Shown here: piece after piece, positions 1 to 40,920 of the stretch | Numbering within the stretch: the first letter of the stretch is position 1 | Layout of the letters: the number at the start of each line of letters is the position of its first letter | NCBI GenBank assembly: GCA_019240655.1 | Contig: JAFAXX010000123.1 | Span: forward strand, 1 to 40,920 | DNA: 40,920 bases | Reading direction: 5' to 3' | Source of the DNA: Solirubrobacterales bacterium | GTDB lineage: Bacteria; Actinomycetota; Thermoleophilia; Solirubrobacterales; Solirubrobacteraceae | Program-made: the position numbers and the translations under genes | Notes under the pieces: model-generated | Told to the model about the DNA's origin: nothing | The model's database searches: none | Seen by the model: only the letters and a program-made list of their open reading frames with translations

Positions 1-1902
1 CTCGCCAACCATGCGCTGTACCGGCTGCCACTCGGCGCTCAGGGCGAGCACGCGACCCCCATCGCGGATCCGCGTTGTGCCGGCGGCGATTGGCGCCCGT
101 TCGCGGCCGGATTCAACCGCACCGACGGCAAGCTGTACGTCGGCGGGGTGTGTGACGCGGAGACTTCTCAGAGTCCCGCCAATCTAGAGGCGGTCGTCTA
201 TCGCGTCGACAACCCGACCTCGGCTCCGGCGTTCACCCCGGTCCTCAGATTCCACCTGAACTACACGCGCGCGCCGACAACGAACCCGTTGCAGTTTTGC
301 GAGGCCCCGGGGTACTGCGAGTGGAGGCCGTGGCCCACATTGACCTCGACCGGCGGCCTGCCGCCCTCTAACGCCGACCGCGGACCCGAGGCCGTAGAGG
401 GCTCCAACGACAGCTACCCGCAGCTCACCGCGATCACGTTCGCTGCGGATGGCCGCATGATTCTCGGCTTCCGCGACCTGATCGGCGACATGGCCGGTGC
501 CTGCGTCCCCGGCGAGTTGAGCGAAGGCAACGCGTGCACAGCCAATACGGGCTTCGGCCCCATGTCGCACGGTGACATGCTGGCGGCCGCGCCGAACGCG
601 GGCGGGACGTTTACGCTCGAGAGCAACGGAGAGGTGGCAGGGACACCCTCCGCGGGACAGGCCCCCGGGGCCAATAACTGGCTCTACGGTCCGATCGGGC
701 CGGATCCCGGCTACTACTACAACCCGTCCCCGATCAGCGGGCCGGGGGGCAGTACCTGCCCGTCAACGCTTGGTGCAGGTGGTTGCGCGAGCGGAGCGCC
801 TCACCCCTACCAGGGCGGGGTGACGCAGGTGCCCGGTTTCGCGGACGTGGTAGCAACGAGCATCCACGTCTTCAATCCGCAAGCCAACGGCCTGCTCTGG
901 AAGCGCAACAGCACCGGGGCAAATGTCCGCTCGCTGGAGAACTACATAACCCCCACCCCTCCGCCGTTCACTGGGTTCGCGAAGTCCAACGGGCTGGGAG
1001 ACCTCGACTCGTACATGGGCCTCGCGCCGGTGCAGGTCGGCAATCGGCTGTGGTTCGACCGGAACCACAACGGCATCCAGGACGCCGGCGAGCGGCCGGT
1101 GACCGACACGGTCGTCGAGTTGGTCGACTGTAAGGGCAACGTGGTCGGCGAGACGCGCACGGATTCGCACGGCGAGTACGTGTTCGACATCGAGTCGGGC
1201 ACCTGCTACCGGGTGCGCGTGCCGCTCGATCAGCCCTCGCTGCACGGTTGGGAGCCGACCAGGCGGTTCGCCGGCACCGACCGGCGGATCGACTCCAACT
1301 GCCGCGACGTGGGCGGCCGCGGCGTCATGTTCGTCGGCTCGCACGGCCCAGGTCAGAATGACTTCACCTTTGACTGCGGTGTCCGCCGCATCCCGCCGCC
1401 CCCGACACCGCCACCGCCGAAACCGGAGCCGCCGGCTCCGCAGCCGCCACCGGGTCCGGAACCGCCCACTCCCGGTGTGGTGCCCCCAAGTGGGCCGTTG
1501 GTGCTCGTCAAGCACGTCCTGCGCCAGACGGCGAGCACGGTCGAATACTCGATCATCGTCCGCAACGGCGGCCCGAACGACGTCACTGACGTGCGCGTGT
1601 GCGACCGGCTGCCGGCTGGGCTCGTTTTCGTCAGCGCGACCAGGTCGGGCCGCCGGGTCAACGGACGCCAGGTGTGCTGGAGCTTCGCGTCGCTGGCGAG
1701 CGGCGAGGAGCATGTGCTGCACCTGACGACACGAGTGCGCGCCGGAACACTCACGGGGACCACGGTCAACTGCGTGGACGCGCGCGGAATCGGCACGCCC
1801 ACGGTTCCGAACACACCCGGCAAGCCGGTCGGACCGGTACGGGCATGCGCGACCGTGCACGCGCCCGTCCGACCACCACCACCCCCAGCTGTCACCGGAT
1901 GA
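1..1902 (+). CDS. SdrD-B/DUF11 surface protein, 5' end missing
   Basis: The reading frame is open to the left edge, so the N-terminus and any signal peptide lie outside the window; 633 residues remain. The first roughly 330 residues carry phrases such as RPFAAGF and GKLYVGGVCD, which resemble the propeller-like head of bacterial SdrD-B surface proteins. Next comes an SdrD B-like domain (VGNRLWFDRNHNGIQDAGE, with the usual Asp/Asn calcium-loop pattern, about residues 345-455), then a linker made almost wholly of proline repeats (about 463-495), then a DUF11 domain (VEYSIIVRNGGPNDVTDV, about 500-615). The C-terminus is another proline run with no LPXTG motif or membrane anchor. This is probably an exported, cell-surface or matrix protein; ligand unknown. 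It overlaps the next gene by 4 bases (ATGA), so the three genes form an operon. Confidence 0.8.
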   Translation, partial: LANHALYRLPLGAQGEHATPIADPRCAGGDWRPFAAGFNRTDGKLYVGGVCDAETSQSPANLEAVVYRVDNPTSAPAFTPVLRFHLNYTRAPTTNPLQFCEAPGYCEWRPWPTLTSTGGLPPSNADRGPEAVEGSNDSYPQLTAITFAADGRMILGFRDLIGDMAGACVPGELSEGNACTANTGFGPMSHGDMLAAAPNAGGTFTLESNGEVAGTPSAGQAPGANNWLYGPIGPDPGYYYNPSPISGPGGSTCPSTLGAGGCASGAPHPYQGGVTQVPGFADVVATSIHVFNPQANGLLWKRNSTGANVRSLENYITPTPPPFTGFAKSNGLGDLDSYMGLAPVQVGNRLWFDRNHNGIQDAGERPVTDTVVELVDCKGNVVGETRTDSHGEYVFDIESGTCYRVRVPLDQPSLHGWEPTRRFAGTDRRIDSNCRDVGGRGVMFVGSHGPGQNDFTFDCGVRRIPPPPTPPPPKPEPPAPQPPPGPEPPTPGVVPPSGPLVLVKHVLRQTASTVEYSIIVRNGGPNDVTDVRVCDRLPAGLVFVSATRSGRRVNGRQVCWSFASLASGEEHVLHLTTRVRAGTLTGTTVNCVDARGIGTPTVPNTPGKPVGPVRACATVHAPVRPPPPPAVTG

Positions 1903-3137
1903 CGCCAAGCCGCGGCCGCGTCAGGGCGGCCGCGCTGGTCGTCGCGGCGCTCGCATGCGCGGCGTGTGGCTCCTCCGGCCACAAGCAGGCCGGCCACGGC
2001 CGTGTGCTTCGCGTTCCTGGTAGCTACAAAACGATTCAGGCCGCCGTCGGCGCCGCCCGGCCGGGCGATCTGGTGCTGATTGCGGCCGGCGTCTACCACG
2101 AGACCGTCACGGTCGCCGACGAGCACACCGGGATCGTCATCCGCGGGCTCGACCGCAACCACGTGGTGCTCGACGGCCAGAACCAGCTCGGGGACGGGCT
2201 TGACATCCACGCCGACGGCGTCGCGGTCGAGAACCTGACCGTGCGCCGATACCTGGTCAACGGCGTCGTTTGGTCGCCCTCGAGCGAGTACCGTGGCGGC
2301 GAGCAACTCCAGGGGTGGCGCGGCTCGTACATCACCGCGTACGACAATGGCCTCTACGGCGTCTACGCGTTCGGGGCCGAGCACGGGCGCTTCGACCACG
2401 TCTACGCCTCCGGCCAGCCCGACAGCGGCGTGTACGTCGGAGACTGCAACCCCTGCCACGCCCTCGTCCGCGATTCGGTGGCCGAGCACAACCAGGTCGG
2501 CTATGAGGCCACCAACGCCAGCGGCGATGCGAGCGTGCTCGATAACGTGTGGACGCGCAACCGAGTCGGCGTGGAGATCGACTCTCTCCGTAAGGAGCCA
2601 GGGTTCCCGCAACAAGGGTCCACGCTCACGAGCAACCGGATCGTCGACAACAACGATCGCGGCGCACCCCGCGCGGAGCAGGGGGGGTTCGGGGCCGGCG
2701 TCGCCGTCAACGGCGGCAGCGCCAACGACGTGGCCGATAACCTTGTCAGCGGCCATTCCGAGGTCGGCATCGTCGTGCTGGACAGCCCCGACAGCGCCGC
2801 GACCAACAACACCGTGCGAGCCAACCGGCTCGAGGCAAACGCCACCGACCTGGCGCTGGAGACCCAGAGCGGGCTCTCTCAGGGCAACTGCTTCTCGGCC
2901 AACCAGGCCCCCGGCGGCGGCCTCCGGTCGGTGCCGTCCCGCTTGCACGCGCTGACGGGGAACTCCTGCGGGCACTCGCTCACCATCGGCCACGAGCGGC
3001 TCCGGCTCCTGCCGGCACCACCCCAGGTCAGCTACCAGACCCTGCCCGCTCCGCCGCCGCAGCCGAATATGCCGGCGGCGGCCACCGCCCCCGCCCAGCC
3101 CGCGGTCGGGGCTCCCGAACGAGAGACAGCGGGATGA
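1899..3137 (+). CDS. Right-handed beta-helix repeat lipoprotein
   Basis: This 412-residue protein starts at the ATG that overlaps the previous stop codon. An N-terminal Arg-containing stretch and hydrophobic run (AALVVAALACAACGSS) end in a lipobox-like cysteine pair, so it is probably a secreted lipoprotein. The body has the NosD/DUF1565-like pattern of parallel beta-helix proteins: YKTIQAAVGAARPGDLVLIA at the start (a typical cap strand), then short repeats such as VLDGQNQ, SGVYVGDC, LDNVWTRNRVGVEI, ASNRIVDNN-like turns and NNTVRANRLEANA with regularly spaced Asn/Val. Such folds are common in polysaccharide lyases and adhesins, but I see no catalytic signature. The C-terminal tail (about 375-412) is Pro/Ala-rich and probably disordered. 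The operon context with a surface protein and another lipoprotein suggests an envelope role. Confidence 0.82.
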   Translation: MTPSRGRVRAAALVVAALACAACGSSGHKQAGHGRVLRVPGSYKTIQAAVGAARPGDLVLIAAGVYHETVTVADEHTGIVIRGLDRNHVVLDGQNQLGDGLDIHADGVAVENLTVRRYLVNGVVWSPSSEYRGGEQLQGWRGSYITAYDNGLYGVYAFGAEHGRFDHVYASGQPDSGVYVGDCNPCHALVRDSVAEHNQVGYEATNASGDASVLDNVWTRNRVGVEIDSLRKEPGFPQQGSTLTSNRIVDNNDRGAPRAEQGGFGAGVAVNGGSANDVADNLVSGHSEVGIVVLDSPDSAATNNTVRANRLEANATDLALETQSGLSQGNCFSANQAPGGGLRSVPSRLHALTGNSCGHSLTIGHERLRLLPAPPQVSYQTLPAPPPQPNMPAAATAPAQPAVGAPERETAG

Positions 3138-3805
3138 GCCGCCGCGCCTTCTCGGCTCTCGTTCTGCTGGTGTGCGGGCTCCTGGCCGGCTGCGGCAGCC
3201 AGCATCCAAAGCTGAAATCTAACGCCACGGGCACGCCTGCGACCGACGCTCAGGTACTCACGCTCGCCCGCGTGCTCGAGTCCGATTTCGAGCACGGCGG
3301 CGCGCGCTTCACCGCCAACCTTCAGGTGAACGGCCAGCCGGCTCAGGCCACCGGCCGCGTCGACTTCCGCAGCGGGCGCGGCACGGCGCTGGTGAGCCCC
3401 ACCGACCCGGGCCTCGGCCCGCCGAGAAGGTTCTACTGGACCCGCAGCACGGTGCTGGCCCAGGCCGCGCCGGGCAGCCGCCAATACCAGCGCCAGGTGC
3501 CCGACGAGCAGGGCAACCCCGTGCACGGGATGATCGGGTTCATCAACCTCCTCTCCGCCGAGACGATCGACAATACGGCCAACATCGCCGCCGCGGCGCC
3601 ACGCCTGATCGGACACACGACGATCTCCGGCGCCCCGGTCGACGAATTCCGATACGGACTCAGCGGCGACACGACGCTATGGATCCTCACCGGCAGCGAA
3701 CTGCTCAGGCAGGTCTACACCACCCGGGTGACCGGGGGGCTCACGATCGATCTCCTCACGCACGAACCGGTCAAGATCGACCTGCCCCCGGCAGCGCACG
3801 CTTGA
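3134..3805 (+). CDS. Small secreted lipoprotein (LppX/LprG-like?)
   Basis: This 223-residue protein starts at an ATG overlapping the previous stop (ATGA). It has a clear lipoprotein signal: MSRRAF, a hydrophobic stretch, then LLAGC as the lipobox. The mature part begins with a polar spacer and contains a repeated beta-strand style (FTANLQVNGQPAQATGRVDF, GTALVSP, STVLAQAAPGSRQYQR, WILTGSELLRQVYTTRVTGG). Size, lipobox and the 'variation on a concave beta-sheet' style are reminiscent of the LppX/LprAFG lipoproteins of mycobacteria, which carry lipids, but no motif proves it. It is the last gene of the operon starting left of the window. Confidence 0.7.
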   Translation: MSRRAFSALVLLVCGLLAGCGSQHPKLKSNATGTPATDAQVLTLARVLESDFEHGGARFTANLQVNGQPAQATGRVDFRSGRGTALVSPTDPGLGPPRRFYWTRSTVLAQAAPGSRQYQRQVPDEQGNPVHGMIGFINLLSAETIDNTANIAAAAPRLIGHTTISGAPVDEFRYGLSGDTTLWILTGSELLRQVYTTRVTGGLTIDLLTHEPVKIDLPPAAHA

Positions 3806-3942
3806 ACCCTTCCCCCGCCCGCTGCCCGAGTGTAGGGCGCAGACCGCTGCCCGCGTCACGATTGCGCACTTGTTTCGCGGCGGCGGACCGCAGGTCGGTC
3901 AAGCGGGCGCACGACGACGATCCCCTTGCCCTTCGCCGGGTG

Positions 3943-4479
3943 TCAGCGCGCCGGCGGCACGGGCTCGGCCGGTGGTCCGGCGTCGCCACCGATCAGCCGC
4001 CGCTGCCACCAGCCGACGTCCCACCAGGCGCCGAACTTGAAGCCGATTCGCCGGTAGACGCCCACCGGCACGAAACCGAGCGACTCGTGGAGCCCTACGC
4101 TCGCGTGGTTTGGCAGCGTGATCCCCGCGCAGGCGATATGGAAGCCTTGCCGCGTGAGCAGATCGAACAGCGCCGTGTAGAGTGAGCGGCCGATACCGCG
4201 GCGATGGTGGGTGGGGTCCACGTACACGGTCACATCCGTGGCCCATCGGTAGGCCGCTCGCTCGCGGTGCAGGGAGCCGTACGCAAATCCGCACACCCCG
4301 CCGGCCTGCTCGGCCACCAGCCACGGGTGCGTGCGGGAGATGTGCTTGATGCGCCGGCTTAGCTCGGCCGCGTCCGGAGCTGTTTCCTCCAGCGAAATGA
4401 CCGTGTCGCGCACGAACGGAGCGTAGACGGCCGCGCATCCGGCGGCGTCGCGGTCCGGAACGGCCTGGCGGATCAGCAC
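3943..4479 (-). CDS. GNAT N-acetyltransferase, phosphinothricin-type
   Basis: A 178-residue GNAT acetyltransferase. The start is taken as the GTG giving MLIRQAVPDRDAAGCAAVYA, the usual beginning of phosphinothricin/methionine-sulfone acetyltransferases; the frame stays open upstream but that part is unlike the family. The family signatures are all present: VSLEETAP-like segment (VISLEETAPDAAEL), WLVAEQAGGVCGFAYG, the acetyl-CoA loop VDPTHHRRGIGRSLYTAL (motif A, R/Q-x-x-G-x-G/A), and the end motif HESLGFVPVGVYRRIGFKFG followed by WWDVGWWQ. Characterised members acetylate the free amine of phosphinothricin or methionine sulfone/sulfoximine, which are glutamine synthetase inhibitors. It is transcribed away from the neighbouring acyl-CoA dehydrogenase. 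Confidence 0.85.
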   Translation of the reverse strand: MLIRQAVPDRDAAGCAAVYAPFVRDTVISLEETAPDAAELSRRIKHISRTHPWLVAEQAGGVCGFAYGSLHRERAAYRWATDVTVYVDPTHHRRGIGRSLYTALFDLLTRQGFHIACAGITLPNHASVGLHESLGFVPVGVYRRIGFKFGAWWDVGWWQRRLIGGDAGPPAEPVPPAR

Positions 4480-4564
4480 GCCCGCAATGTAGCCGCGTCT
4501 CAGGCTCCCGGGTGAGGGGCACGCCCGAAATGTAGTCTCGGGCGAGGCAGGCGATCGGCGATGC

Positions 4565-4570
4565 AGGAGG
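4565..4570 (+). promoter_or_regulatory. Ribosome binding site of the acyl-CoA dehydrogenase
   Basis: AGGAGG lies 3 bases before the ATG at 4574 but 9 bases before the ATG at 4580. The spacing favours 4580 as the translation start. Confidence 0.6.
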
Positions 4571-4579
4571 ACGATGACG

Positions 4580-5722
4580 ATGCAGCAGCTGGCTCCGGAG
4601 CAGCGGGCGTTCGTCGAGGCGGTCCGCGACTTCGCCCGGCGTGAGTGCGGCACGCGCGAGCAGCGCGAGGCGCTCACCGACCACGGCCGCGAGCCCCACA
4701 ACCAGGAGCTCTACACGCGGATCGCCGAGCTCGGCTGGGTCGGCGTGGCCATACCCGAGCGATACGGCGGAGGCGGCGGGGGCGCGGTCGACATGTGCCT
4801 GTTGTGCGAGGAGTTCTCGCGCGGGCAGATCCCGATGGGGTTCTTCCCGATCACGATGATGGCCGCCAAGCCGGTCGAGCGGTTCGCCACCGAGGCGCTC
4901 AAGGACGAGCTCCTCACCGGCATCGTCGCCGGGCGCGTGGAGGCGATCGCCATGTCGGAGCCCGAGGCCGGCTCGGATGTCGCCAACGTCTCCTGCCGTG
5001 CCGAGCGGGTCGACGGCGGCTACGTGATCGACGGCCAGAAGACGTGGATCACCGGCGCGCACGCCGCTGCCCACATCCTTCTGGTCTGCCGGACCGCGCG
5101 AGGGTCCGACAAGCACCAGGGGCTCTCGATGATCTCCGTGCCGGCCGGGGCCGACGGGCTCGAGGTGCGGGGCATCGAGACGATGGGCGGCCGCGAGGTC
5201 AACGACCTCTTCTTCACCGATTGCTTCATCCCCGCCGAGCGGCTGGTCGGACACGAGGGCGAGGGCTGGCGACAGTTGATGGCCGGTCTCAACAACGAGC
5301 GGCTGATCATCTCCGCGCAGGCGCTCGGGATGGCCGAGCGTGCCTTCGAGGACGTCCTCACCTACGTCAAGGAACGCAGGCAGTTCGGACGTCCGATCGG
5401 GACCTTCCAGGCGATCGCCCATCGCCTCGCCGATCTCGCCACCGAGATCGAGGCTACCCGACTGCTCGTCTATGACCTCGCCGCGCGCGTCGACGCCGAC
5501 CCGGAGACGCTGCATCCCCGCCAGGCCTCGATGTGCAAGCTGAAGGCGACCGAGCTGGCCAAGCGGACGACGCTCGAGGGCATGCAGATGATGGGCGGCG
5601 CCGGCTACGCGGTCGAGTACGAGATGGAGCGCCAGGTCCGCGCGTCGCTGGTAACCCCGATCTACGGCGGCACGAGCGAGATCCAGCGCGAGATCATCGC
5701 CCGTTCGTTCGGTTTGGGTTAG
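4580..5722 (+). CDS. Acyl-CoA dehydrogenase, isovaleryl-CoA-type catalytic site
   Basis: This 380-residue flavoenzyme oxidises an acyl-CoA to the 2-enoyl-CoA with FAD. Start chosen from Shine-Dalgarno spacing (an alternative ATG is at 4574). Family motifs: AMSEPEAGSD (FAD/substrate loop), GQKTWITGA, RRQFGRPIGTFQAI, MQMMGGAGY, and the C-terminal YGGTSEIQREI. The catalytic base of medium/short-chain enzymes (Glu in YEGT) is replaced by Gly here, while Glu is present in the helix-G motif GLNNERL, about residue 240, the position used by isovaleryl-CoA and long-chain dehydrogenases. So it should be active, with a branched or long acyl substrate more likely; the substrate itself cannot be read from sequence. 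A GC hairpin follows immediately after the stop. Confidence 0.9.
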   Translation: MQQLAPEQRAFVEAVRDFARRECGTREQREALTDHGREPHNQELYTRIAELGWVGVAIPERYGGGGGGAVDMCLLCEEFSRGQIPMGFFPITMMAAKPVERFATEALKDELLTGIVAGRVEAIAMSEPEAGSDVANVSCRAERVDGGYVIDGQKTWITGAHAAAHILLVCRTARGSDKHQGLSMISVPAGADGLEVRGIETMGGREVNDLFFTDCFIPAERLVGHEGEGWRQLMAGLNNERLIISAQALGMAERAFEDVLTYVKERRQFGRPIGTFQAIAHRLADLATEIEATRLLVYDLAARVDADPETLHPRQASMCKLKATELAKRTTLEGMQMMGGAGYAVEYEMERQVRASLVTPIYGGTSEIQREIIARSFGLG

Positions 5723-5724
5723 GG

Positions 5725-5741
5725 GCCGCGCTGCGCGCGGC
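5725..5741 (+). terminator. Possible hairpin terminator after the acyl-CoA dehydrogenase
   Basis: GCCGCG, a 5-base loop, then CGCGGC, beginning 2 bases after the stop codon at 5720-5722. There is no T-tract, as often in actinobacterial terminators. The rest of 5723-5897 shows no gene. Confidence 0.35.
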
Positions 5742-5897
5742 GTCCATGGGGCCGGCCAGTCCGTGCCCGGGTTCACCGAGCGATAGGAGGAACGCGTCCC
5801 TTCGCCGAGCAAGCAATCACCTGCGTGCGGGGCGCCGGACGGCCGCCTCCAGCTCGCTCCCGTGGCACCGCTCTTCACGAGCCGCCGCAGACACGTG

Positions 5898-6542
5898 TCA
5901 GTTCGAGCGCCCGAAGATTCGCAGGAAGAGCAGAAAGATGTTCAGGACATCCAGAAAGATGCCCGCGGCGAGCGGGATCGCCTGGTCGGAACCGGCATGA
6001 CGCAGGCGGTTGAAGTCCGCGACCGTGTAGATCCCGAAGACGGCCAAGCCGACGAGCGACCAGATCGTGTAGGCGGCCGAGATGTGCACGAAGATCAGCA
6101 CAATCCCGGCCAGAAGCAGCGCCAGCAGTCCAAGGAAGGCGAATCGATAGAGGAACGACAGGTCGCGACGCACCGCGTACCCACCCGACCCGAGGACTCC
6201 GACGAACAGCGTCGTGGCCCCGAACGCCTGGCGGACGGCGGTGGGGTCGGCGGCGGAGTAGTAGTTGACGGTCATCGAGACGCTTACGCCCATCAACAGG
6301 CCGAACGCGAACAGCAGTGCCAACGCGACTCCGGTATTGCCCCGCGCGTTGGCGAACTGCAGGCCGAACAGGCAGGCGATCGCCGCCAGCCAGGAGATGA
6401 ACCACGTCGCACCGCCCGAATTTCGGCCCAGCCAGACGCCCAACGTCGCGAACCCAACCGTCACGGCGACGAGCACCATCACATGCCCGAACAGCGTCGG
6501 CGTCCGCGCTGCTGCGCGTTCGGCATAGGCGCTAGTGCTCAT
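5898..6542 (-). CDS. Bax inhibitor-1/YccA family membrane protein
   Basis: A 214-residue integral membrane protein, starting at the ATG of MSTSAYAERA. It has about seven hydrophobic segments (for example LFGHVMVLVAVTVGFATLGVW, FLGLLALLLAGIVLIFVHI, YTIWSLVGLAVFGIYTVAD). The order, the central segment and the C-terminal signature IYTVADFNRLR followed by AAGIFLDVLNIFLLFLRIF are typical of bacterial BI-1 proteins such as YccA/YbhL, which are calcium-leak channels or modulators of membrane proteases in characterised cases. No ribosome binding site of note precedes the start; the reading frame extends further upstream but that extension is hydrophilic and unlike the family. Role here unknown. Confidence 0.88.
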   Translation of the reverse strand: MSTSAYAERAAARTPTLFGHVMVLVAVTVGFATLGVWLGRNSGGATWFISWLAAIACLFGLQFANARGNTGVALALLFAFGLLMGVSVSMTVNYYSAADPTAVRQAFGATTLFVGVLGSGGYAVRRDLSFLYRFAFLGLLALLLAGIVLIFVHISAAYTIWSLVGLAVFGIYTVADFNRLRHAGSDQAIPLAAGIFLDVLNIFLLFLRIFGRSN

Positions 6543-6589
6543 GGTGGGGATGGTACGGCCATCGTTCTGATTGGTCGTCCTGCGGTTGC

Positions 6590-7573
6590 TCAGTACTTCA
6601 GGCGACGAGAGGGCGGCACCGGGTAGGGCGGGTTGAAGAAGGGCTGAAGGGTGGAAGCTGACCCGCTCGGATCGCATGCCGGGACGCGGGCGGCGCGCGC
6701 GGTCGCGCTTTGTTGGCCCGCCCGGACCAGCCACCTGAACGGTCCACCGCCCCCGCACCAGTTCGTCCAGCTCCAGAACAGCTCAGCCGGGCTTCCGCGC
6801 GCGAGGACCACAGCAACCGTGGTCGACGCTGAGTTGCCGCGAATCTCGGGTGCCGTCGCCCACCCGTGCGCGCGCATTTCCTGGACGGTCAAGGAGAGGC
6901 GGGCGCGCAGTATGCACGGCGAACCGCCGCGCGAGACGATCGCGGCGTAGCCGATGATTCGCTGCCGAAATCCCTCGCCGCCGTAAGTGCTAAGCGAATA
7001 GCCGCGCGGCGGACACCCCGGCAGATTGAGTATGGAAGGCGTCAGCGTCGACGGCAGTTCCGGCGAGCTACAGTCGGGGGCCGCCACGGGCCCGGTCCAC
7101 GAGTTGGACGAGGCACTCGAGCGCGCGAGCAGCGTGAACCTGCCCCCGGGGCCGCACCAATTGGTCCATGCCCAGGCGCGGATGACGACTGCGCCTGGCG
7201 TCAGCGACGCGTGCACCATCACCATTGACGGGCTGCCCTGCACCCCGCCCAGCGTGCCGAGCGGCTGGGCCGCCGTATCCGAGGCGGGCTGAACGGCGAA
7301 CCGCAGAGGCAAGTCGAGGCGGCAGCTGTAGGACCCTCGAAGGGCAAACCAGGCGATGCCGAGATCCGCCGCGTCGAGCCGCTCGGCCACGGCCTGGAGC
7401 GTGTAATCAGCGGTGGGGCACGGAAGCAGCGCGGTTCGCGCCAGGCGGTGACCGGGCACGGCTGCGCGTAGCACCCGGCGACCCGCCGCGAGCGCGCCGC
7501 CGGAGGACGGGATCAAGGCGGCGGCTAGCGCGACGACCACGGGGACACGCCGGGCGCGAAGGCAGTAGCTCAC
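6590..7573 (-). CDS. Secreted protein with two DUF4232-like repeats
   Basis: A 327-residue protein with an N-terminal signal peptide (MSYCLRARR then VPVVVALAAALIPSSGGALA). The mature part contains two copies of the same unit. Copy 1 has YSCRLDLPLRFAVQ, then LTPGAVVIRAWAWTNWCGPG, then PDCSSPELPSTLTP. Copy 2 has SPCILRARLSLTVQE, then VVLARGSPAELFWSWTNWCG, then PACDPSGSASTLQP. The shared W-x-N-W-C signature and the flanking cysteines resemble the DUF4232 domain of actinobacterial exported proteins, whose function is unknown. The cysteines could pair in disulfides outside the cell. It is the third gene in a minus-strand run, 33 bases after the previous stop. Confidence 0.72.
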   Translation of the reverse strand: MSYCLRARRVPVVVALAAALIPSSGGALAAGRRVLRAAVPGHRLARTALLPCPTADYTLQAVAERLDAADLGIAWFALRGSYSCRLDLPLRFAVQPASDTAAQPLGTLGGVQGSPSMVMVHASLTPGAVVIRAWAWTNWCGPGGRFTLLARSSASSNSWTGPVAAPDCSSPELPSTLTPSILNLPGCPPRGYSLSTYGGEGFRQRIIGYAAIVSRGGSPCILRARLSLTVQEMRAHGWATAPEIRGNSASTTVAVVLARGSPAELFWSWTNWCGGGGPFRWLVRAGQQSATARAARVPACDPSGSASTLQPFFNPPYPVPPSRRLKY

Positions 7574-7606
7574 GTCCCCTCGGTTCAGCCGGTCCCGCTT
7601 CGCGCC

Positions 7607-8182
7607 TCAGCCGGTGGTCGCGGTGTCATCACCGAGGCGAAGCACTCCGAGAGCGCCTGCCACGGTCCGATACGGAAGTTCGGCCTGAGTCGGATCCGTC
7701 ACGGCGGTCGGGGCGTTGATGATCGACACCGGACCCGTCGCGGGGACGTCCACCACGTTGACGGTCTGCGTTCCGGCTGGCTCGCTCTGGCGAACGATGA
7801 CGAACCGCCCGTTCGTGGCGTTGTCACCGGCGCCGCCGGCGTACACGACGACGAGCTGTGCGCCGTCGCTGGTTTGCCACGCGTTCGAGACGTGGATCAC
7901 CTGCGGCGGTAGCGGCGACGGGGCACCGGCGGCAAGCATCCCGGCGGGGATCACCTCACCTGTGTCTGGCGCGTTGACGCCCTGCACCCCGGCCGGGCCG
8001 GCCTGACGCACGTGATGCACGACCTCGCCGGCCGCGACTGAGGACGAGCCCGTCGAAGGCCCTGCGCTCAGCGCGAGCGCCGCACTTCCCGTACCGGCCA
8101 TGAGCAGCGTCATCAAGGCGACCATGACATAACCCCGACCGGAGCGCATCAGACGCGATCCTGTCCAAAACGTCTTTCTCAC
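7607..8182 (-). CDS. Secreted protein of unknown function
   Basis: A 191-residue protein that I do not recognise. GTG start, supported by AGGAG 8 bases upstream. A hydrophobic segment (YVMVALMTLLMAGTGSAALALSA) after Arg-rich residues indicates a signal peptide or membrane anchor. The mature chain is rich in Val, Ala, Gly and Thr with beta-type stretches (AQLVVVYAGGAGDNATNGRF, TVNVVDVPATGPVSIIN) and has no cysteine. It lies 12 bases behind the upstream secreted-protein gene and is surely cotranscribed with it. No catalytic motif is visible. Confidence 0.7.
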   Translation of the reverse strand: MRKTFWTGSRLMRSGRGYVMVALMTLLMAGTGSAALALSAGPSTGSSSVAAGEVVHHVRQAGPAGVQGVNAPDTGEVIPAGMLAAGAPSPLPPQVIHVSNAWQTSDGAQLVVVYAGGAGDNATNGRFVIVRQSEPAGTQTVNVVDVPATGPVSIINAPTAVTDPTQAELPYRTVAGALGVLRLGDDTATTG

Positions 8183-8194
8183 GGTTATCGCTCC

Positions 8195-9118
8195 TCAGCA
8201 CCCGAAGCAGATCGTACCGGGCTGGCGCTGAACCAGCCCTGGGTTATCCGCGGACAGGTCATCCCAGCCCTGTTGCGGCGTCAGCCCTACACCGGTCGAG
8301 CCGGTGCTGCCGGCGAAGTAGTAACCAGACTTGTGGGCATCCCAGTTGCGCCGGATAACCGCCCACTGAGCCGCATTCACCGCGTAGTAAATCTCCGGCA
8401 GCGGCCGCGCCGTACCGCTGAATGACGCCCACGCCACATCGAAGGTTCCCCATCCGTTGTTGCATGCGCCACCCGAGCCACTCGTAGGGCAACCGTCGGC
8501 CGAACCAAAGTCATACCAAACCGCATCGGCCGCCTTCGAAGCGCCGTTGACCAGGTCGTTACTGATCGTCTTGCCCGCCCACGACGGCTCGACATCCGAC
8601 CCGGCTGCGGCGTCCTGCGCGATGCGCCGATTGTTTCGTTGGTAGTTGAACAGGTCGTTGGCGCGCTGCTCCTGCCAGTAGCCGGCGTTCATCGCATCCC
8701 TGTCCGACATGCCGGAGAGAGCAGAATTGTTCGTCCCGTACGCAATCTCCGTGAGACCTGCGTGGTAACAGTTGTGCACGCCGTTGGAGGCCGCCTCGAG
8801 GGCCGTAAGGATCGTCGGGTTGCTGAAGTACACGTCACTGAAGTCGATCGCTCCGCCTCCGGAGGGATCCGCGCGCGCCGCTCCGAAATCAAGCATGAAC
8901 ACGCGGTTGCCACCGGGCTGATGCTGAGCGAAGTAACAGCCCGCGTTGTACGCATTCTGCTCCAACGCCAGTGCCGTAGTCCCGTACATATACGTCGCGG
9001 GAACGGGCAGAGGCTGCGCTTGTGCAACTGCGCAGAGACCGCCGAGGACCAACAAGCCGCATATCGACGCACTCACCGCCGACAAGCCAAGCGTGCGCCA
9101 CCCCGAACGCAGACCCAC
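8195..9118 (-). CDS. Secreted Cys-containing protein of unknown function
   Basis: A 307-residue exported protein and first gene of a three-gene minus-strand run. GTG start with a strong GGGAGG about 7 bases upstream. Signal peptide: MGLRSGWRTLGLSA, hydrophobic core ICGLLVLGGLCAVAQAQP with an Ala-x-Ala cleavage site. The mature part has MYGTTALALEQNAYNAGCYF, a segment FMLDFGAA, several Asn/Tyr-rich stretches and six or more cysteines, ending in ICFGC. It resembles no family I can name with confidence; a glycoside-hydrolase-like or DUF1906-like extracellular domain is only a guess. The cysteines suggest disulfide bonding after export. Confidence 0.68.
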   Translation of the reverse strand: MGLRSGWRTLGLSAVSASICGLLVLGGLCAVAQAQPLPVPATYMYGTTALALEQNAYNAGCYFAQHQPGGNRVFMLDFGAARADPSGGGAIDFSDVYFSNPTILTALEAASNGVHNCYHAGLTEIAYGTNNSALSGMSDRDAMNAGYWQEQRANDLFNYQRNNRRIAQDAAAGSDVEPSWAGKTISNDLVNGASKAADAVWYDFGSADGCPTSGSGGACNNGWGTFDVAWASFSGTARPLPEIYYAVNAAQWAVIRRNWDAHKSGYYFAGSTGSTGVGLTPQQGWDDLSADNPGLVQRQPGTICFGC

Positions 9119-9565
9119 CCCCTAACCTCCCTTCCGCGAGCCGCAGAGAGGAGGCTCACGATGAAGTATGAATAGTCGACGCGTACCCTATTTCCGCCGG
9201 CGGTGGCATGTCAAGTTATCGTGCTGCGGCACGCTGACAAATCGGTCGGCGGGCCGTAGGCGCAATGCACCGATTACCGGAAGAGACGGCGTCGAGGCCG
9301 GGGCGCGGGGCATCCGGCAGCGGAGATGGCGCAGCTGGAAGTCCCGGCGTCGTGCTCGTCGCGTCATCTACCGTGCCAGACGATGCCCACCCAGGTTCGC
9401 GGGATGTAGGCGCCCGTGGATCGGCTGGGCGACATCGCCGAACACGTGGTGGGACGCCGGCCTGACGTCAGGCATGCGTGGCCGATGTCTATGTGATTCG
9501 CTATCGGGATCATGCCGTCCTTCGTATCGGACACGATCACACGGCGCGCGTAGCGTCCGCTCCCG
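9119..9565. other. 447-base region without a convincing gene
   Basis: This gap separates the divergent secreted-protein run and the sox operon, so it must hold both promoters. Open frames exist here (an Arg-rich one on + from 9168 and a 75-codon one on - from 9591) but their composition and lack of a ribosome binding site make them look accidental. A short frame near 9419-9495 (LGDIAEHVVGRRPDV) could be a relic but is too short to judge. The one clear structure is the 14-base palindrome at 9460-9473. Confidence 0.5.
9460..9473. promoter_or_regulatory. Perfect 14-base palindrome upstream of soxD
   Basis: GCCTGACGTCAGGC reads the same on both strands, 92 bases before the soxD start. A perfect palindrome of this size in a promoter region is a candidate operator for a dimeric regulator, possibly the GntR or IclR protein encoded at 18141 and 19025. 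No good -35/-10 pair could be placed around it. Confidence 0.4.
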
Positions 9566-9883
9566 GTGTCATTCCTGCTTGCCTGTCCCAACTGCGGCGT
9601 CCGTGAGGTGTCCGACTTCGGCTACGGCGGCGAGATCTCCTCGCGGCCGGGCGCGGGTGCCGACTTCCGGCAGCTGAACGCCTACAACTATTTCCGCCGC
9701 AACGTGGCCGGCGTCCAGCGGGAGTGGTGGTTTCACCGCTCGGGCTGCCGGGCGTGGTTCATCGCCGAGCGGGACACCCGCACCAACCGCGTGATGTTCA
9801 CCGCGCTGCCCAAGGACGTTCCGCCGGGCGGTGACTCCGGTCCGGCCGAAGGCCCCGAGCCGAAGCGACTCGCGGTCTCGTGA
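9566..9883 (+). CDS. soxD: Sarcosine oxidase / N-methylglutamate dehydrogenase delta subunit
   Basis: This 105-residue protein is the small zinc-binding delta subunit of the heterotetrameric sarcosine oxidase family. GTG start; an in-frame TAG at 9551-9553 rules out an upstream start, and no Shine-Dalgarno is visible. Zinc ligands are visible as C7-PN-C10 near the start and H57-RSG-C61 further on, matching the Cys-Cys-His-Cys arrangement of the family. Other family phrases: FGYGGE, YNYFRRNVAGVQREWWFHRSGCR, WFIAERDT. The C-terminal 20 residues are a Pro/Gly-rich tail. It overlaps soxA by 4 bases (GTGA). The delta subunit bridges alpha, beta and gamma in solved structures. It is first in the operon. 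Confidence 0.92.
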   Translation: MSFLLACPNCGVREVSDFGYGGEISSRPGAGADFRQLNAYNYFRRNVAGVQREWWFHRSGCRAWFIAERDTRTNRVMFTALPKDVPPGGDSGPAEGPEPKRLAVS

Positions 9884-12744
9884 GCCGGCTACCCGAGCAC
9901 CCCGGCGAGCGGATCGACCGCCAGAAAGTGATTCGCTTCAGCTTCGACGGCAAGACGGTCGAGGGCTTCGAGGGCGACACCGTCGGCTCGGCGCTGTACG
10001 CCGCCGGCCGGCGCACGTTCTCGCGCAGCTTCAAGTACCACCGTCGCCGGGGCCTGATGTGCTGCTCGGGGCAGTGCCCGAACTGCATCGTGGCGGTCGA
10101 CGGCGCGCCCGGCGCCCGCGCCTGCACCGAGCCGCTGCGCGAGGGCATGCGGGTCGAGCATCTCAACGCCCGCCCCGGCCTCGAGTTCGACGCGATGCGG
10201 GCCACCGACCTGGTCGGCGGCCCGTTCACGCCCCCCGGCTTCTACTACAAGACGTTCATCCGCCCCCGCCGGCTGTGGCCGCTCTACGAGAAGGTGCTGC
10301 GCCATGCCGCCGGGCTCGGTCGGCTGCCCAGGCAGCAGCCGGAACGGATGTGGCGCACGGAGTACCGCCGCCGCCACGCCGACGTGCTGGTGGTCGGCGG
10401 CGGCGTGGCCGGGCTCGAGGCGGCGCGGGCTGCCAGCCGCCTCGGCGCCGACGTGGTCCTCGCCGAGGAGGGTCCGGAGCTCGGCGGCCGCCGGCTGGTC
10501 GACGAGGCCGGCGAGGGCATCGCGGCGCTCGCGCAGGATCTCCGCGCCGGCGGCGTCGAGGTCCTCACCCGCGCCTCGGCGCTCGGCTACTTCGACGGGA
10601 TCGTGCCGGTGTGGCAAGGCGACACGCTTCACCAGGTGCGCGCCCGCCGTCACGTGTTCGCCACCGGGGGGATCGAGCAGCCACTGCTGTTCGCCGGCAA
10701 CGACCTGCCCGGCGTCATGCTCTCCGACGGCGCCCGGCGCCTGGCCTCGCTGTACTCGGTCAAGCCCGGCTCACGCGCGGTCGTCGTGACCACTTCGGAC
10801 CGCGGCCTCCACGCCGCGCTTGCGCTGCATGAGGTCGGCGTCGAGATCGCCGCGGTGGCCGACCTGCGCCAGCTTTCCGGCGCGCCCGCCCAGGACCTCG
10901 GCGAGCGCGGGATCCGCGTCCTCCCACGCCATACCGTCGTGGAGGCGCGCGGCGGTAAGGCGGTGGCCCAGGCGGTGCTGGCGCCGGTGGGCGGCGAGGA
11001 GGCCGACGAACGCCCGCTCGACTGCGACCTGCTCGTGGTCTCCGGGGGGAGCGCGCCGGCCACGTCGCTCCTGCTCCAGGCCGGCGCTCGAACCGCCTAT
11101 GACGCCGCCCGCGGCGGCTTCGCGCTGTCCGAGCTGCCGGACGGCGTGCAGGCGGCGGGCGAGGTGGCCGGCGCCGGTGAGCCCGACTCGGTGGCGCCCT
11201 CGGGCGAGCTCGCGGGGCTCGAGGCGGCACACGCGGTCGGTCTCGGCGACGAGCGCAGCGGCGCGCGGGTGCCCGAGCTGCGCGAGGCGCTCGCCGTGGC
11301 CAGGGCCGGCCGCCCGGCGGTGGCGGTTCCGCCGCCGGCGTCCGGAGCACGCCGTGGCAAGTGCTTCGCCTGCCTGTGCGAGGACGTCACCAGCAAGGAC
11401 ATCGCCTACAGCGTCAAGGAGGGGTATGACTCGATCGAGCTCTGCAAGCGCTACACGACGGTGACCATGGGCCCGTGCCAGGGGCGGATGTGCCAGCTGC
11501 CCTCGATCGCCCTGATGGCCCAGGAGACCAGTCAGAGCCTCGCCGACGTGGGGACCACGACCGCGCGCCCGCCGTGGCGTTCAGTGCCGATGGGCGTGCT
11601 GGCCGGCCGGCCGATCGATCCGGCCAAGCGCTCTGCCATCCACGGGCGCCACCGCGACCTCGGCGCCAACGTGAAGTGGGCCGGCGACTGGCGCCGGCCC
11701 TACGACTACGGCGACCCCCAGGCCGAGGCGCTGGCGGTGCACCACGGTGCCGGCCTGATCGACGTCTCGACGCTCGGCAAGCTGCTCGTCCGCGGCGCGG
11801 AGGCCGGCGCGTTCCTCGACCGCGTCTACCCGAACCGCTTCTCCGATCTGAGGCCCCGGCGGATCCGCTACGGCGTCGTCAGCTCGGACGCGGGGCGGAT
11901 CCTCGACGATGGCACGATCTGCCGGCTCGACCAGGAGACCTTCTATGTCACGACGACCTCGAGCGGAGCCGGCGCGATCGAGGAGTGGTTCTCCTGGTGG
12001 CTCGCCGACTCGGACCTCGAGGTGCGGCTGACCGACCTGACCCAGGGCGTCGGCGCGGTCAACCTCGCCGGTCCGCGGGCGCGGGAGATCATCAGCGCGG
12101 TGACCGACGTCGACTGCTCGAACGAGGCCTTCCCCTACCTCGACGCCAGGCAGGGTCGGCTCGCCGGCGTCCGCTGCTTGATCCTGCGGATCGGCTTCGT
12201 CGGCGAGGTCGGCTACGAGATCCACTTCCCCGCCGCCTACGGCGAGCACGTGTGGGACGCGCTGCTCGAGGCGGGCCGGCCGTACGGCATACGACCCTTC
12301 GGGCTCGAGCCCCAGCGGATCCTCCGCCTGCAGAAGCTGCACGTCCTGGTCGGCCAGGACACCGACTCGGAGTCGACGCCGTTCGGCGCCGCGATGCCGT
12401 GGATCGTCAAGCTCGACAAGGACGGAGACTTCATCGGCCGCTCCGCGCTCGAGCACTACGCGCGCGAGACCCCGGCCACCTCGCTGGTCGGCTTCACGAT
12501 GAGCGACGGACACGTGCCGTCGGAGGGCGCCGTGGTGGTCGACGAGCGCGGGACGCCGGCCGGGCAGGTGACCAGCTCCCGATACTCGCCGGTCCTCGGC
12601 CGGGTGATCGGAATGGCCTGGGTGCCGAGCGCGCTCGCCCGCGACGGCGTGTCGATCACGATCTCCGACGAGGGGCAGAAGCTCACCGCGGAGCTTCGTA
12701 CGCGGCCGTTCTACGACCCGGACGGAGAGGTGCTGCGCTCGTGA
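9880..12744 (+). CDS. soxA: Sarcosine oxidase / NMG dehydrogenase alpha subunit with two Fe-S motifs
   Basis: A 954-residue protein. Order of domains: Fer2-type domain (about 15-105), NAD/FAD Rossmann domain beginning ADVLVVGGGVAGLEAARAAS (about 167-186), second dinucleotide-binding half, BFD-like domain (about 490-545), and a C-terminal GcvT-type folate-binding domain (about 575-954). In characterised alpha subunits the GcvT part binds tetrahydrofolate, so that the methyl group leaves as 5,10-methylene-THF. Unlike typical SoxA, which has lost its cluster ligands (recalled sequences read ..EEPNAL.. and ..NDVT..), this one has C61-x4-C66-x2-C69-x12-C82 and C498-x-C500-x32-C533-x4-C538, both complete 2Fe-2S patterns. 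FYYKTFIRPRRLW and FKYHRRRG are family marks. GTGA overlaps join it to soxD and soxG. Confidence 0.92.
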   Translation: MSRLPEHPGERIDRQKVIRFSFDGKTVEGFEGDTVGSALYAAGRRTFSRSFKYHRRRGLMCCSGQCPNCIVAVDGAPGARACTEPLREGMRVEHLNARPGLEFDAMRATDLVGGPFTPPGFYYKTFIRPRRLWPLYEKVLRHAAGLGRLPRQQPERMWRTEYRRRHADVLVVGGGVAGLEAARAASRLGADVVLAEEGPELGGRRLVDEAGEGIAALAQDLRAGGVEVLTRASALGYFDGIVPVWQGDTLHQVRARRHVFATGGIEQPLLFAGNDLPGVMLSDGARRLASLYSVKPGSRAVVVTTSDRGLHAALALHEVGVEIAAVADLRQLSGAPAQDLGERGIRVLPRHTVVEARGGKAVAQAVLAPVGGEEADERPLDCDLLVVSGGSAPATSLLLQAGARTAYDAARGGFALSELPDGVQAAGEVAGAGEPDSVAPSGELAGLEAAHAVGLGDERSGARVPELREALAVARAGRPAVAVPPPASGARRGKCFACLCEDVTSKDIAYSVKEGYDSIELCKRYTTVTMGPCQGRMCQLPSIALMAQETSQSLADVGTTTARPPWRSVPMGVLAGRPIDPAKRSAIHGRHRDLGANVKWAGDWRRPYDYGDPQAEALAVHHGAGLIDVSTLGKLLVRGAEAGAFLDRVYPNRFSDLRPRRIRYGVVSSDAGRILDDGTICRLDQETFYVTTTSSGAGAIEEWFSWWLADSDLEVRLTDLTQGVGAVNLAGPRAREIISAVTDVDCSNEAFPYLDARQGRLAGVRCLILRIGFVGEVGYEIHFPAAYGEHVWDALLEAGRPYGIRPFGLEPQRILRLQKLHVLVGQDTDSESTPFGAAMPWIVKLDKDGDFIGRSALEHYARETPATSLVGFTMSDGHVPSEGAVVVDERGTPAGQVTSSRYSPVLGRVIGMAWVPSALARDGVSITISDEGQKLTAELRTRPFYDPDGEVLRS

Positions 12745-13382
12745 GCCTCGAGTTCCTGACCCTCGACGCGCCCGCGGTGGCTCGCAGCCCGATGGAGCGT
12801 CAGGCCCGCGCCGCCGGCGCCCGCTTCGAAGTCCGCGACGGCTGGAACGTCGCCGTCGACTACGGCGCCCCGGAGCGCGAGCGGGAGATCTGCCGCACCG
12901 CCGCGGGCTGGGCCGATGTCTCACATCTGGCCAAGCTCGAGCTGCAGGGCGACCACGGCCTCGCCGGCGTCACCCGCCGCGGAGGCGCCTGGTGGTGTCC
13001 GGTCAGCGACCGGCGCGCGCTCGTGCTCGGTGCGCGCGGCTCCATGCCGGGTCCGGACGAGACCGAGCCCGAGGCGCGGGTACACGTGGTCGAGGTCACC
13101 TCCAACTTCGCCGCCCTGACCCTCATCGGCCCACTTGCCCGGGAGGTCGTCGCGCGCTTCTGCGCGCTCGACCTGCGGCCGCAGGCCACCCCGGTGGGCA
13201 GCTTGCGCCCGGGCTCGGTCGCCCGCCAGCCGGGGATGGTGCTGCGCGAGGGCGAGCACCGCTTCATGCTCCTGTTCGGGTGGGCGATCGGCGAGTACAT
13301 GTGGACAGTGGTGCAGGACGCCGCGACCCATCTCGGCGGCGGCCCGGTCGGCCAGAGCGCGCTCGAGGGCGCCGATGCTTGA
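12741..13382 (+). CDS. soxG: Sarcosine oxidase / NMG dehydrogenase gamma subunit
   Basis: A 213-residue protein starting at the GTG that overlaps the soxA stop (GTGA), which gives MSLEFLTLDAP. It shows the GcvT-like pattern of SoxG: an early SPMERQARAAGARFEVRDGW, AGWADVSHLAKLELQG, then VHVVEVTSNFAALTLIGPLA and VGSLRPGSVARQPGMVL, and a late FMLLFGWAIGEYMWTVV. In solved heterotetramers the gamma subunit resembles the folate domain of alpha but does not bind the cofactors, and helps assemble the complex. Its position, between alpha and beta, and the 8-base overlap with soxB support cotranslation. Gamma subunits diverge strongly, so position adds weight to the call. Confidence 0.88.
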   Translation: MSLEFLTLDAPAVARSPMERQARAAGARFEVRDGWNVAVDYGAPEREREICRTAAGWADVSHLAKLELQGDHGLAGVTRRGGAWWCPVSDRRALVLGARGSMPGPDETEPEARVHVVEVTSNFAALTLIGPLAREVVARFCALDLRPQATPVGSLRPGSVARQPGMVLREGEHRFMLLFGWAIGEYMWTVVQDAATHLGGGPVGQSALEGADA

Positions 13383-14592
13383 CATCTTCCGCCGGCGGCG
13401 CATGTGGCGCCGGCAGCGCGAGCTGAAAGGCTCCTACGACGTCGTGATCATCGGCGGCGGCTCGCACGGGCTGGCCACCGCGTACTACCTGCAGCGCGAG
13501 CACGGCATCCGCGACGTGGCCGTGCTCGAGCAGCGCTACATCGGGTCCGGCGCCGCCGGGCGCAACACGACGATCCTACGCTCGAACTACAAGACGCTCG
13601 AGGGGGCCCGGTTCTACGACGCGAGCGTGAAGCTGTATGAGGGACTCTCCCAGGAGCTCGATTTCAACCTCCTGTTCTCGCAGTGCGGCCACCTGACGCT
13701 GGCTCACTCCGACCGGGCGATGTTCGTGATGGCCAACCGGGCCGAGGTCAACCGGCTGAGCGGGATCGACTCGCGGGTGATCTACCCGGAGGAGATCAAG
13801 CGGCTCGCGCCGGCGATGCGGGTCGACAATCCGCACGCCACCTATCCGATTGTCGGGGCGCTCTATCACCCGCCCGGCGGGATCATTCGCCACGACGCCG
13901 TCGTCTGGGGATTGGCCCGCGGCGCCGACCGCGGCGGGGTGGAGATTCATCAGAACACCGAGGTGACGGGGCTCGAGCGCACGAATGGGCGCGTCACCCG
14001 CGTGCGCACCAACCGGGGCACGGTCAACGCCGGTCAGGTGCTGAACTGCACCGCCGGCTGGAGCACGCTGATCAGCGACATGGCGGGCGTGCCGCTGCCG
14101 ATCACCACGCACATCCTCCAGGCCTGCGTCACCGAGCCGATGAAGCCGCTGCTCGACGTCGTCGTCGTCTCCTCCCAGATGCACGTCTACATCAGCCAGA
14201 CCGACCGCGGAGAGTTTCTCATGGGCGCCGAGATCGAGCCGTGGACGACGTACCGGATGCAGGGGACGCTGAACTTCCTCCAGGAAGTCTCACGCCACAC
14301 GCTCGAGCTCTTCCCGCAGCTCGAGCGCGCACGCCTCCTGCGCAGCTGGGCCGGTCTCTGCGACCTGAGTCCTGACTACAGCCCGATTCTCGGCAAGACC
14401 GAGGTGGAGAACTTCCACGTCAGCGCCGGATGGGGCACCTACGGCTTCAAGGCCGCTCCCATCGTCGGCAAGACCCTCGCCGAGCTGGTGGCCACCGGCC
14501 GCACGCCGGAGCTGATCGCCCCCTTCGCGGTCGAGCGCTTCTACGAGGATAAGCTCGTTTCCGAGCTTGCCGCCGCCGCCGTCAGCCATTAG
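13375..14592 (+). CDS. soxB: Sarcosine oxidase / NMG dehydrogenase beta subunit, flavin oxidase
   Basis: A 405-residue FAD/FMN oxidase subunit in which the N-methyl amino acid is oxidised. It starts at an ATG overlapping soxG by 8 bases. After the basic opening MLDIFRRRRMWRRQRELKG comes the FAD-binding motif VVIIGGGSHGLATAYYLQ (23-40) and ARNTTILRSNY-like GRNTTILRSNY, a mark of SoxB. H173 in GGIIRHDAVVWG sits at the residue number where the covalent FMN is attached in characterised heterotetrameric sarcosine oxidases. GWGTYGFKAAPIVGKTLAEL closes the FAD domain. Substrate choice between sarcosine and N-methylglutamate cannot be read from these motifs. The gene order D-A-G-B differs from the common B-D-A-G. 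Confidence 0.93.
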   Translation: MLDIFRRRRMWRRQRELKGSYDVVIIGGGSHGLATAYYLQREHGIRDVAVLEQRYIGSGAAGRNTTILRSNYKTLEGARFYDASVKLYEGLSQELDFNLLFSQCGHLTLAHSDRAMFVMANRAEVNRLSGIDSRVIYPEEIKRLAPAMRVDNPHATYPIVGALYHPPGGIIRHDAVVWGLARGADRGGVEIHQNTEVTGLERTNGRVTRVRTNRGTVNAGQVLNCTAGWSTLISDMAGVPLPITTHILQACVTEPMKPLLDVVVVSSQMHVYISQTDRGEFLMGAEIEPWTTYRMQGTLNFLQEVSRHTLELFPQLERARLLRSWAGLCDLSPDYSPILGKTEVENFHVSAGWGTYGFKAAPIVGKTLAELVATGRTPELIAPFAVERFYEDKLVSELAAAAVSH

Positions 14593-14596
14593 CCAC

Positions 14597-14605
14597 AGGA
14601 GGGAG
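14597..14605 (+). promoter_or_regulatory. Strong ribosome binding site of fhs
   Basis: AGGAGGGAG lies just before the ATG at 14609. It selects this start over an in-frame upstream ATG at 14567 that lies inside soxB. Confidence 0.75.
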
Positions 14606-14608
14606 CAG

Positions 14609-16294
14609 ATGAAGAGCAGCCTGGAGATAGCGCAGGAGCACGAGCTCGTCCCGATCGAGTCGATCGCCGAGCGCGCCGGCCTCGAGCCGGAGGAGATCGA
14701 GCCCTACGGGCGCTACAAGGCCAAGGTCTCGCTGTCGGTGCTCGACCGCCTCAAGGACGTCAAGGACGGAAAGCTGGTCTGCGTCACCGGCATGACCCCG
14801 ACGAAGGCGGGCGAGGGCAAGACCACGACCCTGGTCGGGCTGACCCAGGGCCTCGGCGTGATCGGGAAGAACCCGGTCGCCTGCCTGCGCGAGGCGTCGG
14901 TCGGACCGGTGTTCGGAGTCAAGGGCGGCGCGGCCGGCGGCGGCCTCACCCAGGTGGTGCCGATGGAGGACCTGAACCTGCACTTCACCGGCGACATCCA
15001 CGCGATCGGAGCGGCCAACAACCTGCTCGCGGCGATGATCGACGCCTCGATCCTGCACGGCAACGCGCATAAGATCGACGCGCTGCGCGTCTCCTGGCGG
15101 CGCGCCGTGGACATGAACGACCGCGCGCTTCGGCACATCGCGATCGGCCTCGGCGGGCGGGCCAACGGGTATCCGCGGGAGAGCGGTTTCGACATCACCG
15201 CCGCCTCGGAGGTGATGGCGATCATGGCGGTGGCGCGTGACCTGCACGATCTTCGCCGCCGGCTGTGCAACATCACCGCCGCGTACTCCTACGACGGCGG
15301 CAAGCCGATCACCGCCGAGGACCTCAGCGCCGCCGGGGCCATGACCGTGTTGCTCAAGGAGGCGCTCAAGCCGAACCTCGTGCAGACGCTCGAAGGCCAG
15401 CCGGTGATGATGCACTGCGGTCCGTTCGCCAACATCGCCCACGGCAACAACTCGCTGATCGCCGACCTGATCGGCATGAAGCTGGGCGACTACGTCGTCA
15501 CCGAGTCGGGCTTCGGCGCCGACATGGGGATGGAGAAGTTCTTCGACATCGTCTGCCGCTTCGGCAAGCTGACCCCGTCGGCGGCGGTGCTGGTGAGCAC
15601 CGTGCGCGCAGTCAAGCACCACGGCGGCGTCGCCGACGCGGATGATCCGCGCGTCGACCGCAGCGCCAGCCTGCACGCAATCGAGGTGGGAATGGCCAAC
15701 GTCCGCCGCCATCTGGGGATCATCCGGACGTTCGGCGTCCCTGCTGTCGTCGCGGTCAACCGGCGTCCCGGCGACACCAACGAGGAAGTCGAGATGGTCA
15801 AGCGCCTGGCCCTCGAGGCGGGCGCGTTCGCGGCCGAGGCCAACGAGGGATTCACCAAGGGCGGACCCGGTGTGGCGGACCTCGCCGAGGCGGTCGTCGC
15901 GGCGTGCGAGGAGCCGAACACCTTCCACCAGCTCTACGAGGACGACGAGCCTATCCAGGACAAGATCGAGGCCGTGGCCAAACGGGTGTACGGCGCCCGG
16001 GACGTCTACTACTACCCGGAAGCCGAGGCTAAGCTCGGCCAATTCACCCGGCAGGGGCTCGCGCACTACCCCGTGTGCATGGCCAAGACCCACCTGTCGC
16101 TGTCCGCCGACCCGACGCTCCTGAACGCGCCCGAGAACTTCACCCTCCCGGTCCGGGACATCCGCGCCTACACCGGAGCCGGCTGGCTCGTCCCCCTCTG
16201 CGGGGACATCGTCCAGATGCCCGGCCTCGGCAAGACGCCGGCGGCGCTGAATGTCGACATCGATGAGGACGGTAGGACCGTCGGCCTCTTCTGA
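14609..16294 (+). CDS. fhs: Formate-tetrahydrofolate ligase
   Basis: A 561-residue enzyme that interconverts formate + THF + ATP and 10-formyl-THF + ADP + Pi; near the family's usual size of about 557. The nucleotide-binding loop is GMTPTKAGEGKTTTLVGL. Other family stretches: REASVGPVFGVKGGAAGGG, NLHFTGDIHAIGAANNLLAA, GFGADMGMEKFFDIVCR, ATVRA-type segment STVRAVKHHGG, GMANVRRHLGIIRTFGVPAVV, and the end LCGDIVQMPGLGKTPAALNVD. It begins 16 bases after soxB. With the next gene it would take the methylene-THF made by the Sox complex toward formate with ATP gain, or run in reverse for assimilation. A methylene-THF dehydrogenase (folD) is not in the window. Confidence 0.97.
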   Translation: MKSSLEIAQEHELVPIESIAERAGLEPEEIEPYGRYKAKVSLSVLDRLKDVKDGKLVCVTGMTPTKAGEGKTTTLVGLTQGLGVIGKNPVACLREASVGPVFGVKGGAAGGGLTQVVPMEDLNLHFTGDIHAIGAANNLLAAMIDASILHGNAHKIDALRVSWRRAVDMNDRALRHIAIGLGGRANGYPRESGFDITAASEVMAIMAVARDLHDLRRRLCNITAAYSYDGGKPITAEDLSAAGAMTVLLKEALKPNLVQTLEGQPVMMHCGPFANIAHGNNSLIADLIGMKLGDYVVTESGFGADMGMEKFFDIVCRFGKLTPSAAVLVSTVRAVKHHGGVADADDPRVDRSASLHAIEVGMANVRRHLGIIRTFGVPAVVAVNRRPGDTNEEVEMVKRLALEAGAFAAEANEGFTKGGPGVADLAEAVVAACEEPNTFHQLYEDDEPIQDKIEAVAKRVYGARDVYYYPEAEAKLGQFTRQGLAHYPVCMAKTHLSLSADPTLLNAPENFTLPVRDIRAYTGAGWLVPLCGDIVQMPGLGKTPAALNVDIDEDGRTVGLF

Positions 16295-16298
16295 TTCG

Positions 16299-16856
16299 AT
16301 GCGCGATCAGCGGCTGAGCGAGCTGCTCGACGCGGTGGCCGCGCGCACGGCCGCTCCGGGCGGCGGCTCGACCGCCGCCTGCACCTGCGCGCTGGCGGCG
16401 GCGGTGACCGAGATGGCGGCGCGCTTCGCGGGCCCCGAGCTCGAGCCGATCGGGGCGCGCGCCGTCGAGCTGCGCGAGCGCGCGCTCGAGCTTGCCGACC
16501 GGGAGCTGCACGCCTACGAGCCGGTGCTGGCCGCCCTGCGGCTGCCGCGAGAGGATCCGAAGCGCGAGCAGCGGCTGCGCAACGCCCGCGCGCAAGCCGC
16601 GGAAACCCCGCTGGCCCTGGCGGTGGTTGCGGTTGAGGTCGCCGAGCTCGCCGCCGGAGCGGTGCGGGAGGGCAATCACCACCTGGCCGGCGATGCGATC
16701 ACCGGCGCGCTGCTGGCCGAGGCGGCCTGCGCCGCGGCCGCGCGGTTGGTCGAGATCAACCTGGCCGGCGATCCCGGGCCGGGGGCGCGGGCGGAGGCGG
16801 CCGAGCTCGCGCGGCGAGCCGGCGCGGCGCGGGAAGCGGCGCTCGCCGGCGCGTAG
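16299..16856 (+). CDS. fchA: Methenyl-THF cyclohydrolase / formiminotransferase-cyclodeaminase family
   Basis: A 185-residue protein starting 4 bases after the fhs stop. It belongs to the cyclodeaminase/FchA fold, shown by the opening LLDAVAARTAAPGGGSTAAC, the all-alpha composition, ADRELHAYEPVLAALRLPRE, and EGNHHLAGDAITGALLAEAA followed by LVEINLAGD. Members either remove ammonia from formimino-THF or open 5,10-methenyl-THF to 10-formyl-THF (FchA). Next to fhs and a methylene-THF-generating oxidase, and without a formiminotransferase domain, cyclohydrolase is the more likely role. It is the last gene of the sox-fhs operon. Confidence 0.85.
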   Translation: MRDQRLSELLDAVAARTAAPGGGSTAACTCALAAAVTEMAARFAGPELEPIGARAVELRERALELADRELHAYEPVLAALRLPREDPKREQRLRNARAQAAETPLALAVVAVEVAELAAGAVREGNHHLAGDAITGALLAEAACAAAARLVEINLAGDPGPGARAEAAELARRAGAAREAALAGA

Positions 16857-16871
16857 GCTCTTCGGTCGGGC

Positions 16872-16896
16872 AGGGCTCGTCGGAGTGTGAAGCCCT
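16872..16896. terminator. Weak hairpin between convergent genes
   Basis: AGGGCT, a 13-base loop, and AGCCCT lie between the cyclodeaminase stop and the stop of the opposing dehydrogenase gene. No T-tract. It could serve both strands, but the stem is short. Confidence 0.25.
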
Positions 16897-16903
16897 CGGC
16901 GCG

Positions 16904-17869
16904 TCAGGTCACGGGCGTCAGCGGCGGCTCGCCGGCGAGCACGGCCAGCGCGTTGCGGACCGCCAGTTCGGCCATCGCCGTGCGGGTCTCCGTCGTCGCC
17001 GACCCGAGGTGGGGGACCAGCACCACGTTCTCGAGCTCGAGCAGCCCCCGATCGACCTCGGGCTCGCGCTCGAACACGTCGAGTCCGGCGCCGGCGATCT
17101 CGCCGGCGCCGAGCGCCTGCACCAGAGCCGCCTCGTCGACGATCGGCCCGCGCGCCGTGTTGATCAGGTACGCGCTCGCGCGCATCCGGCGCAGGCGTCG
17201 ATGATCGAGCAGATGGTGCGTCTCCGCGGTGAGCGGGCAGTGCAGGGTGACCACGTCCGCTGTTTCGAGCAGCTCGTCGAGCTCGAGGCGCCGAGCGCCG
17301 CCCAGCTCCGCCTCGACGCTCGGCGCGGCCTGCCGGCGGCCGCTGTAGCGGATCTGCATCCCAAACGCCCGCGCGCGCCGTGCCGTCGCCTGACCGATCG
17401 CGCCGAGGCCGACGACGCCGAGCGTCTTGCCGGCCAGCCCCATCCCGAGCATAAACGACAAATCCCACGACCACGGCGTGCCGGCCCGCAGCAGCCGTTC
17501 GCCCTCGCCGATCCGCCGGGTGACCGCCAGGAGCAGCGCGATCGCCAGGTCCGCGGTGGCGTCGGTCAGCACGCCAGGGGTGTTGGTGACGATCACGCCG
17601 CGCTCGCGCGCGGCGTCCGCGTCGACGTTGTCGTAGCCCACGGCCACGTTGGCCACACAGCGCAACTGTGGCCCGGCGGCTTCGAGCAGGGCCGCGTCGA
17701 CGCGGTCGTGCAGCAGGGTGACGATCGCCTCGGCACCGGCCACGGCCTCACGCAGCTCACCCGCGGTCAACGGCCGGTCGTGCGGGGAGATCCATACCCG
17801 GCCGGCATCGCCGAGGAGCGTCATGGCGGCACGGGGGAGCCGGCGGGTGATCACGATCCGTGCGGTCAT
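16904..17869 (-). CDS. D-2-hydroxyacid dehydrogenase (glyoxylate/hydroxypyruvate reductase type)
   Basis: A 321-residue NAD(P)H-dependent enzyme. Signatures: VANVAVGYDNVDADAARERG, the Rossmann motif VGLGAIGQATARRA, VVTLHCPLTAETHHLLD, INTARGPIVDEAAL with the substrate-binding Arg, AGLDVFEREPEV with the catalytic Glu, and VPHLGSATTETR with the catalytic His. The last motif is usual for glyoxylate/hydroxypyruvate reductases of the GhrB/GyaR type, which reduce glyoxylate to glycolate or hydroxypyruvate to glycerate. It faces the sox-fhs operon tail to tail. A link to one-carbon or serine metabolism is possible, but only by position. Confidence 0.9.
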   Translation of the reverse strand: MTARIVITRRLPRAAMTLLGDAGRVWISPHDRPLTAGELREAVAGAEAIVTLLHDRVDAALLEAAGPQLRCVANVAVGYDNVDADAARERGVIVTNTPGVLTDATADLAIALLLAVTRRIGEGERLLRAGTPWSWDLSFMLGMGLAGKTLGVVGLGAIGQATARRARAFGMQIRYSGRRQAAPSVEAELGGARRLELDELLETADVVTLHCPLTAETHHLLDHRRLRRMRASAYLINTARGPIVDEAALVQALGAGEIAGAGLDVFEREPEVDRGLLELENVVLVPHLGSATTETRTAMAELAVRNALAVLAGEPPLTPVT

Positions 17870-18140
17870 CGCCGCAGCCTACTTCGCGGCGCCCTCTCGG
17901 CGGCGACGGCGCGCGCCGGGCGCGCGAGGGCACGCGCGCCGCGCGCGGTCACCTGTCACGACGACCGGTCCCCGTGACGGCCGTCCCCTTGGCCATATTC
18001 AACCAAGAGCGCCTCGAACCCGTGGAACTCCGCCTATGGCCGGGAGAGCGGCAATGTAACAATAGGTTCGTTATGGGGTCAGAGCTGCGAGCACTCGTGG
18101 CAAGCGCCGGGTTGCGCGGCGGCGCGCGGGGTGGCCCGCG

Positions 18141-18998
18141 GTGAACGGCGATGCAGCGGCCGAGGCCGGCGGGTCGTTGGTTGACGGCGCCGAGCACGCC
18201 CTGCGCAACTGGCTGGCCGGCGGCCGCTACCGGCAGGGCGATCGGCTGCCCCCCGAGCACGAGGTGGCGTCGATGCTCGGCGTCTCCCGGGGGACGCTGC
18301 GCAGCGCGCTCAGGCGGCTCGAGGAGAGTGGAGAGATCGTGCGCCGCCAGGGGAGCGGGACGTTCGTCGGCCGCATGGCGGTCCCGAGCGCGCTCGACGA
18401 GCGCCTCGAGCGGCTGGAGCCGTACTCCTCGCTTGCCGCCCGTCGCGGGCTAACGCTCACCTGCCGGCAGCTGAAGATCGAGCGGCGGCCGGTCGGACAG
18501 CAGGTCGGCGACGCCCTCGGGCTGGCGCCGATCGCGCTGAGCACGACGATTTCCCGCACCCTCGTCGCCGACGACGCTCCGGTCGCCGTCATGTTCGACG
18601 TGGTCCATCCGGCCATCGCCCTGCCGCCCGACACCGAGCTGCGCGCCGCGCTCGAGCGCGGCGAGATGGTGCTGGACGTCCTGATCGCGTCCGGGATGCC
18701 GGTGACCTTCGCCCGCACGCACGTGATGCCCTACCTGCTCGTCCCGCACGAGCGCGCCGGCAAGCTCCTCGGCGTCCACCGCGCGACCGCCGTGCTTCAG
18801 ATGGAGGAGCTCATCTACGCCGGCCGCGACGAGCGCATCGCGTACTCGCGGGACATGTTCGCGCCCGGCGGCATCGACGTGATGGTGATGCGCTCGCTCG
18901 AGTCCACGCGCCCCGCCCCGGTGGTGAACCTCCGGGGCCGCTCGGCGGCAGAGAATCGCGGGCGGCGCGCCCGCAGCTCGCCACGTGAGAGCGCCTAG
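18141..18998 (+). CDS. GntR-family regulator, HutC/UTRA type
   Basis: A 285-residue transcription factor, GTG start. N-terminal winged helix (about 14-78): YRQGDRLPPEHEVASMLGVS then RGTLRSALRRLEESGEIVRR and QGSGTFVG, the standard GntR HTH and wing. The C-terminal UTRA ligand domain (about 95-265) has LGLAPIALSTTISRTL, VAVMFDVVHPAIALP and LQMEELIYAGRDERIAYSRDMF. UTRA domains bind small metabolites such as amino acids, sugars or phosphonates, and usually release a repressor. The 271 bases upstream hold an AT-rich patch near 18052-18075 with TAAC and GTTA arms, perhaps an autoregulatory site. Together with the IclR gene it lies between the two amine operons and is the best candidate for their control. 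Confidence 0.9.
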   Translation: MNGDAAAEAGGSLVDGAEHALRNWLAGGRYRQGDRLPPEHEVASMLGVSRGTLRSALRRLEESGEIVRRQGSGTFVGRMAVPSALDERLERLEPYSSLAARRGLTLTCRQLKIERRPVGQQVGDALGLAPIALSTTISRTLVADDAPVAVMFDVVHPAIALPPDTELRAALERGEMVLDVLIASGMPVTFARTHVMPYLLVPHERAGKLLGVHRATAVLQMEELIYAGRDERIAYSRDMFAPGGIDVMVMRSLESTRPAPVVNLRGRSAAENRGRRARSSPRESA

Positions 18999-19024
18999 AG
19001 CGAGCGACCTCAGGACAATCTGGG

Positions 19025-19780
19025 GTGATGCCCTCGCCCTCCCGCCGTCCGATCGGCTCGGTCGCCCGTGCGCTGGCCGCGCTCGACGTCCTGGCCGAAA
19101 GCGACGCCGGGCTGGGGGTCAACGAGCTGGCCCGGCGGATCGGCGTCAACGCCAGCACCGCCTCCCGCCTGCTCGGGACGCTCGAGGCGGCCGGCGTCGT
19201 CGAGCGCGCGGCAGGGGGTCCGTACCGCCTCGGGCTGAAGCTGGTCGCCCTGTCCGACCGCGTGCTCGCCCAGCTCGACGTCCGCGAGCGCGCACGACCG
19301 TGGCTCAGCTGGCTCGGCGAGCAGACCGGCGAGACGGTGACGCTGTCGGTCGCCGGCGGCGAGGAGGCGATTACCGTCGACTTCGTCCCGGCGCCGTCGA
19401 GCGTGGCCAGCATGGCCCGGCTCGGGCGCCCGAGCGTTCCCCACGCCACCGCTGCCGGCAAGGTCATGCTGGCGTTCGCGCCGCCCACCGCCATCCCGTC
19501 CGTGCTCCCGGCCTACACCGAGCACACGATCACCGACCCGGCGGTGCTCGCCGGCGAGCTCGAGGCGGTCCGCCGGCAGGGCGTCGCCGAGGCGGTGGGG
19601 GAGCGGGAGAGCGACCTCAACGCGCTGGCCGCGCCGGTCATCGGCCGCGGTGGCGAGCTGGTGGCGATCGTCGGTGTGCAGGGTCCCGCCGCCCGGCTGC
19701 CGGCGGGTAAGCGGCGTGCCGTGCGCGCGCCGCTGCGGCGAGCGGCCGAGGAGATCGGCCGCTCGCTAGGGGGCCCCTGA
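19025..19780 (+). CDS. IclR-family regulator
   Basis: A 251-residue transcription factor; the start is GTG 19025 or the adjoining ATG 19028. The N-terminal HTH (about 9-62) reads GSVARALAALDVLAESDAGL then VNELARRIGVNASTASRLLG and AAGVVERAAGGPYRLG. The C-terminal effector domain (about 75-250) has ETVTLSVAGGEEAITVDFV, RLGRPSVPHATAAGKVMLAF and a hydrophobic end. IclR proteins respond to small carboxylates or aromatics and often control catabolic operons. It follows the GntR gene by 26 bases and may be cotranscribed with it. It ends 2 bases from the stop of the opposing FAD oxidase gene. Confidence 0.92.
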   Translation: MMPSPSRRPIGSVARALAALDVLAESDAGLGVNELARRIGVNASTASRLLGTLEAAGVVERAAGGPYRLGLKLVALSDRVLAQLDVRERARPWLSWLGEQTGETVTLSVAGGEEAITVDFVPAPSSVASMARLGRPSVPHATAAGKVMLAFAPPTAIPSVLPAYTEHTITDPAVLAGELEAVRRQGVAEAVGERESDLNALAAPVIGRGGELVAIVGVQGPAARLPAGKRRAVRAPLRRAAEEIGRSLGGP

Positions 19781-19782
19781 GA

Positions 19783-21075
19783 TCAGCTCCACGGATAGGG
19801 GCTGTGCGAGACCGGGTGTAGGTCCCCCGTACGGAAGCGCTCGAAGCGGAAGGGATGCAGCAGCGAGGAGTGCTCGCCCTCGAGCACGCGGGCGATCTCC
19901 CGGCCCACCGCGATCATCTTGTAGCCGTGGTTGGAGTCGGCGGCCACGAACACGTTGGGAAGCATGTAGTCGAACACCGGGAAGTTGTCGACCGTGAACG
20001 CGCCCACGCCACCGGAGCGCACCTGGCGGTAGAGCTCGCGGGCGCCCTCGAAGCGCCCCAGGCAGTGCGAGAGCGCGGCCGACCACAGGTCGGGGAAGCC
20101 GGGCTCGACCGTGCCGGTCGGGTATGGGTCGACGTCGAACCGTTCGCCGACCGGCAGCGGCTGCGCCCCGCCCTGGACGCCCCGCCGGTCGGGCTTGAAG
20201 TAGACGCCCCATGGCTCGGCGGTGATCAGGCGGCCGGCGTCGTCGTGCAGCGGCTGGTCGCTGTCGATGTGGAGCACCGGCGAGGAGCGCCCGGCGGCGG
20301 TGGTGAACCTGGCCGGATCGAACGCGACCTCGCCCTCCTGCAGGTACCAGTACGTCCACATCGGCAGGTCGGGGCGCACCTCGCCGTCGGGCTGAAGGAC
20401 GTCGATTCGCTCGGGAAGACCGAGCATCCGCCAGATCGAGGCGATCCAGGGTCCGACAGCGACCACCACCTGATCGACGTCGATGTCCCCCTGGTTGGTC
20501 TCGACGCGGGCCACGGCTCCGGAGCCGTCGAGCGCAAAGCCGGTCACCTGCGCGCCCTCGCGGATCTCTGCGCCGGCCGCGCGCGCCTTGTCGGCGAGGC
20601 CGCGTATCGATTCGCGGTTGAAGGCGTAGCCGCCGGCGTGCTCGTGCAAGCAGACGGTCAGGCCAGGGGCGCGCCAGTCGGGATACAGGGAGTGCATGTG
20701 CTGCGTGACCGCGTCCTCGCCGACGTGTAACTCGGACGGATAGCCGATTCGCTGCTGGCGCTCGTGCACCTCGATCAGGTCGCTCTCCTGGGCCGGCGGC
20801 CCGAGCGCGACGTACCCGGTCCCGTGATAGTGCAACGACTCGGGATCGGACTCCCACACCTCGACGCACGCGGCCATCAGCTCGGACATGGCCGGCTGGA
20901 AATAGTTGTTGCGGATCACTCCGCAGGCGATGCCGGAGGCGCCGGCGGCCACGCCCTGCTTGTCGAGGACCAGCGAGGGCCGCCCGCGGCGGCCGAGGTG
21001 CCACGCCGTCGAGAGGCCGTGGACGCCGCCACCGATGATCAGGATGGACGCCGAAGCGGGTAAGCGGTCAGGCAT
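19783..21075 (-). CDS. FAD-dependent amine oxidase of the DAO family
   Basis: A 430-residue flavoprotein. The ATG at 21075 is chosen because GGAG stands 9 bases before it; the frame runs on to an ATG at 21129 without a ribosome binding site. FAD motif: ILIIGGGVHGLSTAWHLGRR (about 11-30), then DKQGVAAGASGIACGVIRNN, a mark of sarcosine/dimethylglycine-type oxidases. The substrate domain lies between; the end carries GVGAFTVDNFPVFD and VAADSNHGYKMIAVGREIAR, which close the FAD site. Members oxidise secondary or N-methyl amino acids. It is transcribed away from glnT, with a shared 291-base promoter region, which suggests oxidation of a related glutamylated or N-methylated intermediate. A PuuB-like role is an alternative. 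Confidence 0.87.
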   Translation of the reverse strand: MPDRLPASASILIIGGGVHGLSTAWHLGRRGRPSLVLDKQGVAAGASGIACGVIRNNYFQPAMSELMAACVEVWESDPESLHYHGTGYVALGPPAQESDLIEVHERQQRIGYPSELHVGEDAVTQHMHSLYPDWRAPGLTVCLHEHAGGYAFNRESIRGLADKARAAGAEIREGAQVTGFALDGSGAVARVETNQGDIDVDQVVVAVGPWIASIWRMLGLPERIDVLQPDGEVRPDLPMWTYWYLQEGEVAFDPARFTTAAGRSSPVLHIDSDQPLHDDAGRLITAEPWGVYFKPDRRGVQGGAQPLPVGERFDVDPYPTGTVEPGFPDLWSAALSHCLGRFEGARELYRQVRSGGVGAFTVDNFPVFDYMLPNVFVAADSNHGYKMIAVGREIARVLEGEHSSLLHPFRFERFRTGDLHPVSHSPYPWS

Positions 21076-21119
21076 GGCGGCTGCTCCAGTTGAGTCGCGT
21101 GGGGTCTGTTGCCATAGAT

Positions 21120-21132
21120 GCAATGGCATTGC
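21120..21132. promoter_or_regulatory. 13-base palindrome upstream of the FAD oxidase
   Basis: GCAATGGCATTGC is palindromic around its central base. It overlaps a second inverted repeat, GCCAT-7 bases-ATGGC (21111-21127). Lying 45 bases before the oxidase start on the minus strand, it is a candidate operator different from the one at glnT. Confidence 0.4.
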
Positions 21133-21200
21133 GTAACGTGCTATAGGAGATTAGCCGAGGCTCGGGGACGGCCGCGGCCCGCGCGCCTCGCGTGCGGATC

Positions 21201-21229
21201 TTGTCACGTGCCAACGCAGCTGCTATAAG
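21201..21229 (+). promoter_or_regulatory. Promoter of the glnT-glx operon
   Basis: TTGTCA (21201-21206) and TATAAG (21224-21229) are separated by 17 bases, an excellent match to a housekeeping sigma-factor promoter. The expected transcription start falls inside the operator at 21234-21251. Confidence 0.7.
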
Positions 21230-21233
21230 ACGG

Positions 21234-21251
21234 CTGTACCAATTTGTACAG
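21234..21251. promoter_or_regulatory. Operator-like inverted repeat at the glnT transcription start
   Basis: CTGTACCAATTTGTACAG, with perfect 6-base arms CTGTAC/GTACAG and a 6-base centre. It begins 4 bases after the -10 element, so a bound dimer would block initiation. The inner 16 bases match the sites at 29003-29018 (13 of 16) and 33675-33690 (12 of 16). Confidence 0.65.
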
Positions 21252-21354
21252 TCCAGACCGGCCGCGACGGTGCGGCCGGCAAGGGGCGGGGCGCGGCCGA
21301 GGCGCCGCCCACCCGCGCCAAAGCGTGCGGGCTCGCTTGCTCGTCTGAGGGACG

Positions 21355-21360
21355 AAAGGA
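21355..21360 (+). promoter_or_regulatory. Ribosome binding site of glnT
   Basis: AAAGGA lies directly before a GTG (21361) but 6 bases before the ATG at 21367, so the ATG is the likely start. Confidence 0.6.
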
Positions 21361-21366
21361 GTGCAG

Positions 21367-22851
21367 ATGGCGATAGTCGAGAGGACGGAGCCGGGCGGCG
21401 AGCACACGGCGCCGGGGCAGCTATTCGGCGGCAGCGTCGAGCACGTCCTGCGCAGCCCGAGGATCTCGCCCCCGCCGACGACCCTCGAGGAGGCTCGGCA
21501 CGCCCCGGGACGGGCCGAGAAGATCGAGCAGCTGACCCGCCGGATCGAGTCCGAGGGAATCAAGTACGTCTTCTTCCAGCAGGTCTCGGTGACCGGGCGG
21601 GTGATGGGCAAGGGGGTCGTCTCCTCGTTCTTCCCGCAAGTGGCCGAGAAGGGCTACCAGCTCGTCTATGGTGCCACCGCCAATCTGTTCACCGACCGCT
21701 ACGGAGACTACATCGGCTTCGGTCCCGAGGAGTCAGAGCTCGCGGCTGTCGCCGACCTGGACACGTTCGCGGTGCTGCCGTGGGACGACCGGGTGGCGCG
21801 CGTCTACTGTGACTGCTACGACACCGAGACCGGCGAGCTGCTCGACGCCGACCCGCGGCAGAATCTCAAGCGGGTGGCACACGAGTTCGAGCAGGAGCTC
21901 GGATACCAGTTCCTGATCGGGATCGAGCCCGAGATGATGTGGCTGCGGCGCGGCTTTGACGGTGCCGTCCCCGAGGGGGTGACCAAGCCGTACTGCTACC
22001 ACATTCACCAGTTCGAGGAGCTCCGTCCAGTGCTGCTCGACGTGGTCGAGTACGGGCAGGCGCTGGGGCTCGACATGAGCTACGGCGACCATGAGGACGC
22101 GCCCGGCCAGCTCGAGCTGAACTTCCGCTTCGACCGGCCGGTACGCACGGCCGACAACATCACCACCTATCGCCAGATCTGCGCGGCGGTGGGACGCAAG
22201 CACGAGCTGCTCCCGTGCTTCATGCCGAAGCCGTTCACTGGCGTCTCGGCCAACGGCCACCACCACCACTTCACGTTGATCGACGAATCGGGCAAGAACG
22301 TCTTCCACGATCCGGAGGGGCCGGCCCAGCTCTCGCAGATCGCTCGGCACTTCCTGGGCGGGATGCTCGATCACTTCCCCGCGCTGATGTGCGTGGGTAA
22401 CCCGACGGTGAATTCCTACTGCCGCATGTGGGACACCGGCTTCTGGGCTCCGATCTACAAGAACTGGGGCTGGCAGAACCGAACCACCACGGTCCGCGTG
22501 GCCGCCGGTGGTCGCTTCGAGTACCGCGGGGTCGACTCCTCGTGCAATCCCTACCTCAGTGTCGCCACGCTGCTGCGGGCCGGGCTCGACGGCGTGCGCC
22601 GCCAGGTCGACCCCGGGCCGCCACAGCAGGGCAACACCTACGAGCTGCTGCGCGGCGGCGCCGCCATCGAGAAGGTACCCGACAGCCTCGGAGCGGCGCT
22701 CGACGCGTTGGCCGGCGACGAGGTCATCCGCAGCGCGATGCCGGGCCGGCTCTACAAGGTCTTCCACCACTACAAACGCGACGAGTGGGAGCGCTACCTG
22801 GCCGCGGTGACCGACTGGGAGCGCGATGAGTACCTGGAGGTGCTGCCCTGA
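21367..22851 (+). CDS. glnT: GlnT-type glutamine synthetase / gamma-glutamylmethylamide synthetase
   Basis: A 494-residue ATP-dependent ligase of the glutamine synthetase superfamily. The core is that of GlnT/GMAS proteins: VFFQQVSVTGRVMGKGV near the start, the metal-binding IGIEPE (184-189), the segment GDHEDAPGQLELNF (240-253), PKPF (287-290) and NGHHHHF (296-302), then RMWDTGFWAPIYKNWGWQNR. Family members make glutamine, or gamma-glutamylmethylamide from glutamate and methylamine (GMAS). Placement directly before glxB, glxC and glxD favours the second role. The first roughly 50 residues extend beyond the core and look disordered. The gene has its own promoter and operator, and its stop overlaps the glxB start by one base. 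Confidence 0.88.
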   Translation: MAIVERTEPGGEHTAPGQLFGGSVEHVLRSPRISPPPTTLEEARHAPGRAEKIEQLTRRIESEGIKYVFFQQVSVTGRVMGKGVVSSFFPQVAEKGYQLVYGATANLFTDRYGDYIGFGPEESELAAVADLDTFAVLPWDDRVARVYCDCYDTETGELLDADPRQNLKRVAHEFEQELGYQFLIGIEPEMMWLRRGFDGAVPEGVTKPYCYHIHQFEELRPVLLDVVEYGQALGLDMSYGDHEDAPGQLELNFRFDRPVRTADNITTYRQICAAVGRKHELLPCFMPKPFTGVSANGHHHHFTLIDESGKNVFHDPEGPAQLSQIARHFLGGMLDHFPALMCVGNPTVNSYCRMWDTGFWAPIYKNWGWQNRTTTVRVAAGGRFEYRGVDSSCNPYLSVATLLRAGLDGVRRQVDPGPPQQGNTYELLRGGAAIEKVPDSLGAALDALAGDEVIRSAMPGRLYKVFHHYKRDEWERYLAAVTDWERDEYLEVLP

Positions 22852-23786
22852 TGTGCGGGATCGCCGGGATCATTTACCGCAACGGCGACGGCGCCCACCG
22901 GATCGGGCGCGACCTGACCCGGATGCTGCAGTCGATGAAGCATCGCGGCCCGGACTCCACCGGCTACGCGCTCTACACCGTGCCGCGTGAGGAGCTGATC
23001 CTGAGGGTCAAGCTGGCCGACTCCCACGACCTCGACGACATCGACGCCGCCGAGGACATCCGCCGCCGGCGCCGGCAGGCCGAGGCGCGCATCCGCGCGG
23101 CCGGCGCGCGGATCGTCTCCAGCGAGGACATCAATCCCTACACGTTCGCCGCCACCCTCGATTACGCCGGCGATCTCAAGCGGCTGGCCGACCACGTCGA
23201 GTCGGTCCCCCGCGCCGAGGTGCTCTCGCTCGGCCACGCGCTCGAGATTGTCAAGGACCTCGGCGACGCCGGCACGGTGGCGCGCTCCTACGGCCTCGAC
23301 GGCTACATGGGCAGCCACGGCATCGGCCACGTGCGAATGGCCACCGAGTCCGACGTCGACATCTCCAACGCCCACCCGTACTGGGCCTACCCGTTCTCCG
23401 ACGTGGCGGTGGTCCACAACGGGCAGCTGACCAACTACCACCATTGGCGCCGGCGCCTCGAGGCGGCCGGCCACCGCTTCGCCTCCGACTGCGACTCGGA
23501 GATCATCGCCGTCTACCTGGCCGAGCGGATGAGCCAGGGCGACTCGCTCGAGGCGGCCATGGTGCGCAGCCTCGAGGAGCTCGACGGTGTGTTCACCTAC
23601 ATCTGCGTGACCGAGGATGCCCTCGGCGTGGCCAAGGACGAGCTGGCCGCCAAGCCCCTCGTGCTCTACGAGGGAGACGACATGATCGCGCTGGCTTCCG
23701 AGGAGATGGCGATCCGCACCGTGATCGACCGGGAGATCGAGACCTACGACCCGTACGAGAGCCAGGTGATGGTGTGGAAGCGGTGA
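22851..23786 (+). CDS. glxB: Class II glutamine amidotransferase (GlxB / NMG synthase subunit A type)
   Basis: A 311-residue Ntn-type amidotransferase. It starts MCGIAGI, so Cys2 becomes the N-terminal nucleophile after Met removal. Glutamine-pocket residues are visible in HRGPDS (31-36), GHVRMAT (159-165), NAHP (173-176), HNGQLTN (189-195) and DCDSE (213-217). A charged helical insertion (about 45-120) separates the first two motifs. The protein is the stand-alone equivalent of the amidotransferase domain of glutamate synthase. In the NMG route the corresponding subunit (MgsA) releases or transfers the amine from the gamma-glutamyl amide. It overlaps glnT by one base and glxC by four, so translation is coupled. 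Confidence 0.88.
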   Translation: MCGIAGIIYRNGDGAHRIGRDLTRMLQSMKHRGPDSTGYALYTVPREELILRVKLADSHDLDDIDAAEDIRRRRRQAEARIRAAGARIVSSEDINPYTFAATLDYAGDLKRLADHVESVPRAEVLSLGHALEIVKDLGDAGTVARSYGLDGYMGSHGIGHVRMATESDVDISNAHPYWAYPFSDVAVVHNGQLTNYHHWRRRLEAAGHRFASDCDSEIIAVYLAERMSQGDSLEAAMVRSLEELDGVFTYICVTEDALGVAKDELAAKPLVLYEGDDMIALASEEMAIRTVIDREIETYDPYESQVMVWKR

Positions 23787-24574
23787 CCGCGCCAGGCCAG
23801 GCGCGCGAGGCGCGGTTCGACGCCCGGGGCCTGGTCGAGCTCGACGAGAGAGTCCCGAACGTCGCGGAGATCGAAGGTGGGCGCGCGCGCTTCGACGCCC
23901 GCGACCTGACGACGCGTCAGATCAACCTCGAGCTGCGGCGGCTGATCTACGGCGAGGGCATCGCCGACGTGGTAGTGGCCAATCCGGGGGCGCGCCACTC
24001 CCTCGGCGTGGGGATTCTGGCCCGCTGCCGGATCGCCTTCGAGGGCAGCCTCGGCTACTTCGCCTGCGGCATGATCGACGGCCCGGAGGTGACGATCTTC
24101 GGGCGCGTCGGCTGGTCGGCGTGCGAGAACATGATGTCGGGCACCGTGTTGATCGAAGGCAACGCCGGCTCGCTCACCGGCGCGGCGATCCGTGGCGGCG
24201 ACCTCGTGGTCAAGGGCAGTGTCGGGGCCCGCACGGGCATCGACCAGAAGGGCGGCACGATCCTCACCCTTGGCAACGCCGGTTCGATGACCGGCTTCAT
24301 GATGCAGCGCGGGCGGCAGATCATCTGCGGCGACGCCGGACCGGGACTCGGCGACTCGATGTACGACGGCGTGATCTACGTGGCCGGCAAGGTCAAGTCG
24401 CTCGGCATCGACTGCGTGCCGGGCGAGTGGACCGACGCCGACAGCGAGCTGATCGAGCGCAAGTTCTCGATTTACGAGCTTGGCACGCCGCCCCGCTTCG
24501 AGAAGTTCGTGTGCGGCAAGAAGCTCTACAACTACGACTCGCTCGAGCCCAGCGAGCGGCGAATCGTGCTCTAG
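23783..24574 (+). CDS. glxC: GXGXG beta-helix subunit (GlxC / NMG synthase subunit B type)
   Basis: A 263-residue protein starting at a GTG overlapping the glxB stop (GTGA). It corresponds to the C-terminal GXGXG domain of glutamate synthase, a right-handed beta-helix with no catalytic residues of its own. Repeats are easily read: GSLGYFACGMIDGPEVTIFG, RVGWSACENMMSGTVLIEG, NAGSLTGAAIRGGDLVVKG, SVGARTGIDQKGGTILTLG, NAGSMTGFMMQRGRQIICG, DAGPGLGDSMYDGVIYVAG. In the whole enzyme this helix holds the amidotransferase and FMN domains together, around an ammonia tunnel. The split into three genes is the rule for GlxBCD and MgsABC. Confidence 0.9.
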   Translation: MTAPGQAREARFDARGLVELDERVPNVAEIEGGRARFDARDLTTRQINLELRRLIYGEGIADVVVANPGARHSLGVGILARCRIAFEGSLGYFACGMIDGPEVTIFGRVGWSACENMMSGTVLIEGNAGSLTGAAIRGGDLVVKGSVGARTGIDQKGGTILTLGNAGSMTGFMMQRGRQIICGDAGPGLGDSMYDGVIYVAGKVKSLGIDCVPGEWTDADSELIERKFSIYELGTPPRFEKFVCGKKLYNYDSLEPSERRIVL

Positions 24575-24585
24575 GAGGACTCGCG

Positions 24586-26040
24586 ATGGCCGACGAAACC
24601 GCACCCATGCGCCGCAACCAGCTCGGGCACAGCCGGATCTTCACGCCCGAGGTGATCAACGACATCCACGTGAAGTCCGAGCTCGGGCGCTACCGCATGC
24701 GGGGCTTCTCGATGTTCAAGAAGATTCCGCACTGGGACGAGCTGATGTTCCTGCCCGGGACGCTGACGCGGTTCGTGATCGAGGGCTACCGGGAAAAGTG
24801 CGTGACCAAGACGGTGCTCGGCGCGCGCTTCGCCAAGAAGCCGATCCAGCTCGAGATCCCGATCTACATCACCGGGATGAGCTTCGGCGCGCTCTCGCTC
24901 GAGGCCAAGATGGCGCTGGCCAAGGGCGCGTCGATGGCTGGCAGCGCGACCTGCTCGGGCGAGGGCGGGATGATCCCGCCCGAGCGGGATCTCTCGATCA
25001 AGTGGTACTACCAGGTGATTCAAAGCCGGTATGGCTTCAATCCCCACCACCTGATGCTGGCCGACGCCTGTGAGTTCTTCATCGGCCAGGGCTGCAAGGT
25101 CGGCCTCGGCGGGCATCTGATGGGTCAGAAGGTGACCGAGCAGGTGGCCGAGATGCGCTCCCTGCCGGTGGGGATCGACCAGCGCTCCCCCGCCCGCCAT
25201 CCGGACTGGCTCGGCCCCGACGATCTCTCGCTGAAGATCCAGGAGGTCCGCGAGGCGACCAACTACGAGATACCGATCCAGCTGAAGCTGGGCGCCGCCC
25301 GCGTCTACGACGACGTGCGCATGGCGGCCAAGTGCGGGCCGGACGTGATCTACCTCGACGGGGCCGAGGGGTCCACCGGCGCCGGTCCCCACACCGCCAC
25401 CGAGGAGACCGGCATCCCGCTGATGGCGGCGATTCCGGAGGCCCGGCGCGCGCTCGAGGACGTCGGCCTGGCCGACGAGATCGATCTGGTCGTGGCGGGC
25501 GGCATCCGCAACGGCGCCGACGTGGCCAAGTGCCTGGCCCTCGGGGCCAAGGCGGTGGCGATCGGCCACTCGGCCTTGATCGCGCTCAACTGCAACAAGG
25601 AGATACCCGGGGTCACCGACTACGAGGGTACGGTCGGCGTCCCGGCCGGCCAGTGCTACCACTGCCACACCGGGCGCTGCCCGGTCGGCGTGACGACGCA
25701 GGACCCGGAGCTGCGCAAGCGCCTGGTCGTCGACGAGGCGGCCCAGCGCGTGTACAACTTCCTGCACACGATGACGCTCGAGTGCCAGATGCTGGCCCGG
25801 GCGTGCGGGAAGACCAGCGTGCACAGCCTCGAGCCCGAGGATCTCTGCGCGCTGACCGTCGAGGCGGCGGCGATGGCACGGGTGCCGCTGGCCGGCACCG
25901 ACTACATCCCGGGGGTCTCCGAGGAGCGCACGCTGCAGCGGATCGAGCGGATGCTCGAGCGCCATCTGGAGAACCCCATCGACTACCTGGCCCCCGAGGC
26001 CGAACGCGTCGGGACCCTGGGCGAGGGAGGTGCGGTGTGA
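24586..26040 (+). CDS. glxD: Glutamate-synthase-like FMN subunit (GlxD / NMG synthase subunit C type)
   Basis: A 484-residue FMN/Fe-S protein equal to the synthase domain of glutamate synthase. AGGAGG 7 bases before the ATG fixes the start. Family motifs: YITGMSFGALSLEAKMALAK, TCSGEGGM, IQLKLGAARVYDD (the usual K..P..G reads differently here), YLDGAEGSTGAGP, LVVAGGIRNGADVAKCLALG and IGHSALIAL. The cysteines C357-x2-C360-x4-C365 in QCYHCHTGRCPVG stand where glutamate synthase holds its 3Fe-4S cluster, but with a closer first pair than the usual C-x5-C-x4-C. In the NMG route this subunit (MgsC) would form N-methylglutamate. It overlaps the next gene by four bases. Confidence 0.9.
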   Translation: MADETAPMRRNQLGHSRIFTPEVINDIHVKSELGRYRMRGFSMFKKIPHWDELMFLPGTLTRFVIEGYREKCVTKTVLGARFAKKPIQLEIPIYITGMSFGALSLEAKMALAKGASMAGSATCSGEGGMIPPERDLSIKWYYQVIQSRYGFNPHHLMLADACEFFIGQGCKVGLGGHLMGQKVTEQVAEMRSLPVGIDQRSPARHPDWLGPDDLSLKIQEVREATNYEIPIQLKLGAARVYDDVRMAAKCGPDVIYLDGAEGSTGAGPHTATEETGIPLMAAIPEARRALEDVGLADEIDLVVAGGIRNGADVAKCLALGAKAVAIGHSALIALNCNKEIPGVTDYEGTVGVPAGQCYHCHTGRCPVGVTTQDPELRKRLVVDEAAQRVYNFLHTMTLECQMLARACGKTSVHSLEPEDLCALTVEAAAMARVPLAGTDYIPGVSEERTLQRIERMLERHLENPIDYLAPEAERVGTLGEGGAV

Positions 26041-26486
26041 GCGCCACCGGACACCACCTCCCGGCCGAGCCGGAGAAGATCGTCTCGATCGACGCCGAGT
26101 ACCTCGCCGGCCGGCGCTTTCCCTACCAGGAGGACATTTCGCTGGTCGAGCACGTCGACCTGATGGCGGCCACGCCGGGCCAGGACCTCAACTGGCTCGA
26201 GGACGTCACGCTGCTCGAGGAGGAAGGGACCCCGGCGGTGTTCGACCGCTACTCGAACTCGTTCGTGAAGATCTACTTCCCGATCCCCGACGGACGCGAG
26301 GACGAGATCGCTCGCAAGGTGCTGATCAAGCACCTGCAGTCGGGCAACTCCTACGGCATCGCCCTCAAGGAGCGCCACTGCAAGTTCCCCCAGCCGCAGC
26401 TCGGACCATGGGTGACCGGGTCGAAGACGGTGGGGACGGATTGGCGACCGAGCGTGCTCGAAGGCTGGGAGCCTCCGGCGCACTAG
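26037..26486 (+). CDS. Unknown 149-residue protein cotranslated with glxD
   Basis: GTG start overlapping the glxD stop (GTGA). I do not recognise the family. The protein is acidic and soluble, with no signal peptide or membrane segment. Visible segments: IVSIDAEYLAGRRFPYQEDI, VEHVDLMAATPGQDLNWLED, a beta-type stretch SNSFVKIYFPIPDGREDEIA, then RKVLIKHLQSGNSYGIALKE and a Trp/Pro-rich end. Codon use is like its neighbours. The four-base overlap with a split glutamate synthase and the good protein-like composition make it a probable accessory or assembly subunit of that enzyme, but this is inference from position alone. Confidence 0.75.
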   Translation: MSATGHHLPAEPEKIVSIDAEYLAGRRFPYQEDISLVEHVDLMAATPGQDLNWLEDVTLLEEEGTPAVFDRYSNSFVKIYFPIPDGREDEIARKVLIKHLQSGNSYGIALKERHCKFPQPQLGPWVTGSKTVGTDWRPSVLEGWEPPAH

Positions 26487-26495
26487 CCGACGCCG

Positions 26496-26885
26496 ATGGC
26501 GACCGAGCCCGCTCTGCCGCGGTCGATCCGGCGGGGACCCCGGATCACGCTGACCTGCCACTGCGGCGAGCGCCGGTATCTGAAGTATGGGGAGTCCTGG
26601 ACCTGCGAGAAGTGCGGCCGGCGCTGGAACACCCGGCGGATCCCGATGGAGCAGTACGCGGCGATCCGCCGTGAGCAGCTCCGCTACCGACGGATCCCAC
26701 TGGCGGTCAGCGCGCTCTCGCTGATCTGCGTCGTGGTGTTCATCATCCTCGGGCAGCCGTTCGCTGGGCTCGTCCTGGTCGCCTTCGCCGCCACCACGTG
26801 GAGCATGTTCGTGCGCCCGATCCACAGCCGCCGCTACCGCCGGCGGATCGCCAACCTGCCCACCTGGAAGATCGATCCCGAATGA
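26496..26885 (+). CDS. Zinc-ribbon protein with two membrane segments
   Basis: A 129-residue protein, ATG start 9 bases after the previous stop, with no clear ribosome binding site. The N-terminal part has a zinc ribbon, C-H-C-G then about 14 residues and C-E-K-C-G (TCHCGERRYLKYGESWTCEK). Two adjoining hydrophobic stretches follow: IPLAVSALSLICVVVFIILG and PFAGLVLVAFAATTWSMFV, then a basic tail. It probably sits in the inner membrane with the ribbon in the cytoplasm. Function unknown; it may only be carried along at the operon end, or act in sensing or anchoring. Confidence 0.7.
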   Translation: MATEPALPRSIRRGPRITLTCHCGERRYLKYGESWTCEKCGRRWNTRRIPMEQYAAIRREQLRYRRIPLAVSALSLICVVVFIILGQPFAGLVLVAFAATTWSMFVRPIHSRRYRRRIANLPTWKIDPE

Positions 26886-27014
26886 GTCAGGGCAGCCGGA
26901 ACGGTAAAAGCATCGCGGCGTGCGCCCATGACCGGCACGCCTGACGGCCCGGATCGAGCCACCCGAGCGTCACGCACACTTGCCGCGTAACCTCCGGACT
27001 CGTGGACAGCGGTA

Positions 27015-27437
27015 CTAGTGCACGATCAGCACGTCACAGTGCGCGCGGTGGGAGACCGTGTCGCTGACGCTGCCGCCGAACAGACGCTGAGCGAAGCCCG
27101 GCTCACGGGTGCCGACCACGATCATGTCCGCGCCGCGCTCCTCGGCCGCGACGAGGAGCGAGTCGCCGGGGTGGCCGATCGCCTCGAGGTACTCGGCCTC
27201 GATGCCCTGCTCGTTCAGGTAGGAGCGCGCCGCGGCCAGCTCGGCCACGGAGTCCGATGCGGTGTCGGCCGGGTCCGCGCCGATCGAGCGCCCGCCCGCC
27301 GTGGTACTCACCGGGGCCACAGAGGTCACCACCAGGCGCGAGCCGAACGCGTTGGCGAAGAGCGCCGCGCGCTCGAGCGCCCGCTGCGCGGGCTTGGTGT
27401 CGTCGTAGCCGACAACGATCGTCCGCAGAGGGCTCAC
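27015..27437 (-). CDS. Universal stress protein (UspA family)
   Basis: A 140-residue single-domain UspA protein, GTG start overlapping the permease stop (GTGA). The opening RTIVVGYDDTKPAQRALERA and the ATP-loop pattern near the end, VVGTREPGFAQRLFGGSVSD followed by TVSHRAHCDVLIVH, fit the nucleotide-binding G-2x-G-9x-G-S/T subfamily (G, G, G-S visible). USPs with an adjacent transporter often modulate that transporter. Cotranslation with the permease suggests such a role here. Confidence 0.93.
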   Translation of the reverse strand: MSPLRTIVVGYDDTKPAQRALERAALFANAFGSRLVVTSVAPVSTTAGGRSIGADPADTASDSVAELAAARSYLNEQGIEAEYLEAIGHPGDSLLVAAEERGADMIVVGTREPGFAQRLFGGSVSDTVSHRAHCDVLIVH

Positions 27438-28939
27438 CCGGCCACCACCGGCGAGCGGCCGGCGACCGCCGGGGCGCCGCCGCCGAACCCGAGCATCGCC
27501 AGCTCCGCGGCGTCGGGCATCGCCGGCGTCGGCTCACTCCAATGCACGGACTCGCCGTCCTGCACGACGCGGCGGAAGAAGAACAGCAGCAGCGAGGCCA
27601 CCAGCACTCCGACGCCGATCCCGAAGTCGGCCCAGGAGCCGTAGCCGTTCAGCTTAGGCGCGAGCGCCCCGACGAACAGGAAAACCGCGTTGAGCCCGCA
27701 CAACACCGCAGCCACCGGCAGCCAGCCGCTGGCCACCTGAATCGGGCGTGGCCAGTCGGGACGGTCGCGCCGCAGCAGCAGGAAGCCACTGAGCGCGAAT
27801 ACGTGACACATCACGTAGCCGATGTTGCTCATGTAGAGGATGGCCAGGTTGGATTTGATTAGGAGCACCAGCAGCACGTTGACGGCGAGGTCCACGGTCA
27901 TCGCCCGCGCCGGGACGTGATAGCGGCTCAGGACGCCCAGCTCCTTGATCGTCATGCCCGCCCGCGAGATCCCGTACAGCGCCCGGCCGGCGTCCGCCGT
28001 CGAGGAGGTCATCGACAGCAGCAGAGCGGCAATGATGCAGATTGTGAAGACGCTGGCGGCGCTGTGGCCGACGATCTGCGTCATCGCCTGGGTGTAGAAC
28101 TGGCCCTCGGCGGTGGCCGCGGGAACCGCCCCGGTGACGCCGCCAAGTCCGAGCGGCACGAGCAGGCACATCAAGAGCATGAACATGGAGGCGCTGCGCA
28201 GTGCCCGCGCAGTGTCCCGCCGGGTGTCGTGGTACTCGGGTGCAAAGGTGGCGCACGCCTCGGTTCCGTACGTGGACCAGGCGAGAATGAACATGTACAC
28301 GAGCGCCAGCTTGATCCCGCTCCATGGCCCGGGGAAGGTGGCGTGGACGTTGCTCGAGTGCCAGTCGCCGGTGAAGTACGGAGCGATGATGAACAGTGCC
28401 AGCGGGATCATCAGCAGCGCGCCGCACAGGTAGGTGAACCACACCGCCGGGCGTAGGCCGAAGACGTTGAATGCCCACACGAAGAGGATGCAGCCGATCG
28501 CGATGAAGTGGGGAAGGCCGAGGTTGTTGCTGAGGAACGCGACGTGCCAGGTGGCCTTCGGCCACCACTGCGCCTGGGCGAGGTCGCCGATGATCTTGCC
28601 GAAGATCGAGAGCACCACCGACCAGCCGATCCAGTATCCGAAGGCCGACAGCGGACCGACCATCGTGGTATAGCCGCGCCAGCCCTCGTGCGCGTAGAGC
28701 GAGATGCCGCCGCTGCGGTGCCCGAACATGGTCGCCGGCTCCGAGTAGATCCAGGCCTGGAGCATGCCGATCGCGGCCGAGGCGCCCCACAGGATCATCG
28801 AGCCGGTGGCGCCGAAGATGCCGAGCGTGAAGCCGAGGCTCCCCAGCAGGAAGCCGGGATTGCAGAGCGCGATGACGAACCCGTCATACCAACGCAGCGT
28901 CTTGAGGAGTTGGACCTCCTCGACGGTCGCTGTGGCCAA
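27434..28939 (-). CDS. APC-superfamily amino acid/amine permease
   Basis: A 501-residue membrane transporter with about twelve hydrophobic helices. The start is a TTG at 28939, supported by AGGAG 6 bases upstream. APC signatures: FVIALCNPGFLLGSLGFTLG in helix 1 (the unwound G-x-G region), WSTYGTEACATFAPEYHDTR in helix 6 and ALYGISRAGMTIKELGVLSR after helix 8. The last 40 residues are a Gly/Ala/Pro-rich cytoplasmic tail. The substrate is probably an amino acid or amine. Its promoter shares the operator of the glnT operon, which fits uptake of the amine or N-methyl compound used by the cluster. Confidence 0.92.
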   Translation of the reverse strand: MATATVEEVQLLKTLRWYDGFVIALCNPGFLLGSLGFTLGIFGATGSMILWGASAAIGMLQAWIYSEPATMFGHRSGGISLYAHEGWRGYTTMVGPLSAFGYWIGWSVVLSIFGKIIGDLAQAQWWPKATWHVAFLSNNLGLPHFIAIGCILFVWAFNVFGLRPAVWFTYLCGALLMIPLALFIIAPYFTGDWHSSNVHATFPGPWSGIKLALVYMFILAWSTYGTEACATFAPEYHDTRRDTARALRSASMFMLLMCLLVPLGLGGVTGAVPAATAEGQFYTQAMTQIVGHSAASVFTICIIAALLLSMTSSTADAGRALYGISRAGMTIKELGVLSRYHVPARAMTVDLAVNVLLVLLIKSNLAILYMSNIGYVMCHVFALSGFLLLRRDRPDWPRPIQVASGWLPVAAVLCGLNAVFLFVGALAPKLNGYGSWADFGIGVGVLVASLLLFFFRRVVQDGESVHWSEPTPAMPDAAELAMLGFGGGAPAVAGRSPVVAG

Positions 28940-29000
28940 CTTGATCTCCTCGCGTGATGCGCCGGTCCGCCGGGTCCCGGCGCGATGGCGTTAACCCGTG

Positions 29001-29029
29001 CTTTTACCAGTTGGTACAAAGCTGGTCAA
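29001..29029 (-). promoter_or_regulatory. Promoter of the permease gene
   Basis: Read on the minus strand: TTGACC (29029-29024), 17 bases, TAAAAG (29006-29001). The -35 is a good match, the -10 weaker. The operator at 29003-29018 lies between the two elements. The gap 28940-29093 holds no gene. Confidence 0.55.
29003..29018. promoter_or_regulatory. Operator-like inverted repeat in the permease promoter
   Basis: TTTACCAGTTGGTACA, centred on TACCA-GT-TGGTA. It matches 13 of 16 bases of the glnT operator TGTACCAATTTGTACA and lies between the -35 and -10 of the permease promoter. Confidence 0.6.
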
Positions 29030-29093
29030 CTCGCACCGACCGCCTGTTCGCGCGACTTGCGCGGGTCTGAATGTATTCAGCCAGGGCGCCGGT

Positions 29094-29834
29094 TCAGCCG
29101 CCGCGCTGCTGAACCTCGCGCAGGGTCCCGAAGCGTCCCGTGAAGAACAGCAGGGGCTCCCCCTCGTGCGCGTTCAGGTACTCGACCTCTCCGATCCAGA
29201 GCACATGGTCGCCCGCCGGGTGGGCGTCGACCACGCGGCAGACCAGATGGGCGAGAGCGCCCTCGAGGAGCGGGATCTCGCGCTCCCAGACGAATCTCGG
29301 CTCGGTCGGCGCGGGGCGCTGGGCGGCGAAGTGGCCCGCAAAGTCCTTTTGCTGCCGGGAGAGGACGCTGATCCCGTAGCGCCCGGTCCGGGGCAGCATC
29401 TCGTTCATGCGGCAGCGTCCGAGCGAGATCAGCACGAGCGGCGGCCGCAGCGAGACGGACAGGAAGGCGTTTGCGGTCATGCCGTGAATGCGCCCCCGGG
29501 AGGTGGTCGTGACCACGGTCACCCCGGTGGCGAAGCGGCCCATGACCTGGCGCAGGGACCGCGCCGCCTCCTCGACCGCCGCCGCCTTCGGCGTCAGCCG
29601 CGCCACTCCGGTGTGAGGCTGAAGGGCCTTGCCGGCGCCCGGACCGCTCGTGCCTGGACCGCTCGTGCCCGGCCCGCCCGCGCCCGGAGCGCCCGCGCCG
29701 GCCGCGCCGCTGCCCTCGGAGGGACGCCGCGAAGCCGGACGGAGCGGCGGCATCAGGCCGGCTCCCGCGTTCTCCGCCGGGACGGCGACCCGGGTGAGTC
29801 GGGCCATTCCCTCTCGGCGGCTCACGGGGGCCAC
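29094..29834 (-). CDS. Flavin reductase (HpaC-like) with low-complexity N-terminus
   Basis: A 246-residue protein; GTG start with GGAG 5 bases upstream. The flavin reductase domain (about 88-240) reads LRQVMGRFATGVTVVTTTSR, GMTANAFLSVSLRPPLVLIS, then RYGISVLSRQQKDFAGHFA and DHVLWIGEVEYLNAHEGEPL. Such proteins use NAD(P)H to supply reduced FMN or FAD to a partner monooxygenase. The first roughly 85 residues are an Ala/Gly/Pro/Ser-rich segment, including a 15-base tandem repeat in the DNA, unlike normal family members. It is the last gene of the operon with the acyl-CoA-dehydrogenase-fold protein, which is the likely partner. Confidence 0.88.
   Translation of the reverse strand: MAPVSRREGMARLTRVAVPAENAGAGLMPPLRPASRRPSEGSGAAGAGAPGAGGPGTSGPGTSGPGAGKALQPHTGVARLTPKAAAVEEAARSLRQVMGRFATGVTVVTTTSRGRIHGMTANAFLSVSLRPPLVLISLGRCRMNEMLPRTGRYGISVLSRQQKDFAGHFAAQRPAPTEPRFVWEREIPLLEGALAHLVCRVVDAHPAGDHVLWIGEVEYLNAHEGEPLLFFTGRFGTLREVQQRGG
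29641..29670. repeat. 15-base tandem repeat in the flavin reductase gene
   Basis: GGACCGCTCGTGCCT followed at once by GGACCGCTCGTGCCC (14 of 15 identical). It encodes a duplicated Gly-Thr-Ser-Gly-Pro unit in the disordered N-terminal part of the flavin reductase. Confidence 0.85.
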
Positions 29835-29865
29835 GGTGTCTCCACGGTGACGGCCGGCTGGGCGA

Positions 29866-32181
29866 TCACGACCGGGGTCGGGTCTTGTCCGGGTCGTAGA
29901 ACGGGAAGCGCACGACGGTGGCCGCGATCCGCTTCTGCAGGCCGTCGAGCTTGCCGATCTCTAGCCGGGTGCCGAGCTCGGCGTACTGGACCGCGATCCG
30001 GCACAGGGCGACCGGGCGCTTCAGCGCGGGGCTTCGGGTGCCGCTCGTGACCACGCCGACGCGGCGCCGGCCGACGTACACCTCGTCGCCGTGTCCCGCC
30101 GGCTCGTTCCCCTCGAGCACGAGCCCGACCAGCGTCCGCTGGGGGTGCTGCTTGCGCTCGAGCAGCGCTTCGCGGCCGATGAAATCCTCGTCGCCGAGGG
30201 CGATCACGAACGGGATCCCGGCCTCGCAGGGGTCGACCTGATCGTCGAACTCATAGCCGGCGAAGATCAGGCCGGACTCGATCCGCAGGATGTCGAGCGC
30301 CTCGAGGCCGAGCGGCTTGATGCCATACGGCGCGCCGGCCGCCCACACGGCGTCCCAGACCGCCGGCCCGTCGGAGGGATGGCACCACACCTCGTAGCCG
30401 AGCTCACCGGTGTAGCCGGTCCGCGAGACGATGATCGGGATGCCGTCGTAGCCGCCGATCCGGCCGATCAGGAAGCGGAACCACTTCAGCTCCTCGAGGC
30501 CCGGCTGCGTCGGCGGCGTCCACACGATCTGCGCGAGCGTTCGCCGGCTGTCGGGGCCCTGGACGGCGAGGTTGTGGAGCTGGTCGGTGGAGGGCTTGAC
30601 GAACGCCCGCATGCCCTCGCGCTCGGCCACCTCGCCCAGCCACACCCCGTCGTACTCATCGCCGCCGACGAAGCGGAAGTTGTCCTGGCCGAGGCGGAAC
30701 ACGGTGGCGTCGTCGATCATTCCGCCGGTCTCGTTGCACATCGCCGTATAGACGACCTGCCCGACCGACAGCTTGCGGGCGTTGCGGGTGATCGTGCGCT
30801 GCATCAGCGCCTCGGCATCGGGGCCGAGGATCTCCCACTTGCGCAGCGGCGAGAGGTCGATCACGGCCACGCGCTCGCGGCAGGCCCAGTACTCCGCGAT
30901 CGCACCCTCGTTGTTGAAGCAGTGCGGCAGCCAGTAGCCGCGGTACTCGACGAAGCTCCGCGTGAGCGCCGAGGTGCGCGGGTGAAACGCGGTCTCCCGG
31001 GTCAATACCGGCGGAGCGTCGGCAGTCACGCGATGGGCGATGGCCACGGAGAAGCGGTTCTCCGGTGGGTACACGCGGACGTGGACATCTGTCACCTCCC
31101 AGCCGTTGGATGGATCGATGTCATCGGGACACGCCGACGACGCGCACACCAGGTCGGTGCTCGCCCGCAGCAACACGTAGTCGCCGGGCCGTGACCACGG
31201 CTCGTCGGCGAACATCAGCTGGCTCGAGTCGAACGCCGTGTTGTAGAAGAAGTTGAGCGCCGCCCAGCCCTTGCGCGGGGCGATCGGGTACGGGGTCAGC
31301 GCGGCGTTGAAGTTGTCGGTGCAGTTGACGTGGCCGGGATAGCCGAGGTCCTCGTAGTACTTGGCCTGACAGGCGAGCGCGAAGCTGTCGTGACGGCCGA
31401 CGGTGTCGCGCACCACCTCGCACAGCGGATCCATGTCGAGGTCTAAGAACTTGGCGTACAGGCCCGGCATCGGGTACGCGTTACCCATCAGGGTGCGGGT
31501 GACGGTGGCGTCGAGCCCGCGCTCGCGGCCGTCCTCGAGCTTGCGCCGGTGGAAGGCCAGGAAGTCCGAGCACTGGCGTCCGCGCACGTCGATGATCTGG
31601 ATGTACTCGCCCGCGCGAACCTCGTAGCTCGACGCGGTGGCCGCGTCGACGCGGAAGTCGAGGCGCGGCTCGGCCAGCGGCGGCGGCAGCTCGAGCTCGA
31701 ACCGAGCCCGCGGAACTGCCCGGCGGACCTCGACCAGCAGCTCGGAGCCCGGCCGGTCCCCGTCGATGACGCGGCCGCCCGGCGCCGCCACCACGACCGT
31801 GGTGTCGCGCTCGGCCACCAGCGTCACGTCCTCGCCGGGCGGCGAGTCGGGCCCGAACAGCCGAGCCGCCCGGGCCTCGTCGGGCTCGCGCAGCCTCAGC
31901 TGCTCGAGGAACCCGTCCGTGCCAGAGCGCAGCAGTCCCCGCACCACGGTGGCCGGCGCGTCGGCGCGGACGCCGAGCGCCTCGGCGTCGTCGCGGCCGT
32001 CGGCGCCGACCGCGGTCAGCTCGGCGACCTGGCCGCCGTGGCGGTCGACGATGCGCACCCGGTCATCGCCGCCGAGCGCGATCGCGGTGGCCCCGCCCGG
32101 CCCGACCAGATACGTCTCCCGCCCTGGGTCGGGCGCCACCAGGCCACCGAGCAGGGGCACCGCCGGGGTGACCGTCGCCAT
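29866..32181 (-). CDS. DUF1989-GcvT fusion, folate-dependent demethylase-like
   Basis: A 771-residue fusion. Residues 185-365 have the DUF1989 (urea-carboxylase-associated) pattern: VRAGEYIQIIDVRGRQCSDF, a GRHDS motif (H264), C271, H284, C287, FFYNTAF and SSACPDDIDPSNG with C351. Residues 20-60 hold a second, weaker copy of the same opening (VRIVDRHGGQVAEL). Residues 400-771 are a GcvT/DmdA-type domain: WACRERVAVIDLSPLRKWEI, VVYTAMCNETGGMIDDATVF, YTGELGYEVW and GLEALDILRIESGL. GcvT-type enzymes move a methyl or methylene group to THF; DUF1989 members are metal-dependent deiminases or carboxylase partners. The ATG start is 6 bases after the upstream stop. Reaction unknown; demethylation of an N- or S-methyl compound is the best guess. 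Confidence 0.85.
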   Translation of the reverse strand: MATVTPAVPLLGGLVAPDPGRETYLVGPGGATAIALGGDDRVRIVDRHGGQVAELTAVGADGRDDAEALGVRADAPATVVRGLLRSGTDGFLEQLRLREPDEARAARLFGPDSPPGEDVTLVAERDTTVVVAAPGGRVIDGDRPGSELLVEVRRAVPRARFELELPPPLAEPRLDFRVDAATASSYEVRAGEYIQIIDVRGRQCSDFLAFHRRKLEDGRERGLDATVTRTLMGNAYPMPGLYAKFLDLDMDPLCEVVRDTVGRHDSFALACQAKYYEDLGYPGHVNCTDNFNAALTPYPIAPRKGWAALNFFYNTAFDSSQLMFADEPWSRPGDYVLLRASTDLVCASSACPDDIDPSNGWEVTDVHVRVYPPENRFSVAIAHRVTADAPPVLTRETAFHPRTSALTRSFVEYRGYWLPHCFNNEGAIAEYWACRERVAVIDLSPLRKWEILGPDAEALMQRTITRNARKLSVGQVVYTAMCNETGGMIDDATVFRLGQDNFRFVGGDEYDGVWLGEVAEREGMRAFVKPSTDQLHNLAVQGPDSRRTLAQIVWTPPTQPGLEELKWFRFLIGRIGGYDGIPIIVSRTGYTGELGYEVWCHPSDGPAVWDAVWAAGAPYGIKPLGLEALDILRIESGLIFAGYEFDDQVDPCEAGIPFVIALGDEDFIGREALLERKQHPQRTLVGLVLEGNEPAGHGDEVYVGRRRVGVVTSGTRSPALKRPVALCRIAVQYAELGTRLEIGKLDGLQKRIAATVVRFPFYDPDKTRPRS

Positions 32182-32187
32182 CGTCGC

Positions 32188-33594
32188 TCAGCGGCTCGAG
32201 GCCGCCGCAGGAGCCTTCCCGGCCTGCTCGGCCTCGGCGAGCAGCTGCTCGGCCAGCTTGCGCTTGCCCTCGGCGTCGAGCTTCTTGACCTCGTTCTCCA
32301 CCGCCCGGCGGTTGTAGTGCTGATTCCAATAGTCGAGGCTCTCGAAGCCGAGCAGCACCGCCTTGCCGACGAACTGGCGCAGGACCTCGTTTGTCGGGCC
32401 CATCACCCAGCCGGCCTTGGCGTCGCGGAGGTAGCGCTCGAGCTCCATGTCGCGCTTATAACCGGTGCCGCCGCAGGCGTGGAGCATCTTGTCTACCACG
32501 TGGGCAGTGTTCTTGGCCGCGATGAACTTGATCTGCCACGCCCAGTGCAGGTAGTTGGCGCGGGCGAACTCCCCAGGCGGGGGTTGGATCGTGTTGTGAT
32601 CGGTGGCCTGGTCCATGGCATGCGCGACCGAGAAGACGAACAGCCGTGAGGCGTTGGTGTCCATCACCGCTTCGCCGATGTAGTCCTGGATCGTCGGGTA
32701 GTCGGCCACGCGGAGGCCGACATCGACATGGCGCTTGCGCGTCGTCTGGCGGTTGCCGATGTCGATCGCGCCCATCGCGATGCCGTTCCACACCGAGGAG
32801 GACCCGAGCAGGAACCATGGGTCGACCGACTCGTCGTTGGAGGCGGCGCCGTCGCCCTCGGGCCCGACGATCTGGGTGGCCGGGATCTCGACGTCGTCGA
32901 CCTGGATCGGGCCGGACTGGTTGCCGCGCAGGCCGAGCGCGTCCCAGGACGAGGGTTGCGACTTCACGTGCTCGCCGTCGATCACGAACACCGAGAGGTC
33001 GTCGTAGCCGGAGAATTCAGGGCTGGTCGTCTGCACGACGTAAAAGTCGGCGAATCCCCCGGAGGTGGTCCACGATGCCTTCTTGCGTACCCGATAGCCG
33101 CCGTTGGCGCGCTCGGCCCCGGAGGAGATCGGGTACCAGAAATGCGAGCCGGTCTCCGGATCCGAATACGAGAGGGTGCCGATCTTGCCGCTGTTCAGTG
33201 GCTTGATGTAGCGCTCGATCAGCTCCTCGGTCGGGCGCAGCATGATCGTGTTCACCGCGCCGATGTGCATCACGTAGCACATCGCCGTGGAGGCGCAGCC
33301 GTAGCGGGCGATCGTCTCGCAGGTCATCGCGTAGGCGACGTGGTCCTCGCCCAGGCCGCCGTATTCCGTCGGGACGGTGAGGGCCAGGAACCCGTGCTCG
33401 CCGAGCAGCTCGAGGTTGCGGCGCGGGAAGCGGAGCTCGTCGTCGGAGACCTTGGCGTTGGTCCGCATCTCCTTCTCACAGAGCTCGATCAGCAGATCGC
33501 GCAGCTCGCGTTGCCGGTCGGTGAGCACCCACTCCGGGTCCCACTCGTAGCCCAGTCCCCAGAAGGTCTCTCCACCCCACGTCTTCTCGGACAT
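32188..33594 (-). CDS. Acyl-CoA-dehydrogenase-fold flavoprotein lacking the catalytic Glu
   Basis: A 468-residue protein with the acyl-CoA dehydrogenase fold: LTDRQRELRDLLIELCEKE at the start, GFLALTVPTEYGGLGEDHVA, LSYSDPETGSHFWYPISSGA in the FAD loop, a central segment KKASWTTSGGFADFYVVQTT, and MLHACGGTGYKRDMELERYL. The two known positions for the catalytic base are empty: the usual YEGT site reads VMGPTNE (residues 397-403, Met at the Glu position), and the helix-G site reads SSSVWNGIAMG instead of LERL. GGAGGAG precedes the ATG. Loss of the base is the rule in acyl-CoA-dehydrogenase-like flavin monooxygenases such as DszC, and a flavin reductase is in the same operon, so a two-component monooxygenase is likely. 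Confidence 0.82.
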   Translation of the reverse strand: MSEKTWGGETFWGLGYEWDPEWVLTDRQRELRDLLIELCEKEMRTNAKVSDDELRFPRRNLELLGEHGFLALTVPTEYGGLGEDHVAYAMTCETIARYGCASTAMCYVMHIGAVNTIMLRPTEELIERYIKPLNSGKIGTLSYSDPETGSHFWYPISSGAERANGGYRVRKKASWTTSGGFADFYVVQTTSPEFSGYDDLSVFVIDGEHVKSQPSSWDALGLRGNQSGPIQVDDVEIPATQIVGPEGDGAASNDESVDPWFLLGSSSVWNGIAMGAIDIGNRQTTRKRHVDVGLRVADYPTIQDYIGEAVMDTNASRLFVFSVAHAMDQATDHNTIQPPPGEFARANYLHWAWQIKFIAAKNTAHVVDKMLHACGGTGYKRDMELERYLRDAKAGWVMGPTNEVLRQFVGKAVLLGFESLDYWNQHYNRRAVENEVKKLDAEGKRKLAEQLLAEAEQAGKAPAAASSR

Positions 33595-33674
33595 CTACTC
33601 CTCCGCTGTTATGGCCTGAGCCGCCCGCGGCCGGCACCGGCGAGCCCTGTGCGCAGACCGCTCGTGAGCTAACC

Positions 33675-33690
33675 TGAACAAATATGTTCA
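33675..33690. promoter_or_regulatory. Operator-like inverted repeat between the monooxygenase and amidotransferase genes
   Basis: TGAACAAATATGTTCA, perfect 6-base arms TGAACA/TGTTCA with a 4-base centre. It sits in the 152-base divergent gap 33595-33746 and matches 12 of 16 bases of the glnT operator. Confidence 0.55.
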
Positions 33691-33746
33691 AGGCATTTCT
33701 AGCGGAGTGACGCGGATCTGTCCAGTGCGGGAGGCGGAGTGAGGAC

Positions 33747-34496
33747 ATGGGACGACCGCTGATCGGCGTCTCCGCCAGTCTTCACGATTTCGGCGATTAC
33801 GGCGGAGTCGGCGTCCACCGTCCGCTGCTCGAGGTGGGCGCCTTCCCGGTCACGCTGCCACAGCTGATCGAGGCGGTCGGTGCGGCGCTGGACGCGGTCG
33901 ACGGGATCGTGCTGGCGCCCGGGCGGGACGTCGAGCCCGAGCGCTACGGCCAGGCCCCGCATCCGCTGCTGGCCGCCACCGAGCCGCGGCGGGACGCCTT
34001 CGAGCTCGAGCTCATTGCGCGGGCCCTCGAGCGAGGTCTGCCGATCCTCGGCATGTGCCGCGGGATCCAGATCCTCAACGTGGCCCTCGGCGGCACGCTG
34101 CTCCAGGACGTGAGTCTCGCCGCCGCGGCGCACCCGAGCGATCCCGGCTGGACCCACTGGAAGCGGGTCGAGGCGGCGTCGCTGTCAGAAACCCCGACGC
34201 CGCCCCATCCGCGCCACCCGATCGCGATCGAGCCGGCCAGTGCGCTGGCCCACGCGCTCGGCGCCACCGAAGCCGAGGTCAACTCGTTCCACCACCAGGC
34301 AATCGACCGTGTCGGAGACGAACTCACGGTCACGGCGAGCGCCGACGACGGGGTCATCGAGGCGGTCGAGCTGCCCGGGCGCCCGGTGCTAGCGGTGCAG
34401 TGGGAGCTCCAAGAGGAGTGGCGGATCGATCGCCGCTTCCTCAACGTGTTCGAGTGCTTCGTGGCGGACGCTCGCGGTGCGCCTGCGGCCGCGTGA
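33747..34496 (+). CDS. Class I amidotransferase, gamma-glutamyl-GABA hydrolase family (peptidase C26)
   Basis: A 249-residue glutaminase-type hydrolase with GAGG just before the ATG. Family marks: MGRPLIGVSASL, VDGIVLAPGRDVEPERYG, RDAFELELIARALERGLPIL and the nucleophile elbow GMCRGIQILNVALGGTLLQD with the catalytic Cys; VNSFHHQAI is also typical. The final motif that carries the catalytic His and Glu (QWHPE) reads QWELQEEW here, so both usual partners are absent or moved. Family members cut gamma-glutamyl amides such as gamma-glutamyl-GABA. With a gamma-glutamyl-amide ligase nearby and the shared operator, hydrolysis of a gamma-glutamyl amide is a reasonable guess if it is active. Confidence 0.85.
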   Translation: MGRPLIGVSASLHDFGDYGGVGVHRPLLEVGAFPVTLPQLIEAVGAALDAVDGIVLAPGRDVEPERYGQAPHPLLAATEPRRDAFELELIARALERGLPILGMCRGIQILNVALGGTLLQDVSLAAAAHPSDPGWTHWKRVEAASLSETPTPPHPRHPIAIEPASALAHALGATEAEVNSFHHQAIDRVGDELTVTASADDGVIEAVELPGRPVLAVQWELQEEWRIDRRFLNVFECFVADARGAPAAA

Positions 34497-34505
34497 GGAA
34501 GCTCG

Positions 34506-35333
34506 CTAGGAGGTCATGCCGACGAACTGGCCGCCGGTCACGTTCAGCACCTGACCGTGGACGAAATTCGACCACGGGGAGCACAGGAAGAAGATCCCGC
34601 CCGCCGCCTCCTCGGGCCGGCCCGGGCGACCCACGGCGATCATCATCGCGGCCAGCCCGCGCATCTGCTCCGGGATTCCGAGCTGGACCCGCGCGCCGCC
34701 CACCTCCGCCACGTTCTCCTCCGTCTTGGCCGCGGTCAGGCGGGTCTCGATGAACCCGAAGGCGACCGCGTTGACGTTGATCTTGAACTGGCCCCACTCC
34801 TTGGCCAGGGTCTTCGTCAGACCGACCACGGCCGACTTGCCCGAGGCGTAGTTGACCTGGCCGGCGTTACCCATCGTGCCGGAGATCGAGGACACGTTGA
34901 CGATCTTCCGGAACACCTCGTCGCCCGCCTCGCGCTCCCGCTTCGCCGGCTCACGCATGTGCGGCGCCACGGCGCGGCACATGCGGAAGGGGACGACCGA
35001 GTGGATGTCGAGCATCCGCTGAAACCACTCGTCGCTCATCTTGTGGATCGGGGCGTCGAGCGTGTAGCCGGCATTGTTGACCAGGATGTCGACCTTGCCC
35101 CACTCGTCGATCACCTTCTGCACGAGCTGGTCGGGCACGCCCGGCTGGGTGAGATCGCCGCCGAACACGAGCGTGTCGCCCGCGATCTCGCCTGCGGTTT
35201 GCTCGGCCAGGTCGGCGTCGAGGTCGTTGATCAGGACCTTCGCACCGTGCTCGCTTAGAAGCTCGGCCGTCGCCCGGCCGATGCCACGGGCCGAGCCCGT
35301 GACGATCGCCACCTTGTCGTCGAGAACTCCCAT
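34506..35333 (-). CDS. Short-chain dehydrogenase/reductase, FabG-like
   Basis: A 275-residue NAD(P)-dependent dehydrogenase. Marks: VAIVTGSARGIGRATAELLS with the TGxxxGxG cofactor loop, DILVNNAGYTLDA, KIVNVSSISGTMGNAGQVNY with catalytic Ser and Tyr of Y-A-S-G-K, and the C-terminal GQVLNVTGGQ. The start is the ATG at 35333 with AGAAAGG upstream. It converges on the amidotransferase gene (9 bases between stops) and diverges from the DUF6457 gene. Substrate unknown; a 3-oxoacyl or 3-hydroxyacyl thioester is usual for the family. Confidence 0.92.
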   Translation of the reverse strand: MGVLDDKVAIVTGSARGIGRATAELLSEHGAKVLINDLDADLAEQTAGEIAGDTLVFGGDLTQPGVPDQLVQKVIDEWGKVDILVNNAGYTLDAPIHKMSDEWFQRMLDIHSVVPFRMCRAVAPHMREPAKREREAGDEVFRKIVNVSSISGTMGNAGQVNYASGKSAVVGLTKTLAKEWGQFKINVNAVAFGFIETRLTAAKTEENVAEVGGARVQLGIPEQMRGLAAMMIAVGRPGRPEEAAGGIFFLCSPWSNFVHGQVLNVTGGQFVGMTS

Positions 35334-35400
35334 GTCGGTCTGCCTTTCTCGTGTCGGGAACCGGGCATGATGCCAGTCGGGCCGGTAAAGTCCCGCGGCC

Positions 35401-35616
35401 GTGAACGCGAAGGAATGGATCGCCGCCTATGCCAGGCGCCTCGGCACCGACCCTCCCACCACCGAGGAGTTCCGGCAGCTGCTCGACCTCGCCGGAGAGG
35501 CGGCGCACTCCTCCGAGCGGGTAGCCGCGCCGGTCGCCTGCTGGGTGGCCGCCAGGGCCGGCGCCGCCGTGCCCGACGCGCTCGCCGCAGCACGTGAGAT
35601 CGCCGCGGATGGCTGA
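35401..35616 (+). CDS. DUF6457 small protein
   Basis: A 71-residue protein, GTG start. The pattern MNAKEWIAAYARRLGTDPPT then LLDLAGEAAHSSERVAAPVA matches the small actinobacterial DUF6457 family, often found beside molybdenum-cofactor or redox genes; function unknown. It overlaps the following reductase gene by 8 bases, so the two are cotranslated. Confidence 0.75.
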   Translation: MNAKEWIAAYARRLGTDPPTTEEFRQLLDLAGEAAHSSERVAAPVACWVAARAGAAVPDALAAAREIAADG

Positions 35617-36781
35617 CCGCACCCTCGACGTCGTGCTGTTCGGCGCCACCGGGTTCACCGGGGCGCTCACCGCCGAGTACCTGGCCGAGCATGCTCCCGC
35701 GCGGACCCGCTGGGGCATCGCCGGGCGCAACCGCGAGAAGCTCGAGGGGGTGCGCCGGCGGCTGGTCGAGCGAAACCCGGCCGCCGCCGAGCTGCCGCTG
35801 CTGCACGCCGACGTCGAGGATCCCGGGTCGGTGCGCGCCGTCGCCGAGGCCGCCCGGGTCGTGATCAGCACCGTCGGGCCATACCTTCGCTACGGGGAGC
35901 CGCTCGTGGCCGCCTGCTCGGCCGCGGGAAGCGCCTACGTCGATCTCACCGGCGAGCCCGAGTTCGTCGACCTCATGTGGCTCCGCTACCACGAGCAGGC
36001 GCAGGCGACCGGTGCCCGGATCGTCCACTCCTGCGGATTTGACTCGATCCCCTACGACCTCGGCGCCCTGTTCACCGTCGAGCGGCTCCCGCGCGGTGTG
36101 CCGATCCAATTGGCGGGCTACGTCCGCGCGCGGGGAACGTTCTCCGGCGGGACCTATCAGTCGGCCATCGGAGCCGTGAGCCGGCTGCCCCAGGCGGCCC
36201 AGGCCGCGCGCCGGCGCCGTGAGCGCGAGCCGCGCCCGGCCGGCCGCACGGTGCGGGGCGTCCGCGGGGTCCCGCACCGCGACGCCGAGGCCGGCGGCTG
36301 GGTGGTGCCGTTCCCGGGCATCGACCCGCAGAACGTGCTCCGCTCGGCCCGGGCGCTCGAGCGCTACGGCCCTCAGTTCACCTACAGCCACTACCTGGTG
36401 GCCGGGAGCCTCCCGATGCTCGCCGGACTGGCCGGCGGCGCCGGCACGGTGCTGGCCCTGGCCCAGCTGCCGCCCACCCGGGAGCTGCTGCGCCGGGTGC
36501 GGCCTCCGGGCCAGGGACCGTCCCCCGAGCAGCGAGCGAAGGGGTGGTTCCGCGTGCGGATGGTCGGCGAGGGCGGCGCCGAGCGCGTCGTCACCCAGGT
36601 CTCCGGCGGCGATCCCGGCTACGGCGAGACCGCGAAGATGCTCGCCGAGGCCGCGCTCTGCCTGGCCCACGACGAGCTCCCCGAGCGAGCCGGGCAGCTG
36701 ACGCCGGCGGTGGCCATGGGGTCGGCCCTAATCCAGCGGCTCCAGCGCGCCGGCATCGCCTTCACCGTGCAGCAGGCATGA
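35609..36781 (+). CDS. Saccharopine-dehydrogenase-like / trans-acting enoyl reductase family
   Basis: A 390-residue NAD(P)-binding protein. The Rossmann start LDVVLFGATGFTGALTAEYL, AGRNREKLEGVRRRL, VVISTVGPYLRYGEPLVAAC, YVDLTGEPEF and IVHSCGFDSIPYDLGAL are the regular marks of the family that includes the mycobacterial trans-acting enoyl reductase Rv2953 and many saccharopine-dehydrogenase-like proteins of unknown reaction. A Gly-rich C-terminal half (SGGTYQSAIGAVSRL, VTQVSGGDPGYGETAKMLAE) is also typical. The ATG overlaps the DUF6457 gene; the stop overlaps the next gene (ATGA). Probably reduces a lipid or polyketide intermediate, but this is only by family. Confidence 0.87.
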   Translation: MADRTLDVVLFGATGFTGALTAEYLAEHAPARTRWGIAGRNREKLEGVRRRLVERNPAAAELPLLHADVEDPGSVRAVAEAARVVISTVGPYLRYGEPLVAACSAAGSAYVDLTGEPEFVDLMWLRYHEQAQATGARIVHSCGFDSIPYDLGALFTVERLPRGVPIQLAGYVRARGTFSGGTYQSAIGAVSRLPQAAQAARRRREREPRPAGRTVRGVRGVPHRDAEAGGWVVPFPGIDPQNVLRSARALERYGPQFTYSHYLVAGSLPMLAGLAGGAGTVLALAQLPPTRELLRRVRPPGQGPSPEQRAKGWFRVRMVGEGGAERVVTQVSGGDPGYGETAKMLAEAALCLAHDELPERAGQLTPAVAMGSALIQRLQRAGIAFTVQQA

Positions 36782-37692
36782 GCGAGCACTGGACCGCGCA
36801 GCAGATCCCCGACCAGACGGGTCGCGTGGCCGTGGTCACCGGCGCGAGCTCGGGCCTCGGCCTGGTCACCGCGCGCGAGCTCGCGCGCGCCGGCGCGACG
36901 GTGATCATGGCCTGCCGCAACCTCGAGAAGGGCGAACGCGCCGCGCGCCAGGTGGCCGGCGGCGTGCTCGAGCGGCTCGATCTCGCCGAGCTCGACTCGG
37001 TCCGCGCCTTCGCCGAGCGGTTCGCCGCCAACCACGCGCGCCTCGATCTGCTGATCAACAACGCCGGGGTGATGGCGCCGCCGCGCCGCGTGAGCGCCGA
37101 CGGGTTCGAGAGCCAGCTGGCCACCAATCACCTGGGGCACTTCGCGCTCACCGGGCGGCTGCTGGCCTCGCTGCTGGCCGCGCCGGAGCCGCGTGTGGTG
37201 ACGCTGTCGAGCACCGCTCACCGGATCGGCCGGATCGACTTCGACGACCTCCAGGGCGAGCGTCGCTACCAGCCCTGGCGGGCCTACGGGCAGTCGAAGC
37301 TGGCCAACCTGATGTTCTGCTTCGAGCTGCAACGGCGGGCGAGCGCGGCCGGGACGGCCCTGCGCAGCATGGCCGCCCATCCCGGCTACGCCGCCACCAA
37401 CCTCCAGTTCGCCGGTCCCGCTCATTTCTACGAGCGCGCGTTCATGGCTGTCTCGAACCGTGTGTTCGCCCAGAGCGCCGAGATGGGGGCGCTCCCGACG
37501 CTGTACGCCGCCACGGTCCGCGACCTGCCCGGCGGCACGTTCGTCGGGCCGGATGGGTTCAGGGAGCAGCGCGGCCATCCCCGCGTGGTCGCCGCCGCCG
37601 CCCGGGCAGGCGACGAGGGCGCCTGGCTTCGGCTCTGGGACGTCTCGGAAACGCTCACCGGCGTCCGCTACGAGTTCTCGCCCCGGTCGTGA
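36778..37692 (+). CDS. Short-chain dehydrogenase/reductase, retinol-dehydrogenase-like
   Basis: A 304-residue SDR starting at an ATG that overlaps the previous stop (ATGA). Marks: VAVVTGASSGLGLVTARELA, NNAG in LDLLINNAGVMAPP, NHLGHFALTGRLL, RVVTLSSTAHRIG with the catalytic Ser, and YGQSKLANLMF with Tyr and Lys. This combination is typical of the oxidoreductases related to retinol dehydrogenases and protochlorophyllide reductases; many in actinobacteria act on lipids or steroids. It overlaps the decarboxylase gene by four bases (GTGA). Confidence 0.92.
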   Translation: MSEHWTAQQIPDQTGRVAVVTGASSGLGLVTARELARAGATVIMACRNLEKGERAARQVAGGVLERLDLAELDSVRAFAERFAANHARLDLLINNAGVMAPPRRVSADGFESQLATNHLGHFALTGRLLASLLAAPEPRVVTLSSTAHRIGRIDFDDLQGERRYQPWRAYGQSKLANLMFCFELQRRASAAGTALRSMAAHPGYAATNLQFAGPAHFYERAFMAVSNRVFAQSAEMGALPTLYAATVRDLPGGTFVGPDGFREQRGHPRVVAAAARAGDEGAWLRLWDVSETLTGVRYEFSPRS

Positions 37693-39002
37693 GCACGCTG
37701 CGCGAGGACGGTCCTGCCGCGCTCGAGTGGGCGGCCCGGTATCTCGAGCGCGTGGGCGACTTCCCCGTGCTGGCCCAGGTGGCGCCCGGCGAGATCCGCG
37801 CCAGCCTGCCCGCCCGAGCCCCCGAGGAGCCTGAGCCGTTTAGCGACGTGCTGCGCGACCTCGAGGAAGTGCTGCTGCCAGGGATCACGCACTGGCAGCA
37901 CCCCCGCTTCTTCGCGTACTTTCCGTCCAACACCTCCGAGGCGGGGATTCTGGCCGAGCTTCTGGCCGCGACGATCAACTCGGTCGGCTTCCTGTGGCGC
38001 ACCGCGCCCGCCGCCACCGAGCTCGAGGCCGTCGTGCTCGACTGGGTGGCCGAGCTGATCGGCCTGCCCGCCGGCTGGCACGGCCACATCGAGGATGCCG
38101 CCTCGACGGCGATCATGGCCGCGATCATCGCCGCGCGCGAGACCACCGGCCGCGACCTCGTCGTCTGCTCCGAGCAGACCCATTCGGCGACCGAGAAGGC
38201 GGCGAGGATGGTCGGGATGCGCCTGCGCCGGGTTCCGTGCGATGCGGCGTTTCGCATGGACGTGTGCTCGCTCGGCGACCTGTCTGGCGCCGCCGCTATC
38301 GTCGCCACTGTCGGCACGACCGCGTCGACCTCGGTGGATCCGGTGGGGGAGATTGCCGAGGCGTGCAAGCGCGCCGGCGCGTGGCTGCACGTGGACGCGG
38401 CGTACGCGGGCGCGGCGATGGTCTGCCCCGAGCACCGCTGGGCGTTCGCCGGGGTCGAACGGGCCGACTCGCTGGTGGTCAACGCCCACAAGTGGATGCT
38501 CACGCCGATGGACTGCTCGCTGCTCTGGACCCGTCGGCCGGCCGAGTTCCGCCGCGCGTTCAGCGTCGTGCCCGAGTTCCTGCGCACGCCCGACGCCGAG
38601 GACGCACTGTCGTTGAGCGAGTACGGCCCCGCGTTGGGGCGGCGCTTCCGCGCACTCAAGCTGTGGGCGGTGCTGCGCTGCCACGGGCGAAGCGGGCTGC
38701 AGGCGCTGATCCGCCGCGGCATCGCCCTGGCGGCGGAGTTCGAGCGCTGGGTGGCCGAGGAGCCGGGCTTCGAGCTGTGCGCGCCCCGCCCGTTCTCGGT
38801 GGTCTGCTTTCGCCTCGAGGGCGCCGACGAGCGCTCCCGGCGCCTGCTCGAACGGGTCAACGCCGGCGGCGAGCTGTTCCTCTCCCACGCGGTGCTGAAC
38901 GGGCGCTACGTGATGCGGATGGCCATCGGCCAGGCGCACACCACCGAGGAGGACGTGCGCCACGCGTGGGAGGTGCTGCGGCGGGAGGCCGAGCGTGTGT
39001 AG
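37689..39002 (+). CDS. PLP-dependent amino acid decarboxylase (aromatic, group II)
   Basis: A 437-residue enzyme, GTG start overlapping the previous stop. Family marks: ITHWQHPRFFAYFPSN, AATELEAVVLDWVAELIGLP, HIEDAASTAIMAAIIAARE, SEQTHSATEKAARMVGM, ATVGTTASTSVDPVGEIAEA, WLHVDAAYAGAAMVCPEHR and NAHKWML, in which K268 is the PLP lysine. The layout is that of aromatic-L-amino-acid (tryptophan, tyrosine, phenylalanine) decarboxylases. The product would be an aromatic amine. A connection with the amine-handling genes to the left is possible but unproven; it is cotranslated with dehydrogenases. Confidence 0.93.
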   Translation: MSTLREDGPAALEWAARYLERVGDFPVLAQVAPGEIRASLPARAPEEPEPFSDVLRDLEEVLLPGITHWQHPRFFAYFPSNTSEAGILAELLAATINSVGFLWRTAPAATELEAVVLDWVAELIGLPAGWHGHIEDAASTAIMAAIIAARETTGRDLVVCSEQTHSATEKAARMVGMRLRRVPCDAAFRMDVCSLGDLSGAAAIVATVGTTASTSVDPVGEIAEACKRAGAWLHVDAAYAGAAMVCPEHRWAFAGVERADSLVVNAHKWMLTPMDCSLLWTRRPAEFRRAFSVVPEFLRTPDAEDALSLSEYGPALGRRFRALKLWAVLRCHGRSGLQALIRRGIALAAEFERWVAEEPGFELCAPRPFSVVCFRLEGADERSRRLLERVNAGGELFLSHAVLNGRYVMRMAIGQAHTTEEDVRHAWEVLRREAERV

Positions 39003-39270
39003 GCCGGGGGCGCAGCCGCATGACAGCCGGCGCGGCGCGCGCGGCGCTGGCCGGATCCTGGCGAGCTCGACCTGCGTGATCGCGTCCCAGCCGTCGTGCG
39101 CGCCTACGAATCTCGGCTTGTCGAACCGGGCAGAACGGGCTCGTAGATCCGCATTGCTCAAGCCGTGCGCGTGGCGTTCGCCTGGCAGGCGCGGTTTCCG
39201 ATCGCTCCACGTTTGACGGGCCTCGGCGGGGGCAACAGAGTAGATCAAGAGTGGGAAGGAGGGCGAACAG

Positions 39271-39855
39271 ATGAACCCCAACCAGGTTCTTGAGCGCGGT
39301 GGAGGCCTCCTCCGGGCTGGCGCGCGTTTGGTGGCTAGCGTCGGGCGCCGCGTGCGCAACGAGGCGTACGGCATCGTCCAGGAAGCCCGGCATCGAGGCC
39401 AGACGCCCAAGCCGGACATGGACGACGTGACCCTCGCTCGCAAAGTCGAGACCGAGATCTTCCGTGGGCGCCCCACCGTCAAAGCCGCCGTCGATGTCAA
39501 CGTTGCCGACGGCGTGGTGTGGCTGCGCGGCGAGGTCAAACGCCCGGAGCAGATCCGCGACCTTGAGGCCAAGGCGCAAGCCATCCCCGAAGTGCGCCAG
39601 GTCGAGAACCTCCTGCACCTGGTCAAGACGCCGGCGCCGACCCGAGCCGACACGCCACCCCGCCAGCAGCGCACCCGATCCTCGACCCGCCGCCCCAAGC
39701 CCGATGCCCGGCGCCGGGGACGCGTGAGCGACGATCGCACTGACGCGATCGTCGAAGCTGAGCCGTCCCCCAGCGAGCACGCGGCTGCGCGCGAGGGCCG
39801 CACGCCGGCCCCGTTCGGCTCCACCGACCGCGGCGACGCGCCAACCAGCCCTTAG
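39271..39855 (+). CDS. BON-domain protein
   Basis: A 194-residue protein with AAGGAGG just before the ATG. Residues 50-120 form a BON domain: DVTLARKVETEIFRGRPTVK, AAVDVNVADGVVWLRGEVKR, LEAKAQAIPEVRQVENLLHL. BON domains occur in osmotic-shock or envelope proteins and bind membranes or phospholipids. No signal peptide is seen, and the first 45 residues are basic. The C-terminal third (about 125-194) is a Thr/Pro/Arg-rich disordered tail. The 268-base gap before it (39003-39270) holds no gene. Confidence 0.88.
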   Translation: MNPNQVLERGGGLLRAGARLVASVGRRVRNEAYGIVQEARHRGQTPKPDMDDVTLARKVETEIFRGRPTVKAAVDVNVADGVVWLRGEVKRPEQIRDLEAKAQAIPEVRQVENLLHLVKTPAPTRADTPPRQQRTRSSTRRPKPDARRRGRVSDDRTDAIVEAEPSPSEHAAAREGRTPAPFGSTDRGDAPTSP

Positions 39856-39863
39856 CGCGTTCG

Positions 39864-40920
39864 CTACTTGAGCTCGGCGGAGGTCTTGCCGAGGAGCAGC
39901 CGGGCCACGATCAGCTGCTGGATCTGCTGGGTGCCCTCGAAGATGTCGAGGATCTTGACGTCGCGAGCCCACTTCTCGAGCAGCTCGCCCTCGCCGTAAC
40001 CGACGCTTCCGGCCAGGGCCACGCAGCGCAGCGCGATCTCGGTGCCGGTGCGCCCCGCCTTCGCCTTGGCCATCGAGGACTGGAGCGAATTCGGCCTGCG
40101 GTTGTCGGCCATCCAGGCGGCCTGAAGGGCGAGCAGCCGGGCGGCCTCCCAGTCGGACTCCATCGCGATGAACTCGCAGGCGGCCGCCGGCTGGCTGTGC
40201 GGCGGGGCGTCGTAGTCGATCGCGATCCCGGCCTGGGCCAGCAGCTCGCGGGTGCGCTCGAGGCAGGCCCGGGCGACGCCGATCGCCATCCCGGCCACGA
40301 GCGGCCGGGTGTTGTCGAACGTCTGCATGGCCCCGCCGAAGCCGCGCCGGGCCTCGATCTCCGGGCTGCCGAGCAGGTTCTCCGTGGGGATTCGGCAGTC
40401 ATCGAGGCGGAAGGCCGCGGTGTCCGAGGCGCGGATCCCCAGCTTGCGCTCGAGCCGCTCGAGCTTCAACCCCGGGTTCTCGCGCTCGACCACGAACGGC
40501 TTTATCGCTGCCCGGCCCTGGGTGCGGTCGAGCGTCGCCCACACCACGATCAGCTCGGCCCGGGCGCCCGAGGTGACGTAGATCTTCTCGCCGTTCAGCA
40601 CGTAGGCGTCGCCGTCGAGCCTGGCGGTGGTCCGAATCGCTGCCGAGTCTGAGCCGGCCTCGGCCTCGGTGATCGCCATCGCCGCCCACCGGCCGCCGAA
40701 CCGCTGGAGCTGCTCCCGGTTGGCGACGGCGGCGATCGCCGCCTGGCCGAGCCCCTGGCGTGGCATCGCCAACATCAGCCCGACGTCCCCCCAGCACAGC
40801 TCGATCAGCCCCAGCAGGCTCGCCATGTTGGTGCCGTTGCGGACTGCCTCCGGCTCGGCGTGCCGGCCGTTGTGCCGCCCGTCGTGCCCCGCGCCGCCCA
40901 CGGCGCCGGCGCCGGCGCCG
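39864..40920 (-). CDS. Acyl-CoA dehydrogenase, N-terminus beyond the window
   Basis: The frame runs off the right edge; 352 residues are seen and the start lies outside. Marks of the family: AMAITEAEAGSDSAAI, LNGEKIYVTSGARAELIV, KLGIRASDTAAFRLDDCRIP and the end DIFEGTQQIQQLIVARLLLG with the catalytic Glu in FEGT. So this one, unlike the protein at 32188, has the usual base. The left part seen here holds a Gly/His/Arg-rich insertion (GGAGHDGRHNGRHAEPEA) preceded by a Gly-Ala repeat, unusual for the fold. It converges on the BON gene with 8 bases between stops. Confidence 0.88.
   Translation of the reverse strand, partial: GAGAGAVGGAGHDGRHNGRHAEPEAVRNGTNMASLLGLIELCWGDVGLMLAMPRQGLGQAAIAAVANREQLQRFGGRWAAMAITEAEAGSDSAAIRTTARLDGDAYVLNGEKIYVTSGARAELIVVWATLDRTQGRAAIKPFVVERENPGLKLERLERKLGIRASDTAAFRLDDCRIPTENLLGSPEIEARRGFGGAMQTFDNTRPLVAGMAIGVARACLERTRELLAQAGIAIDYDAPPHSQPAAACEFIAMESDWEAARLLALQAAWMADNRRPNSLQSSMAKAKAGRTGTEIALRCVALAGSVGYGEGELLEKWARDVKILDIFEGTQQIQQLIVARLLLGKTSAELK

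What the first reader, a model, noticed from the sequence alone, without database searches (positions are those of the whole stretch)
9566..26486. A complete N-methylglutamate-type methylamine pathway in an actinobacterial setting
Seen: soxD-A-G-B, fhs and a cyclohydrolase homologue in one operon, then glnT-glxB-glxC-glxD in a second, with regulators between. Known: in the NMG pathway of proteobacterial methylotrophs, GMAS (GlnT-like), NMG synthase (MgsABC, GlxBCD-like) and NMG dehydrogenase (MgdABCD, Sox-like) together turn methylamine into ammonia and a THF-bound C1 unit. Every catalytic part has a homologue here, and the C1 exit enzymes follow directly. Inference: this is an NMG-like route, mostly described from Proteobacteria, in a probable thermoleophilian, with a different Sox gene order (D-A-G-B). 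Alternative: separate sarcosine oxidase and glutamate metabolism modules.
Basis: partly seen in the sequence, partly recalled or inferred. Interest (0 to 1): 0.8.

Follow-up and report, generated by a model that had tools for sequence, protein, structure and literature searches.

The report
Second glutamate-linked methylamine pathway, probably for dimethylamine
A soil-type actinobacterium carries a five-gene block that resembles the known bacterial methylamine pathway but forms a separate old branch; it tends to occur with the enzyme that turns trimethylamine oxide into dimethylamine, so it may be the missing dimethylamine-eating route in bacteria that lack the known one.

Summary
Trees put the window's GlnT and GlxD outside the GMAS/Mgs families (100/100). 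Close relatives carry a true GMAS/Mgs set as well, and in two of them it runs straight into the same Sox genes. The window's set ("module A") ends in an unclassified 149-aa protein, orf149, and recurs across Actinomycetota and some Pseudomonadota.

Module A and Tdm co-occur: 9 of 11 Tdm genomes among 396 of the phylum have A, against 2 of the other 385. Of 50 module-A genomes, 40 match Tdm and 5 the known DMA monooxygenase marker.

Best explanation: A makes gamma-glutamyl-dimethylamide, then N,N-dimethylglutamate, which flavoenzymes demethylate to glutamate and C1-folate, filling the DMA step. The substrate is inferred, not shown; a second methylamine route is the main rival. Side finding: SoxA keeps ligands for two [2Fe-2S] clusters absent from the compared Mgd and sarcosine oxidase proteins.

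The parts
9566..9883 (+). soxD-like delta subunit
   Evidence: TIGR01374 75.8 bits, below cut-off 116.5; orthologues at 59-75%
9880..12744 (+). soxA-like alpha subunit with ligands for two [2Fe-2S] clusters (C61/C66/C69/C82 and C498/C500/C533/C538)
   Evidence: TIGR01372 755.5 bits; Pfam Fer2_4, SO_alpha_A3, Fer2_BFD (below its cut-off), GCV_T; all eight Cys in 6 of 27 SoxA compared, in 0 of 7 plasmid SoxA from Mgs-bearing plasmids
12741..13382 (+). soxG-like gamma subunit
   Evidence: Pfam GCV_T and SoxG
13378..14592 (+). soxB-like FAD beta subunit
   Evidence: PDB 1vrq_B E 1.3e-110; orthologues 74-90% in relatives
14609..16294 (+). fhs, formate-tetrahydrofolate ligase (start codon approximate)
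   Evidence: NF010030 774 bits over cut-off 652
16293..16856 (+). FchA-like methenyl-THF cyclohydrolase (weak match, start approximate)
   Evidence: NF045657 72 bits, cut-off 275
19783..21129 (-). dao: SoxB-like single-chain FAD oxidoreductase, candidate N-alkylglutamate oxidase
   Evidence: Pfam DAO; best PDB matches are sarcosine oxidases, over the first half; a dao homologue lies in 38 of 79 module-A loci, within 400 bp downstream of orf149 on its strand in 30 of 79
21361..22851 (+). glnT-A: gamma-glutamyl-amine ligase of module A
   Evidence: Gln-synt_C; outside the GMAS clade; GmaS residues K30', Y147, D177, E179, E186, N188 kept in 55 of 55
22851..23786 (+). glxB-A: class II glutaminase-like subunit
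   Evidence: Cys2, Arg162, Asn190, Gly191, Asp215 shared with Mgs-type GlxB (conserved at 97% or more in 62 A rows and in 10 Mgs-type rows)
23783..24574 (+). glxC-A: GXGXG subunit
   Evidence: Pfam GXGXG
24574..26040 (+). glxD-A: FMN/Fe-S glutamate-synthase-like subunit
   Evidence: Pfam Glu_synthase 304 bits; clade A 100/100 apart from Mgs type
26037..26486 (+). orf149: unclassified fifth gene of module A
   Evidence: No Pfam or NCBIfam family, no convincing PDB fold match, within 200 bp of the end of glxD in 79 of 80 loci
27434..28939 (-). APC-type permease, distant relative of the TMAO permease model
   Evidence: NF053774 195 bits, cut-off 690
29866..32181 (-). Tdm, trimethylamine N-oxide demethylase
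   Evidence: NF053776 1164 bits over cut-off 1100; PDB 9q59 E 6.5e-267, both Asp by which entry 9q5a differs are kept
32188..33594 (-). acyl-CoA-dehydrogenase-fold protein next to tdm with Gly at the usual catalytic-Glu position; function open, possible amine N-oxygenase
   Evidence: Full-length ACAD matches and weaker DnmZ (4zxv) and 4kcf matches; Gly in 11 of 11 rows that reach the site, but one of the window's two other ACADs (4574-5722) also has Gly there and the other (39864-40901) has Glu

Best explanation
The glnT-glxB-C-D-orf149 block is a distinct, widespread sister of the GMAS/Mgs system (shown by trees), placed downstream of TMAO demethylase in methylated-amine catabolism (supported by co-occurrence and gene neighbourhood), and it most likely consumes dimethylamine (inferred). 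Proposed steps: Tdm turns TMAO into DMA plus a C1 unit; GlnT-A joins DMA to glutamate with ATP, giving gamma-glutamyl-dimethylamide; GlxB-A releases DMA inside the GlxBCD-A complex, where GlxD-A adds it reductively to 2-oxoglutarate, giving N,N-dimethylglutamate; the dao flavoenzyme and/or the SoxDAGB complex removes the two methyl groups, the Sox complex passing them to tetrahydrofolate; Fhs and the cyclohydrolase take the C1 unit to formate with gain of ATP. orf149 would be an accessory subunit of the ligase or synthase. Every enzymatic step after Tdm is inference.
For: Separate clades: GlxD 31 A against 19 Mgs-type rows, 100/100 and in all 200 bootstrap trees; GlnT 5 window-type rows apart from 13 GMAS rows. 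Genomes often hold both sets: 39 of 50 module-A genomes also have a GlxD at 49-58% identity, the Mgs-type range, and both lie on one locus in 5 of 80, e.g. L185; so A is not simply the local Mgs. Tdm: in the window's genome plus 60 relatives, 8 of 9 Tdm genomes have A against 3 of 52 others (p 5e-7); in 396 genomes of the phylum 9 of 11 against 2 of 385 (p 5e-15; without the window's own genome 8 of 10 against 2 of 385). Among the 19 genomes with Mgs-type GlxD, A still follows Tdm (5 of 7 against 2 of 12, p 0.03). The three same-genus A genomes without Tdm (G003, G010, G014) are the only 3 of 12 whose best PF00724 hit has the TMA-dehydrogenase signature; one of the three was checked and matches PDB TMADH at E 1.8e-270. 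DMA monooxygenase marker PF11927 is absent from all 9 Tdm genomes, the window's included, and from 45 of 50 module-A genomes; 9 of the 50 have Tdm and A but neither an Mgs-type GlxD nor PF11927. GlnT-A keeps six of seven GmaS pocket residues in 55 of 55, while the three other glutamine synthetases of the genome that were compared differ at three or four of them. RhGmaS itself accepts DMA, with a Km about 600 times that for MMA (PMC7948447, table passage seen).
Against: No biochemical or growth evidence; the amine is inferred from company. G060 has Tdm (a C-terminal piece at a contig end, 76% identity) and Mgs type but neither A nor PF11927, in a draft 84% complete; G444 and G204 have Tdm without A (PF11927 not searched there). 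10 of 50 A genomes show no Tdm, and in one of the 40 (G099) only the C-terminal half matches, in a 392-aa frame. 18 of 30 loci of 18 kb or more show no tdm, Tmm or TMADH by the length rule used, though two of the 18 (L143, L147) have a cut tdm piece at the locus edge. TMADH-type proteins could be DMA dehydrogenases, which would yield MMA. Window GlnT is a sub-variant (Gln175 is Tyr in 5 of 55), so its amine may differ from that of other A ligases. Genomes are drafts and the counts ignore shared descent.
Confidence: 0.5

Rival explanations
1. Module A is a second monomethylamine route: GlnT-A is a GMAS and GlxBCD-A an N-methylglutamate synthase of independent lineage; DMA is handled by some other unknown enzyme.
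For: GlnT-A keeps six of the seven GmaS methylamine-pocket residues in 55 of 55 and the seventh in 50 of 55; the window's draft genome has no other GlxD, and of its four other glutamine-synthetase hits three fall outside GMAS in the tree (the fourth, cut by a contig end, was not placed); Sox lies in 11 of 79 module-A loci.
Against: 39 of 50 A genomes also carry a GlxD in the Mgs-type identity range, sometimes in the same cluster (L157, L185, L189, L191, L192); 9 of 50 have Tdm and A but no Mgs-type GlxD and no PF11927, leaving DMA unexplained; A follows Tdm even among genomes that have Mgs type.
Confidence: 0.27
2. Module A serves another amine (ethylamine, a polyamine or similar) and only shares regulation or neighbourhood with TMAO use.
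For: GlnT-A's nearest plasmid relatives are glutamine-synthetase-family proteins beside aldehyde dehydrogenases, gamma-glutamyl-GABA hydrolases or a P450; a PuuD-like C26 peptidase lies at 33747-34496; 10 of 50 A genomes lack Tdm.
Against: Tight link with Tdm (9 of 11) and Tmm and tdm neighbours in 14 and 20 of 80 loci; three of those plasmid loci show no GlxBCD in the annotated stretches seen (the fourth has no annotation).
Confidence: 0.13
3. The two blocks are unrelated modules: a sarcosine (or dimethylglycine) dehydrogenase with C1-folate enzymes, and a glutamate-metabolism block.
For: Sox orthologues occur without any GlxD match (E up to 1e-40) in G002, G011, G018, G019 and G052; a glyoxylate-reductase-like gene and a BhcR-like regulator lie beside Sox.
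Against: Sox follows Mgs-type glxBCD as one run in G030 and G060 and lies beside glnT-glxBCD in G057 and G059; 10 of 11 A genomes have Sox; Tdm nearby.
Confidence: 0.07

Closest known systems
N-methylglutamate pathway of proteobacterial methylotrophs (GmaS, MgsABC, MgdABCD), e.g. Paracoccus aminophilus pAMI6 and P. aminovorans
   Same: Same gene kinds: GS-type ligase, class II glutaminase, GXGXG, FMN glutamate-synthase domain, Sox-like complex, C1-folate enzymes; most active-site residues of the ligase and the glutaminase subunit
   Different: GlnT and GlxD in separate clades; GlnT 31-38%, GlxB 31-36%, GlxD 52-56% identity; extra gene orf149; Sox order D-A-G-B; a second, Mgs-type GlxD coexists in 39 of 50 carriers examined
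Tmm-Tdm-DmmDABC route of TMA and TMAO breakdown (Ruegeria pomeroyi, Methylocella silvestris, Paracoccus)
   Same: Tdm over the NCBIfam cut-off with both compared Asp; APC-type permease nearby
   Different: No PF11927 (DUF3445 subunit) match in the genome; no Tmm seen among the window's genes; Tmm was not searched in the rest of the genome
Heterotetrameric sarcosine oxidase (PDB 1vrq, 2gag)
   Same: All four subunits and the GcvT-like folate domain
   Different: SoxA carries eight Cys for two [2Fe-2S] clusters where the aligned parts of 1vrq have none, so electrons probably leave through Fe-S rather than to O2 (inference)
gamma-Glutamyl-amine ligases of other settings (PuuA-like)
   Same: GlnT-A groups nearest to actinobacterial and rhodobacterial GS-like proteins of such settings
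   Different: Coupled to GlxBCD-orf149, not seen in the three annotated loci of those proteins

Membership tests
GMAS (gamma-glutamylmethylamide synthetase) | Groups with Paracoccus, Rhizobium, Methylobacterium and Acinetobacter GMAS in a tree | tested here: not met
   Window GlnT with 4 relatives joins S. clavuligerus, R. opacus, Ruegeria and Paracoccus TOH GS-like proteins 100/100, apart from 13 GMAS rows; also below the TIGR03105 cut-off, 334.5 of 469.6 bits
GMAS (gamma-glutamylmethylamide synthetase) | Methylamine-pocket residues of RhGmaS (Lys30', Tyr147, Gln175, Asp177, Glu179, Glu186, Asn188) | tested here: met
   Six kept in 55 of 55 module-A ligases; Gln175 kept in 50 of 55 but Tyr in the window (residues from PMC7948447 section 7)
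GMAS (gamma-glutamylmethylamide synthetase) | Prefers methylamine to ammonia | not testable with these tools
   needs enzyme assay
MgsABC (N-methylglutamate synthase) | GlxD subunit inside the Mgs clade | tested here: not met
   31 A rows against 19 Mgs-type rows, 100/100
MgsABC (N-methylglutamate synthase) | Catalytic residues of the class II glutaminase subunit (assignment recalled) | tested here: met
   Cys2, Arg162, Asn190, Gly191, Asp215 shared by A and Mgs-type GlxB (62 and 10 rows)
MgdABCD (N-methylglutamate dehydrogenase) | Four Sox-like subunits near GMAS/Mgs-like genes | tested here: met
   Window and, with true Mgs type, G030 and G060
MgdABCD (N-methylglutamate dehydrogenase) | SoxA or SoxB groups with Mgd proteins rather than sarcosine oxidases | tested here: inconclusive
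   Sox from Mgs-bearing plasmids falls in two places and mixes with Sox that has no glx genes in the stretches seen; the window clade is separate; PDB sarcosine oxidases were not in the trees
Sarcosine oxidase (TSOX) | SoxA without Fe-S ligands, as in 1vrq | tested here: not met
   Eight Cys kept in the window; the printed 1vrq_A alignment has none at the seven of these that it covers (C82 is not covered)
Tdm (TMAO demethylase) | NCBIfam equivalog score and the two Asp that differ between PDB 9q59 and 9q5a | tested here: met
   1164 bits over 1100; both Asp kept
DmmDABC (DMA monooxygenase) | PF11927 subunit in the genome | tested here: not met
   0 matches in the window's genome; the search works in Deinobacterium chartae and in relative G016

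The most novel reading that the evidence does not exclude
Bacteria of at least two phyla break down dimethylamine without a DMA monooxygenase or dehydrogenase, by ATP-driven gamma-glutamylation and transfer to 2-oxoglutarate giving N,N-dimethylglutamate, which flavoenzymes (dao, Fe-S-bearing Sox) then demethylate; perhaps with an acyl-CoA-dehydrogenase-fold N-oxygenase in the place of Tmm in some of them, so that most of the TMA route would run on enzymes not yet assigned to it.
Probability: 0.4. Interest if true: 0.9.

Novelty: new variant of a known kind. Interest (0 to 1): 0.74.

Why it matters
Lidbury et al. 2017 (PMC5520151, passages seen) report that SAR11 bacteria have tmm, tdm and gmaS but no dmmDABC, call the absence there and in abundant marine Gamma- and Deltaproteobacteria intriguing, and suggest that DMA may accumulate; McTaggart et al. 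2015 (PMC5023230, passages seen) found Tmo but no separate DMA enzyme in Arthrobacter and Mycobacterium. Module A is a concrete candidate for organisms of that kind, is present in named strains, and can be tested with one ligase assay. It also warns that reading glnT/glxBCD as methylamine use is unsafe, since two separate systems share those names. Whether SAR11, Arthrobacter or Mycobacterium has module A was not tested here.

Tried and rejected
Rejected: GlnT-GlxBCD as plain GMAS/Mgs (trees; coexistence with a second set). Rejected: SoxD-A-G-B as an ordinary oxygen-dependent sarcosine oxidase (Fe-S ligands), though its substrate stays open. Led nowhere: orf149 by Pfam and NCBIfam (only chance-level matches), by profile against PDB sequences (one match at E 0.21) and by fold (AlphaFold model pLDDT 86.6; no Foldseek match with E up to 0.001, best listed probability 0.10). 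Weak: the SoxB tree had long single-chain rows, so SoxA was done with chosen rows. Weakened on checking: the idea that the loss of the catalytic Glu sets the ACAD-like protein apart, since one of the window's two other ACADs has Gly there too; the Bacillota record of module A, since the contig titled Oceanobacillus (L201) has 67.5% G+C and its GlxD falls among Rhodobacter and Roseovarius, so it is probably a foreign contig.

Literature: eight searches listed no paper that, by title or abstract start, describes a second GMAS/Mgs-like module or DMA use through gamma-glutamyl-dimethylamide or N,N-dimethylglutamate; 'dimethylglutamate' with 'dimethylamine' had no paper at all. The library lacks most subscription journals and preprints. 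Passages on metformin (PMC9800807), Nesterenkonia (PMC8875376) and Ruegeria regulation (PMC13390433) describe the Dmm route.

L125, L126 and L127 are the same contigs as in relatives G010, G009 and G022. G369, G375 and G423 of the phylum sample match G084, G095 and G100 by contig number, coordinates and score, so the sets overlap. 'Mgs type' is by identity (49-59%), not by tree; more distant GlxD matches (40-47%) were not counted. TMADH: 12 of 27 PF00724 matches, the best of each genome, were looked at with a regular expression. The 20 tdm loci include L172 and L188, where only the C-terminal half matches. Rows kept: SoxA of A-linked loci only if more than 850 query positions matched; GlnT only if more than 430; the S. 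clavuligerus GlnT row was out of frame and was left out of the counts.

Full report
WHAT IS THERE. The window is a whole contig (C96, 40,920 bases) of a 4.06 Mb draft genome in 191 contigs, 91.5% complete. Two things outside the naming matter. Second, 3.4 kb further on the other strand lies a TMAO demethylase gene at 29866-32181: it passes the NCBIfam equivalog cut-off (1164 over 1100 bits), matches PDB 9q59 (named trimethylamine N-oxide demethylase) at E 6.5e-267, and keeps both Asp residues by which entry 9q5a differs from 9q59.

THE LABEL GMAS PLUS MGS FAILS. In the window's genome and 60 relatives of the same genus, family and order, GlxD hits fall in two main sets: 86-93% identity (module A, 11 genomes including the window's) and 51-55% (13 genomes); two more genomes have only weaker matches, 44 and 47%. 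Gene maps show the second set, glxBCD-B, running directly into soxD-A-G-B in G030 and G060, with a glnT-B on the other strand, and glnT-B-glxBCD-B facing the sox block in G059 and G057. In trees the B proteins nest with Paracoccus, Rhizobium, Methylobacterium and Acinetobacter Mgs/GMAS, while the window's proteins do not: GlxD-A is apart with 100/100 on a long branch (the program warns of long branches there), and GlnT-A joins glutamine-synthetase-family proteins of Streptomyces, Rhodococcus, Ruegeria and Paracoccus sp. TOH. A wider GlxD tree with 31 A and 19 Mgs-type rows repeats the split, 100/100, in all 200 bootstrap trees. The Paracoccus references come from clusters that published work assigns to the N-methylglutamate pathway (P. 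aminophilus pAMI6, PMC4543880, passages; locus L205); in the passages seen, the tmm and dmm genes were tested by mutation, the Mgs genes were not. The window's own genome gave one GlxD match, of type A.

MODULE A IS A UNIT OF ITS OWN. GlxD-A was found in 79 of 80, orf149 lying within 200 bp behind it in 79 of 80; in the exception, L129, orf149 begins 121 bases from the contig start. By record title, carriers include Solirubrobacterales and other Thermoleophilia, Acidimicrobiia, Pseudonocardia, Amycolatopsis, Actinomycetospora, Geodermatophilaceae, one Chloroflexi bacterium, and Rhodobacter, Roseovarius, Rhodospirillaceae and gammaproteobacterial genomes; one record is titled Oceanobacillus, but its contig has 67.5% G+C and its GlxD groups with Rhodobacter and Roseovarius, so I do not count Bacillota. 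The proteobacterial-type GlxD share 74-78% with the window's. A dao homologue lies in 38 of 79 loci, within 400 bp downstream on the same strand in 30; sox in 11; either in 47. Neighbours over the 80: tdm 20 (two of them C-terminal half only), Tmm 14, TMADH 2, Mgs type 5, Dmm subunits 0.

LINK TO DIMETHYLAMINE. Tdm yields DMA (literature passages). In the 61 genomes, 8 of 9 Tdm genomes have A, 3 of 52 others do (Fisher p 5e-7); those three (G003, G010, G014) are the only ones of 12 examined whose best PF00724 protein has the TMA dehydrogenase signature, one of them checked against PDB TMADH at E 1.8e-270 (L113). In 396 genomes drawn evenly from the phylum, Tdm is in 11, A in 11, both in 9 (p 5e-15; without the window's genome 8 of 10 against 2 of 385, p 1.5e-13). 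Mgs-type GlxD is less tied to Tdm: 7 of its 19 genomes. Fisher values ignore shared descent. In 50 module-A genomes Tdm matches in 40 (in G099 only the C-terminal half), Mgs-type GlxD by identity in 39, and PF11927, the DUF3445 subunit of DMA monooxygenase, in 5; 9 of the 50 have Tdm and A but neither of the others, two of them named strains, Amycolatopsis taiwanensis (G096) and Pseudonocardia sp. TRM90224 (G105). PF11927 is also absent from all 9 Tdm genomes of the first set, while G016, which has Mgs type but neither A nor Tdm, has it 17 kb from its glxD. A thus sits where a DMA enzyme is missing. Against this: G060 has Tdm without A or PF11927 (a draft 84% complete), G444 and G204 have Tdm without A, and 10 of 50 A genomes show no Tdm.

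WHAT THE PROTEINS CAN DO. The GmaS structure paper lists seven residues for the methylamine pocket: Lys30', Tyr147, Gln175, Asp177, Glu179, Glu186 and Asn188 (RhGmaS, PMC7948447, section 7 read). Six are kept in 55 of 55 GlnT-A proteins; Gln175 is kept in 50 and is Tyr in the window and four others. Three of the genome's four other glutamine-synthetase hits were compared: they have other residues at Tyr147, Asp177 and Asn188, and two of the three also at Lys30'. Fixed differences between A and GMAS include Gly231 to Ala and Asp148 to His (P. aminovorans numbering). So GlnT-A looks like an amine ligase, not an ammonia ligase; RhGmaS takes DMA only with a Km about 600 times that for MMA, so a specialised DMA ligase is chemically reasonable but unproven. 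GlxB-A keeps the class II glutaminase residues. By analogy with Mgs, GlxBCD-A would pass the released amine to 2-oxoglutarate; with DMA the product would be N,N-dimethylglutamate, which a SoxB-like flavoenzyme could demethylate in two steps, so no free MMA need form. These steps are inference.

SOX AND NEIGHBOURS. SoxA keeps eight Cys in two patterns, C61-x4-C66-x2-C69-x12-C82 and C498-x-C500-x32-C533-x4-C538, within the Fer2_4 and BFD-like domains Pfam reports (the latter 23.7 bits, below its cut-off of 26). All eight are present in 6 of 27 SoxA compared (window, G010, G055, G059, G060, L161), partly lost in G030, and absent from the seven plasmid SoxA of Mgs-bearing plasmids and from the other A-linked Sox examined. 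This Sox is therefore probably a dehydrogenase feeding electrons through Fe-S. Its substrate is open: Sox beside Mgs or A fits N-methylglutamate and N,N-dimethylglutamate, but G002, G011, G018, G019 and G052 have Sox with no GlxD match. Beside tdm lies an acyl-CoA-dehydrogenase-fold protein with Gly at the usual catalytic-Glu position in 11 of 11 rows that reach it (two of the rows are the same contig). The control is mixed: of the window's two other ACADs one has Glu there and one has Gly. It also aligns, less strongly than with true dehydrogenases, with DnmZ and the FAD oxidoreductase 4kcf, which I recall as N-oxygenases. It occurs in 8 of the 80 loci, Tmm in 14, both in none. It may do Tmm's job; Tmm elsewhere in those genomes was not searched.

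VERDICT. Observation confirmed; interpretation partly supported. A distinct sister module of GMAS/Mgs: about 0.9. Role in TMAO/TMA-derived amine use: about 0.8. DMA as the substrate: about 0.5. It is not filed as a GMAS/Mgs member, because the tree test for both failed, though it very probably works like them. On re-checking, the number of phyla was lowered (Oceanobacillus contig doubtful) and the ACAD argument weakened; the odds for the main reading were left as they were, since neither bears on it.

Noticed in passing
window 9880-12744: SoxA keeps ligands for two [2Fe-2S] clusters that the aligned parts of PDB sarcosine oxidase 1vrq and the seven plasmid SoxA from Mgs-bearing plasmids lack.
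   Followed up: yes
window 32188-33594: ACAD-fold protein next to tdm with Gly at the usual catalytic-Glu position; found in 8 of 80 fetched loci, Tmm in 14, never both. Possible TMA N-oxygenase, but one other ACAD of the window also has Gly there.
   Followed up: partly
window 16904-17869 and 19025-19780: A glyoxylate/hydroxypyruvate-reductase-like gene and a BhcR-like IclR regulator between the two blocks suggest a link to glyoxylate or serine-cycle metabolism.
   Followed up: no
window 33747-34496: PuuD-like C26 peptidase (gamma-glutamyl hydrolase family) near tdm.
   Followed up: no
L095 4369-13341 (Aquabacterium olei plasmid): Mgs-type glnT-glxBCD near hutG (N-formylglutamate deformylase), HutD and a SoxB-like oxidoreductase: perhaps a variant in which N-methylglutamate is oxidised to N-formylglutamate.
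   Followed up: no
L143, L147: Contigs titled Bifidobacterium breve carry module A, a tdm piece and the ACAD gene; probably mislabelled bins.
   Followed up: no
L201: Contig titled Oceanobacillus has 67.5% G+C and a GlxD that groups with Rhodobacter and Roseovarius; probably a foreign contig in that assembly.
   Followed up: partly
L202 8987-9328 and 15079-15420: A gammaproteobacterial contig with two orf149-like stretches about 6 kb apart, one behind module A.
   Followed up: no
window 148-3137: SdrD-B/DUF11 repeat protein followed by a beta-helix protein near the contig start, surface-protein-like and unrelated to the finding.
   Followed up: no
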